A DNA stretch of 64,000 bases from Streptococcus sanguinis (GTDB lineage Bacteria; Bacillota; Bacilli; Lactobacillales; Streptococcaceae): contig NZ_CP054570.1 in the NCBI RefSeq assembly GCF_013343115.1, forward strand, positions 1,178,001 to 1,242,000, written 5' to 3'. Made by a program: the position numbers and the translations under genes. Positions 1-64,000 of this stretch are shown one piece after another. How positions within the stretch are numbered: position 1 is the first letter of the stretch; every line of letters starts with the position of its first letter. Under the pieces are notes generated by a model, which was not told where the DNA came from, searched no databases, and was given only the letters and a program-made list of their open reading frames with translations.

Positions 1-163
1 TTTTATTGCCAGCCAAGAGCTGATTAATCATTCTACCAATAAAGAAATAAGGCAGAAATCCTGAAATCACAGAGGCAAAGGCAAAGATCAGACTGAGCAC
101 AAAATATATCTTATGAAGGGAAACAAAATCCCAGATCCAAGCAAGGACAGATTTTTTCTTCAT
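1..163 (-). CDS. ABC exporter, N-terminal fragment (cut by window edge)
   Basis: The first 54 codons of a gene running off the left edge. Translation begins MKKKSVLAWIWDF and continues into two hydrophobic stretches with a short polar link (VLSLIFAFASVISGFLPYFF, then RMINQLLAG). This is the usual start of the membrane domain of a fused permease-ATPase exporter (ABC type IV, multidrug/lipid class). An AGAAGGA ribosome site sits 6 nt before the ATG. The gene starts 18 bp after the tetR stop codon, so the two probably form an operon in which the repressor controls the exporter. Substrate cannot be told from this fragment. The ATPase domain lies outside the window, so the family call rests on membrane topology and on the tetR neighbour. 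Confidence 0.7.
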   Translation of the reverse strand, partial: MKKKSVLAWIWDFVSLHKIYFVLSLIFAFASVISGFLPYFFIGRMINQLLAGNK

Positions 164-181
164 AGAATTTCCTTCTTTCTA

Positions 182-793
182 TCAAAAACCTAGCAAACCT
201 CCCCAGTCAAACAAGTCCATGATGGAATGGCAAAATTCCAGCGCCTGCTCTTGGGGCCAGTCTTGAGCCAAGGGCTCAAATACAGCAGTGTAATAAGCTG
301 TCATGCACGATCGCAGAAACTCGTGTTTGACCAAATGATTGATCTTCCCCTCTTTGTAAGCCAGCTCCAAATAGCGATAAGTCTCGTCTGCAGCCAAATG
401 AGGCAGACGCATCCTAAAGTCCGCTTGCGAAGATCCCTGAGATTTAAAGAGCAAGAGCTGCATAATATCCTTATGTTCATAGAGAATCCGCATCAGGGAC
501 TGGAGATCCACCAAGCGATGGGCCCACATATCAGACAGGTGCCCCTCTTCTAGGAAAGCATAGTCACGTCGCTTCTGCTCTTGTCCATACTGGTCTAAGG
601 CTGTCAGAGTAGGCTCAAGCAGGGCAACAAAGAGACTGTCCTTACTCTCATAGCGCTTATAAAGAGCCCCAGTCGTCAAGCCAGCAGCGCGACAAATTCT
701 CCGCAGTGAAGCATTCTGATAGCCATAAGCTAAGAACTCACTCCTCGCGCTTTCCAAGATTTTTTCGTTTAACTCATCTGTTTCTTTTTTCAT
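182..793 (-). CDS. TetR/AcrR family transcriptional repressor
   Basis: A 203-residue regulator. Residues 8-55 form the helix-turn-helix typical of TetR proteins (ILESARSEFLAYGYQNAS, then GLTTGALYKRYESKDSLF). The rest is a helical ligand and dimerisation domain with no recognisable ligand signature. It is the first gene of a leftward unit whose next gene is an ABC exporter, so it probably represses that exporter and itself. A perfect 7-bp inverted repeat (cgataac-3-gttatcg) lies between its promoter and start codon and is the likely operator. The ribosome site before the ATG is weak, which is common for autoregulated repressors. The inducer is unknown. Confidence 0.85.
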   Translation of the reverse strand: MKKETDELNEKILESARSEFLAYGYQNASLRRICRAAGLTTGALYKRYESKDSLFVALLEPTLTALDQYGQEQKRRDYAFLEEGHLSDMWAHRLVDLQSLMRILYEHKDIMQLLLFKSQGSSQADFRMRLPHLAADETYRYLELAYKEGKINHLVKHEFLRSCMTAYYTAVFEPLAQDWPQEQALEFCHSIMDLFDWGGLLGF

Positions 794-803
794 GCTTTCA
801 ATT

Positions 804-820
804 CGATAACACTGTTATCG
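804..820. promoter_or_regulatory. Putative TetR operator
   Basis: Perfect dyad cgataac-act-gttatcg. It lies just downstream of the predicted transcription start of the tetR gene, inside the leader, where a bound repressor would block transcription of tetR and the ABC exporter. Symmetry and position are seen directly; assignment to this TetR protein is inference. Confidence 0.65.
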
Positions 821-833
821 CCTTTCTTCTTTT

Positions 834-862
834 ATTATAAATTCTGACAATTTAAGTGTCAA
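834..862 (-). promoter_or_regulatory. Sigma-A promoter of the tetR-ABC exporter unit
   Basis: On the minus strand a consensus -35 TTGACA (857-862) and -10 TATAAT (834-839) are separated by 17 bp. Such a strong promoter fits a unit kept silent by a repressor bound just downstream (804-820). Confidence 0.85.
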
Positions 863-875
863 GGAAAAACAAAAA

Positions 876-901
876 AGACCGAGAAATATTTTCATCGGTC
901 T
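876..901 (-). terminator. Rho-independent terminator after the GNAT gene at 967-1383
   Basis: Inverted repeat agaccga...tcggtct. On the minus strand it is followed by a run of T (871-876, then more T). It ends leftward transcription from the hrtBA-like/GNAT unit before the tetR promoter. Confidence 0.8.
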
Positions 902-966
902 AGTTCTATTCCTTTTTTTCTTGTAAACATGACAAAAGGAGCTTATTAACAAGCTCCTCTAAAAAT

Positions 967-1383
967 TTACTTTTTATCAGGTGCATAAATCATGCCAGTA
1001 CAGTCGAAATCTTCCTGTCGGCGAAAGCCGAGCTCTCGATAAAAAGCTAGATTTTTATCTGACTGCTCCGTTGCCAGTTGGATTTGGTAAACATCCTTAA
1101 ATCTTCCCAACGTCTGCTGAAGAAGGCTCCGGCCAATCCCCTGACGCTGGTACTGCGGATACACCAACAAATCCTGAATAAAGACAATGGTAAGCCCATC
1201 TCCGACCGCTCGAATCAAACCAACCAACTCTTCACCATCATAGGCCGCCATCACAAACAAGGACTGATGGAAGGCTTGCTCTAACTGCTGAGGTCGATTA
1301 GTGTAATTGCTCCAACCAACCGAAGCGTAGAGGTCTAGCACTGCCGCAAAATCTAGCTGAGGATTTATTTTATAATGAATCAT
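967..1383 (-). CDS. GNAT family N-acetyltransferase
   Basis: A 138-residue single-domain protein. The acetyl-CoA binding motif A is visible at about residues 76-92 (VYPQYQRQGIGRSLL), followed by the usual NLAFYRELGF segment of motif B near the C terminus. GNAT enzymes move an acetyl group from acetyl-CoA to an amine; the acceptor cannot be predicted here. The ATG has a good site (AAGGAGATAGCC). It follows the ABC ATPase gene by 50 bp with no strong terminator between them, so it is probably the last gene of that unit. The terminator at 876-901 follows it. Confidence 0.85.
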   Translation of the reverse strand: MIHYKINPQLDFAAVLDLYASVGWSNYTNRPQQLEQAFHQSLFVMAAYDGEELVGLIRAVGDGLTIVFIQDLLVYPQYQRQGIGRSLLQQTLGRFKDVYQIQLATEQSDKNLAFYRELGFRRQEDFDCTGMIYAPDKK

Positions 1384-1433
1384 GGCTATCTCCTTGTTTT
1401 TTCTCTGTTTGATTGCCTAAAGCTTCTAACGCT

Positions 1434-2099
1434 TTATCGAACTTGAGTCAGTACTCCGTCCTGCATCTCATAAACCTTGTCAACCTCGTCCAGCAAGCGG
1501 GTATCATGAGTAATCATGACCACGCTCTTATGGAATTTCTGGGTCACCTCTTTGAGCAGATGGACCACGCGCTTGGCCCGCTCCGTATCCAGACTAGCTG
1601 TCGGCTCATCAGCCAATATAATATCTGGGCTATTGTATAGTGCTCGGGCGATAGCAGCCCGCTGCCGTTCTCCGCCGGACAATTCTTTCGGATACTGCTT
1701 GAGTGTTCCTTGTAGATCCAGCAGCTCAATCAGACTGTCTAGATCCGTCCTTTCCTTTTTAGATAAGCGGTCAATCAGCTGGAACTGGTCTTCGATTTTC
1801 AAAAAAGGAATGAGATTGGAAGCCTGCAAAATAAAGCCGAAATCATTGAAACGCAGGGCTGCCCGTTCCTTTTCCTTGAGCTGGGAAGTATCTTTCCCAT
1901 GCAGCAGAATCTGTCCTTTTGAGGGAGTTTGCAGATGCCCCAGCAAGGTCAGAAAGGTTGTTTTACCTGAGCCTGACGGCCCAATTATAGCTACAAACTG
2001 CCCCGCTTCCAGTTGGAAGTCAGTTGGTTTCAGAGCTTGGACTAGCGTATGCCCCTGGCCGTATTCTTTTGTAACCCCTTTTAGTTCTATGATTGACAT
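1434..2099 (-). CDS. ABC transporter ATPase, HrtA/LolD-like
   Basis: A 221-residue nucleotide-binding protein. Walker A (GPSGSGKTTF, about residue 40), Q-loop (FILQASNLIPF), signature (LSGGERQRAAIARAL), Walker B (IILADEPTASLD) and the H-loop histidine (MITHD) are all present, so it should be active. It begins directly after the stop of the FtsX-type permease gene with no gap, and the two form one transporter. The order tetR-permease-ATPase and the lengths (353 and 221 residues) match the haem-export system HrtBA with its TetR regulator in lactococci. That assignment is inference from order and size; other MacB/LolD-type systems have the same ATPase. Confidence 0.85.
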   Translation of the reverse strand: MSIIELKGVTKEYGQGHTLVQALKPTDFQLEAGQFVAIIGPSGSGKTTFLTLLGHLQTPSKGQILLHGKDTSQLKEKERAALRFNDFGFILQASNLIPFLKIEDQFQLIDRLSKKERTDLDSLIELLDLQGTLKQYPKELSGGERQRAAIARALYNSPDIILADEPTASLDTERAKRVVHLLKEVTQKFHKSVVMITHDTRLLDEVDKVYEMQDGVLTQVR

Positions 2100-3161
2100 T
2101 TACTCACCTCCAATCGCTGTGATAGGGTCAATTTTCAGAACCCGATGAATGGACAAGAGTCCGCCAGCCAGTGACATGAAAACAATGAGGATAATTAAAC
2201 CAGCATAAGCTCTCCAGTCACTGTAAAAAGGCATAGAAGCCGGCAAGACTAGCTGGGTTCCCAAGAGAGCCAAGACAGCTAAGCTGATTCCCAGAGTGGA
2301 CAGGATGAAAATCTGCCAAAAAATAGAAGCAATAATCTTCCCACTGGCAATTCCTTGGGCGCGCATAATACCGTAAAGATGCGTCTTTTGGATGGTAATA
2401 ATATACATGAAAATTCCCAATACCAAAAATGTAATCAGAACCATGGCCCCAATCATAAAGGAAAAAGTCAGTACCTGAGGCTGATAACCAGGGATATTTT
2501 CTATAAAATCACTCATAGAGAGCTGACTAAGTCCAGCTTCTTCAATCTTCTGACCATCCTTGACCACAAGTGCACTGATATTCTTAACCTGACTAGAGCC
2601 GTACTTTAATTCCCTGAAATCATCTAGATCCATAAAAATTACAGGTTGCGTAAAGAAGCTATTATCCTCTGTGAAACCAACAACCTGATAGAGGCGCTCA
2701 CTGCCATTAAGCTGAAGCTGGTCGCCTAGTTTCACACCTTTTTGCTGCAGACGCTTATCCGCAATAACTTCATAAGCATTCTCAGCAGGACGTCCCTCAA
2801 TAATGTCAGGCGCTAGAAAACTATCCCAAGAGAGACCAAAAACCTGAGCATTGAGTTTATCAGTCCCATCTTCATAATTGGCCACTGCTGACGTCTGTCC
2901 CAAAGCAGCGATTGAGCCCCCTTGAAGCAGGCGACTGTACTCCTCTTCCTTGAGAGTCGAAGCTATTAGATTCTTATTGGCGTACTCTGACAAGACGATC
3001 GACTCAGCATGCCATTGGTCCAAAGCCAAGCGATTGAGCCTAGCCAAACCGACGGAAAGACTAGATAAAAAGAAAACCATATAGGTAATGAGAAAGACCA
3101 CAGCAACCACTAAACGATAGCGTCCGCGGCTGTAGACAATCTCTTTAAAAGCTAAAAACAA
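2100..3161 (-). CDS. FtsX/MacB-type ABC permease, HrtB-like
   Basis: A 353-residue permease. One membrane segment lies near the N terminus (LVVAVVFLITYMVFFLSSL), an extracytoplasmic domain of about 200 residues follows, and three more segments lie at the C-terminal end. This is the FtsX topology used for mechanical export rather than for classic transport. The start is TTG, chosen because AGGAGG lies 7 nt upstream and no in-frame ATG does. It pairs with the following ATPase. Size and gene order resemble HrtB, which expels toxic haem from the membrane. A role in haem or peptide-antibiotic resistance is inferred, not shown. Confidence 0.8.
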   Translation of the reverse strand: MFLAFKEIVYSRGRYRLVVAVVFLITYMVFFLSSLSVGLARLNRLALDQWHAESIVLSEYANKNLIASTLKEEEYSRLLQGGSIAALGQTSAVANYEDGTDKLNAQVFGLSWDSFLAPDIIEGRPAENAYEVIADKRLQQKGVKLGDQLQLNGSERLYQVVGFTEDNSFFTQPVIFMDLDDFRELKYGSSQVKNISALVVKDGQKIEEAGLSQLSMSDFIENIPGYQPQVLTFSFMIGAMVLITFLVLGIFMYIITIQKTHLYGIMRAQGIASGKIIASIFWQIFILSTLGISLAVLALLGTQLVLPASMPFYSDWRAYAGLIILIVFMSLAGGLLSIHRVLKIDPITAIGGE

Positions 3162-3190
3162 AACTGTCCTCCTTTGAGATATTCGAGACT

Positions 3191-3196
3191 ATTATA
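3191..3196 (-). promoter_or_regulatory. Extended -10 box before the permease gene
   Basis: TGGTATAAT on the minus strand, about 30 bp before the TTG start. It lies in the 67-bp gap after the tetR gene, so the transporter may have its own promoter in addition to read-through from tetR. Confidence 0.5.
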
Positions 3197-3228
3197 CCAT
3201 AAAGAAGCAAGCTGGAAAAACTATCCTG

Positions 3229-3837
3229 TCAATCCCCCTCCATATGCTCTCTGACAAAGCCCGCCAGACCGACAGAGGTCACCCTAGCATGAAAATCACT
3301 CATTTGCTGAGCCTTATAGCGAAGATGAGCCAGCCAGTAAGTCAGTGTTCCCATAAAGGACACGGCTTGATGATTCAGGAGCAAGTCCACCTCAACCTCC
3401 TCTAAATGTGGATCAGCCAAGGAAATACTCTGCCAGAAAATCTCCCTCAGAGCTTCCTGCAACCGCCTCGAACTAGTTGGACTGCCATTTGGACCCAAAA
3501 GAATGGCCAAGTCTTCCAAGTAAGGCTCAAAAAAATGAAAAAGATTTTGTTTCTCATGGATATAGTCTTCCACTTTAAAATCCTTTTCTAACTTGAACAA
3601 GCAGGCAGATTCTAGAGACTTTTGATAATATGTCTGCAAATCACCTAGCAAGCGGTCTTCTATCTTCTCCAGCAGATCATATTTATCCAAATAATGACGA
3701 TAAAAGGTACTGCGATTCACCTCTGCCAAATCAATCAATTGGCGAATACTGATAGTCTCAAAAGTCTGCTCTTTCATCAGCTGCAGCAAGCTATCCTCTA
3801 TCTGCTTTTCTGTCTTTCTTCTTTTTTTCTCATACAT
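3229..3837 (-). CDS. TetR family regulator upstream of the HrtBA-like transporter
   Basis: About 202 residues. The N-terminal helix-turn-helix is clear (TISIRQLIDLAEVNRSTFYR, then HYLDKYDLLEKI). The remainder is all-helical and resembles the TetR C-terminal domains found in DhaS-like regulators. The start is placed at the second ATG because GAGGTG lies 7 nt before it; an upstream in-frame ATG at 3858 has no ribosome site. It stands 67 bp before the permease gene on the same strand and is divergent from an unknown gene at 3947. It probably controls one or both. If the transporter exports haem this would be the haem sensor, by analogy with lactococcal HrtR. Confidence 0.8.
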   Translation of the reverse strand: MYEKKRRKTEKQIEDSLLQLMKEQTFETISIRQLIDLAEVNRSTFYRHYLDKYDLLEKIEDRLLGDLQTYYQKSLESACLFKLEKDFKVEDYIHEKQNLFHFFEPYLEDLAILLGPNGSPTSSRRLQEALREIFWQSISLADPHLEEVEVDLLLNHQAVSFMGTLTYWLAHLRYKAQQMSDFHARVTSVGLAGFVREHMEGD

Positions 3838-3879
3838 GTCATTCACCTCAAAATGCAACAGTCTCTCTAAAATTGATGC

Positions 3880-3909
3880 TTGTATGCCATCCAGCTTCCA
3901 CTATATAAT
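3880..3909 (+). promoter_or_regulatory. Promoter of the unknown gene at 3947
   Basis: -35 TTGTAT (3880-3885) and -10 TATAAT (3904-3909), spacing 18 bp. It lies in the 109-bp region shared with the divergent tetR gene. Confidence 0.55.
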
Positions 3910-3946
3910 AAATATAAGCAGAAGACAAGAACAAGAGGATCAAAAA

Positions 3947-4672
3947 ATGAAGATTATGATCAATCAAAAGGAAGTCAGTCAAGAAAGAATTGAGCAATGG
4001 CGGAAGCAGAGAATCCTTAAAGCAGCTAAGATACTTAATCTACAGCTACCTAATACTGACAACACGGAGATTTTAGACCAAGCCCTACTGGAAGCAAAAA
4101 TGAAGCTGACATACGAAGAGCTAATCCAGCAAATCGGAACCAAACTCAAATGGAGCCAATATTTGATGAAATGGGCGGCCAAATGGTCCAATAAACCACG
4201 AAAAAGAGCTATCATCACGATTTTTGCAAATGGACTGACTGCTGCTTCTTTCAGTAAAATGCTAGAAAAGTTGATGTTAGAAAAGACAAATGTTCATAAA
4301 CGAGTCAATCTTGGTGCCTGTCCAGACCATTATGCCTTGCAGCCGTACGGCAGCAAACTGGAAGTCATTGAGACAGCAGGAAACAGCCCGCTACCGACAC
4401 AGTTTTTTCTTGACCTTGGTGGTGAAGCTGAGATAGAGGAGCCTCGTGATGCGTCTTATCCCTTCCAAACTGTCGGTGCTGCCAGTCTAGCAAATGGTTG
4501 CAATATCGGTGGAATTCGCCATCAATTTCGCGACACAGAAAAAGGCCTAGAAGCCCGATTCTGCGTCGAATTTCCCGGCCTTTGTCCAGACAGCCTTATC
4601 AAAGAACACCAGCTCCACCTGGCTGCCGAATGGTCAAGATGGATAACTTGGTGCACAGAGCATAAAGAATGA
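3947..4672 (+). CDS. Unknown protein, 241 residues
   Basis: I do not recognise this family. The start at 3947 is chosen because AGAGGA precedes it by 7 nt; the reading frame is open further upstream but overlaps the divergent tetR gene. The N-terminal 100 residues are charged and helical. The C-terminal half looks like a folded alpha/beta domain with several conserved-looking Gly and Cys positions (NLGACPDHYALQ, ASLANGCNIGGIRHQF, FCVEFPGLCPDS). No signal peptide or membrane segment is seen, so it should be cytosolic. It is divergent from a TetR gene and one of only two rightward genes in this part of the window, so the TetR protein may regulate it. Confidence 0.6.
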   Translation: MKIMINQKEVSQERIEQWRKQRILKAAKILNLQLPNTDNTEILDQALLEAKMKLTYEELIQQIGTKLKWSQYLMKWAAKWSNKPRKRAIITIFANGLTAASFSKMLEKLMLEKTNVHKRVNLGACPDHYALQPYGSKLEVIETAGNSPLPTQFFLDLGGEAEIEEPRDASYPFQTVGAASLANGCNIGGIRHQFRDTEKGLEARFCVEFPGLCPDSLIKEHQLHLAAEWSRWITWCTEHKE

Positions 4673-4706
4673 ATTTCCTTTCATGAAAAGAACTACCAAG
4701 CCATGC

Positions 4707-4753
4707 AAAAACAGCCCACTGCCATCTTAAAGAGACCGCAGCAAGGCTGTTTT
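4707..4753. terminator. Bidirectional terminator between convergent genes
   Basis: aaaaacagcc and ggctgtttt form a stem with a long loop, with A-rich and T-rich flanks on each side. It can stop both the rightward unknown gene (ends 4672) and the leftward alcohol dehydrogenase gene (ends 4763). Confidence 0.6.
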
Positions 4754-4762
4754 CTTCTTTAC

Positions 4763-5800
4763 CTAATCAAAGACAATCATGGACTTAATAGTCTTGCGTT
4801 CATCCATATCTTTATAAGCTTGATCGATATCTTCCAGTTTGTAGCTTGAAGTAAAGACCTTCCCCGGATTAATATCGCCGTCAAGAACTGCCTTGAGCAA
4901 TATTTGCTTGTCGTAAGTCGTGACAGAGGCTGCTCCGCCTGCCACTGTAATATTTTGAGCAAAGGTAGAACCAAGTGCTCGGTTATTATAGTGTGGCACA
5001 CCGACAAAGCCTAAGCGGCCGCCGTTGTGAAGGACTCCTAGAGCTTGATCAACAGCAGCTTCTGTTCCAACACATTCCAGAGCTGCATCTGCCCCGCCAC
5101 CAAGGATTTCACGGACTTTGGCAATTCCTTCTTCGCCACGTTCTGCCACAACAGCTGTCGCACCGGATTCCAAGGCCATCTTTTGTCGATCTTCGTGACG
5201 ACTCATAAGAACGATTTGGGAAGCGCCACGCATTTTAGCTGCGATAACAGCGCATTGTCCCACAGCTCCGTCAGCAATCACGACCACCTTATCACCAGGC
5301 TTAACATCTGCCACTCGCGCAGCATGATAGCCGGTTGGCATGACATCAGCCAGTGTCAAGAGTGATTTGAGCATTCCTTCTGTATAATCAGAGGGCTGAC
5401 CAGGGATTTTGATAAGAGCCCAGTTCGCAAATTCGAAGCGCATATATTCTGCCTGCACCCCATTTGACCAGTTATTCCCAATATGAGAATCACAAGTGCC
5501 ATCAAATCCTGCTCGACAGGCATCACATTGCCCGCATCCATGAGTAAATGGAGCAATAACAAAATCGCCAGGTTTAACAGTCGTTACTGCATCGCCAATT
5601 TCCTCGACAATTCCAATCGCTTCGTGCCCACTATTTTGATGGCCTGCTTCAATATCTGGACTGCGGTAGCGCCATAGATCAGAGCCACAGACACAGGTCC
5701 GAACAATCCGAATAATGGCATCATCTGCCTCAATGATTTGCGGACGATCAATCTCAGTCAGCCCAACTTGGCCCGCTTTTGTATAAACTGCTGATTTCAT
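4763..5800 (-). CDS. Zinc-dependent alcohol dehydrogenase family protein
   Basis: A 345-residue medium-chain dehydrogenase/reductase. Catalytic zinc ligands are visible (CVCGSDLW, then GHEAIG), and the structural zinc loop is complete (CGQCDACRAGFDGTC). The nucleotide-binding fold starts at VVIADGAVGQCAV in the middle of the protein. It oxidises or reduces an alcohol/aldehyde pair with NAD(P); the substrate is not predictable from sequence. The start at 5800 has AAAGGAGAAG upstream. An in-frame ATG at 5857 would add 19 unlikely residues before this ribosome site. It is monocistronic, with a terminator region on its left. Confidence 0.88.
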   Translation of the reverse strand: MKSAVYTKAGQVGLTEIDRPQIIEADDAIIRIVRTCVCGSDLWRYRSPDIEAGHQNSGHEAIGIVEEIGDAVTTVKPGDFVIAPFTHGCGQCDACRAGFDGTCDSHIGNNWSNGVQAEYMRFEFANWALIKIPGQPSDYTEGMLKSLLTLADVMPTGYHAARVADVKPGDKVVVIADGAVGQCAVIAAKMRGASQIVLMSRHEDRQKMALESGATAVVAERGEEGIAKVREILGGGADAALECVGTEAAVDQALGVLHNGGRLGFVGVPHYNNRALGSTFAQNITVAGGAASVTTYDKQILLKAVLDGDINPGKVFTSSYKLEDIDQAYKDMDERKTIKSMIVFD

Positions 5801-5894
5801 CGTTTCTTCTCCTTTGATATCTTTATAGTAACTATTATACAACTTAGGGCACCCCATAAGTCAAATTTTTGGTATCATTTACGATAAAATTCTC

Positions 5895-5927
5895 ATAAAA
5901 AAGGAAACTCCTTTCTCAGAGTTTCCT
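5895..5927 (-). terminator. Terminator of the lipoprotein gene
   Basis: On the minus strand the stem aggaaactc/gagtttcct (5902-5927) with an 8-nt loop is followed by TTTTTTAT. It ends the lipoprotein transcript. Confidence 0.8.
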
Positions 5928-5980
5928 AGTTAGATTTCCTCACTGCTCTTCCTGTTGTCCTGAGCAGAATGAGAAGCACT

Positions 5981-6451
5981 TTACTGCTTAGTAAAGGTCA
6001 TAGTGTCTGGATCATCATCCAATTCATCCACAATCAGCTGATTGCCATTTTGGCGGTAACTTTTGACATCATCGCCAACAATCAGTCTTTGATTAGCACT
6101 ATCTACTTGTACCTGCTTGATTTCCTTACTGCCATCGACCTCGGTCTCAGTCCAAGTACCAGTCGAACCATTGATTTCTAGGACATGCTGGTCACCATCA
6201 TGGTCGGTTGCTTGGTAGCGCCCATCTAGATTTGTAGCCTGCCCTGTATTTGATGATGACGAAGGCTGATTAGAGGAAGATGCAGCTGATGACTGCGAAG
6301 TCTGATTTTGCGCAGATTGTGATGTTTGGCCTTGTGTATTCTGTGATGAACTAGTATTCCCTCCTTGGTTAGTATTGCCTGAGCAGGCAGCCAATAGGAC
6401 TGCTGCTGTCAGAGATAGAATTCCGATAAAGGCTTTTTTTGTAATAGTCAT
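5981..6451 (-). CDS. Small secreted lipoprotein under CopY-like control
   Basis: A 156-residue lipoprotein. The signal sequence ends in the lipobox LAAC at Cys23, so it should be lipidated and anchored outside the membrane. Residues 24-75 are a Ser/Gln/Asn-rich linker. The last 80 residues form a small acidic beta-rich domain (DGRYQATDHDGDQHVLEI, ending DDDPDTMTFTKQ) that I do not assign to a named family. No cysteine other than the lipidated one is seen, so it is not an obvious copper chaperone of the CupA type. It stands alone between terminators. Two copies of the CopY operator motif cover its -10 region and leader (see 6467-6505), suggesting induction by copper or by a beta-lactam/BlaI-type signal. 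Confidence 0.8.
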   Translation of the reverse strand: MTITKKAFIGILSLTAAVLLAACSGNTNQGGNTSSSQNTQGQTSQSAQNQTSQSSAASSSNQPSSSSNTGQATNLDGRYQATDHDGDQHVLEINGSTGTWTETEVDGSKEIKQVQVDSANQRLIVGDDVKSYRQNGNQLIVDELDDDPDTMTFTKQ

Positions 6452-6466
6452 ATCGCTTTCTCCTTT

Positions 6467-6505
6467 TTCTACATTTGTAGTTTATACTTATATTCTACAC
6501 TTGTC
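6467..6505 (-). promoter_or_regulatory. Two CopY/BlaI-type operator boxes
   Basis: Read on the minus strand, 6493-6505 (GACAAGTGTAGAA) and 6467-6479 (TACAAATGTAGAA) both fit the KACAnnYGTMnnA pattern known for CopY repressors. The first overlaps the -10 box; the second lies just after the transcription start. Their starts are 26 bp apart. The inner box is also the palindrome ctacatttgtag. The motif match is direct; the identity of the repressor is inference, since no copY gene is in the window. Confidence 0.65.
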
Positions 6506-6520
6506 TGTTTCATTTGTCAA
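6492..6520 (-). promoter_or_regulatory. Promoter of the lipoprotein gene
   Basis: Minus-strand -35 TTGACA (6515-6520) and -10 TAGAAT (6492-6497), spacing 17 bp. The -10 lies inside the first CopY-like box, so a bound repressor would exclude RNA polymerase. Confidence 0.8.
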
Positions 6521-6628
6521 GAAAAAGCAGTTTTTACCATAAGGAAAATACATCTAAAGGAAATGACTCACTCTGACTGAACTTTGCTATTCAGACGCCA
6601 ATTGTTCTGATAGGTTTCCCGAGCTAAC

Positions 6629-6656
6629 TTGACAAAATAGTTCCCTGTCGTATAAT
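6629..6656 (+). promoter_or_regulatory. Promoter of the GNAT gene at 6686
   Basis: -35 TTGACA (6629-6634) and -10 TATAAT (6651-6656), spacing 16 bp, about 30 bp before the start codon. Confidence 0.8.
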
Positions 6657-6685
6657 GATTCTTAAAAAGATAAAAGGAGAAGATT

Positions 6686-7153
6686 ATGCCAATCAGAAAA
6701 GCCCAAGTCAGCGATATTCCTGAACTCCAAGAACTCCTTCAGCAAATCTTGCTTGTCCACCATCAGGCTCGTCCGGACATTTTCAAGGCCAAGGGCAGCA
6801 AGTTTAGCAATGAAGAATTAGAGAAGATTCTGGGTCAAGAATCCACCCCTATTTTTGTCTTTGAAAATGAAACTGGAGGAATCCTCGGTCACCTCTTTTG
6901 CTCCATCAAGGAACCTGTCAGTCCTATACTCAATCCCATCAAAACACTTTTTATTGAGGACTTATGTGTGGATGAGAAAGCCAGAAGGCAAAAGGTCGGC
7001 GAGCAGCTTTATCGCTTTGCAGAAGACTATGCTCGAAAAATCGGCTGCTATAATCTGACTCTCAATGTTTGGAACGACAATGTTGGAGCCCTGCGTTTCT
7101 ATGAGCGATTAGGGCTTCAGGCTCAGGAAACAGTGATGGAGAAGATTCTTTGA
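6686..7153 (+). CDS. GNAT family N-acetyltransferase
   Basis: A 155-residue acetyltransferase covering the whole GNAT fold. Motif A is recognisable (DLCVDEKARRQKVGEQLY), though the usual glycine-rich Q/RxxGxG/A loop reads RQKVGE with one glycine replaced. Motif B is present (NVWNDNVGALRFYERLGL). The substrate is unknown; the layout resembles aminoglycoside/ribosomal-protein-type acetyltransferases but that cannot be decided here. The ribosome site AAAAGGAGAAG is well placed. It has its own promoter and is followed by the separate MetE-like gene. Confidence 0.82.
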   Translation: MPIRKAQVSDIPELQELLQQILLVHHQARPDIFKAKGSKFSNEELEKILGQESTPIFVFENETGGILGHLFCSIKEPVSPILNPIKTLFIEDLCVDEKARRQKVGEQLYRFAEDYARKIGCYNLTLNVWNDNVGALRFYERLGLQAQETVMEKIL

Positions 7154-7285
7154 TCTTGAAAGACAAATTTTAGGAAGCGCTAGCAATAGTTTTCGGCTAT
7201 ACTCTACCAGTATAATTAACTATTTTATTTGCCGAGGAATTTTCGATACAATAGACCGTAATCCCTAATGAAAGTGAGAAATCTT

Positions 7286-8431
7286 ATGACAAAATCAAAA
7301 TTTCAACTAGTTGGATCTCTTCTGCGCCCAGAAAATCTGCGCCAGTATAAAACAGAAATTGAGCACCGCGATGATATTCAATATCCCTTCTACGACAGCT
7401 TCCCAGGCTACCATGAGACGGAGACAGCAGACATCAAGGAGATTATCGCTGAGCAAAAGGCTAAGGGTATTGACATCCTGACGGATGGAGAATACTCCAA
7501 GTCTATGTGGCATCTGGACTTTGTCTGGGGACTTAAGGGAATCGAGCGCTACATTGCTGACCACGGCTATACCTTCAAGGACCACGACGGCGGGCAATAC
7601 GAGACCCGTAAGGATATTGGTATCCGCATCACAGCGCCACTCTCTGGTAAAAACCATCACTTTATCGAGATTTATAAGCTAGTCAAGGAAGAGGCTGCTG
7701 GTGACGATACCAAGCTGACTGTCTGGGGACCTGCCCATGCTTATACTGAGTTAGCTGTCTTTGACCGCTTGGCAGGACCGGGACAAGTTTATGAGTCCAA
7801 TGAAGACTTGAAAAAAGGCTTGATTCAAGCCTACAAAGAGTTTTTGGACGACTATAAGGCTGCTGGCGGACAGATTATCCAGTTTGACGACTGCCTCTGG
7901 GAACTCTTTGACGAGTCCAATCCTGCTAGCTTCTTTGCGGAGGGCAATGCTAGTCTGGCTGACCTGGCAGACGAGTTTGTCGCTATTAATAACGAAGTTG
8001 TAGACTACGCTCATGAGCTAGGACTGACTGTCTGGACCCACAACTGCCGTGGCAACTACGAAAGCCGTTCTGCTGCTGAAGGCACCTACGAAGCTATCGC
8101 GGAAAAATTCCTGCGCGACCAACACTATGATCGCTACTTCCTAGAGTGGGACAGCGATGTAGCTGGTGATGTATCAGCTCTAGCAGCTTTTAAAGACAAG
8201 GATGCAGAAGTCGTTTTAGGACTGCTCTCTAGTAAGACGACAGGCTTGGATGATGAAAAGCGTGTCCTAGACCTCCTCGAGAAAGCAGCAACCGTTCTAC
8301 CAAAAGAGCGTCTCCTGCTCTCCCACCAATGCGGCTTCGCCTCTTGTGACTCTGGAAACGAACTCACCATTGAACAACAATGGGCCAAAATCAAACAAGG
8401 CCAAGAAATCGCCCAGAAATTCTGGGGATAA
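7286..8431 (+). CDS. Short MetE-like methyltransferase (cobalamin-independent methionine synthase family)
   Basis: About 381 residues, half the size of MetE. It corresponds to the C-terminal catalytic barrel of MetE, as in the YxjG/YxjH group. Typical segments are GSLLRPENL near the start, ILTDGEYSKSMWHLDF, the conserved WTHNCRGNY and LLSHQCGFASC with the presumed zinc-binding His/Cys, and EWDSD. It probably transfers a methyl group to homocysteine or a related thiol. Two starts are possible: ATG 7268 has no ribosome site, while ATG 7286 has a weak purine stretch, so 7286 is preferred. It is a single gene with a terminator directly after it. It is not full MetE: the N-terminal folate-binding duplicate is missing, as normal for this subgroup. 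Confidence 0.82.
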   Translation: MTKSKFQLVGSLLRPENLRQYKTEIEHRDDIQYPFYDSFPGYHETETADIKEIIAEQKAKGIDILTDGEYSKSMWHLDFVWGLKGIERYIADHGYTFKDHDGGQYETRKDIGIRITAPLSGKNHHFIEIYKLVKEEAAGDDTKLTVWGPAHAYTELAVFDRLAGPGQVYESNEDLKKGLIQAYKEFLDDYKAAGGQIIQFDDCLWELFDESNPASFFAEGNASLADLADEFVAINNEVVDYAHELGLTVWTHNCRGNYESRSAAEGTYEAIAEKFLRDQHYDRYFLEWDSDVAGDVSALAAFKDKDAEVVLGLLSSKTTGLDDEKRVLDLLEKAATVLPKERLLLSHQCGFASCDSGNELTIEQQWAKIKQGQEIAQKFWG

Positions 8432-8438
8432 TAAGCAA

Positions 8439-8461
8439 AAAAAGCGGTATGACCGCTTTTT
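8439..8461. terminator. Terminator after the MetE-like gene
   Basis: Stem aaaaagcggt/accgcttttt with loop atg. The T run on the right serves the rightward gene; the A run on the left lets it also work leftward for the hydrolase gene. Confidence 0.85.
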
Positions 8462-8554
8462 CTATGCTTTTAAAATCAATTGTGAGCTGAATTAGATCTC
8501 TTTGATGAACTCCAGTTTCATCTACATCTGTTCAACATATTAAATCTTGGAGTA

Positions 8555-9367
8555 TCAGGAAAGTTCAATTCGCTTGAGCCAATTTTCAACCAAGGCCGTA
8601 AAGAGAGCCTCTTGATCTATCTGTGCATTGTGGCCAGCAAGATCCATTACAGCATGAGTTGCCCTTGGATAATAGTGAGACAGCTGGGCTAACTGCTGGA
8701 AGCCCACGACTTGGTCCTGCTTTCCTGCTATAAAAAGACTGGGCTTGTCATAGCTCTTTTCCTGTATCTCTTGATCCACTTCAAACGAAAAAGCATAGTT
8801 TTCTTGCAGCTTTTGGACAAAGGGAGCATTCATCATCTGAAGCCCTACTAGGATTTCTTTTGCAAACCGTCGATAAGTTTCTTTAGTCTGTAAAATCGCT
8901 AAATCAACGAAATCTTCGCTTTTGCCTGCTGTATCAAAACCTACCTCTCTAATTAGCAGGCTGTCTTTTGGCAGAATTCTTTCTTGCGGATTGGGTACAA
9001 CTACTGGACAAATAAGCAGCAAACCATCAATCTCCGACCTTTTCTTAGCCAAAATTCCTCTAGCAAGATAGCCACCATAAGACTCTCCAGCTAAGAGAAA
9101 GGTGTGTCCGCTGATTACAGTCTCTATAAAGTTCAAGAGCATCTCTAAAATCGCATCCGCACTTGCAAAAGCAGGATTGGCATCAGACTTACCCATGCCA
9201 GGCAAATCTAAATATATCCTTTTATAGTCAGCATGTTTCTCAAAAATAGGTTCCAAACATCCTTCCATCAATTCAGATGAACAGCCCAAACCATGAATTG
9301 CCAAGACTGGCTTTCCTTGACCAATCACTTTATAATATAATTTATTTCCCTGATAAGTAAAAAACAT
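8555..9367 (-). CDS. Alpha/beta hydrolase
   Basis: About 270 residues with a complete alpha/beta-hydrolase signature. The oxyanion region HGLGCSSE comes early, the nucleophile elbow is GESYGG, an acid candidate lies in AGKQDQV, and the catalytic histidine in AGHNAQID. It should hydrolyse an ester, amide or similar bond; substrate unknown. The start at 9367 is chosen because GGAG lies 5 nt upstream; an in-frame ATG at 9382 has the ribosome-like sequence too close. No signal peptide, so cytosolic. It lies between a MetE-like and a YbgA-family gene with no obvious functional link. Confidence 0.85.
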   Translation of the reverse strand: MFFTYQGNKLYYKVIGQGKPVLAIHGLGCSSELMEGCLEPIFEKHADYKRIYLDLPGMGKSDANPAFASADAILEMLLNFIETVISGHTFLLAGESYGGYLARGILAKKRSEIDGLLLICPVVVPNPQERILPKDSLLIREVGFDTAGKSEDFVDLAILQTKETYRRFAKEILVGLQMMNAPFVQKLQENYAFSFEVDQEIQEKSYDKPSLFIAGKQDQVVGFQQLAQLSHYYPRATHAVMDLAGHNAQIDQEALFTALVENWLKRIELS

Positions 9368-9532
9368 TTTTTCTCCAATCATACCTTAAAGACACGTTTT
9401 GCTCGAGGTGGAGCCTGTATCGAAACCAGTCAAAATAATATTGTTTATGAGCCTAACAAATTATTCTTACCATCTACACCCCTCAAAGCTACTAGACGAG
9501 CAAGCTTATTCTTTCCCCTTGATTTCAGTTCC

Positions 9533-9925
9533 TCATTCTTCATCACCAAATAACAAAGTGGATTTCTGCAGATAAGGATTGGGATACTTGACTAGCAGGT
9601 TCCTTACAGCTGTTACCAAGTCTTTCTGCTCAGCCTGACCGGATTGGTAACGAAGCAAAAGATGCATAAAATCTTCTTTTTCAGTCGTACTCGCTTTTTT
9701 CTTAAAATAGCCCCATATATGCTGAAAGGCATTGCTGACCTGACCACGATTTTCAGGCAAGGCTACCGCCTGGTCAATCAAGCCTTGAACATGTGCTGCT
9801 TCCACCGAGTCGCTTTTTAGATATTTGCGGATTTCCAGATAGATCTTACTGGAATGACTGAGAACCAGATATTTATTTCTAGCCCAAAGAGTCTGACATT
9901 GGGATATTTGGTTTGAATTTTCCAT
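9533..9925 (-). CDS. YbgA family protein (DUF1722)
   Basis: A 130-residue protein matching the YbgA/DUF1722 pattern: the opening CQTLWARNKYLVLSHS is the hallmark, followed by a helical domain with ENRGQVSNAFQHIWGYFKKK and ending YPNPYLQKSTLL. Function is not firmly established. In many bacteria the domain is fused to or near DUF523 and photolyase genes, but neither is present here. Length agrees with the stand-alone form. It has no membrane segment. Single gene. Confidence 0.8.
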   Translation of the reverse strand: MENSNQISQCQTLWARNKYLVLSHSSKIYLEIRKYLKSDSVEAAHVQGLIDQAVALPENRGQVSNAFQHIWGYFKKKASTTEKEDFMHLLLRYQSGQAEQKDLVTAVRNLLVKYPNPYLQKSTLLFGDEE

Positions 9926-10049
9926 AATTACTTTTCCTACTGATTTTCAATTTCAAACACTACTCGTTCATCTGCATCACTGCTCGCATCCTAGTAAGAT
10001 AGAAAGCAAATCAAATATGATTTGAATAGGTTTTCGAAGAGTATTAATC

Positions 10050-10074
10050 AAAATCCCCAATCACATGACTGGGG
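10050..10074 (-). terminator. Possible terminator after pheT
   Basis: Minus-strand hairpin CCCCA...TGGGG followed by ATTTTGATT. The T run is interrupted, so efficiency may be modest. Confidence 0.5.
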
Positions 10075-10083
10075 AATAATTCA

Positions 10084-12489
10084 TTAACGCAACTCTGCGC
10101 CGAGTTTTTCGATCAGAGATTTTTCGATTTTTTCCATGTATTTAGCCACTTCCTCGTCAGTCAGGCTAGCTTCTGGATTTTGGAAAGTCAGGCTGTAGGC
10201 CATGGATTTGAGACCGACACCTAGCTTGTCACCAGAGAAGATATCAAAGAGCTTAATATCTGTCAAGCGCTTAACACCAGCAGCTTGGATTGCATCAAGG
10301 ACCTCTTGGTGAGTGATTTCAGCCTTGAGCAAAAGGGCCACATCACGGCTGACAGCTGGGAATTTAGTGATTTCCGTAAATGGCTGTGCTGGCTGGAGCT
10401 GCTCTTCGATAGCAGACAGATTGAGCTCAGCCACATAAGTTTCAGGAATGTCGTAAGCCTTGGCTGTCGCAGGATGGACTTGGCCGACAAAGCCGACAGG
10501 CTGGCCATTGATAGAGATTAAGGCAGTACGCCCAGGATGCAGGCTCTTAATCTGGTTGCTAGCTGCGTATTCAGCTTTCAAGCCCAACTTAGCAAAGAGT
10601 GCTTCCACTACACCCTTAGCATAGAAGAAATCAACTGCTACTGGCTTGGTCTGGAAGTCTTTTTCATTAACCAGACCTGTCAAAGCAAAGGCAAAGCTAT
10701 TGATTTCGTTTGGCAGGTCTTCCTTAGGATTGCCAGTCTGCTCAAAGACTTTACCAATCTCATAGAGGGCTAGGTTCTTATTCTTACGAGCCACATTGTA
10801 GGCTAAGGAGTCCAAAATACCGGAAACCATGTTCTGACGAAGAACAGAGCGCTCCACTGTCATTGGCCACATGAGCTCAGTCAAGTTGCTAGGATTGAGA
10901 GTGAACTCAATCGCCTTTTCTGGTGTCGTCAAAGCATAGGTAATGATTTCTGTCAGACCAACTCCCTCTGCTAAGGTCCGCACTTGACGGCGCAGTTGTT
11001 GTGTTGCAGTCAATTCACCAGCAGTCCCGTCATCTTTTGGCAGACTAGCTGGCAATTTGTCATAGCCGTAAATGCGGGCAATTTCTTCATAGAGGTCTGC
11101 TTCGATTGAAATATCCCAACGACGGCGAGGGACGCTGACAGTGAACTGTTCAGCATTTCCTGACAAGCCAAAGCCAAGTCTGCGGAAGACATCCACAATA
11201 TCTGTATAAAGTAAGTCTGTTCCCAAAACTCGGTCGACATCCGCTAGACTGGATACCACTTCTATATCACTAGTGTCTAAGCTGCCAGCGGATACGATAC
11301 CAGCCTGAACAGTTGCACCTGCCAAGTCTGCAATCATACTTGCTGCCGCATCCAGAGCTTCATTGACAGTTGCCACATTGATTCCTTTTTCAAAGCGGGA
11401 AGATGATTCCGAGCGCAGGTTAAGGCGACCGCTAGTCTTGCGAATTGATTTTCCATCAAAGACAGCTGCTTCCAAGACGACACGACTAGATTTCTCAGAG
11501 ATTTCTGTTGCTTGACCACCCATGACACCAGCCAGAGCAACAGGCTTATCTGCCACAGTGATGACTAGGTCGCTCACTTCCAACTCCCGCTCTTCGCCAT
11601 CCAGCGTCACCAGTTTTTCACCAGCACGCGCTTCCCGCACGACAATCTCGTCACCCTCAAACGTATCCAAATCAAAGGCATGCATGGGCTGACCAAAGTA
11701 GAGCAGAATATAGTTGGTCACATCCACTACATTGTTAATCGGACGGATTCCTTCGTTCATGAGGAGATTTTGCAGCCACTGAGGACTTGGGGCAATAGTG
11801 ACATTTTCCAAGATACGAGCCGCGTAATAAGGAGCTTTCTCTGTCTCAAGGGCTACTGAAAGACTGTCCGCTGCCTGCTTTTCATTTTCCACCAGCGAAA
11901 AATCTTTGAAATGTACTGACTTATCATAAATCGCAGCCACTTCATGAGCCACCCCACGCATAGACAGAGCATCAGCCCGGTTTGGTGTGATGGAAAGTTC
12001 GATAATCTCATCATCCAAGTCCAGATAAGAGAAGACTTCCTCGCCCGGCACTGCTTCTTCAGGCAGGATTTGAATGCCATCCGCAAATTCCTTTGGCACA
12101 ACAGAATCAGAAATACCCAGCTCACCCAGAGAGCAGATCATGCCCAGCGACTCCAAGCCCCGGATTTTCCCTTTTTTAATCTTATAATTATCCGCAATGC
12201 GAGCACCTGGCAAAGCCACCATAACCTTGATGCCTGCACGAACATTTGGAGCACCACAGACAATCTGACGGTTCTCCTCTTCTCCGACATTGACTTGACA
12301 AACATGCAGGTGGGTATCAGGAACATCCTCACACGATACCACCTCACCAACGACAATTTTAGACAGGCCCGCAGCTGGTGATGTCACACCTTCCACTTCA
12401 ATTCCTGTCGTTGACATTTTCTCAGCCAGCTCAGCGCTCGCCACATCAATGTCTACTAACTCTTTTAACCACTTATAACTTACTAGCAT
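10084..12489 (-). CDS. pheT: Phenylalanyl-tRNA synthetase beta subunit
   Basis: 801 residues, the normal length for bacterial PheT. Visible regions: the N-terminal tRNA-binding OB fold at about residues 40-150 ([20 protein letters not shown]), the B3/B4 editing domain ([20 protein letters not shown] onward), the B5 domain, the catalytic-like core ([14 protein letters not shown]) and the C-terminal anticodon-binding FDX-ACB domain ([13 protein letters not shown]). With PheS it forms the alpha2-beta2 enzyme that charges tRNA-Phe and edits mischarged Tyr. It lies downstream of pheS and a GNAT gene, separated from the latter by 247 bp. The pheS-GNAT-pheT order is known in streptococci. Confidence 0.98.
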
Positions 12490-12736
12490 ATTTAAGATAC
12501 CAAGGGCGTCAAAAACGACTGAAAAATAGGAGATTTGCTAAACATTCGACGAATGATCGCAAGTCTATCTTTTTTTCGAGTTTTTAGCCCGGGTTCAATT
12601 CCTTTCTCTATTCTATCGCTGAGGAACTTGACCGACCAAATTTTAGGGATTTGTCTGAAATCCTGATTTCAGAAACTAATCATCTAAATTTCGAGCTTTT
12701 AGGTCGTATTCATTTCCTCTCTTTAAATTTTCTTGT
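12490..12736. other. Non-coding gap between the GNAT gene and pheT with an imperfect direct repeat
   Basis: No open gene on either strand. Two similar segments, about 12575-12610 and 12689-12722, share tttcgag-ttttag and ttcatttcctct-like blocks in the same order. There is no clear terminator, so pheT may be reached by read-through from the T-box-controlled promoter upstream of pheS. Confidence 0.5.
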
Positions 12737-13246
12737 TTATTTTAATTTCTTGCGCAGCAGCCAGTCTGTATCTACTGTCTCGCCAGTAATATAGTCGTGC
12801 TGACTGAATTTTTCAAAGCCGTATTTGAAGTAAAAATCTTGAGCTCTAAAATTCTTTTCCCAGACGCCCAGCCAGACCCAGTCAAAGCCTCGTTTCTCGG
12901 CTTCATCTAAGGCAAATTCAAACATTTCCTTGCCCAAACCTTGACCATGATAGGTTTTCAAGACATAGATTCGCTGAACCTCAAAGGCTTGTGGCAGTTC
13001 TTGCTCTGTTTGAGCCCGGCCCCAGTTAAACTTGAGAAAACCAGCAATTTTATCATCTTTGACAACAAAATAGGTCTCTGACTCAGGATCTGCCAGTTCC
13101 TTTTCGATAGTTGCAAGCGACAGCTCATTGTCAAAATAATGAGCCATATCAGCTTCCTTGATAAAAGGACCAAAAGTTTCTTGATAAGTCGCGACCTCCA
13201 ACTCTCGCAAGAGACTCGCTTCTTCTTTCTTGACTCTGACTAGCAT
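12737..13246 (-). CDS. GNAT acetyltransferase between pheS and pheT
   Basis: A 169-residue acetyltransferase resembling the PaiA/spermine-spermidine type: QRIYVLKTYHGQGLGKEMF is motif A, followed by WLGVWEKNFRAQDFYFKYGF. The opening YQETFGPFIKEADM segment is also typical of this group. It lies 45 bp after pheS and before pheT. Its presence inside the Phe-tRNA synthetase unit is conserved in related streptococci and suggests co-expression under the Phe T-box, though no link between acetylation and tRNA charging is known to me. Confidence 0.85.
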   Translation of the reverse strand: MLVRVKKEEASLLRELEVATYQETFGPFIKEADMAHYFDNELSLATIEKELADPESETYFVVKDDKIAGFLKFNWGRAQTEQELPQAFEVQRIYVLKTYHGQGLGKEMFEFALDEAEKRGFDWVWLGVWEKNFRAQDFYFKYGFEKFSQHDYITGETVDTDWLLRKKLK

Positions 13247-13291
13247 ACTGCACTCCTTTCTCAGAAAAGCTGCATCTATGAATACAGGTTT

Positions 13292-14341
13292 CTACTTAAA
13301 CTGCTGAGAAAAACGAATATCTCCTTGGTAGAAGCCACGAATATCGTTGATACCGTAGCGGAGCATAGCTACCCGCTCTTGGCCGAGACCAAAGGCAAAT
13401 CCAGAGTATTTCTCTGCATCAATGCCGCTCATTTCCAGCACGCGTGGATGCACCATACCGGCTCCCATAATCTCAATCCAGCCGGTCTTCTTGCAGACAT
13501 TACAGCCGGCTCCGCCACACTTAAAGCAGGAAACATCCACTTCAACAGACGGCTCTGTGAATGGGAAGTAAGACGGACGCAGACGGATACTGCGGTCTTG
13601 GCCAAACATCTTCTGGACAATCAGCTGCAGCGTTCCTTGCAGGTTGGCCATGGAAATATTTTCTCCAACCACCAAGCCTTCAATCTGATGGAACTGGTGG
13701 GAGTGAGTCGCATCATCGGTATCCCGACGGAAAACGCGCCCTGGTGAGATCATCTTGAGTGGCCCTTTAGAAAAGTCATGAGCGTCCATAGCTCGCGCCT
13801 GTACCGGACTAGTGTGGGTTCTGAGCAGGATCTCCTCTGTAATGTAGAAAGTGTCCTGCATATCCCGTGCTGGGTGGTCCTTAGGCAGATTCATCCGCTC
13901 AAAGTTGTAATAGTCCTTTTCCACTTCAAAGCCGTCCACGACCTGATAGCCCATCCCGATGAAAATATCTTCAATTTCTTCACTAGTCTGACTAAGAATA
14001 TGACGGTTCCCTACTGGAATTCGACGGCCTGGTAGAGTCACATCCAAGGATTCCTCAGCCAGTTTCAGAGCTACTAATTGCTCTTCCATCAGTTGAGCAG
14101 TCTTCTCAAAGGCTGCTGTCAGAATGTCTCGCGCTTCATTGACATGCTTCCCGATAATCGGACGCATTTCAGCTGAGATATCCTTCATCCCTTTCAAGAC
14201 TTCAGTCAGTGAACCTTTTTTACCCAAGACAGCTACACGCAAGTCTTGCAGTTCTTTTTGATTCTCAGCCTTGAGCTGCTTGAGAGAAGCTAGAGTCTCT
14301 TCTCGCAAGCTTTTTAGTTGTTCTTCAATCGTTTTCGTCAT
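13292..14341 (-). CDS. pheS: Phenylalanyl-tRNA synthetase alpha subunit
   Basis: 349 residues, full length. The N-terminal coiled coil that contacts tRNA (residues 1-90) is followed by the class II catalytic domain: motif 2 ([19 protein letters not shown]) and motif 3 ([14 protein letters not shown]) are intact. The cysteine pairs [16 protein letters not shown] in the insertion are a variant present in some Firmicutes. It charges tRNA-Phe with PheT. A strong ribosome site (GGAGGGAAA) precedes the ATG. A T-box leader (14351-14552) controls it. Confidence 0.98.
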
Positions 14342-14350
14342 TTTCCCTCC

Positions 14351-14552
14351 AAAATAAAAAGCGCGCCAATCTCCATAAGCGGAGCGTTGACACGCGGTAC
14401 CATCCGTTTTTTATCTGGCAAGCCAGACCTTACTTATCAATCCTAGAGCAAGTGAATTCACCTAGCTTTCATCTAGAGAGCTTTCAGTCGATGGCTCCCC
14501 TCCCTGTTAAACTTCCCCTAGGTTACTGGTCTTGCGGATTGCTATTTAGTTA
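14351..14552 (-). ncRNA. T-box riboswitch, phenylalanine type
   Basis: Leader of pheS. The T-box sequence GGATGGTACCGCG lies at 14393-14405 (minus strand). A GC-rich terminator stem (14361-14395) followed by TTTTTATTTT sits just before the gene. Stem I carries TGAATTCAC at about 14452-14460; the triplet UUC (14454-14456), followed by A, is the likely specifier for Phe. Uncharged tRNA-Phe should bind and prevent termination, raising pheS-GNAT-pheT expression. Confidence 0.92.
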
Positions 14553-14558
14553 TATTTC

Positions 14559-14587
14559 ATTCTAACAGATTTCTAAACATTTCGCAA
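14559..14587 (-). promoter_or_regulatory. Promoter of the pheS T-box unit
   Basis: Minus-strand -35 TTGCGA (14582-14587) and -10 TAGAAT (14559-14564), spacing 17 bp, placing transcription start near 14552. Confidence 0.75.
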
Positions 14588-14623
14588 GCTAATCCAGCTG
14601 ATTTCCACGCTCGAATGGAAGCC

Positions 14624-15358
14624 CTACCCTTTCATCCTCTTTTTGAAGATCCAGACAGAAGGGATAAAGAATAGGAAAGCATAGAGCAGAACCCAAAACA
14701 GATGAGGCAAAAGCGAATTCAAATCTTGAGCCAATGCCAACTGAACAGCCTTTGCTGCATGGGCAAATGGCAAGGTATTGCAAAATGCTTCAAAACCACC
14801 TCCTATCATCTCAATCGGAAGCACTGCTCCACTGAGAAAAACCGTGGCATTGACAAGAATAGTTCCAAAACCACTGACTGCATTACTGCTAGAGAAGGCT
14901 GATCCTAAAAGCAAGCCCAAGGAAATAAAGAACAAAGCCACTGGAATCAAAACCAAGAGGGCATAAAAAGTTCCCAGATTTAAGGATAAGCCAAAAATCA
15001 TGGCAGTCGCAAAACTGGCTATGCCCTGTAAAAGAGCCAGAGGCAGAACTGGAATCGAATAGCCCAAAATGTAATCCACACTCCGAAGCGGAGTTGATAG
15101 GAGACGCATGAGAAAAGAGCTATTGCGATCCGTGGTCATTAAACTGCCAACAAAAATAGTTAGCCAGGAAGCACCAAACACCATCATACTTGGGGCAAAA
15201 TTTTCAATGGAAAATATAGCTGGCATCCCTTTGAGGCTCTGTTTCATAAGGGACAGGGCGATAATCAGAAAGACAGGAAAACCAATTCCCATCAGACTGC
15301 TGACATAATCACGCATGATTTCTTTGAAATTGCGCTTTGCAAAAATGAAGGCTCTCAT
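14624..15358 (-). CDS. ABC-2 type transporter permease
   Basis: A 244-residue membrane protein with six predicted hydrophobic segments (for example FPVFLIIALSLMKQ, MMVFGASWLTIFVGSLM, ALLVLIPVALFFISLGLLL). It has the ABC-2 exporter layout, including the short R/S-rich loop TDRNSSFLMRLLSTPLRSVD before the third segment. Its start overlaps the stop of the ATPase gene by 4 bp (ATGA), so the two are translationally coupled. Likely role: export of a drug, peptide or lipid. Since the partner ATPase gene is frameshifted in this sequence, the transporter may be inactive in this strain. Confidence 0.85.
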   Translation of the reverse strand: MRAFIFAKRNFKEIMRDYVSSLMGIGFPVFLIIALSLMKQSLKGMPAIFSIENFAPSMMVFGASWLTIFVGSLMTTDRNSSFLMRLLSTPLRSVDYILGYSIPVLPLALLQGIASFATAMIFGLSLNLGTFYALLVLIPVALFFISLGLLLGSAFSSSNAVSGFGTILVNATVFLSGAVLPIEMIGGGFEAFCNTLPFAHAAKAVQLALAQDLNSLLPHLFWVLLYAFLFFIPSVWIFKKRMKG

Positions 15359-16087
15359 GCTAATTCCCCTCCTTCCGTATAGGACAAAAAGGCCTCTTCA
15401 AAATCCTTCTTGCCGGAAGCTTGGATAATTTCCTCTGCTGTTCCCAAGATCTGCACCACTCCCTTATCCATAATGCAAAGTCGGTCGGCCAAAGCCTCGG
15501 CTTCTTCTAGATAATGGGTGGTCAGAATCACTGTAACTTTTCCCTTTAGTTGCTCAATATTCTTCCATAACTCCCTTCTAGCCCTTACATCCAGCCCCAA
15601 GGTCGGTTCATCCAGAAACAGAATCTTGGGCTGACTGATTAGAGCCATTGCAATACTGAGCTTGCGCTGCCAGCCACCTGACAGGGACTTGGCCCGATCA
15701 TGCTGCCTATCCGTCAGGTCAAATGTCTCCATCAGATGCTCTGTCTTTTGCGCCGCTTTTTCCTTAGAAAATCCATAAAGACGCGCAATCATCTCCAGAT
15801 TTTCCTTGACAGTCAGCTTGGGAGCAACAGCTGTTTCCTGAGGTGAAACATTAATCATTTCCTTGACAGCATCTTCCTCCTTGCGAATGCTATGACCTAG
15901 CATTAGGGCATCTCCTGCTGTCGGTTCAACTAGATAGGACAGCATCTTGATTGTCGTTGTCTTCCCCGCACCATTAGAACCCAGCATGGCAAAGAATTCA
16001 CCCTCTTCAATTTTTAGATCCAAACCATCAACAACCCGTCTTTGAGCCGTATTGTTTGGTCAAATCCTGCATCTCAACTGCATACAT
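15355..16087 (-). pseudogene. ABC-2 transporter ATPase, frameshifted near the N terminus
   Basis: The main open frame (15355-16023, TTG or internal start) holds Walker A (GSNGAGKTTT), signature (LSGGWQRKLSIAMAL), Walker B (ILFLDEPTLGLD) and H-loop (TTHYLEEAE), but lacks the first beta strand. That part is found upstream in another frame: from ATG 16087, with AGGAGA 7 nt before it, the sequence reads MYAVEMQDLTKQYGSK and then hits TGA at 16028. Removing one base of the run at about 16043 (AAAGACGGG) joins the two into a normal N terminus (TKQYGS-RRVVDGLDLKIEEG). So the gene has a single-base insertion, either a true mutation or a sequencing error. Intact length would be about 244 residues. Confidence 0.8.
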
Positions 16088-16228
16088 AAGGACATCTCCT
16101 TTCATCAGATATGAGGAACTAAAAAATGAAATGTTATTTAAAGATATGACTTTGACATCTAAAGCTAGTCACAACTTACTCATTTAGCTAAAAACTAAGC
16201 TATTTTAACTCAATTTCGAAAGAGTTTT

Positions 16229-16262
16229 GTATAATTTGTATAACTTCTTATACTTATTATAC
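16229..16262. promoter_or_regulatory. 34-bp operator-like dyad before the ABC-2 operon
   Basis: gtataatttgtataa and ttatacttattatac are near-perfect inverted copies (13 of 15) around cttc. The right arm contains the -10 box of the leftward promoter, so binding here would repress the ABC-2 transporter. The regulator is unknown; an AbrB-like gene lies directly upstream. Confidence 0.6.
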
Positions 16263-16284
16263 ACCTATTCATTAGTAATAGCAA
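16256..16284 (-). promoter_or_regulatory. Promoter of the ABC-2 transporter
   Basis: Minus-strand -35 TTGCTA (16279-16284) and -10 TATAAT (16256-16261), spacing 17 bp. It gives a leader of about 165 nt before the ATPase start at 16087. Confidence 0.65.
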
Positions 16285-16292
16285 ATAAAAGC

Positions 16293-16320
16293 AAAAGAAA
16301 AAATCTGCTCACGCAGATTT
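16293..16320 (-). terminator. Terminator of the AbrB-like gene
   Basis: Minus-strand stem aaatctgc-gtga-gcagattt followed by TTTCTTTTGCTTTTATT. It separates the regulator transcript from the ABC-2 operon. Confidence 0.8.
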
Positions 16321-16325
16321 CTGTT

Positions 16326-16625
16326 TTATAAATCACTTTTTGAATTTTTGTCTCCATTGAAGGTCTGATTAAATAGATCTTCATAGAGCTCGTAACGCTG
16401 GATGGCAATACCTTGCTGGGCATCTGCAAAGAGGACCAGAGCATCCCCAGGTCGAATTTCAAACATATCTCTCACTTCTTTTGGAATGACAATCTGCCCC
16501 TTGGGGCCAACCTTGACCGATCCCATATAGCGGTTTTTTTGAATATCTTCTTCCATTCTTTCTTGACTAACTCCCTTTCCGCTTCTATCTCTTCGTAAAA
16601 TCCACTGGAGCAAACTGCACTTCAT
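16326..16625 (-). CDS. AbrB/SpoVT-type DNA-binding protein
   Basis: A 99-residue protein. Residues 34-70 are a swapped-hairpin AbrB domain (VKVGPKGQIVIPKEVRDMF, EIRPGDALVLF). It may be a transition-state-type regulator or an antitoxin, but no toxin gene is next to it. ATG 16625 is preferred because a good promoter places transcription start near 16649 and AGAAGAG lies just before it; ATG 16556 would give a 76-residue protein with no ribosome site. It lies between trpX and the ABC-2 operon, whose promoter contains a large dyad, so it may regulate that transporter. Confidence 0.75.
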   Translation of the reverse strand: MKCSLLQWILRRDRSGKGVSQERMEEDIQKNRYMGSVKVGPKGQIVIPKEVRDMFEIRPGDALVLFADAQQGIAIQRYELYEDLFNQTFNGDKNSKSDL

Positions 16626-16655
16626 TTGCTCTTCTCATTCACTTGAGCCAATTCT

Positions 16656-16684
16656 ATTATACAACTGCGAGAAAGGTTTTACAA
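16656..16684 (-). promoter_or_regulatory. Promoter of the AbrB-like gene
   Basis: Minus-strand -35 TTGTAA (16679-16684) and -10 TATAAT (16656-16661), spacing 17 bp. The -35 lies close to the trpX terminator stem. Confidence 0.65.
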
Positions 16685-16699
16685 GAAGAGACTATCGAG

Positions 16700-16731
16700 A
16701 AAAAGAAGTCCGTCAAACAACAGACTTCCTT
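16700..16731 (-). terminator. Terminator of trpX
   Basis: Minus-strand stem gaagtc...gacttc (16705-16728) followed by TTTTTCTC. It lies right after the trpX stop codon and makes trpX monocistronic. Confidence 0.8.
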
Positions 16732-16735
16732 CTTT

Positions 16736-17743
16736 CTATTTGATCACTTGTCCTGCTTCTTTCAGAACATCTTCTGGTACAGTAATGCCCAGTTCTTTGG
16801 CATTTTTGGTATTGATAACAGATTTACCTGTATCGAAAATATCTACTGCAGTGTCAGCAGGTTTAGCACCTTTAAGGACTTTAGCTACCATTTTACCAGT
16901 CGCAACACCTAGGTCATACTGGTCTACAACAACAGAGGCAAGGCCTCCTTCTTCTACCATGGCTGTCGCACTTGGATAAATTGGTTTCTTAGCTTCTTTA
17001 TTGCTGGACACAACTGTCGCAAAAGCTGAAGCAATGGTATTGTCAATTGGAATCCAGATAGCGTCAACCTTGCCAGTCATGACATTCATAGTTGAAGCAA
17101 TTTCATTGGTCGAAGGAACAGAGTATTCCTCTACCTTGTAGCCTGCCTCTTCAGCCAATTTTTTGAACTCTTCCACTTGAGTTTTAGAGTTATCTTCGCT
17201 GCTAGAGTATAGCGCACCGATAGTTTTGACATCTGGAGTCAATTTTTTAATCAGCTCTAGCTGTTGCTTAGCTGGATTGCGGTCAGAGACACCAGTGATA
17301 TTGCCACCTGGCTTGTCAAGATTTTTCACTAGGTTTGCTCCGACCGGATCTGTGATAGCTCCCATGACGATAGGCTTGTCCTTAGTAGCTGCTGCCAGTC
17401 CTTGTGCAGACGGAGTCGCAATCCCAATCAACACATCATTATCATTGGAAACCAACTGCTTGCTCATGGTAGAGACCTTGCTCTGATCGCCCTCAGCATT
17501 CATAAAGTCAATCTTAATCTTGTCTCCCTTATAGCCTTCCTCAGCCAAACCATCCTGAATCCCCTTGTAAATCAAATCCAGCGAAGGGTGGCTGACATAC
17601 TGCAGCACGCCGACCTTGACTGTCTGACTGTCGCCACTAGTCTTAGTGGTGTTACCTTTGCTGTTCAAGCTGGAATAGACAATCCCACCGATTGCCAAAA
17701 CGGCCAGAAGGCCTAAGATAGTTACTAATCGTTTGTTTTTCAT
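16736..17743 (-). CDS. trpX: TrpX-like substrate-binding protein of a tryptophan ABC transporter
   Basis: 335 residues of the ABC substrate-binding family that includes streptococcal TrpX. An N-terminal hydrophobic segment (LVTILGLLAVLAIGGIVY) lacks a lipobox cysteine and probably serves as a membrane anchor. The periplasmic-binding fold follows: VKVGVLQYVSHPSLDLIYKG, IGIATPSAQGLAAATKD, ITGVSDRNPAKQQLELIKKL. A T-box leader of Trp type supports tryptophan or a precursor as ligand. The usual partners, permease TrpY and ATPase TrpZ, do not follow: a terminator comes directly after and the next gene is AbrB-like. It may work with a transporter encoded elsewhere. Confidence 0.85.
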   Translation of the reverse strand: MKNKRLVTILGLLAVLAIGGIVYSSLNSKGNTTKTSGDSQTVKVGVLQYVSHPSLDLIYKGIQDGLAEEGYKGDKIKIDFMNAEGDQSKVSTMSKQLVSNDNDVLIGIATPSAQGLAAATKDKPIVMGAITDPVGANLVKNLDKPGGNITGVSDRNPAKQQLELIKKLTPDVKTIGALYSSSEDNSKTQVEEFKKLAEEAGYKVEEYSVPSTNEIASTMNVMTGKVDAIWIPIDNTIASAFATVVSSNKEAKKPIYPSATAMVEEGGLASVVVDQYDLGVATGKMVAKVLKGAKPADTAVDIFDTGKSVINTKNAKELGITVPEDVLKEAGQVIK

Positions 17744-17842
17744 GTTCTTTCTCCATTTCTATGTTTTATAATTTCCTATTTAATCCCTAGGGACGCCATC
17801 GTTTAAACATAGGCAATTCTCCTTGTTTTTTATAATAAGCAA

Positions 17843-18090
17843 CAAAAAATCCTCACACAGGTATTCTGTGTGAGGGCGAAAATCGCGGTGCCACCTCAAT
17901 TATGGAAAATAGCTAATATTCCCCATGTCTCTATCTTGTCATCAAACAAGCTGCACTGTAAGGTGTGCCAACCGAATTCTTATTGTTTCAAATTCATTTT
18001 ATCAATTAGCCCAATTTCGTAAAGATTTGCTGCTTATTCCCACCAACCACAAGCTCGCTATAAACAAATGCATCTACTACTTTTCTAATT
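17843..18090 (-). ncRNA. T-box riboswitch, probably tryptophan type
   Basis: Leader of trpX. The T-box core GAGGTGGCACCGCG is at 17884-17897. A perfect terminator stem (cctcacacag/ctgtgtgagg, 17851-17875) is followed on the minus strand by ATTTTTTG. Stem I has the conserved GGTGGGAA loop (about 18036-18043), and a UGG triplet stands at about 18011-18013 where the specifier is expected. The Trp reading fits the known T-box of streptococcal trpX but the specifier loop was not folded by computer. Confidence 0.9.
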
Positions 18091-18096
18091 TCCTAT

Positions 18097-18125
18097 ATTT
18101 TAAGTTTTTCCTGAAAGGATGTCAA
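18097..18125 (-). promoter_or_regulatory. Promoter of the trpX T-box unit
   Basis: Minus-strand -35 TTGACA (18120-18125) and -10 TAAAAT (18097-18102), spacing 17 bp. With the T-box, and the rqcH promoter at 18237-18245, this explains the 531-bp gap between trpX and rqcH. Confidence 0.8.
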
Positions 18126-18236
18126 GACCTTTTTGAAAATTTTTATAAAATGTTCGGATTTGATTTATCGAGGCAGTTATAGGCAAAAATTAAATTACTT
18201 TTTGACGAGACTTTAGAAGCTTTTAGCTTGGTTTTT

Positions 18237-18245
18237 TGTTATAAT
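18237..18245 (+). promoter_or_regulatory. Extended -10 promoter of rqcH/pavA
   Basis: TGTTATAAT about 30 bp before the ATG. No good -35 at the right distance, which is acceptable for extended -10 promoters. Confidence 0.6.
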
Positions 18246-18274
18246 TTTCTGTAGCAACTTTCAAGGAGAAAAGC

Positions 18275-19924
18275 ATGTCTTTCGACGGATTTTTTTTACA
18301 CCACATGACAGAGGAGCTCCGCCGCGAATTGCTGGGCGGCCGTATTCAGAAGATTAATCAGCCCTTTGAACAGGAGCTGGTTTTACAGATTCGCAGCAAC
18401 CGCCAAAGCCACAAGCTGCTCCTATCAGCTCACTCGATCTTTGGGCGCGTCCAGCTGACAGATACCACGTTTGAAAATCCAGCTGTTCCCAATACCTTTA
18501 TCATGGTGATGCGCAAATACCTGCAGGGCGCTGTTATTGAAGCAATCCAGCAAGTGGAGAATGACCGGATTTTGGAAATCAGTGTCTCCAATAAGAACGA
18601 AATCGGCGATAGCGTGGCTGTGACTCTGATCATCGAAATCATGGGCAAGCACAGCAACATCATTCTCTTGGATAAGGCTAGCGGTAAGATTATTGAGGCT
18701 ATCAAACACGTCGGATTTTCGCAAAATAGCTATCGAACGATTCTGCCGGGTTCAACTTATGTCGCGCCTCCTCAGACTGGCAGTCTCAATCCTTTCACTG
18801 TGGGCGATGAAAAGCTCTTTGAAATCCTACATACTGAAGACTTAGAGCCCAAACGCCTGCAGCAAATTTTTCAGGGATTGGGGCGGGATACGGCTACTGA
18901 ACTCAGTGCCCGTCTGACAACTGACAAGCTCAAAACTTTCCGAGCCTTCTTTGCCAGTCCGACTCAGCCAAGCCTGACCGAAAAATCCTTCTCTGCTCTG
19001 CTATTTTCCGACAGCAAGACCCAAATCTGCACCTTATCCGAGCTTTTAGACACTTTCTACAAGGACAAGGCGGAGCGCGATCGGGTCAACCAGCAGGCCA
19101 GCGAGCTCATACGCCGAGTAGAAAATGAGTTGGAAAAGAACCGAAAAAAACTAGGTAAGCAAGAGGAAGAGCTCCTAGCAACGGAGAATGCAGAAGAATT
19201 CCGCCAAAAAGGGGAACTCTTGACCACCTTTCTCCATCAGGTGCCCAACGATCAGGACCAGGTAGAGCTAGACAATTACTACACAGGTGAGAAGATTATC
19301 ATCTCGCTTGACAAAGCCCTAACTCCCAACCAAAATGCCCAGCGCTATTTTAAACGCTACCAGAAGCTCAAGGAAGCTGTCAAACACCTGACCAGCTTAA
19401 TTGAGGAGACTCGGGCTACGATTCTCTACCTAGAGAGCGTGGAAACAGCCCTTGCTCAGGCCAGCCTGACTGAAATCGCAGAAATCCGAGAAGAACTAGT
19501 CCAGACTGGCTTTATCCGACGGCGCCAGAGAGAGAAAATCCAGAAAAGGCAGAAACCGGAGAAATATTTGGCAACAGATGGCCAAACCATTATCCTAGTT
19601 GGCCGCAACAATCTACAAAATGATGAGCTGACGTTTAAGATAGCCAAGAAAGACGAGCTTTGGTTCCACGCCAAGGATATTCCAGGTAGTCATGTGGTCA
19701 TCACAGGCAATCTTCAGCCCAGCGATGAAGTTAAGACTGACGCTGCTGAGCTAGCGGCCTACTTCTCCAAGGCCAGACTCTCTAATCTGGTCCAAGTAGA
19801 TATGATTGAGACTAGAAAACTCAATAAACCAACTGGTGGCAAGCCAGGATTTGTCACCTATACAGGCCAGAAAACCTTGCGCGTCACACCAGATGAAGAG
19901 AAAATTAAAAGCATGAAGATATAA
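18275..19924 (+). CDS. rqcH: RqcH/NFACT family protein (PavA/FbpA adhesin homologue)
   Basis: 549 residues with the full NFACT layout: NFACT-N at 1-200, helix-hairpin-helix and long coiled coil at about 260-430 (ELIRRVENELEKNRKKLGKQ), and NFACT-R near the C terminus (KKDELWFHAKDIPGSHVVI). The Asp-Arg pair needed for tailing activity in Bacillus RqcH is present at residues 97-98 (VENDRIL). The protein binds stalled 50S-peptidyl-tRNA and adds C-terminal alanine tails for degradation. The same family is known in streptococci as PavA/FbpA, a fibronectin-binding protein without signal peptide. It has a strong ribosome site (CAAGGAG) and its own promoter. Confidence 0.92.
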   Translation: MSFDGFFLHHMTEELRRELLGGRIQKINQPFEQELVLQIRSNRQSHKLLLSAHSIFGRVQLTDTTFENPAVPNTFIMVMRKYLQGAVIEAIQQVENDRILEISVSNKNEIGDSVAVTLIIEIMGKHSNIILLDKASGKIIEAIKHVGFSQNSYRTILPGSTYVAPPQTGSLNPFTVGDEKLFEILHTEDLEPKRLQQIFQGLGRDTATELSARLTTDKLKTFRAFFASPTQPSLTEKSFSALLFSDSKTQICTLSELLDTFYKDKAERDRVNQQASELIRRVENELEKNRKKLGKQEEELLATENAEEFRQKGELLTTFLHQVPNDQDQVELDNYYTGEKIIISLDKALTPNQNAQRYFKRYQKLKEAVKHLTSLIEETRATILYLESVETALAQASLTEIAEIREELVQTGFIRRRQREKIQKRQKPEKYLATDGQTIILVGRNNLQNDELTFKIAKKDELWFHAKDIPGSHVVITGNLQPSDEVKTDAAELAAYFSKARLSNLVQVDMIETRKLNKPTGGKPGFVTYTGQKTLRVTPDEEKIKSMKI

Positions 19925-20022
19925 AGTTACCCTCTTTAACTATCAAACTGACTTAGGAGCAGGACGGTCATTAGCTAGCTGAAGCTTTCTATTCTTTCTA
20001 TTAATTCCAACAATTTTTTGTT

Positions 20023-20060
20023 AAAAAAAAACAGGTAGAACATAAGTTCTACCTGTTTTT
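20023..20060. terminator. Bidirectional terminator between rqcH and the first fibril gene
   Basis: Perfect stem acaggtagaac/gttctacctgt (20031-20056) with loop ataa. A-run on the left and T-run on the right allow it to stop the rightward rqcH transcript and the leftward fibril-gene transcript. Confidence 0.9.
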
Positions 20061-20112
20061 GAGCTTTTCCGAAATTCTTCTAGTTTATTAACGGAATTTC
20101 TTCAAGGCTATT

Positions 20113-23100
20113 TTAGTCTTCAGACTTCTTCTTTCTCTTCTCTAAGCCAAGAAGTCCCAAACCAGACACTCCCGCAAGTAAGCTTGCTGCCAAGTAGGAG
20201 GTTTCTTCTGTACCGGTCTTAGGAAGAGATTTTGCACCCGCACTCTTAGAAAGTGATGGCGGTGCAGGCGTAATCGTCCGCTCTGGCTGAACAGGATTTT
20301 CTGTCACAGTTGGAACGTAAACCGCTGAAATCGTCTGGCCATTACGGTCTTTGCGAATCACTGTTACGCCATCAGCTTGGCCGACAAAGCCCGTTTCTGG
20401 TACAAAGGTTACAGTGCCATCTGGCGCAATCGTGTAGGTTCCTTGGCCTGGAACAACCTTTTCAGTACTTCCATCCTCGAAAGTTGGCGGAACAGTTGGA
20501 TCCACGTCGCCTTCAAAGATTGGTTTGCCAGTCTGCGGCTGTCCTTTTAGACCTATGCTGCTGGTATCTTCTGTAGCAGTACTTCCCAAAACAGTTGGGG
20601 TATAGGTTGCCGTCACGGCATTGCCATAAATATCTGAACGTTTCACGACAACTCCGCGAGCAGTTCCGACAAAGTCGGCTTCCGGCACAAAGGTCACTGC
20701 TCCCAGCATATTGAACCGATATGTTCCTTCTCCTGGGACAACCATCTCTGTGCTGCCGTCCGCAAAGGTCGGTGCTACTGCCTGGTCAATCGCTCCTTCA
20801 AAGATTGGCGTGCCCGTTTGAGCTTGGCCCTTGCGGCCGCTAGATACACTGTCCTTGCTAGTTGATGGTTCAACTACGGTTGGAACATAGCGAGCTGTAA
20901 CTGAAGTGCCATTCTTATCACGACGGACAAGGGTCACACCAGTACCCTGACCAAGGAAATCAGCATCTGGAGTGAAGGTGACTGTACCGTCTGGTGCGAT
21001 GGTGTATGTTCCCTGACCTGGAATAGTCTTTTCCTTGCTTCCGTCTTCGAAGGTTGGCTCTACTGATTCATCAATTGGAACCAATGGATCACCTGCTTCG
21101 AAGACAGGTTTGCCAGTCTGAACATGGCCTTTGATATTCGTAGAGGTCGCATCTTTACCAGTTGGAGTAACCTTGGCAAACTCTGGACTGTAGGTAGCCG
21201 TCACTGGCGTACCGTTCTTATCCACTCGCTTCACAGTGATAGGATCCGGTTTGCCTACAAATTGCTTGTCTGGAGTGAAGGTCACTGAGCCATCTGGGGC
21301 AATCGTGTAAGTTCCTTGACCTGGAATCACTTTTTCCTTGTTGCCGTCTGCGAAGGTTGCCCCTACGGTTTCATCAATTGGAACTAGTGGATCACCACCC
21401 GCAAAAATTGGGGTGCCAGTTTGTGGAACACCTTGAGGACCTGTGCTCGTTGCACTAGTACCAGTTGGAGTTACTTCTTTCACTACTGCTTGATATTTGA
21501 CGGTTACTGGAGTTCCATTCGCATCAGTCCGAGTCAATTCGAGTTCCGGTGTTTCCCCCTTGAACTGTTTGTCTGGAGTGAAAGTAAGCTTGCCGTCCGC
21601 ATCAACTTCGAACTTACCAACATTTGGTACTTCTTTAACTGCGGTACCATTATCGAATAATGGAGTTGAACCAGCTGGGAATGGAACAGAGTCATGGCCT
21701 GGAGTGAAGGTGACTTGACCTTCTTGGACTTGACCTTGCAAGCCTTCTGACTTAGTGCCAGTACCTGTTGGCGTAACCTTAGTAAACTCTGGGCTGTAAG
21801 TTGCCATTACTGGAGTTCCGTTCTTATCTACACGTTTCACAGTGACTGGATCTGGTCTGCCTACAAACTGCTTGTCTGGCGTGAAGGTCACTGCTCCATC
21901 TGGAGTAATGGTGTAAGTTCCCTGACCTGGAATAGTCTTTTCCTTGCTTCCATCTTCAAAGGTCGGCTCAACGGTTTCATCAATTGGAACTAATGGATCA
22001 CCACCTTGGAAAGTTGGTGTACCAGTTTGTGGAACACCTTGAGGACCAGTGCTAGTCGCATTGGTGCCAGTTGGAATCACTTCTTTCACTACTGCTTGAT
22101 ATTTGACGGTGATAGGAGTACCGTTGGCATCCACACGAGTTAATTCGAGTTCCGGTGTTTCACCCTTGAATTGTTTGTCTGGAGTAAAGGTCACCTTACC
22201 ATCTGCATCCACTTCGAACTTACCAACATTTGGTACTTCTTTGACAGAAGAACCATTGTCAAATAACGGAGTCGAACCAGCAGGGAATGGAACTGAATCG
22301 TGACCAGGGGTGAAGGTCACTTTACCTTCTTGCACTTGACCTTGCAAGCCTTCTGTCTTGGCACCAGTGCCAGTTGGAGTTACTTTCGTAAATTCTGGAC
22401 TATAGGTAGCCGTCACTGGAGTGCCATTCTTGTCCACACGTTTTACAGTGATTGAATCTGGTTTACCTACAAACTGTTTGTCTGGCGTGAAGGTCACTGC
22501 GCCATCCGGTGCAATCGTGTATGTTCCTTGACCTGGAATAGTCTTCTTCTTGGTACCATCTTCGAAGCTTGGTTCAACGGTTTCATCGATTGGAACTAGT
22601 GGATCACCGCCAGCAAAAGTCGGAGTGCCCGTTTGCGCAACACCTTGAGGACCAGTGCTAGTTGCGTTGATACCTGTAGGAATAACTTCTTTCACTACCG
22701 CTTGATATTTGACGGTTACTGGAGTTCCATTCGCATCAGTCCGAGTTAATTCGAGTTCCGGCGTTTCACCCTTGAATTGTTTGTCTGGAGTGAAGGTCAC
22801 CTTGCCGTCCGCATCAACTTCAAACTTACCGACATTTGGAACTTCTTTAACTGCAGAACCATTATCAAACAGCGGAGTCGAACCAGCAGGGAATGAAACA
22901 GAGTCATGGCCTGGAGTGAAGCTTACTTTGCCTTCTTGAACTTGGCCTTGCAAGCCTTCTGTCTTAGTGCCAGTACCAGTTGGAGTTACTTTCGTAAATT
23001 CTGGACTGTAAGTCCCCGTCACTTCCGTGCCGTTCTTATCTACACGTTTCACAGTGACTGGATCTGGTTTACCAACATATTGTTTTTCAGGTGTGAAAGT

Positions 23101-26100
23101 CACTACGCCATCTGGTGCAATGGTGTAAGTTCCTTGACCTGGAATCTTTTTCTCCTTACTTCCATCTTCGAAAATTGGCTCTACTGATTCATCAATTGGA
23201 ACTAGTGGATTGCCTCCTTGGAAAGTTGGTATACCAGTTTGCGGAACACCCTGTGGACCAGTGCTGGTTGCGTTGGTGCCAGTAGGAGTTACCTTGGTAA
23301 CAGTCGGCGTATAGCTAGCAGTCACTTCCGTGCCGTTCTTATCTACACGTTTCACTGTCACTGGAACTGGGGTACCCACATACCGCTTATCTGGAGTAAA
23401 GGTGATAGAACCATCTGAGTTAATAGTGTATACCCCTACTCCTGGAACAGTCTTCTTAGGTTGACCATCGTCAAAGGTCATTGGAGAATCCATATCAATC
23501 GGAACTAGCGGATCACCACCTTGGAAGCTTGGGCTACCTGTTTGCGGAACCCCCTGAGGACCTGTGCTAGTCGCGTCAGTTCCTCTTGGAACCACTTCTT
23601 TCACAACTGCTTGGTACTTGACGGTTACTGGAGTGCCATTAGCATCGGTGCGAGTCAATTCAAGTTCTGGTGTTTCCCCCTTAAACTGCTTGACTGGAGT
23701 GAAGGTAACCTTACCATCAGAGTCCACTTCAAACTTACCGACATTCTGTACTTCTTTCACTGTTGAATGGTTATCAAACAATGGAGTCGAACCAGCTGGG
23801 AATGGAACAGAGTCGTGCCCTGGTGTGAAGGTCACTTTACCTTCTTGAACTTGACCTTGCAGACCTTCTGTCTTATTTCCAACACCAGTTGGCTTTACTG
23901 CTGTCACCGTTGCTTGATATTTTGCCTTAGCGATGGTACCGTTGACATCTGCACGACTGACTTCAATTTCAGGTGTTTTACCTACAAATGTCTTAACAGG
24001 TGTAAAGGTAATATTACCATCAATATCCACTTCAAACTTGCCAACATTTTCAATTTCTTTCACATTGGTACCCGTGTCAAAAACTGGGGTACTGTCTACT
24101 GAAAAACCTACTTCTGGTCTTCCAGCTTCAAAAGTAATCTTACCATTCTGAACCAATCCTTGTGGACCTTCAGTCTGATCGCCAGTTGCGTTTGGAATAA
24201 CTTCTTCAACAGTAGGTGTGTAAGTGGCCGTTACTTCTGTTCCATTTGTATCAACTCGTTTAACCTTGACTGGGGTCGCCTTGCCAGTAAATTTCTTCTC
24301 TGGCTTAAAAGTAATGGAACCATCTGAATTAATAGTATAAATTCCTTGATCAGCTACTACCAACGTGTCAGTCCCATTTTCAAAGGTCATGGGCTTTGTC
24401 ATATCGATTGGAACTGCTTGGTCACCTGGGGTGAAAGTCGGCTTACCACTTTGTGGTTGTCCTTGCAGGCCTGTTGACTCAGCATTTGTGCTTCTTGGTG
24501 TGACACGTTTTACCGTTGGCGTGTAAGTGGCGGTTACTTCCGTTCCATTCGTATCAACGCGTTTAACTGTTACTGGAGATGGGGTACCCACATATTGCTT
24601 GTCTGGCGTGAAGGTAATCGTACCATCTGACTCAATGACATAAGTCCCGACCTTGTCTACCTTCTTGGTTGTTTGATTATCTTCAAAGGTCATTGGTTGG
24701 GCCATATCAATCGGCACAGCTTTGTCGCCTGGGGTGAAGATCGGCTTGCCACTTTGTTGTTGTCCTTGCAAGCCGCTTGAAACGGCATTGGTACTTCTTG
24801 GCGTCACTTCCGTCACAGTTGGCGTATAGGTTGCTCTTACTTCTGTGCCATTTTCGTCAACTCGTTTGACTGTCACCGCGGCTGGGGTTCCCACATATTT
24901 CTTATCTGGAGTAAAGGTAATAGAACCATCTGAATTGATGGTGTATTCTCCCACGCCCGCAACAATCTTCTTAGGTTGATCATCGTCAAAGGTCATTTGC
25001 TTGTTATAGTCAATTGGGACTGCTGGGTCGCCTTCCTTGAAGACTGGCGTTCCTGTTTGTGGCACCCCTTGAGGACCTGATGAAGTAGCAGGTGTGCTGG
25101 TTGGTGTGACCTTAGTCACGTTCGGTGTATAGGTTGCAGTCACTTCGGTGCCATTGGTATCAACACGTTTGACTGTCACTGGAGTCGCCTTGCCAGTGAA
25201 TTGCTTAAGTGGCTTGAAGGTAATGGTGTCATCTGAATTGATAGTATAAGTTCCTTCATTAGCTACTTCCAAGGTGTTCATCCCATTTTCAAAAGTCATG
25301 GATTTGCTCATGTCAATTGGGATTTGTTGGTCACCTGCAGTGAAAGTTGGCTTACCACTTTGTGCTTGACCTTGGAGACCAGTTGATTCAGCATTGATAC
25401 TTCTTGGCGTTACTTGGGTTACCTTAGGTTGATAACGTGCTCGGTGTGCTTTACCATCGGTATCACTGACTTGAACTACCACTGGGTCTGGCGTGCCATA
25501 AAAGCTCTTGTTTGGCTTAAAAGTCACTTGGCCGGTATTTGGATCCAATTCATAGGTTCCCACTTGCTGGCCATTGGCCATGGCAGGCACCGTATTTTCT
25601 GTTACCAGTCGTCCACTCGCATCAACAAAACTAGCAGGATGAGAAGCGTCTGGCGTAACAGGAGGCATATTCGCATCATCATCGTTAAAGACTAGCGTTT
25701 TGTTTTGTTCCAGTCCCTGAAGACCACTTGATTCGTAGTTTGGAATCTTACGAACTGTCGGCACATAACGGCCGTCCATACTAGTCAATTGATCATTTTT
25801 ATTAGGGTCAGAAGCATCCGTCGAAGTCCATCCAGTTGATGTACCATTGCTGTCAGTCCAACGAATATTAATTCCGTCAGCAGTTCCAGAAAAGTCCGCT
25901 TTTGGTGTAAAGGTTACTTGCACATCATTGCCATTGACGGTCAAGTGATAGGTCCCTTCTGGACGAATATAGTTGCCATCAACGGCTGTCAGAACTTGGC
26001 CTTGCTTATCCAAAATCTGAGGCGCTTGGGTGCTCATAACTGCATTGACACTGTCGTCTGAGCGATCCGTTCCTTTAGGTGTGAAGTGAAGGACAGCAGT

Positions 26101-28122
26101 TTGAGTCTCACCTGTAAATCCGTCCGTAGTCTGCTTCTCCCCCTTTGGAGGATAAATTCGGTGCAAGAGCATATCTTCTACTTCACCACTAAAGGCAATA
26201 CCGGTTGATTGCTCAATATCGCCTGCGTTTGTGGCAATACGGAAACGCATACCCAATTTGTCTACTTGACCGCCAGTAATATTTGGGTTGGCATTGAAGG
26301 TCAAGGTATAGTCACCAGCAGCTGTAATCTCTTGTAGGTTGCTACCTTCGCTTTCATTGAAGACTCCATCATTGTTGAAGTCTATCCATGCCTTGACATA
26401 GGATTTAGCATTGCCATTTGGATTAGCTTTGATTTTAATTGTGTAAGTTCCATTTTTTGCTTTGTCTAAATCAAGCAAATCATTAGAATTACTTAATTGA
26501 TCGTCCGCTAGTAATTGGCTGGCCCCCTCGTCCTTATGTTCCTTTTTATCGTCCAGAACCCAATCATTGGATGACTCAACATCTATATCAGCTGGCGTTG
26601 TTCCTAAATAAGGTTGATTAATGGGAGCGTCAGTCACCGAATCACGACCTGAAATGGTATGGAAGGCTTCGCCATAAGTCGCTGGCGCATCACTGCCATC
26701 CACCACTAAAAATCCCATCATCATAGCCTGTTGCCCAGATGATGCTACGTAAAATCCTACTTCAGAAGCTCCGCGTGTCATCACCACAGGAACCGTCCGT
26801 TCGTTCGAACGGTTTGGTCCAAAGACCTGAGTCCCCAAGCCACCTGTCACTGTATCCGGACTGAGGTACTTATACCAGTCTACGCTTGTATCTCTTAAGA
26901 TTAAGAGACCTCTTCTCTTTACATTTTCATCATCCAGCATTTGCTTGGTAATAACGGTGTAGGCTTCTTTGGCAGTACTCTTATTCTTCCATTCACCGAG
27001 ATATTCCCATCCTTCTCCGTTAGTAGTGAAGATAGCAAATTCACCTGGGTTGGCGTCTTCACCATCGGCCATAACCACCGTAGGGGCCACGCGCTTACCG
27101 AGATAGGTTGCCTCAATATTGAATTTCACTCCCCAGTTGGTAGAGTTCTCTGGATAGACAAGCTGCGTCTTTCGTCCTTGCGTATTAAAACCTTGATCAC
27201 GGATAGAAGTCCATTGGTTCTGGATTGCCCCCGTCACTGTAGGAGGTGTTTTCCCATATTGTGGAGCAGACTTTAGATATCCATTCTGAGCATTTGGGTC
27301 ATAAGTATTTGCTGTCGGTGTTCCTTCAACCCGTTTTCTATAAGTTTCAGTCGAGTTAAAAGGTTTAAGCTCAGTGACCGTCAGGGTTACTTCATAGCCA
27401 GGTGAAATTTCCTTCTTGAAGGTCGTTCCTACTTGGAGTCCGCCTCGTGAATCCAATCCTTTCCAACTTGCAGTATCCGAAAAATCAAGCCAAGTAATTT
27501 GTTTGGCTAATTGGGTACTATCTTTCTTGACAGATTCCTCCAAGCTTGGTTTAGGTACTCGTGGCGTAGAGATAGCATCATCTGCCCCAGCTGGTCCAGT
27601 ACCTATCGGAACTCCTGTTGTTACGCTGTTCTGTTGTCCAGTAGGTGTAGCATCCCGTCTCACACGACGAGACCGATTAGGCTGAGCTAGATCTGCGGTT
27701 GCTTCTGACTTTTCAGCCACGACAGCCGCGTTGGATGTTTCTGGTTGAACAGTGATTGGTTGAGTATTCTCAACTGGTTTAGTTGTTGTAGATTCAGTAG
27801 GTTCTTCAACTTTCTCAGAATCTGAGCTTCTTGGACTAGGATTATCATCTGATTGAGGGGTATCAGTAGCAAAAGGAAGTGCTGAACTTTCTTTTGCATG
27901 TAAATGTTCAGAAGCCACAGTTTCAGCAGAATTCACTGATGATTCGGCTATTCCTGTTTGCGAAACTTCGTTTTGGGCACCAGAATCACTAGCTTCATCA
28001 GCACTAACTTGTGCCGCTGCTCCCAAAAGAAGCAGGATTGACAAGAGCACAGAACAAACACCGACGTTTAGTTTTCGAATCGAAAACTTACGCAGGTGAG
28101 GATTAAATAAATCTTTTCCCAT
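20113..28122 (-). CDS. CshA-type fibrillar surface adhesin, 18 repeats
   Basis: 2669 residues. A YSIRK-type signal (FSIRKLNVGVCSVLLS) ends near VSADE. Then come a Ser/Thr/Glu-rich disordered part (to about 195), a non-repetitive ligand-binding region to about 790 containing MTRGASEVGFYVASSGQQ and a GEVED domain (FSGEVEDMLLHRIYPPKG), about 18 CshA repeats of roughly 100 residues, a Pro-rich stretch and the sortase signal LPKTG with membrane segment and KRKKK tail. Sortase A should link it to peptidoglycan, where it forms a fibril that binds host and bacterial partners; in S. gordonii CshA the non-repetitive region binds fibronectin. The last 978 bp of its repeat/anchor coding region are identical to the third gene. 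It is the leftmost of three tandem paralogues. Confidence 0.93.
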   Translation of the reverse strand: MGKDLFNPHLRKFSIRKLNVGVCSVLLSILLLLGAAAQVSADEASDSGAQNEVSQTGIAESSVNSAETVASEHLHAKESSALPFATDTPQSDDNPSPRSSDSEKVEEPTESTTTKPVENTQPITVQPETSNAAVVAEKSEATADLAQPNRSRRVRRDATPTGQQNSVTTGVPIGTGPAGADDAISTPRVPKPSLEESVKKDSTQLAKQITWLDFSDTASWKGLDSRGGLQVGTTFKKEISPGYEVTLTVTELKPFNSTETYRKRVEGTPTANTYDPNAQNGYLKSAPQYGKTPPTVTGAIQNQWTSIRDQGFNTQGRKTQLVYPENSTNWGVKFNIEATYLGKRVAPTVVMADGEDANPGEFAIFTTNGEGWEYLGEWKNKSTAKEAYTVITKQMLDDENVKRRGLLILRDTSVDWYKYLSPDTVTGGLGTQVFGPNRSNERTVPVVMTRGASEVGFYVASSGQQAMMMGFLVVDGSDAPATYGEAFHTISGRDSVTDAPINQPYLGTTPADIDVESSNDWVLDDKKEHKDEGASQLLADDQLSNSNDLLDLDKAKNGTYTIKIKANPNGNAKSYVKAWIDFNNDGVFNESEGSNLQEITAAGDYTLTFNANPNITGGQVDKLGMRFRIATNAGDIEQSTGIAFSGEVEDMLLHRIYPPKGEKQTTDGFTGETQTAVLHFTPKGTDRSDDSVNAVMSTQAPQILDKQGQVLTAVDGNYIRPEGTYHLTVNGNDVQVTFTPKADFSGTADGINIRWTDSNGTSTGWTSTDASDPNKNDQLTSMDGRYVPTVRKIPNYESSGLQGLEQNKTLVFNDDDANMPPVTPDASHPASFVDASGRLVTENTVPAMANGQQVGTYELDPNTGQVTFKPNKSFYGTPDPVVVQVSDTDGKAHRARYQPKVTQVTPRSINAESTGLQGQAQSGKPTFTAGDQQIPIDMSKSMTFENGMNTLEVANEGTYTINSDDTITFKPLKQFTGKATPVTVKRVDTNGTEVTATYTPNVTKVTPTSTPATSSGPQGVPQTGTPVFKEGDPAVPIDYNKQMTFDDDQPKKIVAGVGEYTINSDGSITFTPDKKYVGTPAAVTVKRVDENGTEVRATYTPTVTEVTPRSTNAVSSGLQGQQQSGKPIFTPGDKAVPIDMAQPMTFEDNQTTKKVDKVGTYVIESDGTITFTPDKQYVGTPSPVTVKRVDTNGTEVTATYTPTVKRVTPRSTNAESTGLQGQPQSGKPTFTPGDQAVPIDMTKPMTFENGTDTLVVADQGIYTINSDGSITFKPEKKFTGKATPVKVKRVDTNGTEVTATYTPTVEEVIPNATGDQTEGPQGLVQNGKITFEAGRPEVGFSVDSTPVFDTGTNVKEIENVGKFEVDIDGNITFTPVKTFVGKTPEIEVSRADVNGTIAKAKYQATVTAVKPTGVGNKTEGLQGQVQEGKVTFTPGHDSVPFPAGSTPLFDNHSTVKEVQNVGKFEVDSDGKVTFTPVKQFKGETPELELTRTDANGTPVTVKYQAVVKEVVPRGTDATSTGPQGVPQTGSPSFQGGDPLVPIDMDSPMTFDDGQPKKTVPGVGVYTINSDGSITFTPDKRYVGTPVPVTVKRVDKNGTEVTASYTPTVTKVTPTGTNATSTGPQGVPQTGIPTFQGGNPLVPIDESVEPIFEDGSKEKKIPGQGTYTIAPDGVVTFTPEKQYVGKPDPVTVKRVDKNGTEVTGTYSPEFTKVTPTGTGTKTEGLQGQVQEGKVSFTPGHDSVSFPAGSTPLFDNGSAVKEVPNVGKFEVDADGKVTFTPDKQFKGETPELELTRTDANGTPVTVKYQAVVKEVIPTGINATSTGPQGVAQTGTPTFAGGDPLVPIDETVEPSFEDGTKKKTIPGQGTYTIAPDGAVTFTPDKQFVGKPDSITVKRVDKNGTPVTATYSPEFTKVTPTGTGAKTEGLQGQVQEGKVTFTPGHDSVPFPAGSTPLFDNGSSVKEVPNVGKFEVDADGKVTFTPDKQFKGETPELELTRVDANGTPITVKYQAVVKEVIPTGTNATSTGPQGVPQTGTPTFQGGDPLVPIDETVEPTFEDGSKEKTIPGQGTYTITPDGAVTFTPDKQFVGRPDPVTVKRVDKNGTPVMATYSPEFTKVTPTGTGTKSEGLQGQVQEGQVTFTPGHDSVPFPAGSTPLFDNGTAVKEVPNVGKFEVDADGKLTFTPDKQFKGETPELELTRTDANGTPVTVKYQAVVKEVTPTGTSATSTGPQGVPQTGTPIFAGGDPLVPIDETVGATFADGNKEKVIPGQGTYTIAPDGSVTFTPDKQFVGKPDPITVKRVDKNGTPVTATYSPEFAKVTPTGKDATSTNIKGHVQTGKPVFEAGDPLVPIDESVEPTFEDGSKEKTIPGQGTYTIAPDGTVTFTPDADFLGQGTGVTLVRRDKNGTSVTARYVPTVVEPSTSKDSVSSGRKGQAQTGTPIFEGAIDQAVAPTFADGSTEMVVPGEGTYRFNMLGAVTFVPEADFVGTARGVVVKRSDIYGNAVTATYTPTVLGSTATEDTSSIGLKGQPQTGKPIFEGDVDPTVPPTFEDGSTEKVVPGQGTYTIAPDGTVTFVPETGFVGQADGVTVIRKDRNGQTISAVYVPTVTENPVQPERTITPAPPSLSKSAGAKSLPKTGTEETSYLAASLLAGVSGLGLLGLEKRKKKSED
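20300..25745 (-). repeat. CshA repeat array, about 18 units of ~302 bp
   Basis: Each unit encodes a pattern such as TSTGPQG-PQTGTPTF...GQGTYTI-PDG-VTFTP-K...KRVDKNGT. Units fall into kinds: GPQGVPQTG (A) and TEGLQGQVQEG (B) alternate in the middle (units 9-15), while the first five are of a GLQGQ-QSG kind and the last three (NIKGHVQ, GRKGQAQ, GLKGQPQ) are constant among the three genes. Counted by eye from translated unit starts. Confidence 0.85.
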
Positions 28123-28160
28123 AATAATCTCCTAAATAATCATCTAGTTACAATAGTTTT

Positions 28161-28201
28161 ATTATACAACATTCCATTTTAGTTAGCTATATATATAACT
28201 A
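28161..28201 (-). promoter_or_regulatory. Promoter and shared dyad of the first fibril gene
   Basis: -10 TATAAT (28161-28166) with a non-consensus -35. In its place is the dyad tagtta-10-taacta (28180-28201). The same arrangement, with tagtta 19 bp from the -10 start, occurs before the other two fibril genes. Confidence 0.7.
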
Positions 28202-28394
28202 TAATTATATAAAAAATTTTTAAAAAAATTGACACAAAGCATTTTATAGTCTATTTTTGAAAACAAAAGAAAAAATAGACCATAGAAAAATCCTTATAAA
28301 TTAAATAAATCTGAGAGTATCTCAGATTCTACTTTAATGTTTAACATTTTAGAAATGCTATCATGAAGTTTTTAAGATCTATTTCTTTGAATAT

Positions 28395-28423
28395 AAAGAA
28401 AAAAGATTCACTAATGAATCTTT
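28395..28423 (-). terminator. Terminator of the second fibril gene
   Basis: Minus-strand stem agattca-ttag-tgaatct followed by TTTTTTCTTT. A similar sequence ends the other genes of this cluster and its right neighbour. Confidence 0.8.
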
Positions 28424-28463
28424 CCTCTTTTAATTCAGGTGTTAGAACCTAAGTTCTCACCTC

Positions 28464-31400
28464 TTAGTCTTCAGACTTTTTCTTCCTCTTCTCTAAGCCA
28501 AGAAGTCCCAAACCAGACACTCCCGCAAGTAAGCTTGCTGCCAAGTAGGAGGTTTCTTCTGTACCGGTCTTAGGAAGAGATTTTGCACCCGCACTCTTAG
28601 AAAGTGATGGCGGTGCAGGCGTAATCGTCCGCTCTGGCTGAACAGGATTTTCTGTCACAGTTGGAACGTAAACCGCTGAAATCGTCTGGCCATTACGGTC
28701 TTTGCGAATCACTGTTACGCCATCAGCTTGGCCGACAAAGCCCGTTTCTGGTACAAAGGTTACAGTGCCATCTGGCGCAATCGTGTAGGTTCCTTGGCCT
28801 GGAACAACCTTTTCAGTACTGCCATCCTCGAAAGTTGGAGGAACGGTTGGATCCACGTCTCCTTCAAAGATTGGTTTACCAGTCTGCGGCTGGCCTTTGA
28901 GACCGGTGCTGCCGGTATCTTCTGTGGCAGTACTTCCCAAAACAGTTGGGGTATAGGTTGCCGTCACGGCATTGCCATAAATATCTGAACGCTTCACGAC
29001 AACTCCGCGAGCAGTTCCGACAAAGTCGGCTTCCGGTACAAAGGTTACTGCTCCCAGAACGGTAAAGCTATATGTTCCCTCACCTGGGACAACCATTTCG
29101 GTGCTACTATCCGCAAAGGTCGGTGCTATGGCTTGGTCAATCGCCCCTTCAAAGGTTGGCGTGCCCGTTTGAGCTTGACCTTTGCGACCGCTAGATACAC
29201 TGTCCTGACTGGTTGATGGTTCAACCACGGTCGGAACATAGCGAGCCGTCACTGAGGTGCCATTCTTATCCACTCGCTTCACTGTGACTGGATCGGTTTT
29301 TCCTACAAATTGCTTGTCTGGTGTGAATGTAACTGAGCCATCTGGAGTGATGGTGTAAGTTCCTTGACCTCGAATTGTCTTTTCCTTACTTCCATCTTCG
29401 AAAGTTGGTTCAACTGTTTCATCAATTGGAACCAATGGATCACCTGCTTCGAAGATAGGTTTGCCAGTCTGAACATGCCCCTTGATATTTATAGATGTGG
29501 TATCTTTACCAGTCGGAGTTACCTTGGCGAACTCTGGGCTGTATGTCGCAGTTACTGGAGTTCCATTCTTGTCCACACGTTTCACAGTGATTGGATCTGG
29601 TTTACCCACAAATTGCTTGTCTGGCGTGAAAGTCACTGCACCATCTGGAGCAATCGTGTAAGTTCCTTGACCTGGAATAGTCTTCTTCTTGCTTCCATCT
29701 TCGAAGGTTGGCTCCACTGTGTCATCGATTGGAACAAGTGGATCACCACCTTGGAAAGTTGGAGTGCCTGTTTGCGGAACACCCTGAGGACCAGTGCTAG
29801 TCGCTGTGGTGCCGGTTGGAGTTACCTTAGTAAACTCTGGGCTGTAGGTAGCCGTTACTGGTGTGCCGTTCTTATCAACACGTTTCACAGTAATTGGATC
29901 TGGTTTACCCACAAATTGCTTGTCTGGACTGAAGGTCACTGCACCATCTGGTGCAATGGTATAGGTTCCCTGACCTGGAATCACTTTTTCCTTATTGCCA
30001 TCAGCGAAAGTAGGCTCCACTGTATCATCAATTGGAACCAGTGGATCACCCCCCGCAAAGGTTGGGGTACCGGTTTGCGGAACACCCTGAGGACCGGTGC
30101 TAGTCGCTGTGGTGCCAGTTGGAGTTACCTTGGCGAACTCTGGGCTGTATGTCGCAGTTACTGGAGTTCCATTCTTATCAACACGTTTCACAGTGATTGG
30201 ATCTGGTTTACCTACAAACTGCTTGTCTGGAGTAAAGGTCACTGAGCCATCTGGAGCAATGGTATAGGTTCCTTGACCTGGAATGGTCTTCTTCTTGCTT
30301 CCATCTTCGAAGTTTGGCTCTACGGTTTCATCAATCGGAACTAGTGGGTCGCCACCCGCAAAAGTCGGAGTGCCCGTTTGTGGAACACCTTGAGGTCCTG
30401 TACTTGTTGCGTTAGTGCTGGTTGGCGTTACCTTAGTAAACTCTGGGCTGTAGGTAGCCGTTACTGGTGTGCCGTTCTTATCAACACGTTTCACAGTAAT
30501 TGGATCTGGTTTACCTACAAATTGCTTGTTTGGGGTGAAGGTCACTGAGCCATCTGGATCAATCGTGTAGGTTCCTTGACCTGGAATAGTCTTCTTCTTG
30601 CTGCCATCTTCCAAGGTCAGCTCAACGGTTTCATCAATTGGAACTAATGGATCACCACCTTGGAAAGTTGGTGTACCAGTTTGAGGAACACCCTGAGGGC
30701 CAGTGCTAGTCGCATTAGTACCTACCGGCGTTACCTTAGTCACAGTTGGCGTGTAAGTTGCAGTCACTTCCGTGCCATTTTTATCCACACGTTTTACTGT
30801 GACTGGTGTTGGTGTACCAACATACTGCTTCTCTGGTGTGAAGGTCACTGCCCCATCTGAGGCAATCGTGTATGTTCCTTGACCTGGAATGGATTTCTTC
30901 TTGCTTCCACCTTCGAAAGTTGGCTCAACTGTTTCATCGATTGGAACCAGTGAATTACCACCTTGGAAGCTTGGGGTGCCAGTTTGTGGCACACCTTGAG
31001 GACCAGTGCTAGTCGCATCAGTGCTAGTTGGAGTTACTTGCGTAACGTTTGGCCAATAAACTGCATCTGCAGTAGAACCGTTCTTATCCCTTACACGAAG
31101 ATGTGCAGGAGTAGGCGTTCCGTAGAAATCAGGAGCAGGTTGGAAGCTAATATCTCCATTAGCTTGAACAGTGTAAGTTCCTTGTAGCTTGCCACTTGCG
31201 TCGTTAACTGCCAAGGTATTACCCTGTTGAACCTGCCCATCCACAACGAATTGTGGTCCTGCTGGGTTTAATGGGACTGTTTGTGTTTGGTTATTAACAG
31301 TTGCTTGACCTGGAGTAAAGTTAAGCTGGCTAGTTTGAAGTTGTCCTTGAAGCCCAACAGTCTGTGTATCTTGACCAGTTGGGGTCGCAGCCTTAACTTC

Positions 31401-34364
31401 AGCTTGATAAGTTGCGGTTACTTCTGTCCCGTTCATATCAACACGTTTAACATATTCAGCACTTGGACGGCCAGTGTAGCTAGGAACTGGTTGGAAGGTT
31501 ACGCGACCTGCGTTATCAACCATATAAGTTCCAACATTCGGAACAACCTTAGTTGTTTGACCGTTATCAAAAGTTGGAGCAACTGCCTCATTAATTGGCA
31601 CACGATTATCACCTGGCGTAAAGATCAAAATACCAGATTGTTCAGCACCTTGAATACCTTCAGAGTTTGCTCCTTGTGCTGTTGGAACAAGACGCGTTAC
31701 TGTCGGTTGATAGGTTGCACGGTGCTCTGTTCCATCGGTATCATACAATTGTAGGTTAACAGGGTCGACCGTCCCCACAAATGACTTATTCGGAGTGAAA
31801 GTCACACGCCCAGTAGCTGGATCTAACTCAAGGGTTCCCACTTCTTGGCCTTGCGAGGTTGCTTTCACGCTTGTTCCAGCAATACGATTGCCATCAGCAT
31901 CCAAGAAAAAGACAGGATTCGTTGCAGATGGTTGAGCAGGTGTCTTAGCAGGATTTCCATCATTAAAGACAATATCTTGTACTTGAGACAAACCTTGTGC
32001 GTCCGTCGAACGATGTTCCGTGAAATTCAAAACAGTCGGAATATAGCGGGCATCCATGTTATTCAACTTATCGTTGATAACAGGTTCTTCATTATTCTTC
32101 GCAATCCAATCAGTACTTGCACCATTAGTATCAACACGTCGGATATTAATTCCTTGAGTAGTACCAATATAGCCATTGCTAGGTTCAAATATCACATCCA
32201 CATTTGCACCCTTGGCTGTTACTTTATATCGTCCCTCAGCAGTACTGTACCAACCGTCGCCATCTGCTGTTAATGTATTGCCAGCATTGTCCAAAACGAC
32301 AGGTGCTACAGTTGTATCAATAGCCGCTTTCTTGCTTTCATCATTTTGATCAATACCTTGAGGTGTAAACTGAAGAGTAGCTTTCTGAGGCTGGCCGATT
32401 ATTCCTGAACTTTCCTTCTTTTCACCTTTTGGCGGATAGGTCAAGATGACTTCTAAGTCTTCAACTTCCCCACTAAAGGCTGTTCCAGTAGGTTTCTCAA
32501 TATCTCCTTTATTCAGGGCAATACGGACCCGCATTCCCAGCTTGCTAACTGCAGGATTGGTCATCGCTGGATTATTCTTGAAATTAACAGTATAGTCATC
32601 AGCTATTGTTACTTCAGTAAATTCGCTAGCCTCATTTTCATCAAAAACACCGTTTTGATTGAAATCAATCCAAGCACGGACATAGGCCTTGCTATTGCCA
32701 TTGGCAGAGGCTTGCAGGCGAACTGAGTAGTCACCATTTTGAAGACGATTGACTCGGAAAAGGTTATTTGTATTACCGGTCAAATCTGAAGGCAAAAGCT
32801 GATTAACCCCTTCGTCTGCGTGATCAGTACTGTCATCATGCATCCAGTCATTACCCGAAGTAGTATCAATATCAGCTTCAACTCGACCCAAGAATGGCTG
32901 AGGAGTTCTTGCACCCGTATTGGCATCATAACCAGAAATAGCATGAACAGCATTTCCATAAGAAGCCGGTGCATCCCCCTCATCAACTACCATAAAACCA
33001 ATCATAGCAGCTTGCTGACCTGAAGAAGCAATATAAATCCCAACTTCTGAAGCACCTCGTGTCATCACAATCGGAACAGTGCGATCTTTAGAAGTATTAG
33101 GACCAAAGACCTGAGAACCTAAGCCTCCTGTTTTTTGATCTGGATTAGTAAAAGCAGTCCAGTCGATTACAGGTATAGTCGCATTATCCCCTATGTATTG
33201 TCCATATCTGTTAGGGTTCATCGGTGCATAAGTGTCGGTAATTACAGACCCATCTGGCCGAACACGTTTCCACTCTGCCAAGTGTTCCCATCCTTGGCCG
33301 TTGGTCGTGAAGATAGCATACTCTCCTGGGTTGGCTTCTTCTCCATCTGCCATGATAACCGTCGCTTTTACAGGTTTCCCAAGGTAAGTCGCTTCTACCT
33401 TGAATTTTATTCCGTAGCTAGCACCATTTTTAGGGACTTGTAATTGAGTCTTTCGGCCATTGGTGTTAATCCCTTGGTCTCGAACAGATGTCCATTGATT
33501 CTGCTCCGCTCCTATAATTTTTGGTCTAGCTGAATCTCCCTCAGCTTCTTGCTTTTTATAGTCTTCATTTACATACCTGAACCAAGTGTTTTTCGCATTC
33601 GGATCATAGCTATTTTCATACGCAGTACCCTTGACGCGGTCACGATAAATCTCTGTTGAGTGGAAAGGTTTTAATTCCGTCACTGTCAGTTTGATACGAT
33701 AGCCTGGTGAAATTTCTTTTTCATAGACAGTACCAACTTTAAAGGAATCGTCCGTATCTAAGTTGCTGATGGCACTTTTATCACCAAGATCCAGCCAGTT
33801 AATCTGCTTCATCAAGTCTGTCGGGTTCTTTTTTTCAGAATCAGCCAAAGTAGGCTTCTCAATGGTGTTGTTAGGGTCACCATCTCGCAGACCAGTAGGT
33901 GCCGCATCCCGTCTTACGCGACGAGAGCGACTAGGCTGAGGAGTCTCTGTAGTTCCTGCCGGTTGAGCAGGAGCTGGTTGGCTGTTTTCCTCAGACTTAA
34001 CTTCTGCAGGAACAGTTGTTTGCGAAGAGGCAGTTTCTGCAGTCGGCTGCTCACTTGTTGGCTTATCAACTGAATCAGGCCTTGCAGCCGCTACTGAAGA
34101 CGCATCTTCTGCTTGAACTGCAATAGTGTCAGGCTTACTTTCCTCAGCTGGTGAATTTACTGATTCTGCAGTACTTCCTGCGGAATCTGCTATGCCTGCT
34201 TGAGAAACCTCGCTTTGAGTCCCAGAAGAAACAGTCTCATCAGCGCTAACCTGCGTTGCCGCACCCAAAAGAAGCAGGGTTGATAAGAGCACAGAACAAA
34301 CACCGACGTTTAGTTTCCGAATCGAAAACTTACGCAGGTGAGGATTAAATAAATCTTTTCCCAT
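28464..34364 (-). CDS. CshA-type fibrillar surface adhesin, 11 repeats
   Basis: 1966 residues, the shortest of the three. The leader (FSIRKLNVGVCSVLLS), disordered segment (Ala/Pro/Ser/Glu-rich to about 155, ending in the basic SRSRRVRRD), ligand-binding region with TRGASEVGIYIASSGQQAA and a GEVED domain, and the LPKTG anchor match the others. The N-terminal non-repetitive part (about 780 residues) is as long as in its paralogues, so only the stalk is shorter: about 11 repeats, five of them the GPQGVPQTG kind in a row. Unit three has the odd form NNQTQTVPLNPAGPQFVVDG, shared in part with the third gene. Start ATG with AGGAG upstream. Likely displayed closer to the cell than the others. Confidence 0.93.
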   Translation of the reverse strand: MGKDLFNPHLRKFSIRKLNVGVCSVLLSTLLLLGAATQVSADETVSSGTQSEVSQAGIADSAGSTAESVNSPAEESKPDTIAVQAEDASSVAAARPDSVDKPTSEQPTAETASSQTTVPAEVKSEENSQPAPAQPAGTTETPQPSRSRRVRRDAAPTGLRDGDPNNTIEKPTLADSEKKNPTDLMKQINWLDLGDKSAISNLDTDDSFKVGTVYEKEISPGYRIKLTVTELKPFHSTEIYRDRVKGTAYENSYDPNAKNTWFRYVNEDYKKQEAEGDSARPKIIGAEQNQWTSVRDQGINTNGRKTQLQVPKNGASYGIKFKVEATYLGKPVKATVIMADGEEANPGEYAIFTTNGQGWEHLAEWKRVRPDGSVITDTYAPMNPNRYGQYIGDNATIPVIDWTAFTNPDQKTGGLGSQVFGPNTSKDRTVPIVMTRGASEVGIYIASSGQQAAMIGFMVVDEGDAPASYGNAVHAISGYDANTGARTPQPFLGRVEADIDTTSGNDWMHDDSTDHADEGVNQLLPSDLTGNTNNLFRVNRLQNGDYSVRLQASANGNSKAYVRAWIDFNQNGVFDENEASEFTEVTIADDYTVNFKNNPAMTNPAVSKLGMRVRIALNKGDIEKPTGTAFSGEVEDLEVILTYPPKGEKKESSGIIGQPQKATLQFTPQGIDQNDESKKAAIDTTVAPVVLDNAGNTLTADGDGWYSTAEGRYKVTAKGANVDVIFEPSNGYIGTTQGINIRRVDTNGASTDWIAKNNEEPVINDKLNNMDARYIPTVLNFTEHRSTDAQGLSQVQDIVFNDGNPAKTPAQPSATNPVFFLDADGNRIAGTSVKATSQGQEVGTLELDPATGRVTFTPNKSFVGTVDPVNLQLYDTDGTEHRATYQPTVTRLVPTAQGANSEGIQGAEQSGILIFTPGDNRVPINEAVAPTFDNGQTTKVVPNVGTYMVDNAGRVTFQPVPSYTGRPSAEYVKRVDMNGTEVTATYQAEVKAATPTGQDTQTVGLQGQLQTSQLNFTPGQATVNNQTQTVPLNPAGPQFVVDGQVQQGNTLAVNDASGKLQGTYTVQANGDISFQPAPDFYGTPTPAHLRVRDKNGSTADAVYWPNVTQVTPTSTDATSTGPQGVPQTGTPSFQGGNSLVPIDETVEPTFEGGSKKKSIPGQGTYTIASDGAVTFTPEKQYVGTPTPVTVKRVDKNGTEVTATYTPTVTKVTPVGTNATSTGPQGVPQTGTPTFQGGDPLVPIDETVELTLEDGSKKKTIPGQGTYTIDPDGSVTFTPNKQFVGKPDPITVKRVDKNGTPVTATYSPEFTKVTPTSTNATSTGPQGVPQTGTPTFAGGDPLVPIDETVEPNFEDGSKKKTIPGQGTYTIAPDGSVTFTPDKQFVGKPDPITVKRVDKNGTPVTATYSPEFAKVTPTGTTATSTGPQGVPQTGTPTFAGGDPLVPIDDTVEPTFADGNKEKVIPGQGTYTIAPDGAVTFSPDKQFVGKPDPITVKRVDKNGTPVTATYSPEFTKVTPTGTTATSTGPQGVPQTGTPTFQGGDPLVPIDDTVEPTFEDGSKKKTIPGQGTYTIAPDGAVTFTPDKQFVGKPDPITVKRVDKNGTPVTATYSPEFAKVTPTGKDTTSINIKGHVQTGKPIFEAGDPLVPIDETVEPTFEDGSKEKTIRGQGTYTITPDGSVTFTPDKQFVGKTDPVTVKRVDKNGTSVTARYVPTVVEPSTSQDSVSSGRKGQAQTGTPTFEGAIDQAIAPTFADSSTEMVVPGEGTYSFTVLGAVTFVPEADFVGTARGVVVKRSDIYGNAVTATYTPTVLGSTATEDTGSTGLKGQPQTGKPIFEGDVDPTVPPTFEDGSTEKVVPGQGTYTIAPDGTVTFVPETGFVGQADGVTVIRKDRNGQTISAVYVPTVTENPVQPERTITPAPPSLSKSAGAKSLPKTGTEETSYLAASLLAGVSGLGLLGLEKRKKKSED
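28655..32030 (-). repeat. CshA repeat array, about 11 units of ~307 bp
   Basis: Units one to three are divergent, units four to eight are near-identical GPQGVPQTG units, and nine to eleven are the constant C-terminal set. No GLQGQVQEG (B) unit is present, unlike in the flanking genes. Confidence 0.85.
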
Positions 34365-34401
34365 AATAATCTCCTAAATAATCATTTAAATTGCAGATTT
34401 T

Positions 34402-34442
34402 ATTATACACTATTCTATTTTAGTTATCCATATATATAACTA
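34402..34442 (-). promoter_or_regulatory. Promoter and shared dyad of the second fibril gene
   Basis: -10 TATAAT (34402-34407) and dyad tagtta-10-taacta (34421-34442), the same spacing as before the first gene. AAAAATAGAC-13-GTGTC occurs further upstream on the minus strand. Confidence 0.7.
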
Positions 34443-34499
34443 TAATTGTAAGAAACCAACATTATAATTAGACACTTTGTTGAAAACAGTCTATTTTTA

Positions 34500-34541
34500 A
34501 CAAAAAAAGAGGAAAGATCCATAAACGAATCTTTCCTCTTT
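34500..34541 (-). terminator. Terminator of the third fibril gene
   Basis: Minus-strand stem aaagaggaaagat/atctttcctcttt with an approximately 10-nt loop, followed by TTTTG. Much like the terminator at 44896-44919. Confidence 0.85.
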
Positions 34542-34574
34542 TAATTTAGTATCTGAAACCTAAATTCTTAATTT

Positions 34575-37500
34575 TTAGTCTTCAGACTTCTTCTTTCTCT
34601 TCTCTAAACCAATCAGTCCTAAACCTGATACTCCCGCAAGTAAGCTTGCTGCCAAGTAGGAGGTTTCTTCTGTACCGGTCTTAGGAAGAGATTTTGCACC
34701 CGCACTCTTAGAAAGTGATGGCGGTGCAGGCGTAATCGTCCGCTCTGGCTGAACAGGATTTTCTGTCACAGTTGGAACGTAAACCGCTGAAATCGTCTGG
34801 CCATTACGGTCTTTGCGAATCACTGTTACGCCATCAGCTTGGCCGACAAAGCCCGTTTCTGGTACAAAGGTTACAGTGCCATCTGGCGCAATCGTGTAGG
34901 TTCCTTGGCCTGGAACAACCTTTTCAGTACTTCCATCCTCGAAAGTTGGCGGAACAGTTGGATCCACGTCGCCTTCAAAGATTGGTTTGCCAGTCTGCGG
35001 CTGTCCTTTTAGACCTATGCTGCTGGTATCTTCTGTAGCAGTACTTCCCAAAACAGTTGGGGTATAGGTTGCCGTCACGGCATTGCCATAAATATCTGAA
35101 CGTTTCACGACAACTCCGCGAGCAGTTCCGACAAAGTCGGCTTCCGGCACAAAGGTCACTGCTCCCAGCATATTGAACCGATATGTTCCTTCTCCTGGGA
35201 CAACCATCTCTGTGCTGCCGTCCGCAAAGGTCGGTGCTACTGCCTGGTCAATCGCTCCTTCAAAGATTGGCGTGCCCGTTTGAGCTTGGCCCTTGCGGCC
35301 GCTAGATACACTGTCCTTGCTAGTTGATGGTTCAACTACGGTTGGAACATAGCGAGCTGTAACTGAAGTGCCATTCTTATCACGACGGACAAGGGTCACA
35401 CCAGTACCCTGACCAAGGAAATCAGCATCTGGAGTGAAGGTGACTGTACCGTCTGGTGCGATGGTGTATGTTCCCTGACCTGGAATAGTCTTTTCCTTGC
35501 TTCCGTCTTCGAAGGTTGGCTCTACTGATTCATCAATTGGAACCAATGGATCACCTGCTTCGAAGACAGGTTTGCCAGTCTGAACATGGCCTTTGATATT
35601 CGTAGAGGAAGCATTTTTACCAGTTGGGACTACTGCTTTCACTATTGCTTGATATTTGACAATAACAGGAGTTCCGTTAGTATCTAAACGAATCAATCCC
35701 AGTTCTGACGTTTCACCCTTGAATTGTTTTATTGGAGTAAAGGTCACCTTGTTATCCGCATCCACTTCGAACTTACCAACATTTGGCACTTCTTTAATAT
35801 TCTTTCCGTTACCAAAGAGTGGAGTCGAACCAGCAGGGAATGGAACTAATTTATGTCCTGGCGTAAAAGTCACTTGACCTTTTTGAACCTGACCTTGCAG
35901 ACCTTCTGTCTTGGTACCAGTACCTGTCGGAGTTACCTTGGTGAACTCTGGACTGTAGGTCGCAGTCACTGGTGTACCATTTTTATCTACTCGTTTCACA
36001 GTGATTGGGTCCGGTGTGCCTACAAATTGTTTGTCTGGGGTGAAGGTCACTGCTCCATCCGGAGTGATGGTATACGTTCCTTGACCTGGAATGATCTTCT
36101 GCTTGCTGCCATCTGCAAAGGTTGGCTCAACTGTCTCATCGATCGGAACTAGTGGGTCTGCACCTTTGAAAGTTGGAGTGCCGGTTTGCGGAAGACCTTG
36201 AGGACCTGTGCTCGTTGCGGTGGTGCCTGTTGGAGTTACCTCTTTGACTACCGCTTGGTACTTAACTGTAACAGAGGTACCATTGACATCAGTGCGAGTC
36301 AATTCAAGTTCTGGCGTTTCACCCTTGAATTGTTTGTCTGGAGTGAAAGTAACCTTGCCGTCTGCGTCCACTTCAAACTTTCCAATATTTGGTACTTCTT
36401 TAACTGTGGAACCATTGTCAAATAACGGAGTCGAACCTGCTGGGAATGGAACAGAATCATGGCCTGGAGTGAAGGTAACTTTGCCTTCTTGAACTTGGCC
36501 TTGCAAGCCTTCTGTTTTAGTGCCGGTACCTGTTGGAGTCACCTTGGTAAACTCTGGACTGTAAGTCGCAGTTACTGGAGTACCATTCTTATCCACACGT
36601 TTAACAGTGATTGGATCAGGTTTGCCTACAAACTGCTTGTCTGGAGTAAAGGTCACTGAGCCATCTGGAGTAATGGTGTAAGTTCCCTGACCTGGAATGG
36701 TCTTTTCCTTGCTACCATCGTCGAAGCTTGGCTCAACTGTTTCGTCAATCGGAACCAATGGATCACCACCTGCAAAGGTTGGGGTGCCCGTTTGAGGAAG
36801 GCCTTGTGGGCCAGTGCTAGTTGCGGTAGTTCCTATTGGGGTCACTTTCTCAACAGTAGGCGTGTACTTAGCCGTCACTGGAGTACCATTCTTATCTACT
36901 CGCTTAACAACAACTGGGTCTGGTGTTCCAACAAATTGCTTGTCCGGTGTGAAAGTGACAGATCCATCTGGTGTTACTTCGAAGATTCCGACATTTGGAA
37001 CTTCCTTGCGTTTGCTTCCATCATCGAAAGTCGCTGGAGTATCATTATCCAGTGGTACATTCGGGTCGCCACCAACAAAGTTTGGTTTACCTGTTTGAGG
37101 GCGGCCTTGTGGGCCTGTACTGGTTGAGGTGGTGCCTGTTGGAGCTGCCTCTTTCACTACCGCTTGGTACTTGACGGTTACTGATGTTCCATTGGCATCC
37201 ACACGAGTCAATTCGAGTTCCGGTGTTTCACCCTTGAATTGTTTGTCTGGAGTGAAAGTAACCTTACCGTCTGCGTCCACTTCGAACTTACCAACATTCG
37301 GTACTTCTTTGACAGAAGAGCCATTGTCAAATAACGGAGTCGAACCAGCTGGGAATGTAACTGAATCATGACCAGGCGTGAAGGTCACTTTGCCTTCTTG
37401 GACTTGGCCTTGAAGACCTTCTGTCTTGGTGCCAGTACCTGTCGGAATAACAGCAGTCACAGTCGCTTGGTAGTTAGCCTTAGCTACTGTACCATTGACA

Positions 37501-40500
37501 TCGGCGCGTCTGATTTCGATTTCTGGTGTCTTACCGACAAACGTTTTAACTGGAGTAAAGGTAACATTACCCTCCATATCAACCTCGAACTTACCGACTT
37601 TGGCAATTTCTTTGACATTCGTGCCAGTGTCAAAGACTGGTGTACTGTTTTCTGGGAAGCCGACTTGCGGATTTCCTGCTTCAAAAGTAATCTTACCTTT
37701 TTGAACTTGGCCTTGAAGCCCCTCTGTCTGAGCACCTGTGGCTCTTGGAGTGACTTTTTCAACAGTTGGTGTGTACTTAGCCGTCACTGGTGTACCATTC
37801 TTATCTACCCGCTTAACAGTTACCGGATCTGGTGTACCAACATATTGCTTGTCAGGTGTGAAAGTGACAGATCCATCTGGTGCTACTTCAAAGGTACCGA
37901 CATTTGGAACTTCCTTGCGTTTACTTCCATCATCGAAAGTCGCTGGGGTATCATTATCCAGTGGTACATTCGGGTCGCCACCAACAAAGTTTGGTTTACC
38001 CGTTTGTGGACGGCCTTGTGGGCCAGAGCTGGTTGAGGTAGTACCTGTCGGAGTGACTTCTTTCACTACCGCTTGGTACTTAACTGTAACAGGGGTACCG
38101 TTGGCATCTACACGAGTCAATTCAAGTTCTGGCGTTTCACCCTTGAATTGTTTGTCTGGAGTGAAAGTCACCTTGCCGTCCGCATCCACTTCGAACTTAC
38201 CAACATTTGGCACTTCTTTAACTGCGGTACCATTATCGAATAATGGAGTTGAACCTGCCGGGAATGGAACTGAATCATGGCCTGGAGTGAAGCTAACATG
38301 ACCTTCTTGAACCTGACCTTGCAAGCCTTCTGTCTTAGTACCGGTGCCTGTTGGAGTTACCTTGGTAAACTCTGGACTGTAGGTCGCTGTCACTGGTGTG
38401 CCGTTCTTATCCACTCGTTTTACTGTGACTGGATCTGGTTTACCTACAAATTGCTTGTCTGGCGTGAAGGTCACTGCTCCATCCGGAGTGATGGTATACG
38501 TTCCTTGACCTGGAATGGTCTTCTTCTTGCTTCCATCTTCAAAGGTCGGTTCAACTGTTTCGTCAATCGGAACCAATGGATCACCACCTGCAAAGGTCGG
38601 TGTGCCAATTTGAGGAAGACCTTGTGGACCGGTGCTTGTTGCATTGGTACCTGTTGGAGTTACTTTAGTAAACTCTGGACTGTAAGTTGCCGTCACTGGT
38701 GTGCCGTTCTTGTCCACTCGCTTCACTGTGATTGGGTCCGGTGTGCCTACAAACTGCTTCTCTGGCGTGAAGGTCACTACGCCATCTGGAGTAATGGTGT
38801 ACGTTCCCTGGCCTGGAATCTTCTTCTCCTTACTTCCATCTGCGAAAGTTGGCTCAACAGTTTCATCGATTGGAACTAGTGGGTCTGCACCTTTGAAAGT
38901 TGGAGTTCCTGTTTGCGGCATACCTTGTGGACCGATGCTCGTCACGGTGGTACCTGTCGGAGTTACTTCTTTCACTACCGCTTGGTACTTAACTGTAACA
39001 GGAGTTCCGTTGGCATCCACACGAATAATTCCTAATTCTGGTGTTTCACCCTTGAACTGTTTGTCTGGAGTGAAGGTCACAATGCCATCTGCATCTACTT
39101 CGAACTTACCGATATTTGGTATTTCTTTAATATTTTTTCCGTTACCAAATAGCGGAGTCGAGCCTGCTGGGAATGGAACTAATTCATGGCCTGGCGTGAA
39201 GGTGACATGACCTTTTTGAACCTGACCTTGTAATCCTTCTGTCTTATCACCAGTACCTGTCGGAGTAACAGCTGTCACAGTTGCTTGGTAGTTGGCTTTT
39301 GCTGCTGTACCATTGACATCTGTACGGCTAAGTTCAACTTCTGGTGTCTTACCAACAAACGATTTGACTGGTGTGAAAGTAACATTCCCCTCTGTATCAA
39401 CCTCGAACTTACCGACTTTGGCAATTTCTTTGAAATTCGTACCAGTATCAAAGACCGGTGAGCTGCCGGTTGGGAAGCCGACTTGCGGACTTCCTGCTTC
39501 AAAAGTAACCTTGCCTTTTTGAACTTGGCCTTGAAGCCCCTCCGTCTGAGCACCTGTCGCTCTTGGAGTCACTTTCTCAACAGTTGGCGTATAGTTAGCT
39601 GTCACAGGAGTGCCATTTTTGTCCACTCGCTTAACAACAACTGGATCTGGCGTCCCAACATATTGCTTATCTGGGGTAAAGGTAACAGAACCGTCTGGTG
39701 CCACTTCAAAGATACCGACATTTGGAACAACCTTGCGCTTGCTTCCATCATCGAAAGTAGCCGGAGTATCATTATCCAGTGGAACTCCCGGAGTGCCGCT
39801 CACGAAGTTTGGCTTGCCTGTTTGTGGACGGCCTTGCTCACCAATGCTGGTAATATTTGTTCCCGTTGGAACCACTTCTTTCACTACAGCTTGGTATTTG
39901 ACGGTGACAGGAGTGCCATTCACATCAGCTCGAACCAATGTCAGCTCAGGAGTGGTTCCCTTAAACTGCTTCTCTGGCGTGAAAGTAACCTTACCATTGG
40001 CATCCACTTCAAATTTACCAACGGTTGGAATCTCTTTAACAGTCAAACCATTGTCAAAGAGTGGAGTTGTTTCAGCTGGGAATGGTACAGAAGCATGACC
40101 AGGCGTGAAGGTGACATGACCTTCTTGAACCTGACCTTGCAATCCTTCTGTCTTATCACCAGTACCAGTTGGAGTCACCTTGGTAAACTCTGGACTGTAA
40201 GTCGCAGTGACTGGTGTACCATTCTTATCGACTCGTTTTACAGTGATTGGATCTGGCTTGCCTACAAACTGCTTCTCTGGCGTGAAGGTCACTGTGCCAG
40301 TTGGTGCAATGGTGTAGGTTCCCTGACCTGGAATAGCTTTCTTCTTACTGCCATCTTCGAAAGTTGGCTCTACTGCTTCATCAATCGGAACTAACGGATC
40401 ACCACCTTGGAAAGTTGGGGTACCCGTTTGCGGAAGACCTTGAGGACCTGTGCTAGTCACATTAGTTCCTGTTGGAGTTACTGATGTGACCGTCGCGATA

Positions 40501-43500
40501 TAAGTGACTTTCGCGGCAATACCATTTGCATCTTTGCGAGAAATGCTAATTTCTGGTGTTTCACCCTTGAACTGTTTGTCTGGCGTGAAGGTGACATTGC
40601 CCTCCGCATCTACTTCAAACTTACCGACTTTGGCAATTTCTTTGACATTCGTACCCGTGTCAAAGACTGGCGTGCTGTTGGCTGGGAATCCGACTTTTGG
40701 ATCGCCAGCTTTAAAAGTTACACGGCCCTTTTGAACTTGGCCTTGCGGACCTTCTGTCTGATCTCCAGTTCCCGTCGGAGTCACAGCGGTCACAGTCGCT
40801 CGATATTTGGCCTTGGCTAATGTACCGTTGACATCTGTACGACTGAGTTCAACTTCAGGAGTTTTACCTACAAAGGTTTTGACTGGAGTAAAGGTGACAT
40901 TACCCTCTCCGTCCACTTCGAACTTACCGACTTTGGCAATTTCTTTGACATTAGTGCCGGTGTCAAAGACTGGCGTGCTGTTTTCTGGGAAACCAACTTG
41001 AGGACTTCCTGGTTCAAAAGTAACCTTGCCTTTTTGAACTTGACCTTGTGGCCCTTTTGTCTGAGCGCCTGTTGCTCTTGGGGCCACTTTCTCAACAGTA
41101 GGCGTGTACTTAGCAGTCACTGGCGTACCATTCTTATCCACTCGCTTAACAAGAACTGGGTCTGGTGTCCCAACAAATTGCTTGTCAGGTGTGAAAGTGA
41201 CAGATCCATCTGGTGTTACTTCAAAGATACCGACATTTGGAACCACCTTGCGCTTGCTTCCATCATCGAAAGTCGCAGGAGTGTCATTATCCATTGGTAC
41301 ATCTGGATTGCCACTTACAAAGTTTGGCTTACCTATCTGTGGACGGCCTTGTTTACCAGTGCTGGTAATGTTTGTCCCTGTTGGAGTAACAGCAGTGACT
41401 GTTGCCTTGTAGATAGCTGTAGCTGTGCTACCATTCCTATCTGTACGAGTAATCCTGATGTCTGGCGTAAGGCCTTTAAATTGTTTCTCTGGAGTAAAGG
41501 TTACATTTCCATCCTCATCCACTTCAAACTTACCAACAGTAGGCACTTCTTTAACAGCCGAACCATTGTCAAAGAGCGGAGTTGAGCCAGCTGGAAAGGC
41601 CACCGTTTGTTTTTGACCATTGACTTGCGCAGAACCTTCTGTGAAGCTGACTTTTCCTCGCTGAACTTGACCTTGTCTACCACTGGTTTCAGCATTCGTT
41701 GCACTTGGTGCTGCTGCTTTCACATCAGCCTGATAGGTAGCTGTTACTTCTGTTCCATTGACATCTACTCGCTTGACAGTCTCTGCCGCTGGACGTCCAG
41801 TATAAGTCGGCAGTGGAGTAAAGGTTACTAGGCCTTGATTATCCACCTGATAAGTGCCGACACCAGCAACTGTTTTAGTTTGGCTGTCATTATCAAAGGT
41901 TGGCAACTTCTTGCTATCAATAGGAACACGATTATTGCCTGGATTGAAGGTCAATTGCCCTGTCTGAACTGCACCTTGAATGCCCTCGCTGCTGGCACCT
42001 TGAGCAGTTGGTCTAACAGGAGTCACCTTTGGCTGATAAACAGCTTGATGCGGAATACCTTTGCCATCAGTCAGCTGAACGGAAACAGGGTCTACAGTCC
42101 CAACAAAGTTTTTGTTTGGTTTGAAAGTAATCTTACCTGTTGCAGGTTGGATTTCAAAACGACCGACTTCCCGACCATTTGATAAAGCTGGAACTCTAGT
42201 ATCATCTGTAGTCGCTCCATCTGCTTTCACAAATTTCACAGGATTTGCTGCAGTCGGATTTGCCGGAGTTTTGCCAGCATCACCATCATTAAAGACAGGC
42301 GTCTTTTCTTGCTTTAGTCCTTGAGCATCCGTTGTTTCATACTTAGGAACATTGAGCACGGTTGGCACATAGCGTCCATCCATGGTGTTGAGCTGGTCAT
42401 TGATGGCTGCTTCAGCCTGATTCTTGGCAATCCAATCTGTACTTGCGCCGTTAGTATCAAAACGACGGATGTTAATCCCCTGGGCTGTGCCGACAAAGCC
42501 AGTCTTAGGCTCATATACCACATCTACATCCGCACCGTTTGCTGTTACTTTATAACGGCCTTCAGCAGTGTTATACCAGCCTGCTGCATCAGCAGTCAGG
42601 GCATTTCCTCTCGCATCCAATACAATCGGAGCTTTAGTAGTATCAATCGCTACTCTCTTATTTTCAGTATTTTTAGCAATCCCCTGAGGAGTGAAATGAA
42701 GAGTGGCTGTCTGTCTCTGATCACGGATTCCAGTACTTTCCTTCTTCTCCCCTTTTGGTGGATAGGTCAGTTCAACTTCTAGGTCTTCAACCTCACCACT
42801 AAATGCTGTTCCAGTAGGCTTTTCAATATCTCCCTTGTTCAAGGCAATACGAACCCGCATTCCCAGCTTGCTAAGTTCAGGATTGGTCATGGCTGGATTC
42901 TTCTTAAAGTTGACAGTATAATCTCCCGCAGTTGTTACTTCGGTAAATTCACTGGCTTCGTCTTCGTCAAAGACACCATTATTATTGAAGTCAATCCAGG
43001 CGCGGACATAGGCTTTTTCGTATCCGTTAGCTGAAGCATGGATGCCGAGAGAATAATCTCCGTCATGCAGACGGTTTACTGGAAAAAGACCATTGGTTTT
43101 CCCGACTAAATCATCAGACAAGAGCTGATTAATACCTTCATCGGCTAAATCATTCTGATCGTCATGCTTCCAGTTGTTTCCAGATGTGGTATCAATATCA
43201 GCCTCCACTCGGCCCAAGAATGGCTGTGGATTTTGACCGCCAGTTTCAGCATTGTATCTTGAAATAGCATGGATAGCTTTTCCATAAGAATCCGGTGCAT
43301 CCCCTTCATCAATTGCCATAAAACCAATCATCGCAGCCTGCTGGCCAGAAGAAGCTATATAAATACCAACCTCTGATGCACCACGTGTCATGACAAGCGG
43401 AATTGTATTGTGTCTAGAAACGTTCGGTCCAAATACTTGACTTCCCAGTCCGCCAGTCTTTTGATCAGGACTGACATAGGCCTGCCAATGAACCCCAGTA

Positions 43501-44753
43501 CCGTCATTTCCAATAAATTGGCCTTCTGTAGTAGGCTTCATTGGCTTATAGGTTTCTGTAATCTCAGTAGTCACACCATTTGCGCCTGTAACTGTACGCT
43601 TCCATTCGGCCAAATGTTCCCAACCCTTACCATTGGTTGTAAAGATAGCATACTCACCAGGGTTTGCCTCTTCTCCATCAGCCATGACAACGGTTGCTTT
43701 AACAGGCTTCCCACGATATCTAGCTTCAACTTTGAACTTCACGCCATAGTTGGCTTCATCTTTAGGAACCTGGAGTTGGGTTTTACGGCCTTTGGTATCA
43801 ATTCCTTCTGACTTAATAGCTGAATATTGATTCTGAGCAGCACCAGTAATTTTAGGACGGTAATCATCACCATACCAATACTGATAAGCATAATTATTGC
43901 TATTGTTATATTGAAGCCAAGTATTTTTTGCATTGGGATCATAACTGCTTTCGTACTCAGTTCCCTTTACTCGATCACGATAGATCTCTGTCGCATAGAA
44001 AGGTTTCAATTCAGTAACAGTCAGTTTGACCACATAGCCTGGAGAAATTTCCTTCTCATATACTGTTCCAACTTTAAAGGAGCCATCTTTATCTAGATTT
44101 CTCAGTGATTTAGTATCACCAAAATCTAGCCAGTTTACCTGCTTCATCAACTCATCAGAACGTTTCCTCACTGATTCTTCCAGTGTTGGTTTAGAAACTG
44201 TAGGATTAGGTGTTGCATCTTGTATAGCAGAGCTAGCTTGACCAGCAGGACTGGCTGTACGGAATGATGTTCCTGCCTCCATTGGCTGGCCATTACGCTC
44301 AGACCTCGGTATAGCTGCAGAACTTGGTTTTGGCGTATATTGTACTGAATAAGAGCGAGTCCGACTAGCTTCAGCAGGTCTTGCTTCATTAGAGGTCTCA
44401 GCTGTTTGATTAGCTTCTTGCGCCTTTTCAGGTGTCACTTGCTCTGGGGCAGAAGCTGGACTTACCAGCTGATTTTGATTAACAATTGCTTCTGAGTTAG
44501 CTGTTTCAGAAACAGCGGATGTTGCTGTATTCTCAAGAGCAGGCTGACTGACTGGCTGACTCATAGCAGAGTCCGTCGGTTTTTCGGGCAGTGAGATATT
44601 ATCATCTACAGATCCGCTGGCAGTTTCATCTGCATTGACTGTAGCCGCAGTACCTAAAAGGAAAACGGTAGATAATAATACCGAGCAAACTCCGACATTT
44701 AATTTTCGAATCGAAAACTTGTTTAAATGGGGGTTAAATAATTCTTTTCCCAT
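34575..44753 (-). CDS. CshA-type fibrillar surface adhesin, 25 repeats
   Basis: About 3392 residues from ATG 44753, which has AGGAGA upstream; an in-frame ATG at 44783 lies within the leader and lacks a ribosome site. Leader FSIRKLNVGVCSVLLS, disordered segment to about 180, ligand-binding region to about 800 with GEVED domain, about 25 repeats and LPKTG anchor. The stalk is the longest of the three. Repeats fall into at least four kinds: A GPQGLPQTG, B GLQGQVQEG, C GPQGRPQTGKPNF and D GAQTEGLQGQVQKG. C-D-B triplets occur twice (units 9-11 and 15-17). As the rightmost gene it is transcribed first, but each gene has its own promoter and terminator. Confidence 0.93.
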   Translation of the reverse strand: MGKELFNPHLNKFSIRKLNVGVCSVLLSTVFLLGTAATVNADETASGSVDDNISLPEKPTDSAMSQPVSQPALENTATSAVSETANSEAIVNQNQLVSPASAPEQVTPEKAQEANQTAETSNEARPAEASRTRSYSVQYTPKPSSAAIPRSERNGQPMEAGTSFRTASPAGQASSAIQDATPNPTVSKPTLEESVRKRSDELMKQVNWLDFGDTKSLRNLDKDGSFKVGTVYEKEISPGYVVKLTVTELKPFYATEIYRDRVKGTEYESSYDPNAKNTWLQYNNSNNYAYQYWYGDDYRPKITGAAQNQYSAIKSEGIDTKGRKTQLQVPKDEANYGVKFKVEARYRGKPVKATVVMADGEEANPGEYAIFTTNGKGWEHLAEWKRTVTGANGVTTEITETYKPMKPTTEGQFIGNDGTGVHWQAYVSPDQKTGGLGSQVFGPNVSRHNTIPLVMTRGASEVGIYIASSGQQAAMIGFMAIDEGDAPDSYGKAIHAISRYNAETGGQNPQPFLGRVEADIDTTSGNNWKHDDQNDLADEGINQLLSDDLVGKTNGLFPVNRLHDGDYSLGIHASANGYEKAYVRAWIDFNNNGVFDEDEASEFTEVTTAGDYTVNFKKNPAMTNPELSKLGMRVRIALNKGDIEKPTGTAFSGEVEDLEVELTYPPKGEKKESTGIRDQRQTATLHFTPQGIAKNTENKRVAIDTTKAPIVLDARGNALTADAAGWYNTAEGRYKVTANGADVDVVYEPKTGFVGTAQGINIRRFDTNGASTDWIAKNQAEAAINDQLNTMDGRYVPTVLNVPKYETTDAQGLKQEKTPVFNDGDAGKTPANPTAANPVKFVKADGATTDDTRVPALSNGREVGRFEIQPATGKITFKPNKNFVGTVDPVSVQLTDGKGIPHQAVYQPKVTPVRPTAQGASSEGIQGAVQTGQLTFNPGNNRVPIDSKKLPTFDNDSQTKTVAGVGTYQVDNQGLVTFTPLPTYTGRPAAETVKRVDVNGTEVTATYQADVKAAAPSATNAETSGRQGQVQRGKVSFTEGSAQVNGQKQTVAFPAGSTPLFDNGSAVKEVPTVGKFEVDEDGNVTFTPEKQFKGLTPDIRITRTDRNGSTATAIYKATVTAVTPTGTNITSTGKQGRPQIGKPNFVSGNPDVPMDNDTPATFDDGSKRKVVPNVGIFEVTPDGSVTFTPDKQFVGTPDPVLVKRVDKNGTPVTAKYTPTVEKVAPRATGAQTKGPQGQVQKGKVTFEPGSPQVGFPENSTPVFDTGTNVKEIAKVGKFEVDGEGNVTFTPVKTFVGKTPEVELSRTDVNGTLAKAKYRATVTAVTPTGTGDQTEGPQGQVQKGRVTFKAGDPKVGFPANSTPVFDTGTNVKEIAKVGKFEVDAEGNVTFTPDKQFKGETPEISISRKDANGIAAKVTYIATVTSVTPTGTNVTSTGPQGLPQTGTPTFQGGDPLVPIDEAVEPTFEDGSKKKAIPGQGTYTIAPTGTVTFTPEKQFVGKPDPITVKRVDKNGTPVTATYSPEFTKVTPTGTGDKTEGLQGQVQEGHVTFTPGHASVPFPAETTPLFDNGLTVKEIPTVGKFEVDANGKVTFTPEKQFKGTTPELTLVRADVNGTPVTVKYQAVVKEVVPTGTNITSIGEQGRPQTGKPNFVSGTPGVPLDNDTPATFDDGSKRKVVPNVGIFEVAPDGSVTFTPDKQYVGTPDPVVVKRVDKNGTPVTANYTPTVEKVTPRATGAQTEGLQGQVQKGKVTFEAGSPQVGFPTGSSPVFDTGTNFKEIAKVGKFEVDTEGNVTFTPVKSFVGKTPEVELSRTDVNGTAAKANYQATVTAVTPTGTGDKTEGLQGQVQKGHVTFTPGHELVPFPAGSTPLFGNGKNIKEIPNIGKFEVDADGIVTFTPDKQFKGETPELGIIRVDANGTPVTVKYQAVVKEVTPTGTTVTSIGPQGMPQTGTPTFKGADPLVPIDETVEPTFADGSKEKKIPGQGTYTITPDGVVTFTPEKQFVGTPDPITVKRVDKNGTPVTATYSPEFTKVTPTGTNATSTGPQGLPQIGTPTFAGGDPLVPIDETVEPTFEDGSKKKTIPGQGTYTITPDGAVTFTPDKQFVGKPDPVTVKRVDKNGTPVTATYSPEFTKVTPTGTGTKTEGLQGQVQEGHVSFTPGHDSVPFPAGSTPLFDNGTAVKEVPNVGKFEVDADGKVTFTPDKQFKGETPELELTRVDANGTPVTVKYQAVVKEVTPTGTTSTSSGPQGRPQTGKPNFVGGDPNVPLDNDTPATFDDGSKRKEVPNVGTFEVAPDGSVTFTPDKQYVGTPDPVTVKRVDKNGTPVTAKYTPTVEKVTPRATGAQTEGLQGQVQKGKITFEAGNPQVGFPENSTPVFDTGTNVKEIAKVGKFEVDMEGNVTFTPVKTFVGKTPEIEIRRADVNGTVAKANYQATVTAVIPTGTGTKTEGLQGQVQEGKVTFTPGHDSVTFPAGSTPLFDNGSSVKEVPNVGKFEVDADGKVTFTPDKQFKGETPELELTRVDANGTSVTVKYQAVVKEAAPTGTTSTSTGPQGRPQTGKPNFVGGDPNVPLDNDTPATFDDGSKRKEVPNVGIFEVTPDGSVTFTPDKQFVGTPDPVVVKRVDKNGTPVTAKYTPTVEKVTPIGTTATSTGPQGLPQTGTPTFAGGDPLVPIDETVEPSFDDGSKEKTIPGQGTYTITPDGSVTFTPDKQFVGKPDPITVKRVDKNGTPVTATYSPEFTKVTPTGTGTKTEGLQGQVQEGKVTFTPGHDSVPFPAGSTPLFDNGSTVKEVPNIGKFEVDADGKVTFTPDKQFKGETPELELTRTDVNGTSVTVKYQAVVKEVTPTGTTATSTGPQGLPQTGTPTFKGADPLVPIDETVEPTFADGSKQKIIPGQGTYTITPDGAVTFTPDKQFVGTPDPITVKRVDKNGTPVTATYSPEFTKVTPTGTGTKTEGLQGQVQKGQVTFTPGHKLVPFPAGSTPLFGNGKNIKEVPNVGKFEVDADNKVTFTPIKQFKGETSELGLIRLDTNGTPVIVKYQAIVKAVVPTGKNASSTNIKGHVQTGKPVFEAGDPLVPIDESVEPTFEDGSKEKTIPGQGTYTIAPDGTVTFTPDADFLGQGTGVTLVRRDKNGTSVTARYVPTVVEPSTSKDSVSSGRKGQAQTGTPIFEGAIDQAVAPTFADGSTEMVVPGEGTYRFNMLGAVTFVPEADFVGTARGVVVKRSDIYGNAVTATYTPTVLGSTATEDTSSIGLKGQPQTGKPIFEGDVDPTVPPTFEDGSTEKVVPGQGTYTIAPDGTVTFVPETGFVGQADGVTVIRKDRNGQTISAVYVPTVTENPVQPERTITPAPPSLSKSAGAKSLPKTGTEETSYLAASLLAGVSGLGLIGLEKRKKKSED
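34770..42350 (-). repeat. CshA repeat array, about 25 units of ~303 bp
   Basis: Higher-order order by eye from the N-terminal end: three divergent units, C D D A B C D B A A B C D B C A B A B, then the three constant C-terminal units. The near-identity of units at DNA level makes recombination and assembly collapse likely. Confidence 0.8.
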
Positions 44754-44788
44754 AGAATCTCCTATATTAATATTTAATAGCAATTGGT

Positions 44789-44829
44789 ATTATACAACAT
44801 TTATATTTAGTTAGCCATGGATATGACTG
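44789..44829 (-). promoter_or_regulatory. Promoter and partial shared dyad of the third fibril gene
   Basis: -10 TATAAT (44789-44794). tagtta (44808-44813) is 19 bp from the -10 start as in the other genes; the other half-site is degenerate (tgactg, 44824-44829). Confidence 0.6.
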
Positions 44830-44885
44830 TAGTTGAGGGGCATAGTGTCCAAAAATAGACACATAAAAAAAAGACTCCATTTTTA

Positions 44886-44919
44886 TAGCAAAAAAAGAAG
44901 ATCCGCAAACGAATCTTCT
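44886..44919 (-). terminator. Terminator of the flavin reductase gene
   Basis: Minus-strand stem agaagat/atcttct (44896-44919) followed by a T run. Confidence 0.75.
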
Positions 44920-44924
44920 CACTT

Positions 44925-45417
44925 TTAACCTTCTGATAAAACCTTATCTAATTTTTCCTGTAGGGCTGCTAATTCCCAACCTTCGATTTCTTTTAGCTCA
45001 TGATTGGTTACTGCCAGCCCCTCATATTCGAGTCCGCAGTTCTGGCAAAAGCGGCTCATCACGTAGTCCAGCATTTCAATTTCTTTGCTAGGTTGAGAAC
45101 CTTGCAGGAGGAAAAACACCTTTTTGCCCTTGAGTGCTTCCTGCGGCTCATGCACATCAGCCAATCGGTCCAACAGGGTTTTTAGCAGACCCGAAAAAGA
45201 CCACCAATAAATAGGACTGGTAAAGACCAGTACATCAGCCTGACTCAGTTGCTCATAGACTTGAAAGAACTGGTCGTTTTCTGCTGACTGGCCATATTGC
45301 TCAATGTGGTAGTCCACTAATTGAAGGGCCTCGTAATCTCTATCCCGCAAAAAAAAAATGCCCAAACTTAAAACTATTACCATTCCTATTCGGACTGGCG
45401 TTTACCAAATAAATCAT
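44925..45417 (-). pseudogene. NAD(P)H-dependent FMN reductase-like gene with a frameshift in a T10 run
   Basis: The open frame 44925-45383 encodes most of a flavodoxin-fold reductase (FTSPIYWWSFSGLLKTLLDR is the FMN-binding loop region) but its apparent N terminus is unnatural. From ATG 45417, with AGGAG upstream, the other frame gives MIYLVNASPNRNGNS, the expected phosphate-binding loop, and stops after the T10 run (A10 at 45349-45358 on the plus strand). Deleting one T gives a continuous protein of about 163 residues. So the gene is either phase-variable by slippage in the homopolymer, a true mutant, or a sequencing error. The product would reduce FMN or a quinone. Confidence 0.75.
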
Positions 45418-45491
45418 AGCTTCTCTTCTCCTCTATTCTTTTTCCAATTATATCAAAAAAGAGGGAAGCAAACAATGCTCACCCCTACTAT

Positions 45492-46211
45492 TTATTCCGA
45501 CTTTTCCATATCTTCTTTCATCTCATCCATATTAAACTTAGCAAAGAGATACTTGCGATCTTGTACCGGGAAACGCTGATCCAGCTGGTCTACAGCGCCC
45601 AACTCGACGACACCTTCCTTGATAACAAAATCCATAACATGTCCACCAAAAGTTAAATCATCCGATACAAAATGCAGATGATAGCCTGCCAGACTGACCC
45701 CGTGGAAAATCTCAGGCGTCCAGATACCAACGATGGTGCCCGTGACATTTTCCTTACGATACTCAGGCTGGTTGACTGCTACTTCTGCAAACTTCCGTTC
45801 CGTCGTAGACTTGGGAATCATCCGAACATGCATATGAGCAAAATCACCGTGAATCTTGATAGAGCGGAAAAGATTTTCCCCATCATAGTAAGACTCAATT
45901 CGCTTTTCTAGCTCCTTGTCATCCATCTCAAAGCGCTGACGGAAAATGACCTCCGCCTGATGTGGAACAACTGCCGCATAAGGTACTGTCATATCCGGTG
46001 ACACCTCAACCACTTCTGGCACTTCTCCAGAGCCCTTTGCTTGATAAGCCTTACCATCGAGAATAATAAGCTCACCATCAATAGAGTCCAGTGTTCCCAA
46101 GCCCAAATCTCCATACTGAAGCAGCTCTCCAACAGTCATACTGCCATCGTAAAGACCAGCCATCAAAGCTCCCAAAGTATTATATTGAAATAATTTGATT
46201 GGTTCTGCCAT
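45492..46211 (-). CDS. aldB: Alpha-acetolactate decarboxylase
   Basis: 239 residues, full length. It converts alpha-acetolactate to acetoin, diverting pyruvate from acid production and relieving branched-chain amino-acid imbalance. The zinc-binding segment with paired histidines is seen (LAGYHLHFVSDD, followed by FGGHVMDF), as is the conserved glutamate region before it. N-terminal LFQYNTLGALMAGLYDG is typical. No acetolactate synthase gene is adjacent. Single gene, transcribed leftward. Confidence 0.93.
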   Translation of the reverse strand: MAEPIKLFQYNTLGALMAGLYDGSMTVGELLQYGDLGLGTLDSIDGELIILDGKAYQAKGSGEVPEVVEVSPDMTVPYAAVVPHQAEVIFRQRFEMDDKELEKRIESYYDGENLFRSIKIHGDFAHMHVRMIPKSTTERKFAEVAVNQPEYRKENVTGTIVGIWTPEIFHGVSLAGYHLHFVSDDLTFGGHVMDFVIKEGVVELGAVDQLDQRFPVQDRKYLFAKFNMDEMKEDMEKSE

Positions 46212-46358
46212 CTTTTTCCTTAATCTTTCTCTTCTTATAAATATTATTGCCCATCCAGCTAAGTTTTTTCATCTTTATTACATTGGCTTACTGAATTTCT
46301 ACGCCAATCATTATACCATAAATCTCGGGAAAGGGCTGAGCGAGTGCTTCTTCAGCTA

Positions 46359-47588
46359 TTATAAACTTTCATAAAGCTCCTGCATACTAGCATCATCAGG
46401 TACCAATCTCAGGTAAGAAGCAGCAGCCCTTTTAGCTTCTTCAAATCTGCCTAATTCTCGCAAAAGATAGACATACTGCTCTAGAAACTCTGGATTATCA
46501 TGCAATTCACGAGCCAGTTGATTATAGAGTTCCTCTGCTTTTTCCAGATTTTCCAAAGCCTGATAAGCACGCGCCAGATTCCAGCGGGTCAAGGCATTAT
46601 CGACTTCTTGCTCAGCAAATTCTAAAATATCTTCATAGCGCTCCTGCTCCAAATAAAGAGTAGTCAATCGCAAGGCAATCTCTTCCAAATCATCCGCATC
46701 TTCCTGAGCTTGCAAGAGATAATGTTCAGCCGCTTTCTCATCATGAAGTTCATAAGAAAGCTGCGAGGCTAAAAGCAAGAGCCGAGTCTCAAAAGGATTC
46801 TTAGCCAAGCCCTGCTGGGCAAGAGTCAAGGCTTCAGCCGTCCGATGCTCCGCATGAAGAGACAGGGCATAGCCATATTCGTAGCCTTCAAAATCCGGTG
46901 ACAGAGTATCCAGTTGCTTGAAATAAAGATTGGCCTTCTGGTATTCTTCCTGGTCCGCTAATATAGTTGCCAGCTCATAAACCGCAGCATCGTCATGCTC
47001 CAGCTCAACCGCTTTCTCCAAAAACTCAATAGCCGCTGCAAATTTTCCAAGACTGGCATAGCATACCCCAATTCGCTGATAGGTTGAGACGCCTGTCTGC
47101 TCTAAGATTGAGCGATTGTCTAGCTGGGAGTATTCCTTAATCGCCTGTGAAAAATCCCCCAGCTCCAAATCTATCTCAGCCAGACCAAAGGTTATCAAAG
47201 GCTCATCAGTCAGCTCTGCTGCCTGAGCTAATTTTTCTCGAGCCACATCAGGAAGCCCCTCTAGCTGATAGAGGTCAGCCTTAGCCAAGAGAGCAGCAAC
47301 ATACCAATCACTATCTGGCTGAATCTCCTCCAGATAGGCAAAAGCCTGCTCCAACTCTCCATCATCACTGGCAATAGCTGCCAAGCTGATATAAGAAGCC
47401 GGATAGTCAGGGGCCAACTTTTCAAAAATACGCTTGGCCTGAGGGAAAAAGCCGATACTCTCTAAGTAATCGGCCAAATCCAATAATTCTTCTTCGCTGT
47501 CTGTAGTCAGGGCTTGCTCGAAATAGCGATCAGCCAGAGCTAGGTCCTGCTCCTGTAAAGCTGCCAACATTTGCTCACTCTTGCTCAC
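46359..47588 (-). CDS. Tetratricopeptide-repeat protein
   Basis: About 410 residues made almost entirely of TPR-like helix pairs (for example LYQLEGLPDVAREKLAQAAE, FAAAIEFLEKAVELEHDDAA, NLEKAEELYNQLARELHDNP). Such proteins act as scaffolds; partners are unknown. The GTG at 47588 is chosen as start because AAGGAG stands 6-7 nt before it. The first ATG in frame near it is 47570, which lacks a good ribosome site. With the GTG start the gene overlaps the end of the AI-2E family gene by 14 bp, suggesting coupling. No signal peptide, so cytosolic. This pairing with the transporter is common in streptococci, from memory. Confidence 0.8.
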   Translation of the reverse strand: MSKSEQMLAALQEQDLALADRYFEQALTTDSEEELLDLADYLESIGFFPQAKRIFEKLAPDYPASYISLAAIASDDGELEQAFAYLEEIQPDSDWYVAALLAKADLYQLEGLPDVAREKLAQAAELTDEPLITFGLAEIDLELGDFSQAIKEYSQLDNRSILEQTGVSTYQRIGVCYASLGKFAAAIEFLEKAVELEHDDAAVYELATILADQEEYQKANLYFKQLDTLSPDFEGYEYGYALSLHAEHRTAEALTLAQQGLAKNPFETRLLLLASQLSYELHDEKAAEHYLLQAQEDADDLEEIALRLTTLYLEQERYEDILEFAEQEVDNALTRWNLARAYQALENLEKAEELYNQLARELHDNPEFLEQYVYLLRELGRFEEAKRAAASYLRLVPDDASMQELYESL

Positions 47589-48753
47589 TGATTTCTCCTT
47601 CTTGTTCAAAATCGGCTTCGTAGAGGCCACTTACTTTCTGATACCACTTAAAGATGGCTGCAATGGCTACTTTTGCTGAAGCATAGGCGGGAATTCCCAG
47701 GAAAACGCCCCAAATGCCAAACATGGTACCAGAAGTCAATAATACGAATAAAATCGTAATTGGATGAATGCTGAGCTGACTGCCCAAGACCAGAGGAGAA
47801 ACAAAACGCCCCTCGATAGTCTGTTCAACAATGAAAACAACAATGACTTTAGCCAGCATCACTGGACCGCCAGCAATCAAACCGATGGCCAGAGCCGGAA
47901 GCATAGCCAAAAAGCTGCCCAGATAAGGCACCAGATTGAGAACGCCGGCAATTACTCCAAGAGTGACACCATAGCGCAGACCAATAATCTTGAAGAAAAC
48001 AATAAACATCAGAGCTACAATGATAGCAACCGTCACCTGACCTCGCACATAATTAGCCAACTGGCTGTTGATATCCGTCATCACTTGACCAAAGGATTCG
48101 CGGAATTTAGTTGGCAGAAACTGGGTCACATAGCCTTTCAGATTTTTCCCATCTCTCAGCAGGTAAAAAAGGATAAAAGGCATGATGATAATTGCCACGA
48201 TGATCTGCGAAGTTGTACTGATTAAGTTCCCCGCCCAGTTAACTGCTCGCGATGAAAAATTGCTGGCCCAATCGGTAATCTGGCTAGATAGATTGCTAGT
48301 GTATTCTTCAATCTGCGGCTTGAAATCTGCCGAAATATACTTGGTCACAACATCGTCGATGAACTTGTCAGCCTGCTTCAGATAAGCCGGAACATTTCTG
48401 ACAAAGGCCATGACCTGATGCTGCAAGCTAGGAATAGCAACAGCCAAGCCCCAGATAATCAAAAAAGCAATTAAAACAAAGACAATGGTAATAGCAACCA
48501 GTCGATTAATCTTATGCTTTTCCATCCAGTCGACGATTGGATTTAACAGATAATAAAGCAGGCCAGCTAAAATAACCGGCAGCATAATCACTCCCAAGAA
48601 TTCAATGACTGGACTAAAAATAAAACTGATTTTACTAAGTATAAAAATATTCAGTCCCATCAAAAGTGTTACTAAAAATACTGTAATGGCCTTGTTATCC
48701 AAAAACCATTTAAAAAACCAAGATAGGCTAAAATCTTTCTCTTTGTGCTCCAT
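47575..48753 (-). CDS. AI-2E family transporter (UPF0118)
   Basis: 392 residues. About eight membrane segments are visible: two in the first 80 residues (ITVFLVTLLMGLNIFILSKI, FLGVIMLPVILAGLLYYLL), one at about 85-105, then a soluble part, and a group in the C-terminal half (IIVAIIIMPFILFYLLRDG, VAIIVALMFIVFFK, GVIAGVLNLVPYLGSFLAML). The last segment pair PYLGSFLAMLPALAIGL carries the family signature. Members have been linked to signal or ion export, but specificity for AI-2 is not general. RBS and an extended -10 (TGTTACAAT) precede it. Confidence 0.88.
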   Translation of the reverse strand: MEHKEKDFSLSWFFKWFLDNKAITVFLVTLLMGLNIFILSKISFIFSPVIEFLGVIMLPVILAGLLYYLLNPIVDWMEKHKINRLVAITIVFVLIAFLIIWGLAVAIPSLQHQVMAFVRNVPAYLKQADKFIDDVVTKYISADFKPQIEEYTSNLSSQITDWASNFSSRAVNWAGNLISTTSQIIVAIIIMPFILFYLLRDGKNLKGYVTQFLPTKFRESFGQVMTDINSQLANYVRGQVTVAIIVALMFIVFFKIIGLRYGVTLGVIAGVLNLVPYLGSFLAMLPALAIGLIAGGPVMLAKVIVVFIVEQTIEGRFVSPLVLGSQLSIHPITILFVLLTSGTMFGIWGVFLGIPAYASAKVAIAAIFKWYQKVSGLYEADFEQEGEISEQE

Positions 48754-48836
48754 ATTCTCCTCCTTTGACTTGTCATTTCATTGTAACATTTTTCGGAGAA
48801 AAATTCTCTGCTCAGCTATAGGGAAAAGCAAAAAAA

Positions 48837-48891
48837 GAGAGGTGCCAGAAAACTTGTATTTTTCGCAAAATACAGCTTCTGACTTCCCTCT
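48837..48891 (-). terminator. Long terminator hairpin after the histidine kinase gene
   Basis: Minus-strand stem: outer arms agagg/ccctct, middle ccagaa/ttctga, inner tgtattttt/aaaatacag, followed by TTTTTTTGC. It ends the six-gene efflux/two-component operon. Confidence 0.7.
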
Positions 48892-48923
48892 TCGGTTCCT
48901 GCAAGGCCAGCTAGAATGCAAGG

Positions 48924-50297
48924 TTATTTCTCGACAGTTGGCAGAAAAATGCTAAAGCGCATCTTCCGCCCATCAACGGCTTCAAACTGATATCGCAGAC
49001 CATGCTTATCCAAAATCTGCTGAACGATAAAGAGTCCCAGACCAGTTCCGCCATCCTTGCGATTGCGACTGTAGTCTGGCCGGTAGAAAGGCTGAAAAAT
49101 CTGCTGAATTTGGTCTTTGTTCAAAACTCGTTCCGCCTCATTTTCGATGACTAGCTTACGCTCTTCCAGCCTGAGTAGAATCTGTCCGCCTTCTACTGTA
49201 TAATGAAAGGCATTGTCCAGAAGATTTTTGATAGCCTTGAGCAGATAGGTGCGGTTACCCTTGACCTTCGCTTCTGCCAGCTCAACCTGAAAATGGTAGT
49301 GTCTGACATCTGCTAAAACTCGATAGGTGCTCAGATTTTCCTCCAAGACCTGCTTGAGTGAAAAGACTTCCTGTTCGGTTTCAGTCTTCATCTCCAGTTT
49401 AGAAATGGCTAAGATAGACTGGACTAACTCCGACTGCTCCTCTAGGATTTCTCGGCACTTCTGCAAGTACTTGTCGCGATCCTTGAACTCTCCTACACCA
49501 TAGATCATGCCATCAACCATCCCCATCATGCTGGTAATGGGTGTCTTGAGCTCATGTGATGTCATCCGCAAGAACTCAGCCTTTTCCCGCTCGCTTTCTG
49601 CTACCTTTTCATTTTCTAGGCGCAGAGCTTCAATACTGGTCAGTAGATTAGCATAGAGGTGATTGATGTCTTGGGCCAGTTCGGCAATCTCATCACGCCC
49701 CTTGACCTGACAGGTCACATCTGGAGCCAGACTCGTCATTTGACGGGTACTCTTAGAGATGGCTTTGATACGCTGACTGGAAGTCCGACTGTAGAGATAG
49801 GCAGCCAGGCCACCCAGACTCAGAGATATGAGCAAGACAAATGGATAGAGATTGAGCAAAATCCGACTAGCATCAGAAACCGGCTGTAAGGAATATTCCC
49901 CTCTCAGGACAACTTCTTTACCATCTGAAGTTCGAAAGCTTTCTGATAAACTCTTGCTCTCATAGTCACTATTGGCAATCGTTGGAACGATAGTCAGCTG
50001 CAGAGAGCTTTCATCGCCAGCTTCAAGAGAGGGATAGAGGATCGTATTGTCTTTCGCTAGCAAGGTAAACCAAATCAGATTGCTCTTTTTACTATAATCA
50101 CTCAACAGCTCGCCGATTTCCTGACTGGACTTTCCCTTGACTTGCTTGGAAACTTGGTCAAATTCCCGCTGAGCTTCTCCACTCTTAACCTGCTGATAAT
50201 ACACCGGCATGGCAAAGTAAAGACTGGCTAGAACGATAGTCACCACCACGAAAATGATGGACGAGGTCAAGAGAAAGTTCTTTTTGACAATTTTCAC
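48924..50297 (-). CDS. Sensor histidine kinase of the efflux operon
   Basis: 457 residues. Membrane segments lie at 9-32 and about 148-170, enclosing an extracytoplasmic sensor domain of about 115 residues. HAMP follows to about 225, then HisKA with the phosphoacceptor His248 (MTSHELKTPITSMMG) and the HATPase domain with N box (LLKAIKNLLDNAFHYT) and G boxes (DGGTGLGLFIVQQIL). It is complete. Its ATG overlaps the stop of the response regulator gene by 4 bp. It should phosphorylate that regulator. The signal is not known, but an outer sensor domain, unlike the short BceS type, suggests direct sensing. Confidence 0.92.
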   Translation of the reverse strand: MKIVKKNFLLTSSIIFVVVTIVLASLYFAMPVYYQQVKSGEAQREFDQVSKQVKGKSSQEIGELLSDYSKKSNLIWFTLLAKDNTILYPSLEAGDESSLQLTIVPTIANSDYESKSLSESFRTSDGKEVVLRGEYSLQPVSDASRILLNLYPFVLLISLSLGGLAAYLYSRTSSQRIKAISKSTRQMTSLAPDVTCQVKGRDEIAELAQDINHLYANLLTSIEALRLENEKVAESEREKAEFLRMTSHELKTPITSMMGMVDGMIYGVGEFKDRDKYLQKCREILEEQSELVQSILAISKLEMKTETEQEVFSLKQVLEENLSTYRVLADVRHYHFQVELAEAKVKGNRTYLLKAIKNLLDNAFHYTVEGGQILLRLEERKLVIENEAERVLNKDQIQQIFQPFYRPDYSRNRKDGGTGLGLFIVQQILDKHGLRYQFEAVDGRKMRFSIFLPTVEK

Positions 50298-50950
50298 TTG
50301 TCTTCTCCTCCAAGCTGATAACCCATACCCGTAATGGTTTTCAGCGGCACACCTGGAATCTTTTTGCGGATATTCTTGATATGATTATCCAGCACCCGAC
50401 TATCCAGCTCGCTGTAGCCCCAAATGGTAGTCATCAGCTGATCTCGGGTCACCAAATGCCCCTTCCTCTTAGCCAGAGTCTGCAAGATTTCATATTCTTT
50501 CTTGGTCAGAGGCATCTTCTCACCCTGCCAGTAAACCGTGCAGTCATCAATAGAAACCGTCAGGTCGCCAACAGCAATCTCTGAAGCAACTGTATTTCTG
50601 CGCAGAATATTCTCAATCCGTTTGACCAAGATTAGCGGTGAAAAAGGCTTGGTTACATAATCACTGATGAGATGATTAAAGCTGACTAGCTGGGTATACT
50701 CGTCATCCAGAGCTGTCAAAATCATGACCGGAATCTGAGAAGTCTTGCGGATTTCCTTCAGTACTTCCAGACCGCTCTTGGTAGGAAGCATCATATCTAA
50801 GATGACCAGATCAAAGGGCTCTTCTTCAAAAGCCTGTAAGGCATCGCCACCATCAAATACTGGCCTTACCTCATACTGACTTTCCTTTAAAAACTCGCAA
50901 ATCACTTGATTAATCGTCGTATCATCTTCCACCACTAGAATCTTGTGCAT
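50294..50950 (-). CDS. OmpR-family response regulator of the efflux operon
   Basis: 218 residues. Receiver domain 1-120 with acidic pocket (VVEDD) and phosphorylation site Asp52 (VILDMMLP), and switch residues TAL and K(P)F. C-terminal winged helix from about 125 (PLTKKEYEILQTLAKRKGHL, DSRVLDNHIKNIRKKI). The ribosome site AAAGGAG lies 11 nt from the ATG. It is co-transcribed with the kinase and the MacAB-like exporter and probably regulates that operon. It belongs to the classic PhoB/OmpR group. Confidence 0.93.
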   Translation of the reverse strand: MHKILVVEDDTTINQVICEFLKESQYEVRPVFDGGDALQAFEEEPFDLVILDMMLPTKSGLEVLKEIRKTSQIPVMILTALDDEYTQLVSFNHLISDYVTKPFSPLILVKRIENILRRNTVASEIAVGDLTVSIDDCTVYWQGEKMPLTKKEYEILQTLAKRKGHLVTRDQLMTTIWGYSELDSRVLDNHIKNIRKKIPGVPLKTITGMGYQLGGEDK

Positions 50951-50971
50951 ACTTAGCTTTTTCTCCTTTAC

Positions 50972-52189
50972 CTATTCAAATCGCAGGGCTTCGATCGGAT
51001 CCAGCTTAGATGCTTTCACAGCTGGCAGGAGCCCAAATACTACTCCTATTATACAACAAAAGAGCAAACTTACAAAGACAGAAAAGAGGGATAGAATATA
51101 CGGATAGGCTAGAGACTGGGTGATGGCAAAGCCCGAGGCGATACCAGCTACCACGCCAATAATCCCTCCCATCAGAGTCAGGATAACTGCCTCAATCAGG
51201 AACTGCTTGAGAATGATCTTCCGCCGAGCTCCCAGAGCCTTTTTAATCCCGATTTCACGAGTCCTCTCTGTCACTGAAACCAGCATGATATTCATAACAC
51301 CGATACCTCCGACTAGGAGGGAGATACTGGCAATACCCGCTAGCAAGACGAAGTTAGACTTGTTGAGATTATCCAGCTGCCGTTCAAATTCCTGTAGGTT
51401 GAGCACGCCAAACATATAGTCTGACGGTGGCATTTGCTGATTGAGGTAATCACTAACCTTCTTGGCTACCTTCTTCAAATCATCTGCCTTATGGGTTTGG
51501 ACGGTCACTTCAGGACTGACATTAATGGTATCAAAAATCCGATGCCACTGCTGCAGGGGAATATAGGCCACCTTTTCCGCACCAGCTGTTAAGCCACTCT
51601 GCTCTGTGGACTCAAACACGCCAATGACCTTGAAAGGATTGCCCAAAACTTCCACATATTTGCCAATGCCATCCCCCTTTGGAAAAAGACTGTCATAAAG
51701 GGACTTTTCCAGATAGGTCACCTGTTCTTGATTTTTAAAGGCTTCTGAGTCAAATTCTTCACCTTCTAGCAGACGTTGCTGCTTGATGTCAGCGGCTGTC
51801 TGCGAAACAGCCTGAATCTTCCCAGATGACTTTTGGCTCAGATAGTAAATCTTCTCATCTGTACCATAGGTCAGCAGAGCATTCTTGACCCCAGAGATTT
51901 CCTTAATCTTGCTTAATACATCCTCTCCCATAAAGGGAATATAAGAAGGCTTCTGAGCTTGAGATTTCTCTGGAATGGTCGGATCGATGGCGCTTTTCTT
52001 GTCATAGACGACCTTGATTGTGTTATTGTTGCCGCCGATGAGCTGACGCTTGGTATTTTCCGTATTTCCCTCAATGATAGAAAAGATAGCGATGATAGCG
52101 CCTATCCCGATGATAATCCCCAACATGGTCAGCATAGAGCGCATTTTATGCGACAAGATTGAATTCAGAGCTACAAAAATATCTTCCAT
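50972..52189 (-). CDS. MacB-type ABC permease
   Basis: 405 residues. First membrane segment about 15-40 (MLTMLGIIIGIGAIIAIFSI), a MacB-like extracytoplasmic core of about 230 residues, then three membrane segments (LLAGIASISLLVGGIGVMNI, MGGIIGVVAGIASGFAI, LFSVFVSLLFCCIIGVVFG). The signature RTREIGIKKALGA precedes segment three. With the ATPase and membrane-fusion protein it forms a tripartite exporter for drugs, peptides or toxins. Complete; ends 22 bp before the response regulator start. Confidence 0.92.
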   Translation of the reverse strand: MEDIFVALNSILSHKMRSMLTMLGIIIGIGAIIAIFSIIEGNTENTKRQLIGGNNNTIKVVYDKKSAIDPTIPEKSQAQKPSYIPFMGEDVLSKIKEISGVKNALLTYGTDEKIYYLSQKSSGKIQAVSQTAADIKQQRLLEGEEFDSEAFKNQEQVTYLEKSLYDSLFPKGDGIGKYVEVLGNPFKVIGVFESTEQSGLTAGAEKVAYIPLQQWHRIFDTINVSPEVTVQTHKADDLKKVAKKVSDYLNQQMPPSDYMFGVLNLQEFERQLDNLNKSNFVLLAGIASISLLVGGIGVMNIMLVSVTERTREIGIKKALGARRKIILKQFLIEAVILTLMGGIIGVVAGIASGFAITQSLAYPYILSLFSVFVSLLFCCIIGVVFGLLPAVKASKLDPIEALRFE

Positions 52190-52201
52190 ACAGCTTCCTT
52201 T

Positions 52202-52876
52202 CTATCCTATCGCTTTGCTCTCTATATTACCGTCCCGCAGGATAACCGTCTGCTTGCAGAGTTGGGCTACTTCCGGCTCATGGGTAATGATGACAATGGT
52301 CTTACCCTCATCATTAAACTGCTTAAAGAGGTCCATAATCTGCACACTGGTCTTGGTATCCAGTGCCCCCGTTGGTTCGTCCCCAAGGATAAAGCTGGGA
52401 TTAGTTACCAAGGCTCGCGCAATGGCTACCCGTTGCTTCTGACCACCGGACAGCTCCATAGGTTTGAAATCACTTCTTTCTTCCAGCCCGACCAACCGCA
52501 GCATTTCCAGAGCCCGCTCCCGTCTCTCTTTTTTAGGAATTTTCATGTAAGTCAGAGGCAGTTCCACATTTTGACAGGCCGTTAGCTTGGGCATGAGGTT
52601 AAAATTTTGAAAAACAAAGCCAATCTTCTGATTACGCAGATCGGAAAGCTGATTGTCAGATAGCTCAGACACATCGGTCCCTTCAATATGATAAGTCCCT
52701 GAACTTGCCTTATCCAGACAGCCGATAATGTTCATCAGAGTGGACTTGCCAGATCCAGACGGTCCCATGATAGCCAGAAAATCCCCCTCTTTCACATGCA
52801 GATCAATTCCTTTTAAAATTGGAAATTCCTGACTGCCCTGCTGATAAGATTTGTGGATATCCTTAAGCTTTAACAT
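52202..52876 (-). CDS. MacB-type ABC ATPase
   Basis: 224 residues. Walker A (GPSGSGKSTLMN), Q-loop (VFQNFNLMPK), signature (LSGGQKQRVAIARAL), Walker B (FILGDEPTGALD) and H-loop (IITHEPE) are intact. It lies 12 bp before the permease gene and its start lies inside the end of the membrane-fusion gene (14-bp overlap), which shows tight coupling. It powers the MacAB-like exporter. Confidence 0.95.
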   Translation of the reverse strand: MLKLKDIHKSYQQGSQEFPILKGIDLHVKEGDFLAIMGPSGSGKSTLMNIIGCLDKASSGTYHIEGTDVSELSDNQLSDLRNQKIGFVFQNFNLMPKLTACQNVELPLTYMKIPKKERRERALEMLRLVGLEERSDFKPMELSGGQKQRVAIARALVTNPSFILGDEPTGALDTKTSVQIMDLFKQFNDEGKTIVIITHEPEVAQLCKQTVILRDGNIESKAIG

Positions 52877-54128
52877 GCTGTCCTACCTCCATCCCTTCTT
52901 CCATACCTGCTCTCGGTGTTGAAATGGTATCCTGCATAGTCAGACCTTCTGTAATCTCTACCAAACGGTCAGAAACTTTCTTGGTCTTGACTTCCTGCAT
53001 TTTCAGAGTCTTGCCCTCTACCTTCCAGACATAGGTCTTGCCATTTTTACTGAAAGTATATGCCTTATTGACAACTACCTTTCCTGCCTCGGGAGCATTC
53101 TCCACGATGTTGACATAGGAATGGGAGCCCACCAGTGGCATTTCGCCACCCTGATCCAGCTCAACTGTATAAGGATACTTACCTTGGTTGGGATTTTCCT
53201 GTTGCTTATTCCCACCATTATTATTGGAAGTATTTTCTGCTGTCAGACTGCCGACCTGAGTTACCGTACCACTCCAGCGTTTCTTAGGATCCTTGCGATC
53301 CACCACTTCCACTTTCTGGCCGACACTCAGCTTTTCACGGTCAAATTCACTGACAGTCCCTTTGACCAGAGTTTTGGACTTGTCCATAATCTCAATAAAG
53401 TTTTCTTCTTCTTTTTTGGCCTTGGACTGATTAGGCAAATCTTCATTCATAGAGGTAATTGTTCCTGCTGTATCGGCAGTCACAGTATCATACTTCATCC
53501 GGTCTGATTCAGTCTGAGCTGTCACCTGAGCCTTTTCAGCCTCAATCTGAGCTGTCGTCACTTCACTATCCGCAGTCTTAGCATCGCTCAGTGCCTGAGC
53601 CAGCTCGTCTTCAGCTGACTTTATCTGCTCCAGCAATGACTCATCCTGACTGGAATTGTATTTGTCCTTGAGTGAGTTTAAGCTGGCCAACTTGCGATTA
53701 TAGGTTTCCCATTTAATCGCAGCGCTGTTTTGAGCGGCTGTAATGCCATTTGCCTTGGACTGGGCATCATATTGAGCCGACTGGGCTGTCAATTGCTGCT
53801 CTGTCGCATAGGAAAAGAGCGGCTGTCCTTGTGTAACGGTATCACCATTTTTGACAAATACTTCCTTGACTTCCCCCTTCGAAGGGTCAATCTTGACCTT
53901 ACTGCTATTGTTGGCAACTACTTCCCCAGATAAAACCAGGCTTGTTTTTTTACTGTTATTGACAGCTTCTTGGACTGTCAGCGAATCAATCGTCTTATCT
54001 ACCATTTTCATGGCCTGTTGTTGATTGATCTGTCTAAAATACAGATAGCCTCCCAGTCCAGCACAAGCGAGAATGACCGTGCTGCCCAATAGAATGGTCT
54101 TACGATTCATTTTTTTTCTTCGAAACAT
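52863..54128 (-). CDS. HlyD/MacA-type membrane-fusion protein
   Basis: 421 residues. An N-terminal membrane anchor (TILLGSTVILACAGLGGYLY) is followed by a split biotinyl-lipoyl-like domain (VEVFVKNGDTVTQGQPLFSY), a long coiled coil at about 130-230, and a beta-barrel domain (KTLVKGTVSEFDREKLSVGQ). A Asn-rich loop (NTSNNNGGNKQQ) is inserted. It links the permease to the cell wall side. The ribosome site GGAGG precedes ATG 54128; ATG 54110 is a possible alternative. Confidence 0.92.
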   Translation of the reverse strand: MFRRKKMNRKTILLGSTVILACAGLGGYLYFRQINQQQAMKMVDKTIDSLTVQEAVNNSKKTSLVLSGEVVANNSSKVKIDPSKGEVKEVFVKNGDTVTQGQPLFSYATEQQLTAQSAQYDAQSKANGITAAQNSAAIKWETYNRKLASLNSLKDKYNSSQDESLLEQIKSAEDELAQALSDAKTADSEVTTAQIEAEKAQVTAQTESDRMKYDTVTADTAGTITSMNEDLPNQSKAKKEEENFIEIMDKSKTLVKGTVSEFDREKLSVGQKVEVVDRKDPKKRWSGTVTQVGSLTAENTSNNNGGNKQQENPNQGKYPYTVELDQGGEMPLVGSHSYVNIVENAPEAGKVVVNKAYTFSKNGKTYVWKVEGKTLKMQEVKTKKVSDRLVEITEGLTMQDTISTPRAGMEEGMEVGQHVKA

Positions 54129-54156
54129 ATTGCCTCCAACCTACATGTTTTAATCT

Positions 54157-54429
54157 TTATTCAGCTTCTGAGCTAGATCCTGATCCATCTTCTGGAATTT
54201 CCTCACCATCTGCTGGAATTTGGATAACGTTCCCATCAGGCATTGTGTATTCTGTCACTTCTTTGCCATCAACTGTCTTGGTCTTCTTATCAACAGCATC
54301 TTTCTGGAAGTCCACTTGTTTTCCATCCTTAATTTCTGAGTTATCAGCTTCTTTATTTCCGCATGCGGCTAAAAAGAATCCTGACATTCCGATAAGAGCA
54401 ACGAGCATAGCAATTTTTTTAACGTTCAT
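54157..54429 (-). CDS. Small lipoprotein, first gene of the efflux operon
   Basis: 90 residues. Lipobox LAAC at Cys23, then a short acidic, Lys/Asp-rich mature part with VDGKEVTEYTMPDGNVIQIP. It is lipidated and surface-exposed. The function is unknown. It is 28 bp before the membrane-fusion gene and shares its promoter, so it may help the exporter or serve as a decoy or sensor part. AAAGGAG precedes the ATG. Confidence 0.85.
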   Translation of the reverse strand: MNVKKIAMLVALIGMSGFFLAACGNKEADNSEIKDGKQVDFQKDAVDKKTKTVDGKEVTEYTMPDGNVIQIPADGEEIPEDGSGSSSEAE

Positions 54430-54453
54430 TTGATTTCTCCTTTGTTTGACAAG

Positions 54454-54474
54454 CAGGAAGTTTGTTGCTTCCTG
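54454..54474. repeat. Hairpin in the leader of the efflux operon
   Basis: caggaag-tttgttg-cttcctg, a perfect 7-bp stem, about 25 nt before the start of the lipoprotein gene and upstream of its ribosome site. No T run follows, so it is not a terminator. It may stabilise the mRNA. Confidence 0.5.
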
Positions 54475-54626
54475 ACAGTAATTGTTTTTTTGAACAATTC
54501 TATTCTAACAAAGCCATCTATCCCCTTCCTACCCACTATCTGTTTTTTATCTGTTTTTTCGAAACTAATACTATTCTTTTGAAAATCAGGCAAATCTTCC
54601 GCTCTAAGACCTATCATCTGCTTTTA

Positions 54627-54635
54627 TGATATAAT
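54627..54635 (+). promoter_or_regulatory. Extended -10 promoter of the lactonase gene
   Basis: TGATATAAT about 37 bp before ATG 54672. The ribosome site is GAGG, 8 nt upstream of the ATG. Confidence 0.65.
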
Positions 54636-54671
54636 AGTAGCAAGCAATCTAAATAAATACGAGGTAATGTC

Positions 54672-55682
54672 ATGGCACAAACAGTTTACTTTGGAACCTA
54701 TACTCGCAGAGATTCCAAGGGAATTTATAAGGCAGATTTTAATTCTAACAAAGGAACTTTAGAAAACTTGACCTTGTTTGCTGAAGAGCCCAGTCCGACC
54801 TACCTAGCCTTTGATAAGGCTGGACATCTCTATTCTGTCGGAGCAAAGGACGGACAGGGAGGTATTGCAGCCTTTGATCAAGCAGGTCAGCTCCTCAACC
54901 ATGTTGTTGAAGAAGGGGCTCCGCTCTGCTATGTGGCAGTCGACGAGGATCGTGACTTAGTTTACGGTGCCAATTATCATAAAGGACAAGTCTTGGTTTA
55001 CAGACGCCTAGCTAACGGCAGACTGGAACTAGCTGACTCAGCTACCCACCAAGGTCAAGGACCACATGCCAATCAGGCCTCTGCTCACGTCCACTATGCT
55101 GACCTAACACCAGATCAATACCTGATCACCTGCGACTTGGGAACTGATGAAGTAACTACTTATGATGTTGCTGAAGATGGAAAGATCGCTCCTCTGGATA
55201 CCTACAAGTGTGCCGCTGGAGCTGGTGCCCGCCATATCGTTTTCCACCATCATTATAAAATCGCCTATTTAATCTGTGAGCTTAATTCTACTATTGAAGT
55301 CCTAATTTACGATGGAGTCGGCCATTTTGAATACCTGCAAACTGTCTCCACCTTGCCAGAGGACTTTGAAGGAGCCAATGGAACAGCTGCTATCCGCCTG
55401 TCTGCTGACGGCAAGTTCCTCTACGCTTCCAACCGCGGCCATGACTCTCTTGCTGTTTACAAAATCTTAGCTGATGGCAGTTTGGAGTTAATCCAGATTG
55501 CACCTACCAATGGCCAAAATCCACGAGATTTCAACATCACACCGGATCAAAATCATATCATCGCTGTCCATCAAGACTCAGACAATGCAACCATCTTCAA
55601 ACGCGATGCGGAAAGTGGAAAATTGGCAGAAATCTCCCATGATTTCTACGTTCCCGAAGCTGTTTGTGTGACCTTTAAATAA
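54672..55682 (+). CDS. Lactonase family protein (6-phosphogluconolactonase-like)
   Basis: 336 residues of the seven-bladed beta-propeller YbhE/Pgl type. Typical phrases are YFGTYTRRDSKGIYKADF at the start, EEPSPTYLAFD, GAGARHIVFHHH (with His and Arg near the presumed active site), GANGTAAIRLSADGKFLYAS and NGQNPRDFNITPD. It may hydrolyse 6-phosphogluconolactone in the pentose phosphate route; other family members act on different lactones. No signal peptide. Own promoter, followed by a 61-residue gene. Confidence 0.88.
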   Translation: MAQTVYFGTYTRRDSKGIYKADFNSNKGTLENLTLFAEEPSPTYLAFDKAGHLYSVGAKDGQGGIAAFDQAGQLLNHVVEEGAPLCYVAVDEDRDLVYGANYHKGQVLVYRRLANGRLELADSATHQGQGPHANQASAHVHYADLTPDQYLITCDLGTDEVTTYDVAEDGKIAPLDTYKCAAGAGARHIVFHHHYKIAYLICELNSTIEVLIYDGVGHFEYLQTVSTLPEDFEGANGTAAIRLSADGKFLYASNRGHDSLAVYKILADGSLELIQIAPTNGQNPRDFNITPDQNHIIAVHQDSDNATIFKRDAESGKLAEISHDFYVPEAVCVTFK

Positions 55683-55749
55683 GCAGAATTCTTGTCTTTC
55701 TATTAGAAATTTGATTAAATAGTATAAAAATTATTAAGGAGCAACTACC

Positions 55750-55935
55750 ATGAATCCAGTAGATTTATTTAATCAAGTAAAAGAAATGATTGAAAAGAAA
55801 GACTTTGATGGCGCCAAAAAGTTTATCGAAGAAAACAAAGACAAACTCGGTGAATACCTAGATCAAGCCAAAAAATTAGTAGCTGGAAATGAAATGGCCA
55901 GCGGCGCAATTGATAAAATTAAAGGTTTGTTCTAA
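55750..55935 (+). CDS. Small helical protein of unknown function
   Basis: 61 residues, amphipathic and highly charged (VKEMIEKKDFDGAKKFIEEN, then DQAKKLVAGNEMASGAIDKI). No cysteine, signal or membrane segment. The gene is real: AAGGAG lies 8 nt before the ATG and a strong terminator follows its stop. Such short Lys/Glu-rich proteins are found in several streptococci, with no function known to me. It may be co-transcribed with the lactonase gene, 67 bp upstream. Confidence 0.8.
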   Translation: MNPVDLFNQVKEMIEKKDFDGAKKFIEENKDKLGEYLDQAKKLVAGNEMASGAIDKIKGLF

Positions 55936-55946
55936 GTAAACATAAC

Positions 55947-55976
55947 AAAAACGCTTGAAAAATCAAGCGTTTTTTA
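55947..55976. terminator. Bidirectional terminator
   Basis: Stem acgcttga-aaaa-tcaagcgt with A run on the left and T run on the right. It serves the small gene (rightward) and mgtE (leftward). Confidence 0.88.
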
Positions 55977-55983
55977 TTCTTTT

Positions 55984-57324
55984 TTATAAAATCAATGGTA
56001 AGAAAATTTGTGCTAAGCCTAGAAAAGCTAGATAACCTAACACATCTGTTGCTGTGGTAATGAAAATGGTCGAGGCTAGAGCCGGATCCTGATGCAGGGT
56101 CTTGATAATCAACGGTACAAAGTAACCAAATAGAGCACCACATGCTAGATTGATCATCATAGCCAATACCACAATAACAGACAGATAGAAATTTTGATAG
56201 AAGACGAACATGACAATCGCTGCAATCAAGCCAGTAAAGAAACCATTAACCAAAGCTAGCACGATTTCTTTGAATACTAAATTCCGATCTTCTTTCAGAT
56301 CCAGTTTCCCCAAGGCAATTCCCTGGATAACTAAAGCAAGTGTCTGAGAGGCAGAATTTCCGCCCATTCCTGTGATAATAGGACTAATCGCTGCTAATGC
56401 TACAACTTTTGAAATCGTATCATCAAAAAGTGCCACTGTCGCAGAAGCTAGAAAGGCTGTCACTAGGTTAATCATCAACCAAGGTAAGCGTTTCTTGAGT
56501 GATTCTTTGAAAGGTCCTCCAATTTCTTCACTTTCTTGGACACCACCCATCCGCAAGATATCTTCTTGATACTCTTCTTGCAAAACATCGACGATATCGT
56601 CAATAGTGATGATTCCTAGCAATACCTGCCGATGATTGACGACCGGTACGACAGATAAATTATATTTGGCAGAAAGCTGTGCCACTTCCTCTTGGTCAAC
56701 CTCTGGTGTTACACTCACTATCTGAGTATTCATAAATTCACTGAGTTTCATCTCCGCATCATGAATAAACAAATCACGGATATCAATCCAGCCAACTAGC
56801 GAATGATGCACATTCCTTATAAATAAGGTATCAATAACTTCCGTATTGGGCGAAATCTCCCTCAATTTATTGAGAGTTGCTGAGACGGTCAGATTTTCAT
56901 TTAAGGTAATGAATTCTGTCGTCATCAGACCACCAGCTGTCTGAGGATCGTAAGCCAACATAGCTTTCAAATTCTCTTGACTGGTATTTTTCATCATACT
57001 TAAGTATTGCTTACGCAAGTCCACACTCAAGTAACCCAAAATATCTACCACATCATCATCTGGCATAAGATGAAAAAGAGTGCTGGTACGTTTGAAAGAA
57101 ATCGATTGGATAATCTTTCGTTGCAACTCCGGCTCGGCTTCTTTTAAAATCTCTACCAATTGATCATCACTAGCCATTTCTGTAAAGGTTTTGAGAAGAT
57201 TCCCTTCATCATCCTCCAAGGCCTCCAAAGAAAGAGCAATATCAATGGGATAGTAATCGTCAAATATCTGATTGAAAACTTCACTATCCTGTGATAGTAA
57301 GACCTGATTTAATAATTCTTCCAT
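55984..57324 (-). CDS. mgtE: Magnesium transporter MgtE
   Basis: 446 residues, full length. The N-terminal superhelical domain (to about 130) is followed by two CBS domains (TEFITLNENLTVSATLNKLR, IVSVTPEVDQEEVAQLSAKY) and five membrane segments in the C-terminal 170 residues, with the pore motif ISPIITGMGGNSASQTLALV. In known members the cytosolic part senses Mg2+ and closes the channel. No Mg2+ riboswitch is seen before it. Confidence 0.95.
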   Translation of the reverse strand: MEELLNQVLLSQDSEVFNQIFDDYYPIDIALSLEALEDDEGNLLKTFTEMASDDQLVEILKEAEPELQRKIIQSISFKRTSTLFHLMPDDDVVDILGYLSVDLRKQYLSMMKNTSQENLKAMLAYDPQTAGGLMTTEFITLNENLTVSATLNKLREISPNTEVIDTLFIRNVHHSLVGWIDIRDLFIHDAEMKLSEFMNTQIVSVTPEVDQEEVAQLSAKYNLSVVPVVNHRQVLLGIITIDDIVDVLQEEYQEDILRMGGVQESEEIGGPFKESLKKRLPWLMINLVTAFLASATVALFDDTISKVVALAAISPIITGMGGNSASQTLALVIQGIALGKLDLKEDRNLVFKEIVLALVNGFFTGLIAAIVMFVFYQNFYLSVIVVLAMMINLACGALFGYFVPLIIKTLHQDPALASTIFITTATDVLGYLAFLGLAQIFLPLIL

Positions 57325-57383
57325 TGTACTCCTCCTTCCACTTTGCTAGTATACCATAAAAGACTGATTTTGATACAAGAAAG

Positions 57384-57607
57384 CTATAAAATCTTCAGTA
57401 AATCGCTCACTTTTTCAAGCATGTAGTCACAAGGAAACGCAGGGATTACTTGATTATATTTTCCGAAAGAAAAACTGTCATCTTGTCCTCTAATTTTTCA
57501 AGGGAAAGAGCATGACCAGACCCACACAGTACTTCTAGGCAATTTTCTCGGAAAAGATGATAAATCTCCCTCTCATCAATTAGGGTGGTTCCTAAATCAA
57601 AAAATAT
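57384..57607 (-). pseudogene. Relic of a HAD-type hydrolase gene
   Basis: Within the mgtE-eno gap the minus strand reads YFFDLGTTLIDEREIYHLF in one frame with no start codon and stops at 57446. This is the typical opening of a HAD phosphatase (DLGTTLID with the motif I aspartate). Then a second frame gives NQVIPAFPCDYMLEKVSD and ends LLKIL at 57384, which looks like the usual C-terminal end of such proteins. The middle (about 140 residues) is missing, so the gene has decayed by deletion and frameshift. The flanking 57325-57383 and 57608-57631 hold no gene. Confidence 0.6.
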
Positions 57608-57631
57608 CCATTGTTACATCTTTACACATCA

Positions 57632-57657
57632 AAAAAGCTAGGACTAAGTCCTAGCTC
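57632..57657 (-). terminator. Terminator of eno
   Basis: Inverted repeat agctaggact/agtcctagct followed on the minus strand by TTTTTTG. Confidence 0.85.
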
Positions 57658-57675
57658 CTCTTAAAGGTTGTTAGA

Positions 57676-58983
<1,308 letters not shown>

Positions 58984-59019
58984 TTACTCTCCTTATTATT
59001 TAAAATTATTTACTAGTCT

Positions 59020-59048
59020 ATGATACCTCAAAAACGCTTTTTTTTCAA
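59020..59048 (-). promoter_or_regulatory. Promoter of eno
   Basis: Minus-strand -35 TTGAAA (59043-59048) and -10 TATCAT (59020-59025), spacing 17 bp. A strong ribosome site (AAGGAG) precedes the ATG. Confidence 0.75.
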
Positions 59049-59173
59049 GGAAAAATAGAGAATCTAAGCAAATTTGAGAAATTTTGCACAAGAAAACGAT
59101 TCCAAATTTACTATATAAATGTTTTTCCAGCGAGCCAGAACGAATATTCAACCTTTTAGAATTTCTCCTTTTA

Positions 59174-59182
59174 TGGTACAAT
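59174..59182 (+). promoter_or_regulatory. Extended -10 promoter of the YueI-family gene, close to its start codon
   Basis: TGGTACAAT with the ATG 7 nt after its last base. Transcription would start at or within a base or two of the ATG, giving a leaderless message. There is no ribosome site in the preceding 20 nt. Confidence 0.6.
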
Positions 59183-59188
59183 TTTATT

Positions 59189-59638
59189 ATGACTGATATT
59201 AATAAAGTAATCATGGAAAAAGCCCAGGGCGGAGTCAAGCTCAACCCTGATGAACAGCGTAGATTTTTAGGGACTTTTGAGGAGCGAGTGCTGGCCTCCT
59301 GCTCTATTGAGCAAGCCAACGAGACTCTCATTCGCAGTCATTTCAAGGAAATGCTCAGCAGCATCATGAAAAACTGCCAACCTGTAATTGTCAAAATTTC
59401 CCCAGAAGTCGAGTCAGGCAATCAAATCTTTTATCTAAAAACCTCCAAGGAACTGGGCTGCGAGGCTACTATTGTCTCAAGCGATTACCAGTCTTCTCCT
59501 TTTGGCCTGATTGTCCATAGCGACCATCTTGTCCAAGTAGATGATAAGGATATGAACCAACAGTTTGCTGGACTCCTTCAGCCAGCAGAAAAACCAGCAA
59601 AAGAAAAGCGCTCCCTCTGGAAAAAATGGTTTGGATAG
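59189..59638 (+). CDS. YueI family protein (DUF1694)
   Basis: 149 residues from ATG 59189 (an upstream ATG at 59084 in frame adds residues with no promoter or ribosome site). Core sequence PDEQRRFLGTFEERVLAS is the family mark, and the rest carries ISPEVESGNQIFYLKTSKEL. The function of YueI proteins is not known. A basic tail (KEKRSLWKKWFG) ends the protein. Likely leaderless (see the promoter entry). Next gene starts 1 bp after its stop codon. Confidence 0.82.
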   Translation: MTDINKVIMEKAQGGVKLNPDEQRRFLGTFEERVLASCSIEQANETLIRSHFKEMLSSIMKNCQPVIVKISPEVESGNQIFYLKTSKELGCEATIVSSDYQSSPFGLIVHSDHLVQVDDKDMNQQFAGLLQPAEKPAKEKRSLWKKWFG

Positions 59639-59639
59639 G

Positions 59640-59978
59640 ATGAAAAATTTAGAAAAACTTTTTGCCTTCTTTGAAGCAGAAAATCAACGTGATTGGCAAA
59701 CCTATCAGAGCTTTCTTTCTAATCAAGTTAGCTGGGAATTAGAAGGTGACACAACCGAAATCATCGAAGGAAAAGCGGACTACTTGACTAAGATTCAAAA
59801 AGCCTACCATAACAACCCCGTCCAATTTCGTTGTACTTATTATCAGCTTAGTCCTGACCAGAGTCGGATTGTGACTATTTTAGAAAATGAGTTGGGTGAC
59901 CTGTCTTGTGATATCTTCTTCTTTGAAAAGGGCATGATAGTCAAAGAAATTGAATACCTACTAAAAAAAGCGGACTAA
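59640..59978 (+). CDS. NTF2/SnoaL-like small protein
   Basis: 112 residues. It has the alpha-beta-cone layout of the NTF2-like superfamily: FFEAENQRDWQTYQSFLS, then VSWELEGDTTEIIEGKADYL, then the beta strands VQFRCTYYQLSPDQSRIV and DIFFFEKGMIVKEIEYLL. Such proteins bind small ligands or act as weak enzymes. It follows the YueI-family gene by 1 bp and probably depends on coupling. Its stop codon lies in the loop of the shared terminator and overlaps the stop of the opposite glycerate kinase gene. Confidence 0.75.
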   Translation: MKNLEKLFAFFEAENQRDWQTYQSFLSNQVSWELEGDTTEIIEGKADYLTKIQKAYHNNPVQFRCTYYQLSPDQSRIVTILENELGDLSCDIFFFEKGMIVKEIEYLLKKAD

Positions 59979-59988
59979 CCGCTTTTTT
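59963..59988. terminator. Bidirectional terminator inside the convergent gene ends
   Basis: Stem aaaaaaagcgg-actaa-ccgcttttttt. The loop holds the stop codons of both genes (59975-59978), so the hairpin lies within both coding ends. Confidence 0.85.
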
Positions 59989-61093
59989 TCATTTTTAGTA
60001 GATGCCCAATATTTCTGGCTGTTCGAATCAAATTTTGCTCGGCCTGCTCTAGGATCTTATCTAAACTATCTGCTTGTGCAATAATAGGAAAAGCTGCCTG
60101 AATATTCTCAACTGGGAAATCCGGTAAATCATCTGCCAGACTGCCGCAAATAGCCAGTACAGGAATGCCTTCAGGTGTTCGTCTTGCGACCCCGATTGGT
60201 GCCTTACCCGCCAAAGACTGACGGTCCATCCGTCCTTCGCCAACGACGACCAAGTCCGCTTTTTTAACTCTGTCATCAAAATCCAGTAAATCTAAACAGG
60301 TTTCGATACCCGAAACGATTTTTCCTCCAGCAAAAGCGACCAGTCCTGCAGCCATTCCGCCTCCGGCTCCAGCTCCATCCATATCAATCACCTGAGGATC
60401 AACCAACTGATAGAAATCTGCCATGGCTTGATCCACTTGAGAGAATAATAAGGGTGCTAGACCTTTCTGACCTCCGAAAACAGTTGTCGCACCACGCTCA
60501 CCGCATAGAGGATTGTCTACATCCGTCAAAATCTCAATCTCAACTTCTTTCAAGAAAGCAGGAACCTGCTCAGCTGATATTCGGGCAACCTTTCCCAAAA
60601 ACGAGCCAATGGGGCGCAGTCTATGATTGTCCGCATCGAAAAATTCATAGCCCAGGCCCGCTGCCAGTCCAATTCCACCGTCATTGCTGGCCGAACCTCC
60701 AACACCAACTAAAATTTTTCTAACACCGTCTTCAGCTAGGTGCAAAATCAATTCTCCCAACCCTTTGGTCTCTAAGGCCAAGGGATTTCGTTTTTCCTTA
60801 GGAATAGAGGCAAGTCCTACCAAGTCAGCCATTTCAAAAAGCGCTTGCTGACCATTTCTGGCGTAGGGCATTTTTACTGGCTGGCCAAAGGGTCCAGTCA
60901 CAGTGTGATGAAATTCAGCCCAGCCCAAGGCTGCTGTCAGCGCAGCCATTGTCCCCTCGCCGCCGTCACCGACCGGTAGCAAGTCAAAGCTGGCATCTGG
61001 CAAGGCCTGAGAAAATCCTGTCTGCAGAGCTTGAGCAACCTGAGTAGCTGACAAACTTTCCTTGAAAGAATCCGGTGCAATTAGGATCTGCAT
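59975..61093 (-). CDS. glxK: Glycerate kinase
   Basis: 372 residues of the GlxK/GarK type. The N-terminal MQILIAPDSFKESLSATQVA with PVGDGGEGT, the region LVGVGGSASNDGGIG and the C-terminal VVGEGRMDRQSLAGKAP are the family marks. It phosphorylates D-glycerate to 2- or 3-phosphoglycerate, entering glycolysis just before enolase. It ends in a 4-bp overlap with the opposite gene. serB starts the unit 9 bp upstream of its ATG. Confidence 0.93.
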   Translation of the reverse strand: MQILIAPDSFKESLSATQVAQALQTGFSQALPDASFDLLPVGDGGEGTMAALTAALGWAEFHHTVTGPFGQPVKMPYARNGQQALFEMADLVGLASIPKEKRNPLALETKGLGELILHLAEDGVRKILVGVGGSASNDGGIGLAAGLGYEFFDADNHRLRPIGSFLGKVARISAEQVPAFLKEVEIEILTDVDNPLCGERGATTVFGGQKGLAPLLFSQVDQAMADFYQLVDPQVIDMDGAGAGGGMAAGLVAFAGGKIVSGIETCLDLLDFDDRVKKADLVVVGEGRMDRQSLAGKAPIGVARRTPEGIPVLAICGSLADDLPDFPVENIQAAFPIIAQADSLDKILEQAEQNLIRTARNIGHLLKMKKSG

Positions 61094-61102
61094 GCCTCTC
61101 TC

Positions 61103-61750
61103 CTACTCTTTTCTATTGTCTAAAAGATCAATGACCCGATAGAGATTGCATTCTTGAATCTGATAAGGGGCCTGCTCGCGCACTATAGGCTTGGCCATAA
61201 AGGCAATTCCTATCCCTGCCGCTCGAATCATAGGCAGATCATTGGCGCCATCTCCCATAGCAATTGTTTGATTTAATTCAAACTTATTTTCAGCCGCCCA
61301 TGCTTTTAGCATGGCGAGCTTGGTATCCTTAGTGACAATCTCTCCTAAGACTCGGCCTGTCAAAAAGCCATGTTGAATTTCCAAACGATTTGCCTTGACG
61401 TAGTCAATTCCAAGCTGCTCAGCCAGTCTGTCCACCGTCTCATGAAAACCACCTGACACCAAGCCTACTTTATAACCACGTTTATGCAGCTCATCGACCA
61501 AGTCCTCGGCTCCTGGCGTGAAGTTTATCCTTTCAGCAATTCGAGCAAAAATATCCTCTGGCAGCCCTTTTAAAAGGGCCACCCGCTCACGTAAGGCAGC
61601 TTCAAAGTCCAACTCTCCTCGCATGGCACGCTCAGTAATGGCCGCAACCTGAGCTCCTACACCAGCCTCCTCTCCTAGCAGGTCAATCCCTTCTTCCATG
61701 ATTAAGGTGCTATCTACATCCATGACTAACAAGCCTTTGACTGTTTTCAT
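61103..61750 (-). CDS. serB: Phosphoserine phosphatase
   Basis: 215 residues, the core SerB HAD domain without an N-terminal ACT domain. Motif I VMDVDSTLI, motif II LVSGGFHETVD, motif III region KDTKLAML and motif IV MGDGANDLPMI are complete. It makes L-serine from phosphoserine. 9 bp separate it from glxK, so one transcript covers both. Each acts on the phosphoglycerate-serine node. Confidence 0.95.
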   Translation of the reverse strand: MKTVKGLLVMDVDSTLIMEEGIDLLGEEAGVGAQVAAITERAMRGELDFEAALRERVALLKGLPEDIFARIAERINFTPGAEDLVDELHKRGYKVGLVSGGFHETVDRLAEQLGIDYVKANRLEIQHGFLTGRVLGEIVTKDTKLAMLKAWAAENKFELNQTIAMGDGANDLPMIRAAGIGIAFMAKPIVREQAPYQIQECNLYRVIDLLDNRKE

Positions 61751-61872
61751 TGTCCGACCTCATTCTTTCTATTTTTTGTATTATACAAGAAATTCTATTT
61801 CAAAACAAGCTGGGAAAAATTGAAATCTCAGAATCCTTGTTATTGACTGTTCTCTAACGTTCTCTTTGTAAA

Positions 61873-61899
61873 AGAAAAAAGTTCCCGAAGGAACTTCTT
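61873..61899 (-). terminator. Terminator of ezrA
   Basis: Minus-strand stem aagttcc-ttcg-ggaactt with the stable UUCG loop, followed by TTTTCTTTT. Confidence 0.88.
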
Positions 61900-63624
61900 T
61901 TAAAAACGAATATTCTCGCGTGTTTTTTCGTAGGATGTCACAAAACGCTCTGTCACGCCTGGCTCGACAAGATCCAAAGCTTTTGAAATGATTTCCAAAG
62001 ATTGAGCATAGTCGTAGTCATGTTCAAAGACATACAAGGACTTGTTGAAGGCCGCCTGTACATTATCATCAAAGGAACGATAGCGGTTTGAATACTGCAG
62101 CAGCTGCTCAGTCAAGGTAGCATCTTGGACGATACGATAGGTTTCTTCTTCCAATTGCTCCATATCATTCCCTAGAATTTCCAGCCAACGGTTAACTGAT
62201 TCGATATTGACTCGTGTAGCTTCCAATTCCTTTACCAACTCTTCAATATTATTGCTGGTTGAGAAGAAAATTTCTAAGAAAGAGTCTGGAATACCTGGCA
62301 AATTGCGTTTTTCCATATATCTCTTAATGGTATGCAATTTGTTAGCATAGATATTGACCTTCTGGCGAGCGTTGGCATCATCTTTTTCAATCTCTGCAAG
62401 TGCTTCACCAAGAGAAATCTGCTCATCTTCGATTTCTTTCAAACGCTCTTGGATAGCTTCCAACTCTTCCTGAACCACAGAATAAGCTTGCTTGGTTTCA
62501 GAAGAATCTTCTACCGCGCTAAGTACTACATCTTCCTGGGCAGAAAGCTCGGCCTGCAACTCCTTGACATGAGAAGTTTCTGTATCAGAGATAAGGAAGG
62601 TTTGAGATAAACGTTCTATCTCTTTTTGGAGTTGCTGGTTGTTTTCCTTTGTATGAGCCAGGTAGCTAGGCAAGTTTTTAATCAACTTCTCCACTACTTT
62701 ATGGGCGTCAATTTCCCGCGTAAAAATTTCATAGAGAGCGTTAATCTCTTCTTGCGCCTGCTCATTTTCATACTCAGCATTATCCAGCTCTAGGGCTGAA
62801 ATATTAGCTTCATTGCGTTTGAGGCTTGCGTGAAGCTGTTGGAAACGAGACTCTATATCTGTTTCGATAAAGTGATAACCAGATTCCAAGAGCTTACGGT
62901 GACCAGATTCTAAGTCTTCCAACTGATCTGGCAGTTTCACAGTCAACTCTTCGACAATGGCAGGAACTTTCTCAACAATATGTGTCAGAGCAAGGATATG
63001 ATCCTCTGCCTTATCCAAGATTTCAGCTGCTTCAACCGGGTCACCTGAAGAATTAAGGGTCACAAACTGAGAAAACTCTGACTGGATATTTTCCAGCTGT
63101 TTCTCAATCTCAGCTAGGGCTTGCCCATACGAGTCTGCATTCTCCGCCACCTGGGTTTGCAGTTTTTCAAACAAATCCAAGGCATGGAGCACACGACCGC
63201 TGTTCTTAGACTCTTGCTCTTTAAGATCTTCCAAGGCTGCACGAATCATCTTGATATCTTCTTCAATCAAATCAATCTGACTCTCAATATTGCCGATAGC
63301 ATGCTTGGCTTTTATGAAACGGAAAGAATTATTGTACCCTTCTGCTTCAAATAGATTATTTTCAATATCAGCAAATGAATTTAAGGACAGGTCTACCCAT
63401 TTTTGATTCCATTCACGGAAGGCTACCTGACTCTGCCCAATCAAATGCATATTTTTTACTTCTTCAACTTCATCATTCACAGGGAGATTATAGAGTGCTT
63501 CTTTTCTCTCCTCCAAATTTTGAAGTAAAGCTTCATTTCTCTTTCTCATCAAAACTGCAGTACCATAGCCGACAACCAAAAGCAGAGCTACCACAGCAAC
63601 GAGAATAACTAGTCCAATAGACAT
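61900..63624 (-). CDS. ezrA: Septation ring regulator EzrA
   Basis: 574 residues. One N-terminal membrane segment (IGLVILVAVVALLLVVGYG) is followed by four long coiled coils, the layout known for EzrA (N outside, spectrin-like repeats inside). It binds FtsZ and couples division to wall growth. The start at 63624 is chosen because AAGGAG lies 8 nt before it; an ATG at 63657 has none. Located just after gyrB as in other streptococci. Confidence 0.95.
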   Translation of the reverse strand: MSIGLVILVAVVALLLVVGYGTAVLMRKRNEALLQNLEERKEALYNLPVNDEVEEVKNMHLIGQSQVAFREWNQKWVDLSLNSFADIENNLFEAEGYNNSFRFIKAKHAIGNIESQIDLIEEDIKMIRAALEDLKEQESKNSGRVLHALDLFEKLQTQVAENADSYGQALAEIEKQLENIQSEFSQFVTLNSSGDPVEAAEILDKAEDHILALTHIVEKVPAIVEELTVKLPDQLEDLESGHRKLLESGYHFIETDIESRFQQLHASLKRNEANISALELDNAEYENEQAQEEINALYEIFTREIDAHKVVEKLIKNLPSYLAHTKENNQQLQKEIERLSQTFLISDTETSHVKELQAELSAQEDVVLSAVEDSSETKQAYSVVQEELEAIQERLKEIEDEQISLGEALAEIEKDDANARQKVNIYANKLHTIKRYMEKRNLPGIPDSFLEIFFSTSNNIEELVKELEATRVNIESVNRWLEILGNDMEQLEEETYRIVQDATLTEQLLQYSNRYRSFDDNVQAAFNKSLYVFEHDYDYAQSLEIISKALDLVEPGVTERFVTSYEKTRENIRF

Positions 63625-63710
63625 ATAGAACTCCTTCACATTGTTACTATAAAGCAAACATAATGATTATATCATATTTTTGCCCATAATGGTTGATTTT
63701 TCTGATTTTT

Positions 63711-64000
63711 TTAGACGTCGAGCGTACTGTATACAGCATTTTCTTCGATAAATTCACGACGAGGTTCAACGCGATCCCCCATCAGCATGTCAAAAATCTT
63801 GTCAGCTTCCGCTGCATCATCCACTGAAACCCGTGCCATCAAGCGATGTTCAGGATTCATAGTTGTCTCCCACAGCTGATGGTCATCCATCTCTCCGAGC
63901 CCTTTATAGCGTTGAATGGTTGGCTTGGAGCGACCTTCACTGTAGCGAGCCAAAGCAGCTTGAAGCTCTTCTTCTTGGTTGGCACCTGGCTGGATGTATT
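63711..64000 (-). CDS. gyrB: DNA gyrase subunit B, C-terminal end (cut by window edge)
   Basis: The last about 96 residues. The Toprim-domain end motif [20 protein letters not shown] and the closing [20 protein letters not shown] are those of GyrB rather than ParE. The upstream sequence continues in frame to the window end ([20 protein letters not shown]). It introduces negative supercoils with GyrA. ezrA follows 87 bp after the stop. Confidence 0.95.

What the first reader, a model, noticed from the sequence alone, without database searches (positions are those of the whole stretch)
20113..44753. Three tandem CshA-type fibril genes that differ mainly in stalk length
Seen: three consecutive same-strand genes share leader, N-terminal non-repetitive part (about 792, 780 and 801 residues), last three repeats and LPKTG anchor, yet carry about 18, 11 and 25 repeats. 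Known: CshA of S. gordonii has about 17 repeats and forms fibrils. Inference: the cell may show a graded set of the same adhesive tip at different heights, so contact can be made at several distances or when capsule or other fibrils mask the short form. A tandem ladder of this kind is unusual and worth functional tests.
Basis: partly seen in the sequence, partly recalled or inferred. Interest (0 to 1): 0.8.

Follow-up and report, generated by a model that had tools for sequence, protein, structure and literature searches.

The report
Three-height Csh adhesin gene trio
An oral Streptococcus sanguinis carries side by side three related genes for long hair-like adhesins whose binding tips differ and whose stalks are short, medium and long; the genes themselves were already annotated in this species, and I found no description of the fixed pairing of different tips with different lengths.

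Summary
The observation largely holds: three tandem minus-strand CshA/CshB-family genes (20113-28122, 28464-34364, 34575-44753) carry 19, 12 and 26 CshA repeats. The headline "differ mainly in stalk length" does not. Within a genome the NR2 tips are 53-74% identical, while each tip is 85-100% identical between 8 genomes; the tips form separate tree groups, g1 with S. gordonii CshB, and pocket sites and a pocket-side insertion differ. What the genes share is the base: the last 341 codons are as alike between paralogues as between orthologues, even at four-fold sites (0.76-0.79 against 0.72-0.75), so tails are homogenised by recombination. The length order is real and conserved: in 8 of 8 genomes with whole frames g2 (10-13 repeats) < g1 (17-21) < g3 (22-27). 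Each gene has its own promoter module, found nowhere else in the genome. The genes are already named A, B and C in S. sanguinis records, and S. gordonii CshA is already listed as a Periscope Protein. Best reading: three different tips shown at three heights. Function, expression and selection on height are inferred.

The parts
20113..28122 (-). g1: CshA/CshB-family fibrillar adhesin, 2669 aa, 19 CshA repeats, tip of the CshB type (matches S. sanguinis 'fibrillar surface protein C')
28464..34364 (-). g2: CshA/CshB-family fibrillar adhesin, 1966 aa, 12 CshA repeats (matches 'fibrillar surface protein B')
34575..44753 (-). g3: CshA/CshB-family fibrillar adhesin, 3392 aa from the ATG at 44753, 26 CshA repeats (matches SK36 'CshA-like fibrillar surface protein A')
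26524..27492 (-). NR2 tip domain of g1; nearest solved structure S. gordonii CshB NR2 (6YZG)
32814..33797 (-). NR2 tip domain of g2; 7-residue pocket-side insertion and Lys at the CshA Asp337 place
43143..44132 (-). NR2 tip domain of g3; 8-residue pocket-side insertion and Lys at the CshA Asp337 place
20296..26148 (-). g1 repeat stalk, 19 units of about 101 aa
28647..32432 (-). g2 repeat stalk, 12 units
34758..42758 (-). g3 repeat stalk, 26 units
20113..21138 (-). g1 base: last 341 codons and stop (three last repeats and LPKTG anchor), homogenised between paralogues
28464..29489 (-). g2 base, as above
34575..35600 (-). g3 base, as above
28161..28191 (-). promoter module of g1 (TATAGCTAACTAAAATGGAATGTTGTATAAT)
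34402..34432 (-). promoter module of g2 (1 mismatch to the pattern)
44789..44819 (-). promoter module of g3 (2 mismatches to the pattern)
34505..34542 (-). intrinsic-terminator-like hairpin between g3 and g2
   Evidence: 1 found; shuffles mean 0.1
28307..28329 (-). intrinsic-terminator-like hairpin between g2 and g1
   Evidence: 1 found; shuffles mean 0.0
18275..19924 (+). fbpA-like NFACT gene, convergent with g1; marks one side of the locus

Best explanation
The three genes are paralogues of the CshA/CshB fibrillar adhesin family, each built of the same modules: a private adhesive tip (NR1-NR2-NR3), first repeats in a gene-specific order, a middle stalk whose length changes mostly in steps of one 101-aa repeat, and a common base with the sortase anchor. 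Shown by sequence: tips stay apart between genes and constant between strains, tails are homogenised between paralogues and strains, lengths keep the order g2 < g1 < g3, and each gene has its own copy of a promoter module found nowhere else in this genome. Inferred: the three proteins are made by the same cell and present three different tips at three heights, B (g2) low, C (g1) middle, A (g3) far. The C tip most likely binds fibronectin in the CshB manner; the A and B tips have a changed pocket rim and so probably another affinity or ligand. It works like a set of three Periscope-type adhesins with different heads rather than one head at three heights.
For: Domains. NR2 tree of 61 rows: g1 with S. 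gordonii CshB 100/99, that group with CshA 97/97, g2 group with three relatives 100/98, g3 group 100/98. NR2 paralogues 0.534-0.735 against orthologues 0.854-1.000 over 8 genomes; last 341 aa paralogues 0.897-0.997 against orthologues 0.871-0.971. Four-fold sites: tips 0.268-0.397 (paralogues) against 0.820-0.865 (orthologues); tails 0.758-0.790 against 0.718-0.750. Repeat counts g2 10-13, g1 17-21, g3 22-27 in 8 of 8 genomes with whole frames, and the same last three repeats in all 25 proteins typed. Median lengths of complete listed alleles 1966 (g2), 2770 (g1), 3190 (g3). CshA pocket sites 300/337/338: D/D/D in CshA, Y/M/N in CshB, Q or K/E/N in six of eight g1 rows, E/K/N plus a 7-residue insertion in nine of nine S. 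sanguinis g2 rows, S/K/D plus 8 residues in nine of nine g3 rows. Promoter motif: 3 matches in 2.36 Mb, all at these genes, reversed-pattern control 0. The pocket and the CshA/CshB affinity difference are from PMC10952558 (passages and one section).
Against: Nothing here shows expression, fibrils or ligands. D365, E367 and M481, whose mutants that paper used to find the fibronectin pocket, are kept in 35 of 35 rows, so all three tips might bind fibronectin; CshA and CshB also differ in the pocket yet both bind it. The g1 pocket varies among strains: two of eight rows depart (G145 K/E/D; SK355 D/K/N, so Lys337 is not confined to g2 and g3). The middle stalk keeps a gene-specific order, so the constant rank may be slow inheritance, not selection, and the genomes are close relatives. 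10 of 120 listed g3 alleles are no longer than the longest g1 allele. Draft assemblies can collapse or break such repeats. Of 12 genomes looked at with a Csh gene at this locus, G062, SK49 and S. gordonii DD07 show one tip only, all with broken frames, and G104 has three tips with broken frames. The tree has long branches and 18 of 58 inner branches open.
Confidence: 0.6

Rival explanations
1. Three adhesins with different tips whose stalk lengths are incidental: lengths were set in the founding copies and drift by a few repeats, so the rank is history, not function.
For: Stalk strings keep gene-specific order with changes of a few units; the genomes compared are close relatives, so 8 of 8 is not 8 independent cases.
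Against: Lengths do turn over (about 7 main classes among 120 g1 alleles, 4 among 120 g2 alleles, more among 120 g3 alleles), yet listed g2 (longest 2067) and g1 (shortest 2366) never overlap. The two whole single-gene relatives with a B-type tip, G118 and G059, have 15 and 21 repeats, so a B tip is not bound to a short stalk elsewhere; two cases are few.
Confidence: 0.28
2. One reading: one adhesive tip shown at graded heights.
For: All three tips are CshA_NR2 and keep D365, E367 and M481; lengths are graded.
Against: Tips are 53-74% identical within a genome and only 0.27-0.40 identical at four-fold sites, form separate tree groups, and differ at pocket sites and by a pocket-side insertion.
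Confidence: 0.1
3. Assembly artefact: repeat collapse or expansion made the differing lengths.
For: Four related assemblies have broken frames here: G104, G062, SK49, DD07.
Against: Eight genomes, three of them in one contig, give whole frames with the same rank; tips and upstream regions differ, so the three genes are separate.
Confidence: 0.02

Closest known systems
S. sanguinis CshA-like fibrillar surface proteins A, B and C (SK36 SSA_0904 and SSA_0905 for A and B; SSA_0906 for C is recalled)
   Same: Orthologues by tip: SK36 protein A is P0253 (g3 list, 2990 aa, 22 repeats), SK408 protein B (partial) is P0190 (g2 list), SK1087 protein C is P0046 (g1 list).
   Different: Other repeat numbers; tip divergence, tail homogenisation and the conserved length order were not found described in the ten paper searches made.
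S. gordonii CshA and CshB
   Same: CshA_NR2 tips of the same family; the g1 tip is nearest to CshB.
   Different: In S. gordonii cshB lies at a locus distant from cshA (PMC10952558, passage); here three genes are in tandem, and g2 and g3 tips lie outside the CshA/CshB group.
Periscope Proteins (SasG, Rib, Sgo_0707, CshA)
   Same: Stalk of similar domains whose number varies among strains; CshA of S. gordonii is listed as one (PMC8201768, passages).
   Different: Here three paralogues with non-overlapping repeat ranges in 8 genomes coexist in one genome with different tips; neighbouring repeats in g1 and g3 are often only 35-45% identical.

Membership tests
CshA/CshB fibrillar adhesins | YSIRK leader and LPXTG anchor | tested here: met
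CshA/CshB fibrillar adhesins | CshA_NR2 tip domain (PF18651) | tested here: met
   E 6.3e-31, 1.4e-30 and 4.2e-30; to 5L2D and 6YZG
CshA/CshB fibrillar adhesins | CshA repeats (PF19076, TIGR04225) | tested here: met
   19, 12 and 26 stretches
CshA/CshB fibrillar adhesins | fibronectin binding | not testable with these tools
   pocket residues D365, E367, M481 kept, sites 300/337/338 changed
CshA/CshB fibrillar adhesins | visible surface fibrils | not testable with these tools
   needs electron microscopy
Periscope Proteins | repeat number varies between strains in whole repeats | tested here: met
Periscope Proteins | neighbouring repeats highly identical | tested here: inconclusive
   g2 middle 0.78-0.93; g1 and g3 neighbours 0.18-0.86, mostly under 0.7, with next-but-one up to 0.94 (amino acids of this genome)
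Periscope Proteins | rod-like stalk projecting an N-terminal binding domain | not testable with these tools
   domain order fits; no model of the stalk was made

The most novel reading that the evidence does not exclude
S. sanguinis encodes a layered adhesive surface: three different binding heads, each tied by selection to its own height, under one private promoter element, with gene conversion keeping the anchor end uniform while heads and heights are held apart.
Probability: 0.3. Interest if true: 0.65.

Novelty: new variant of a known kind. Interest (0 to 1): 0.42.

Why it matters
It is a natural test case for the open question of what stalk length is for in fibrillar adhesins: three heads with three non-overlapping ranges of repeat number in one genome, in a commensal that can also cause endocarditis. 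It also shows how a repeat-rich family can keep heads distinct while bases are homogenised.

Tried and rejected
AlphaFold2 models of the g3 and g1 NR2 domains from ten-row alignments were poor (mean pLDDT 43.6 and 48.9), so no fold search was run on them; the NR2 identity rests on sequence. A first promoter pattern, written with a wrong spacing, found nothing; the pattern already used found the three sites. That pattern was drawn from these three sites, so only the absence of other sites is informative. Papers on CshA architecture (PMC7212634), catch-clamp binding (PMC5290933) and the SK36 genome (PMC1855836) are not held. A search for streptococcal fibrils of two named lengths found nothing. 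An endocarditis fitness screen of S. sanguinis does not mention these genes in its main text (five terms). The idea that the whole gene, stalk included, is homogenised was dropped: middle repeats keep a gene-specific order. The idea that fbpA marks the Csh locus in the genus at large was dropped: 15 of 18 stretches from other genomes lack it (one of these stretches is cut inside the gene), while it is found in 11 of 12 genomes of this locus.

Full report
What is there. The window lies in a 2.36 Mb one-contig genome of the Streptococcus sanguinis group: the N-terminal part of the third gene is 95-97% identical (best segment) to seven named S. sanguinis strains. Three minus-strand genes follow one another between an FMN-reductase and acetolactate-decarboxylase side and a convergent fbpA-like gene. 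They are the only CshA_NR2 matches of the genome (3). Each has a YSIRK leader, CshA_NR2, GEVED, CshA repeats and a Gram-positive anchor; repeats number 19, 12 and 26.

Tips. In this genome NR2 is 57-72% identical between the genes. Over 8 genomes in which all three frames are whole (24 genes, one of which, g2 of G046, lacks the start motif that I searched for and was taken from the stop-to-stop frame), NR2 paralogues within one genome are 0.534-0.735 identical and NR2 orthologues 0.854-1.000. A tree of 61 NR2 rows was made from loci in hand, not from all 92 genomes with a match; six far relatives were left out and hits covering under about 220 residues had been dropped. It gives separate groups: g1 with S. 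gordonii CshB (100/99), these with CshA (97/97), g2 with SK49, G118 and G059 (100/98), g3 (100/98). The root is a midpoint, some branches are long, and 18 of 58 inner branches are open. At the sites that PMC10952558 names as differing between the CshA and CshB pockets (300, 337, 338) the tips differ again: E/K/N in nine of nine S. sanguinis g2 rows, S/K/D in nine of nine g3 rows, Q or K/E/N in six of eight g1 rows (G145 has K/E/D, SK355 D/K/N). g2 and g3 carry 7 and 8 extra residues beside site 300. Sites 365, 367 and 481, which that paper mutated to find the pocket, are kept in 35 of 35 rows (paper passages). So a shared fibronectin pocket is possible; a shared affinity looks unlikely.

Tails. 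The last 341 aa are 0.897-0.997 identical between paralogues of one genome and 0.871-0.971 between orthologues. At four-fold degenerate sites paralogue tails are 0.758-0.790 identical and orthologue tails 0.718-0.750, while paralogue tips (residues 46-640, which include the poorly alignable NR1) are 0.268-0.397 and orthologue tips 0.820-0.865. A constraint on the protein does not explain alike silent sites; recombination (gene conversion) between paralogues and strains does. In this genome the g1 and g3 tails differ at 6 of 1026 nt, the closest of the 8 genomes (0.994 against 0.873-0.933 in the other seven).

Stalks. Typing of repeats in the 24 genes and SK36 protein A shows first repeats in a gene-specific order (N-O in g1, J-P-K-Q in g2, J-L-K-M in g3; types J and K occur in both g2 and g3), a middle in which types A, B, C and D occur in two or three of the genes while I occurs in g1 and E in g3 only, and the same last three repeats F-G-H in all 25. 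Counts are g2 10-13, g1 17-21, g3 22-27, without overlap. In the protein collection, the best 120 of 4542, 4205 and 5841 matches (ranked by tip likeness; about 7,980 candidates scored each time; each list includes this genome's own protein) have lengths 2366-2972 (g1), 1764-2067 (g2) and 1978-3590 (g3), mostly in 101-aa steps. Where two genes could be matched by equal contig length, the order held in 35 of 35 pairs (10 g2/g1, 8 g1/g3, 17 g2/g3); the matches were picked by eye, are not exhaustive, and equal contig length as a sign of one contig is an inference. The lists favour relatives of this strain, and short-read assemblies may miscount repeats.

Expression. Each gene is preceded by a module TATAnnTAACTAAA...TGTATAAT that ends 35-38 nt before its ATG. 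The pattern, drawn from these three sites, occurs three times in the genome with up to 3 mismatches, at these genes only; reversed control 0. TGTATAAT is seen at 23 of 24 genes of the 8 genomes, the part upstream of it varying by a few bases; the G046 g2 upstream was not picked up by my start pattern. Terminator-like hairpins lie between g3 and g2 and between g2 and g1; none was found after g1. A consensus scan of 44700-45550 found no sigma-70-type promoter upstream of g3, nor do its hits stand out from shuffles in the g2-g1 gap. Three separate transcripts under one control are thus likely, not shown.

Distribution. Of 247 Streptococcus genomes, 92 have CshA_NR2. By number of matches 8 have three, one (G104) has four including a fragment, 10 have two (in one of them, G076, the two matches adjoin and look like pieces of one broken gene), and 73 have one. 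Twelve genomes were looked at for the locus between the decarboxylase gene and fbpA: the decarboxylase is found in 12 of 12 stretches and fbpA in 11 of 12 (the G173 contig ends first). Eight have three whole genes; G104 has three tips and broken frames; G062, SK49 and S. gordonii DD07 have one tip and broken frames. Strain BCC31 was not counted, as its held stretch shows only the g3-type tip before the contig ends. Strain names of G handles are read from equal contig lengths.

What is known. S. sanguinis records already name the three: SK36 SSA_0904 is CshA-like fibrillar surface protein A and SSA_0905 is B (PMC2909906, one table passage); proteins labelled A, B and C fall in the g3, g2 and g1 lists. 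CshA of S. gordonii is listed among Periscope Proteins with strain-variable repeat number (PMC8201768, passages). CshA and CshB NR2 differ about 1.7-fold in fibronectin affinity with a changed pocket, and that paper reports pocket and capping loop as highly mutable (PMC10952558, passages, section 3.4). I found no paper on the trio's tip divergence, length order or tail homogenisation in the searches; most subscription papers are not held.

How it most likely works. Sortase fixes three proteins by an interchangeable base; the stalk sets the height; the private tip sets the partner. B stands lowest, C in the middle, A farthest. The C tip should bind fibronectin as CshB does; A and B tips should differ in affinity or partner. 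Whether height is under selection is open: vertical inheritance with slow repeat gain and loss would also keep the order in close relatives. Two whole single-gene relatives with a B-type tip have 15 and 21 repeats, so the short stalk may belong to the trio setting and not to the tip as such; two cases are few.

Noticed in passing
L165, L166 (G107): Another tandem pair of Csh-type genes in a different streptococcus: 13 repeats in one and at least 33 in the other (frame cut by the stretch), tips 62% identical (205/330).
   Followed up: partly
   Followed up: partly
   Followed up: no
window 44845-44862: An inverted repeat GTGTC-N8-GACAC lies upstream of the g3 promoter; in the rows seen, g1 and g2 upstream regions have at most the first arm.
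   Followed up: no
window 20296-42758: The base-side half of the g1 stalk and much of the g3 stalk alternate repeat types that are about 40% alike, while the middle of g2 is a run of one type.
   Followed up: partly
window 18275-19924: The fbpA homologue is convergent with g1; in S. gordonii FbpA is reported to act through CshA expression (PMC2885655 and PMC7761167, passages).
   Followed up: partly
L155 (G062): A one-contig genome with a g3-type tip and no other Csh tip, at the same locus, with the frame broken in the stalk; perhaps the trio can collapse by recombination.
   Followed up: no
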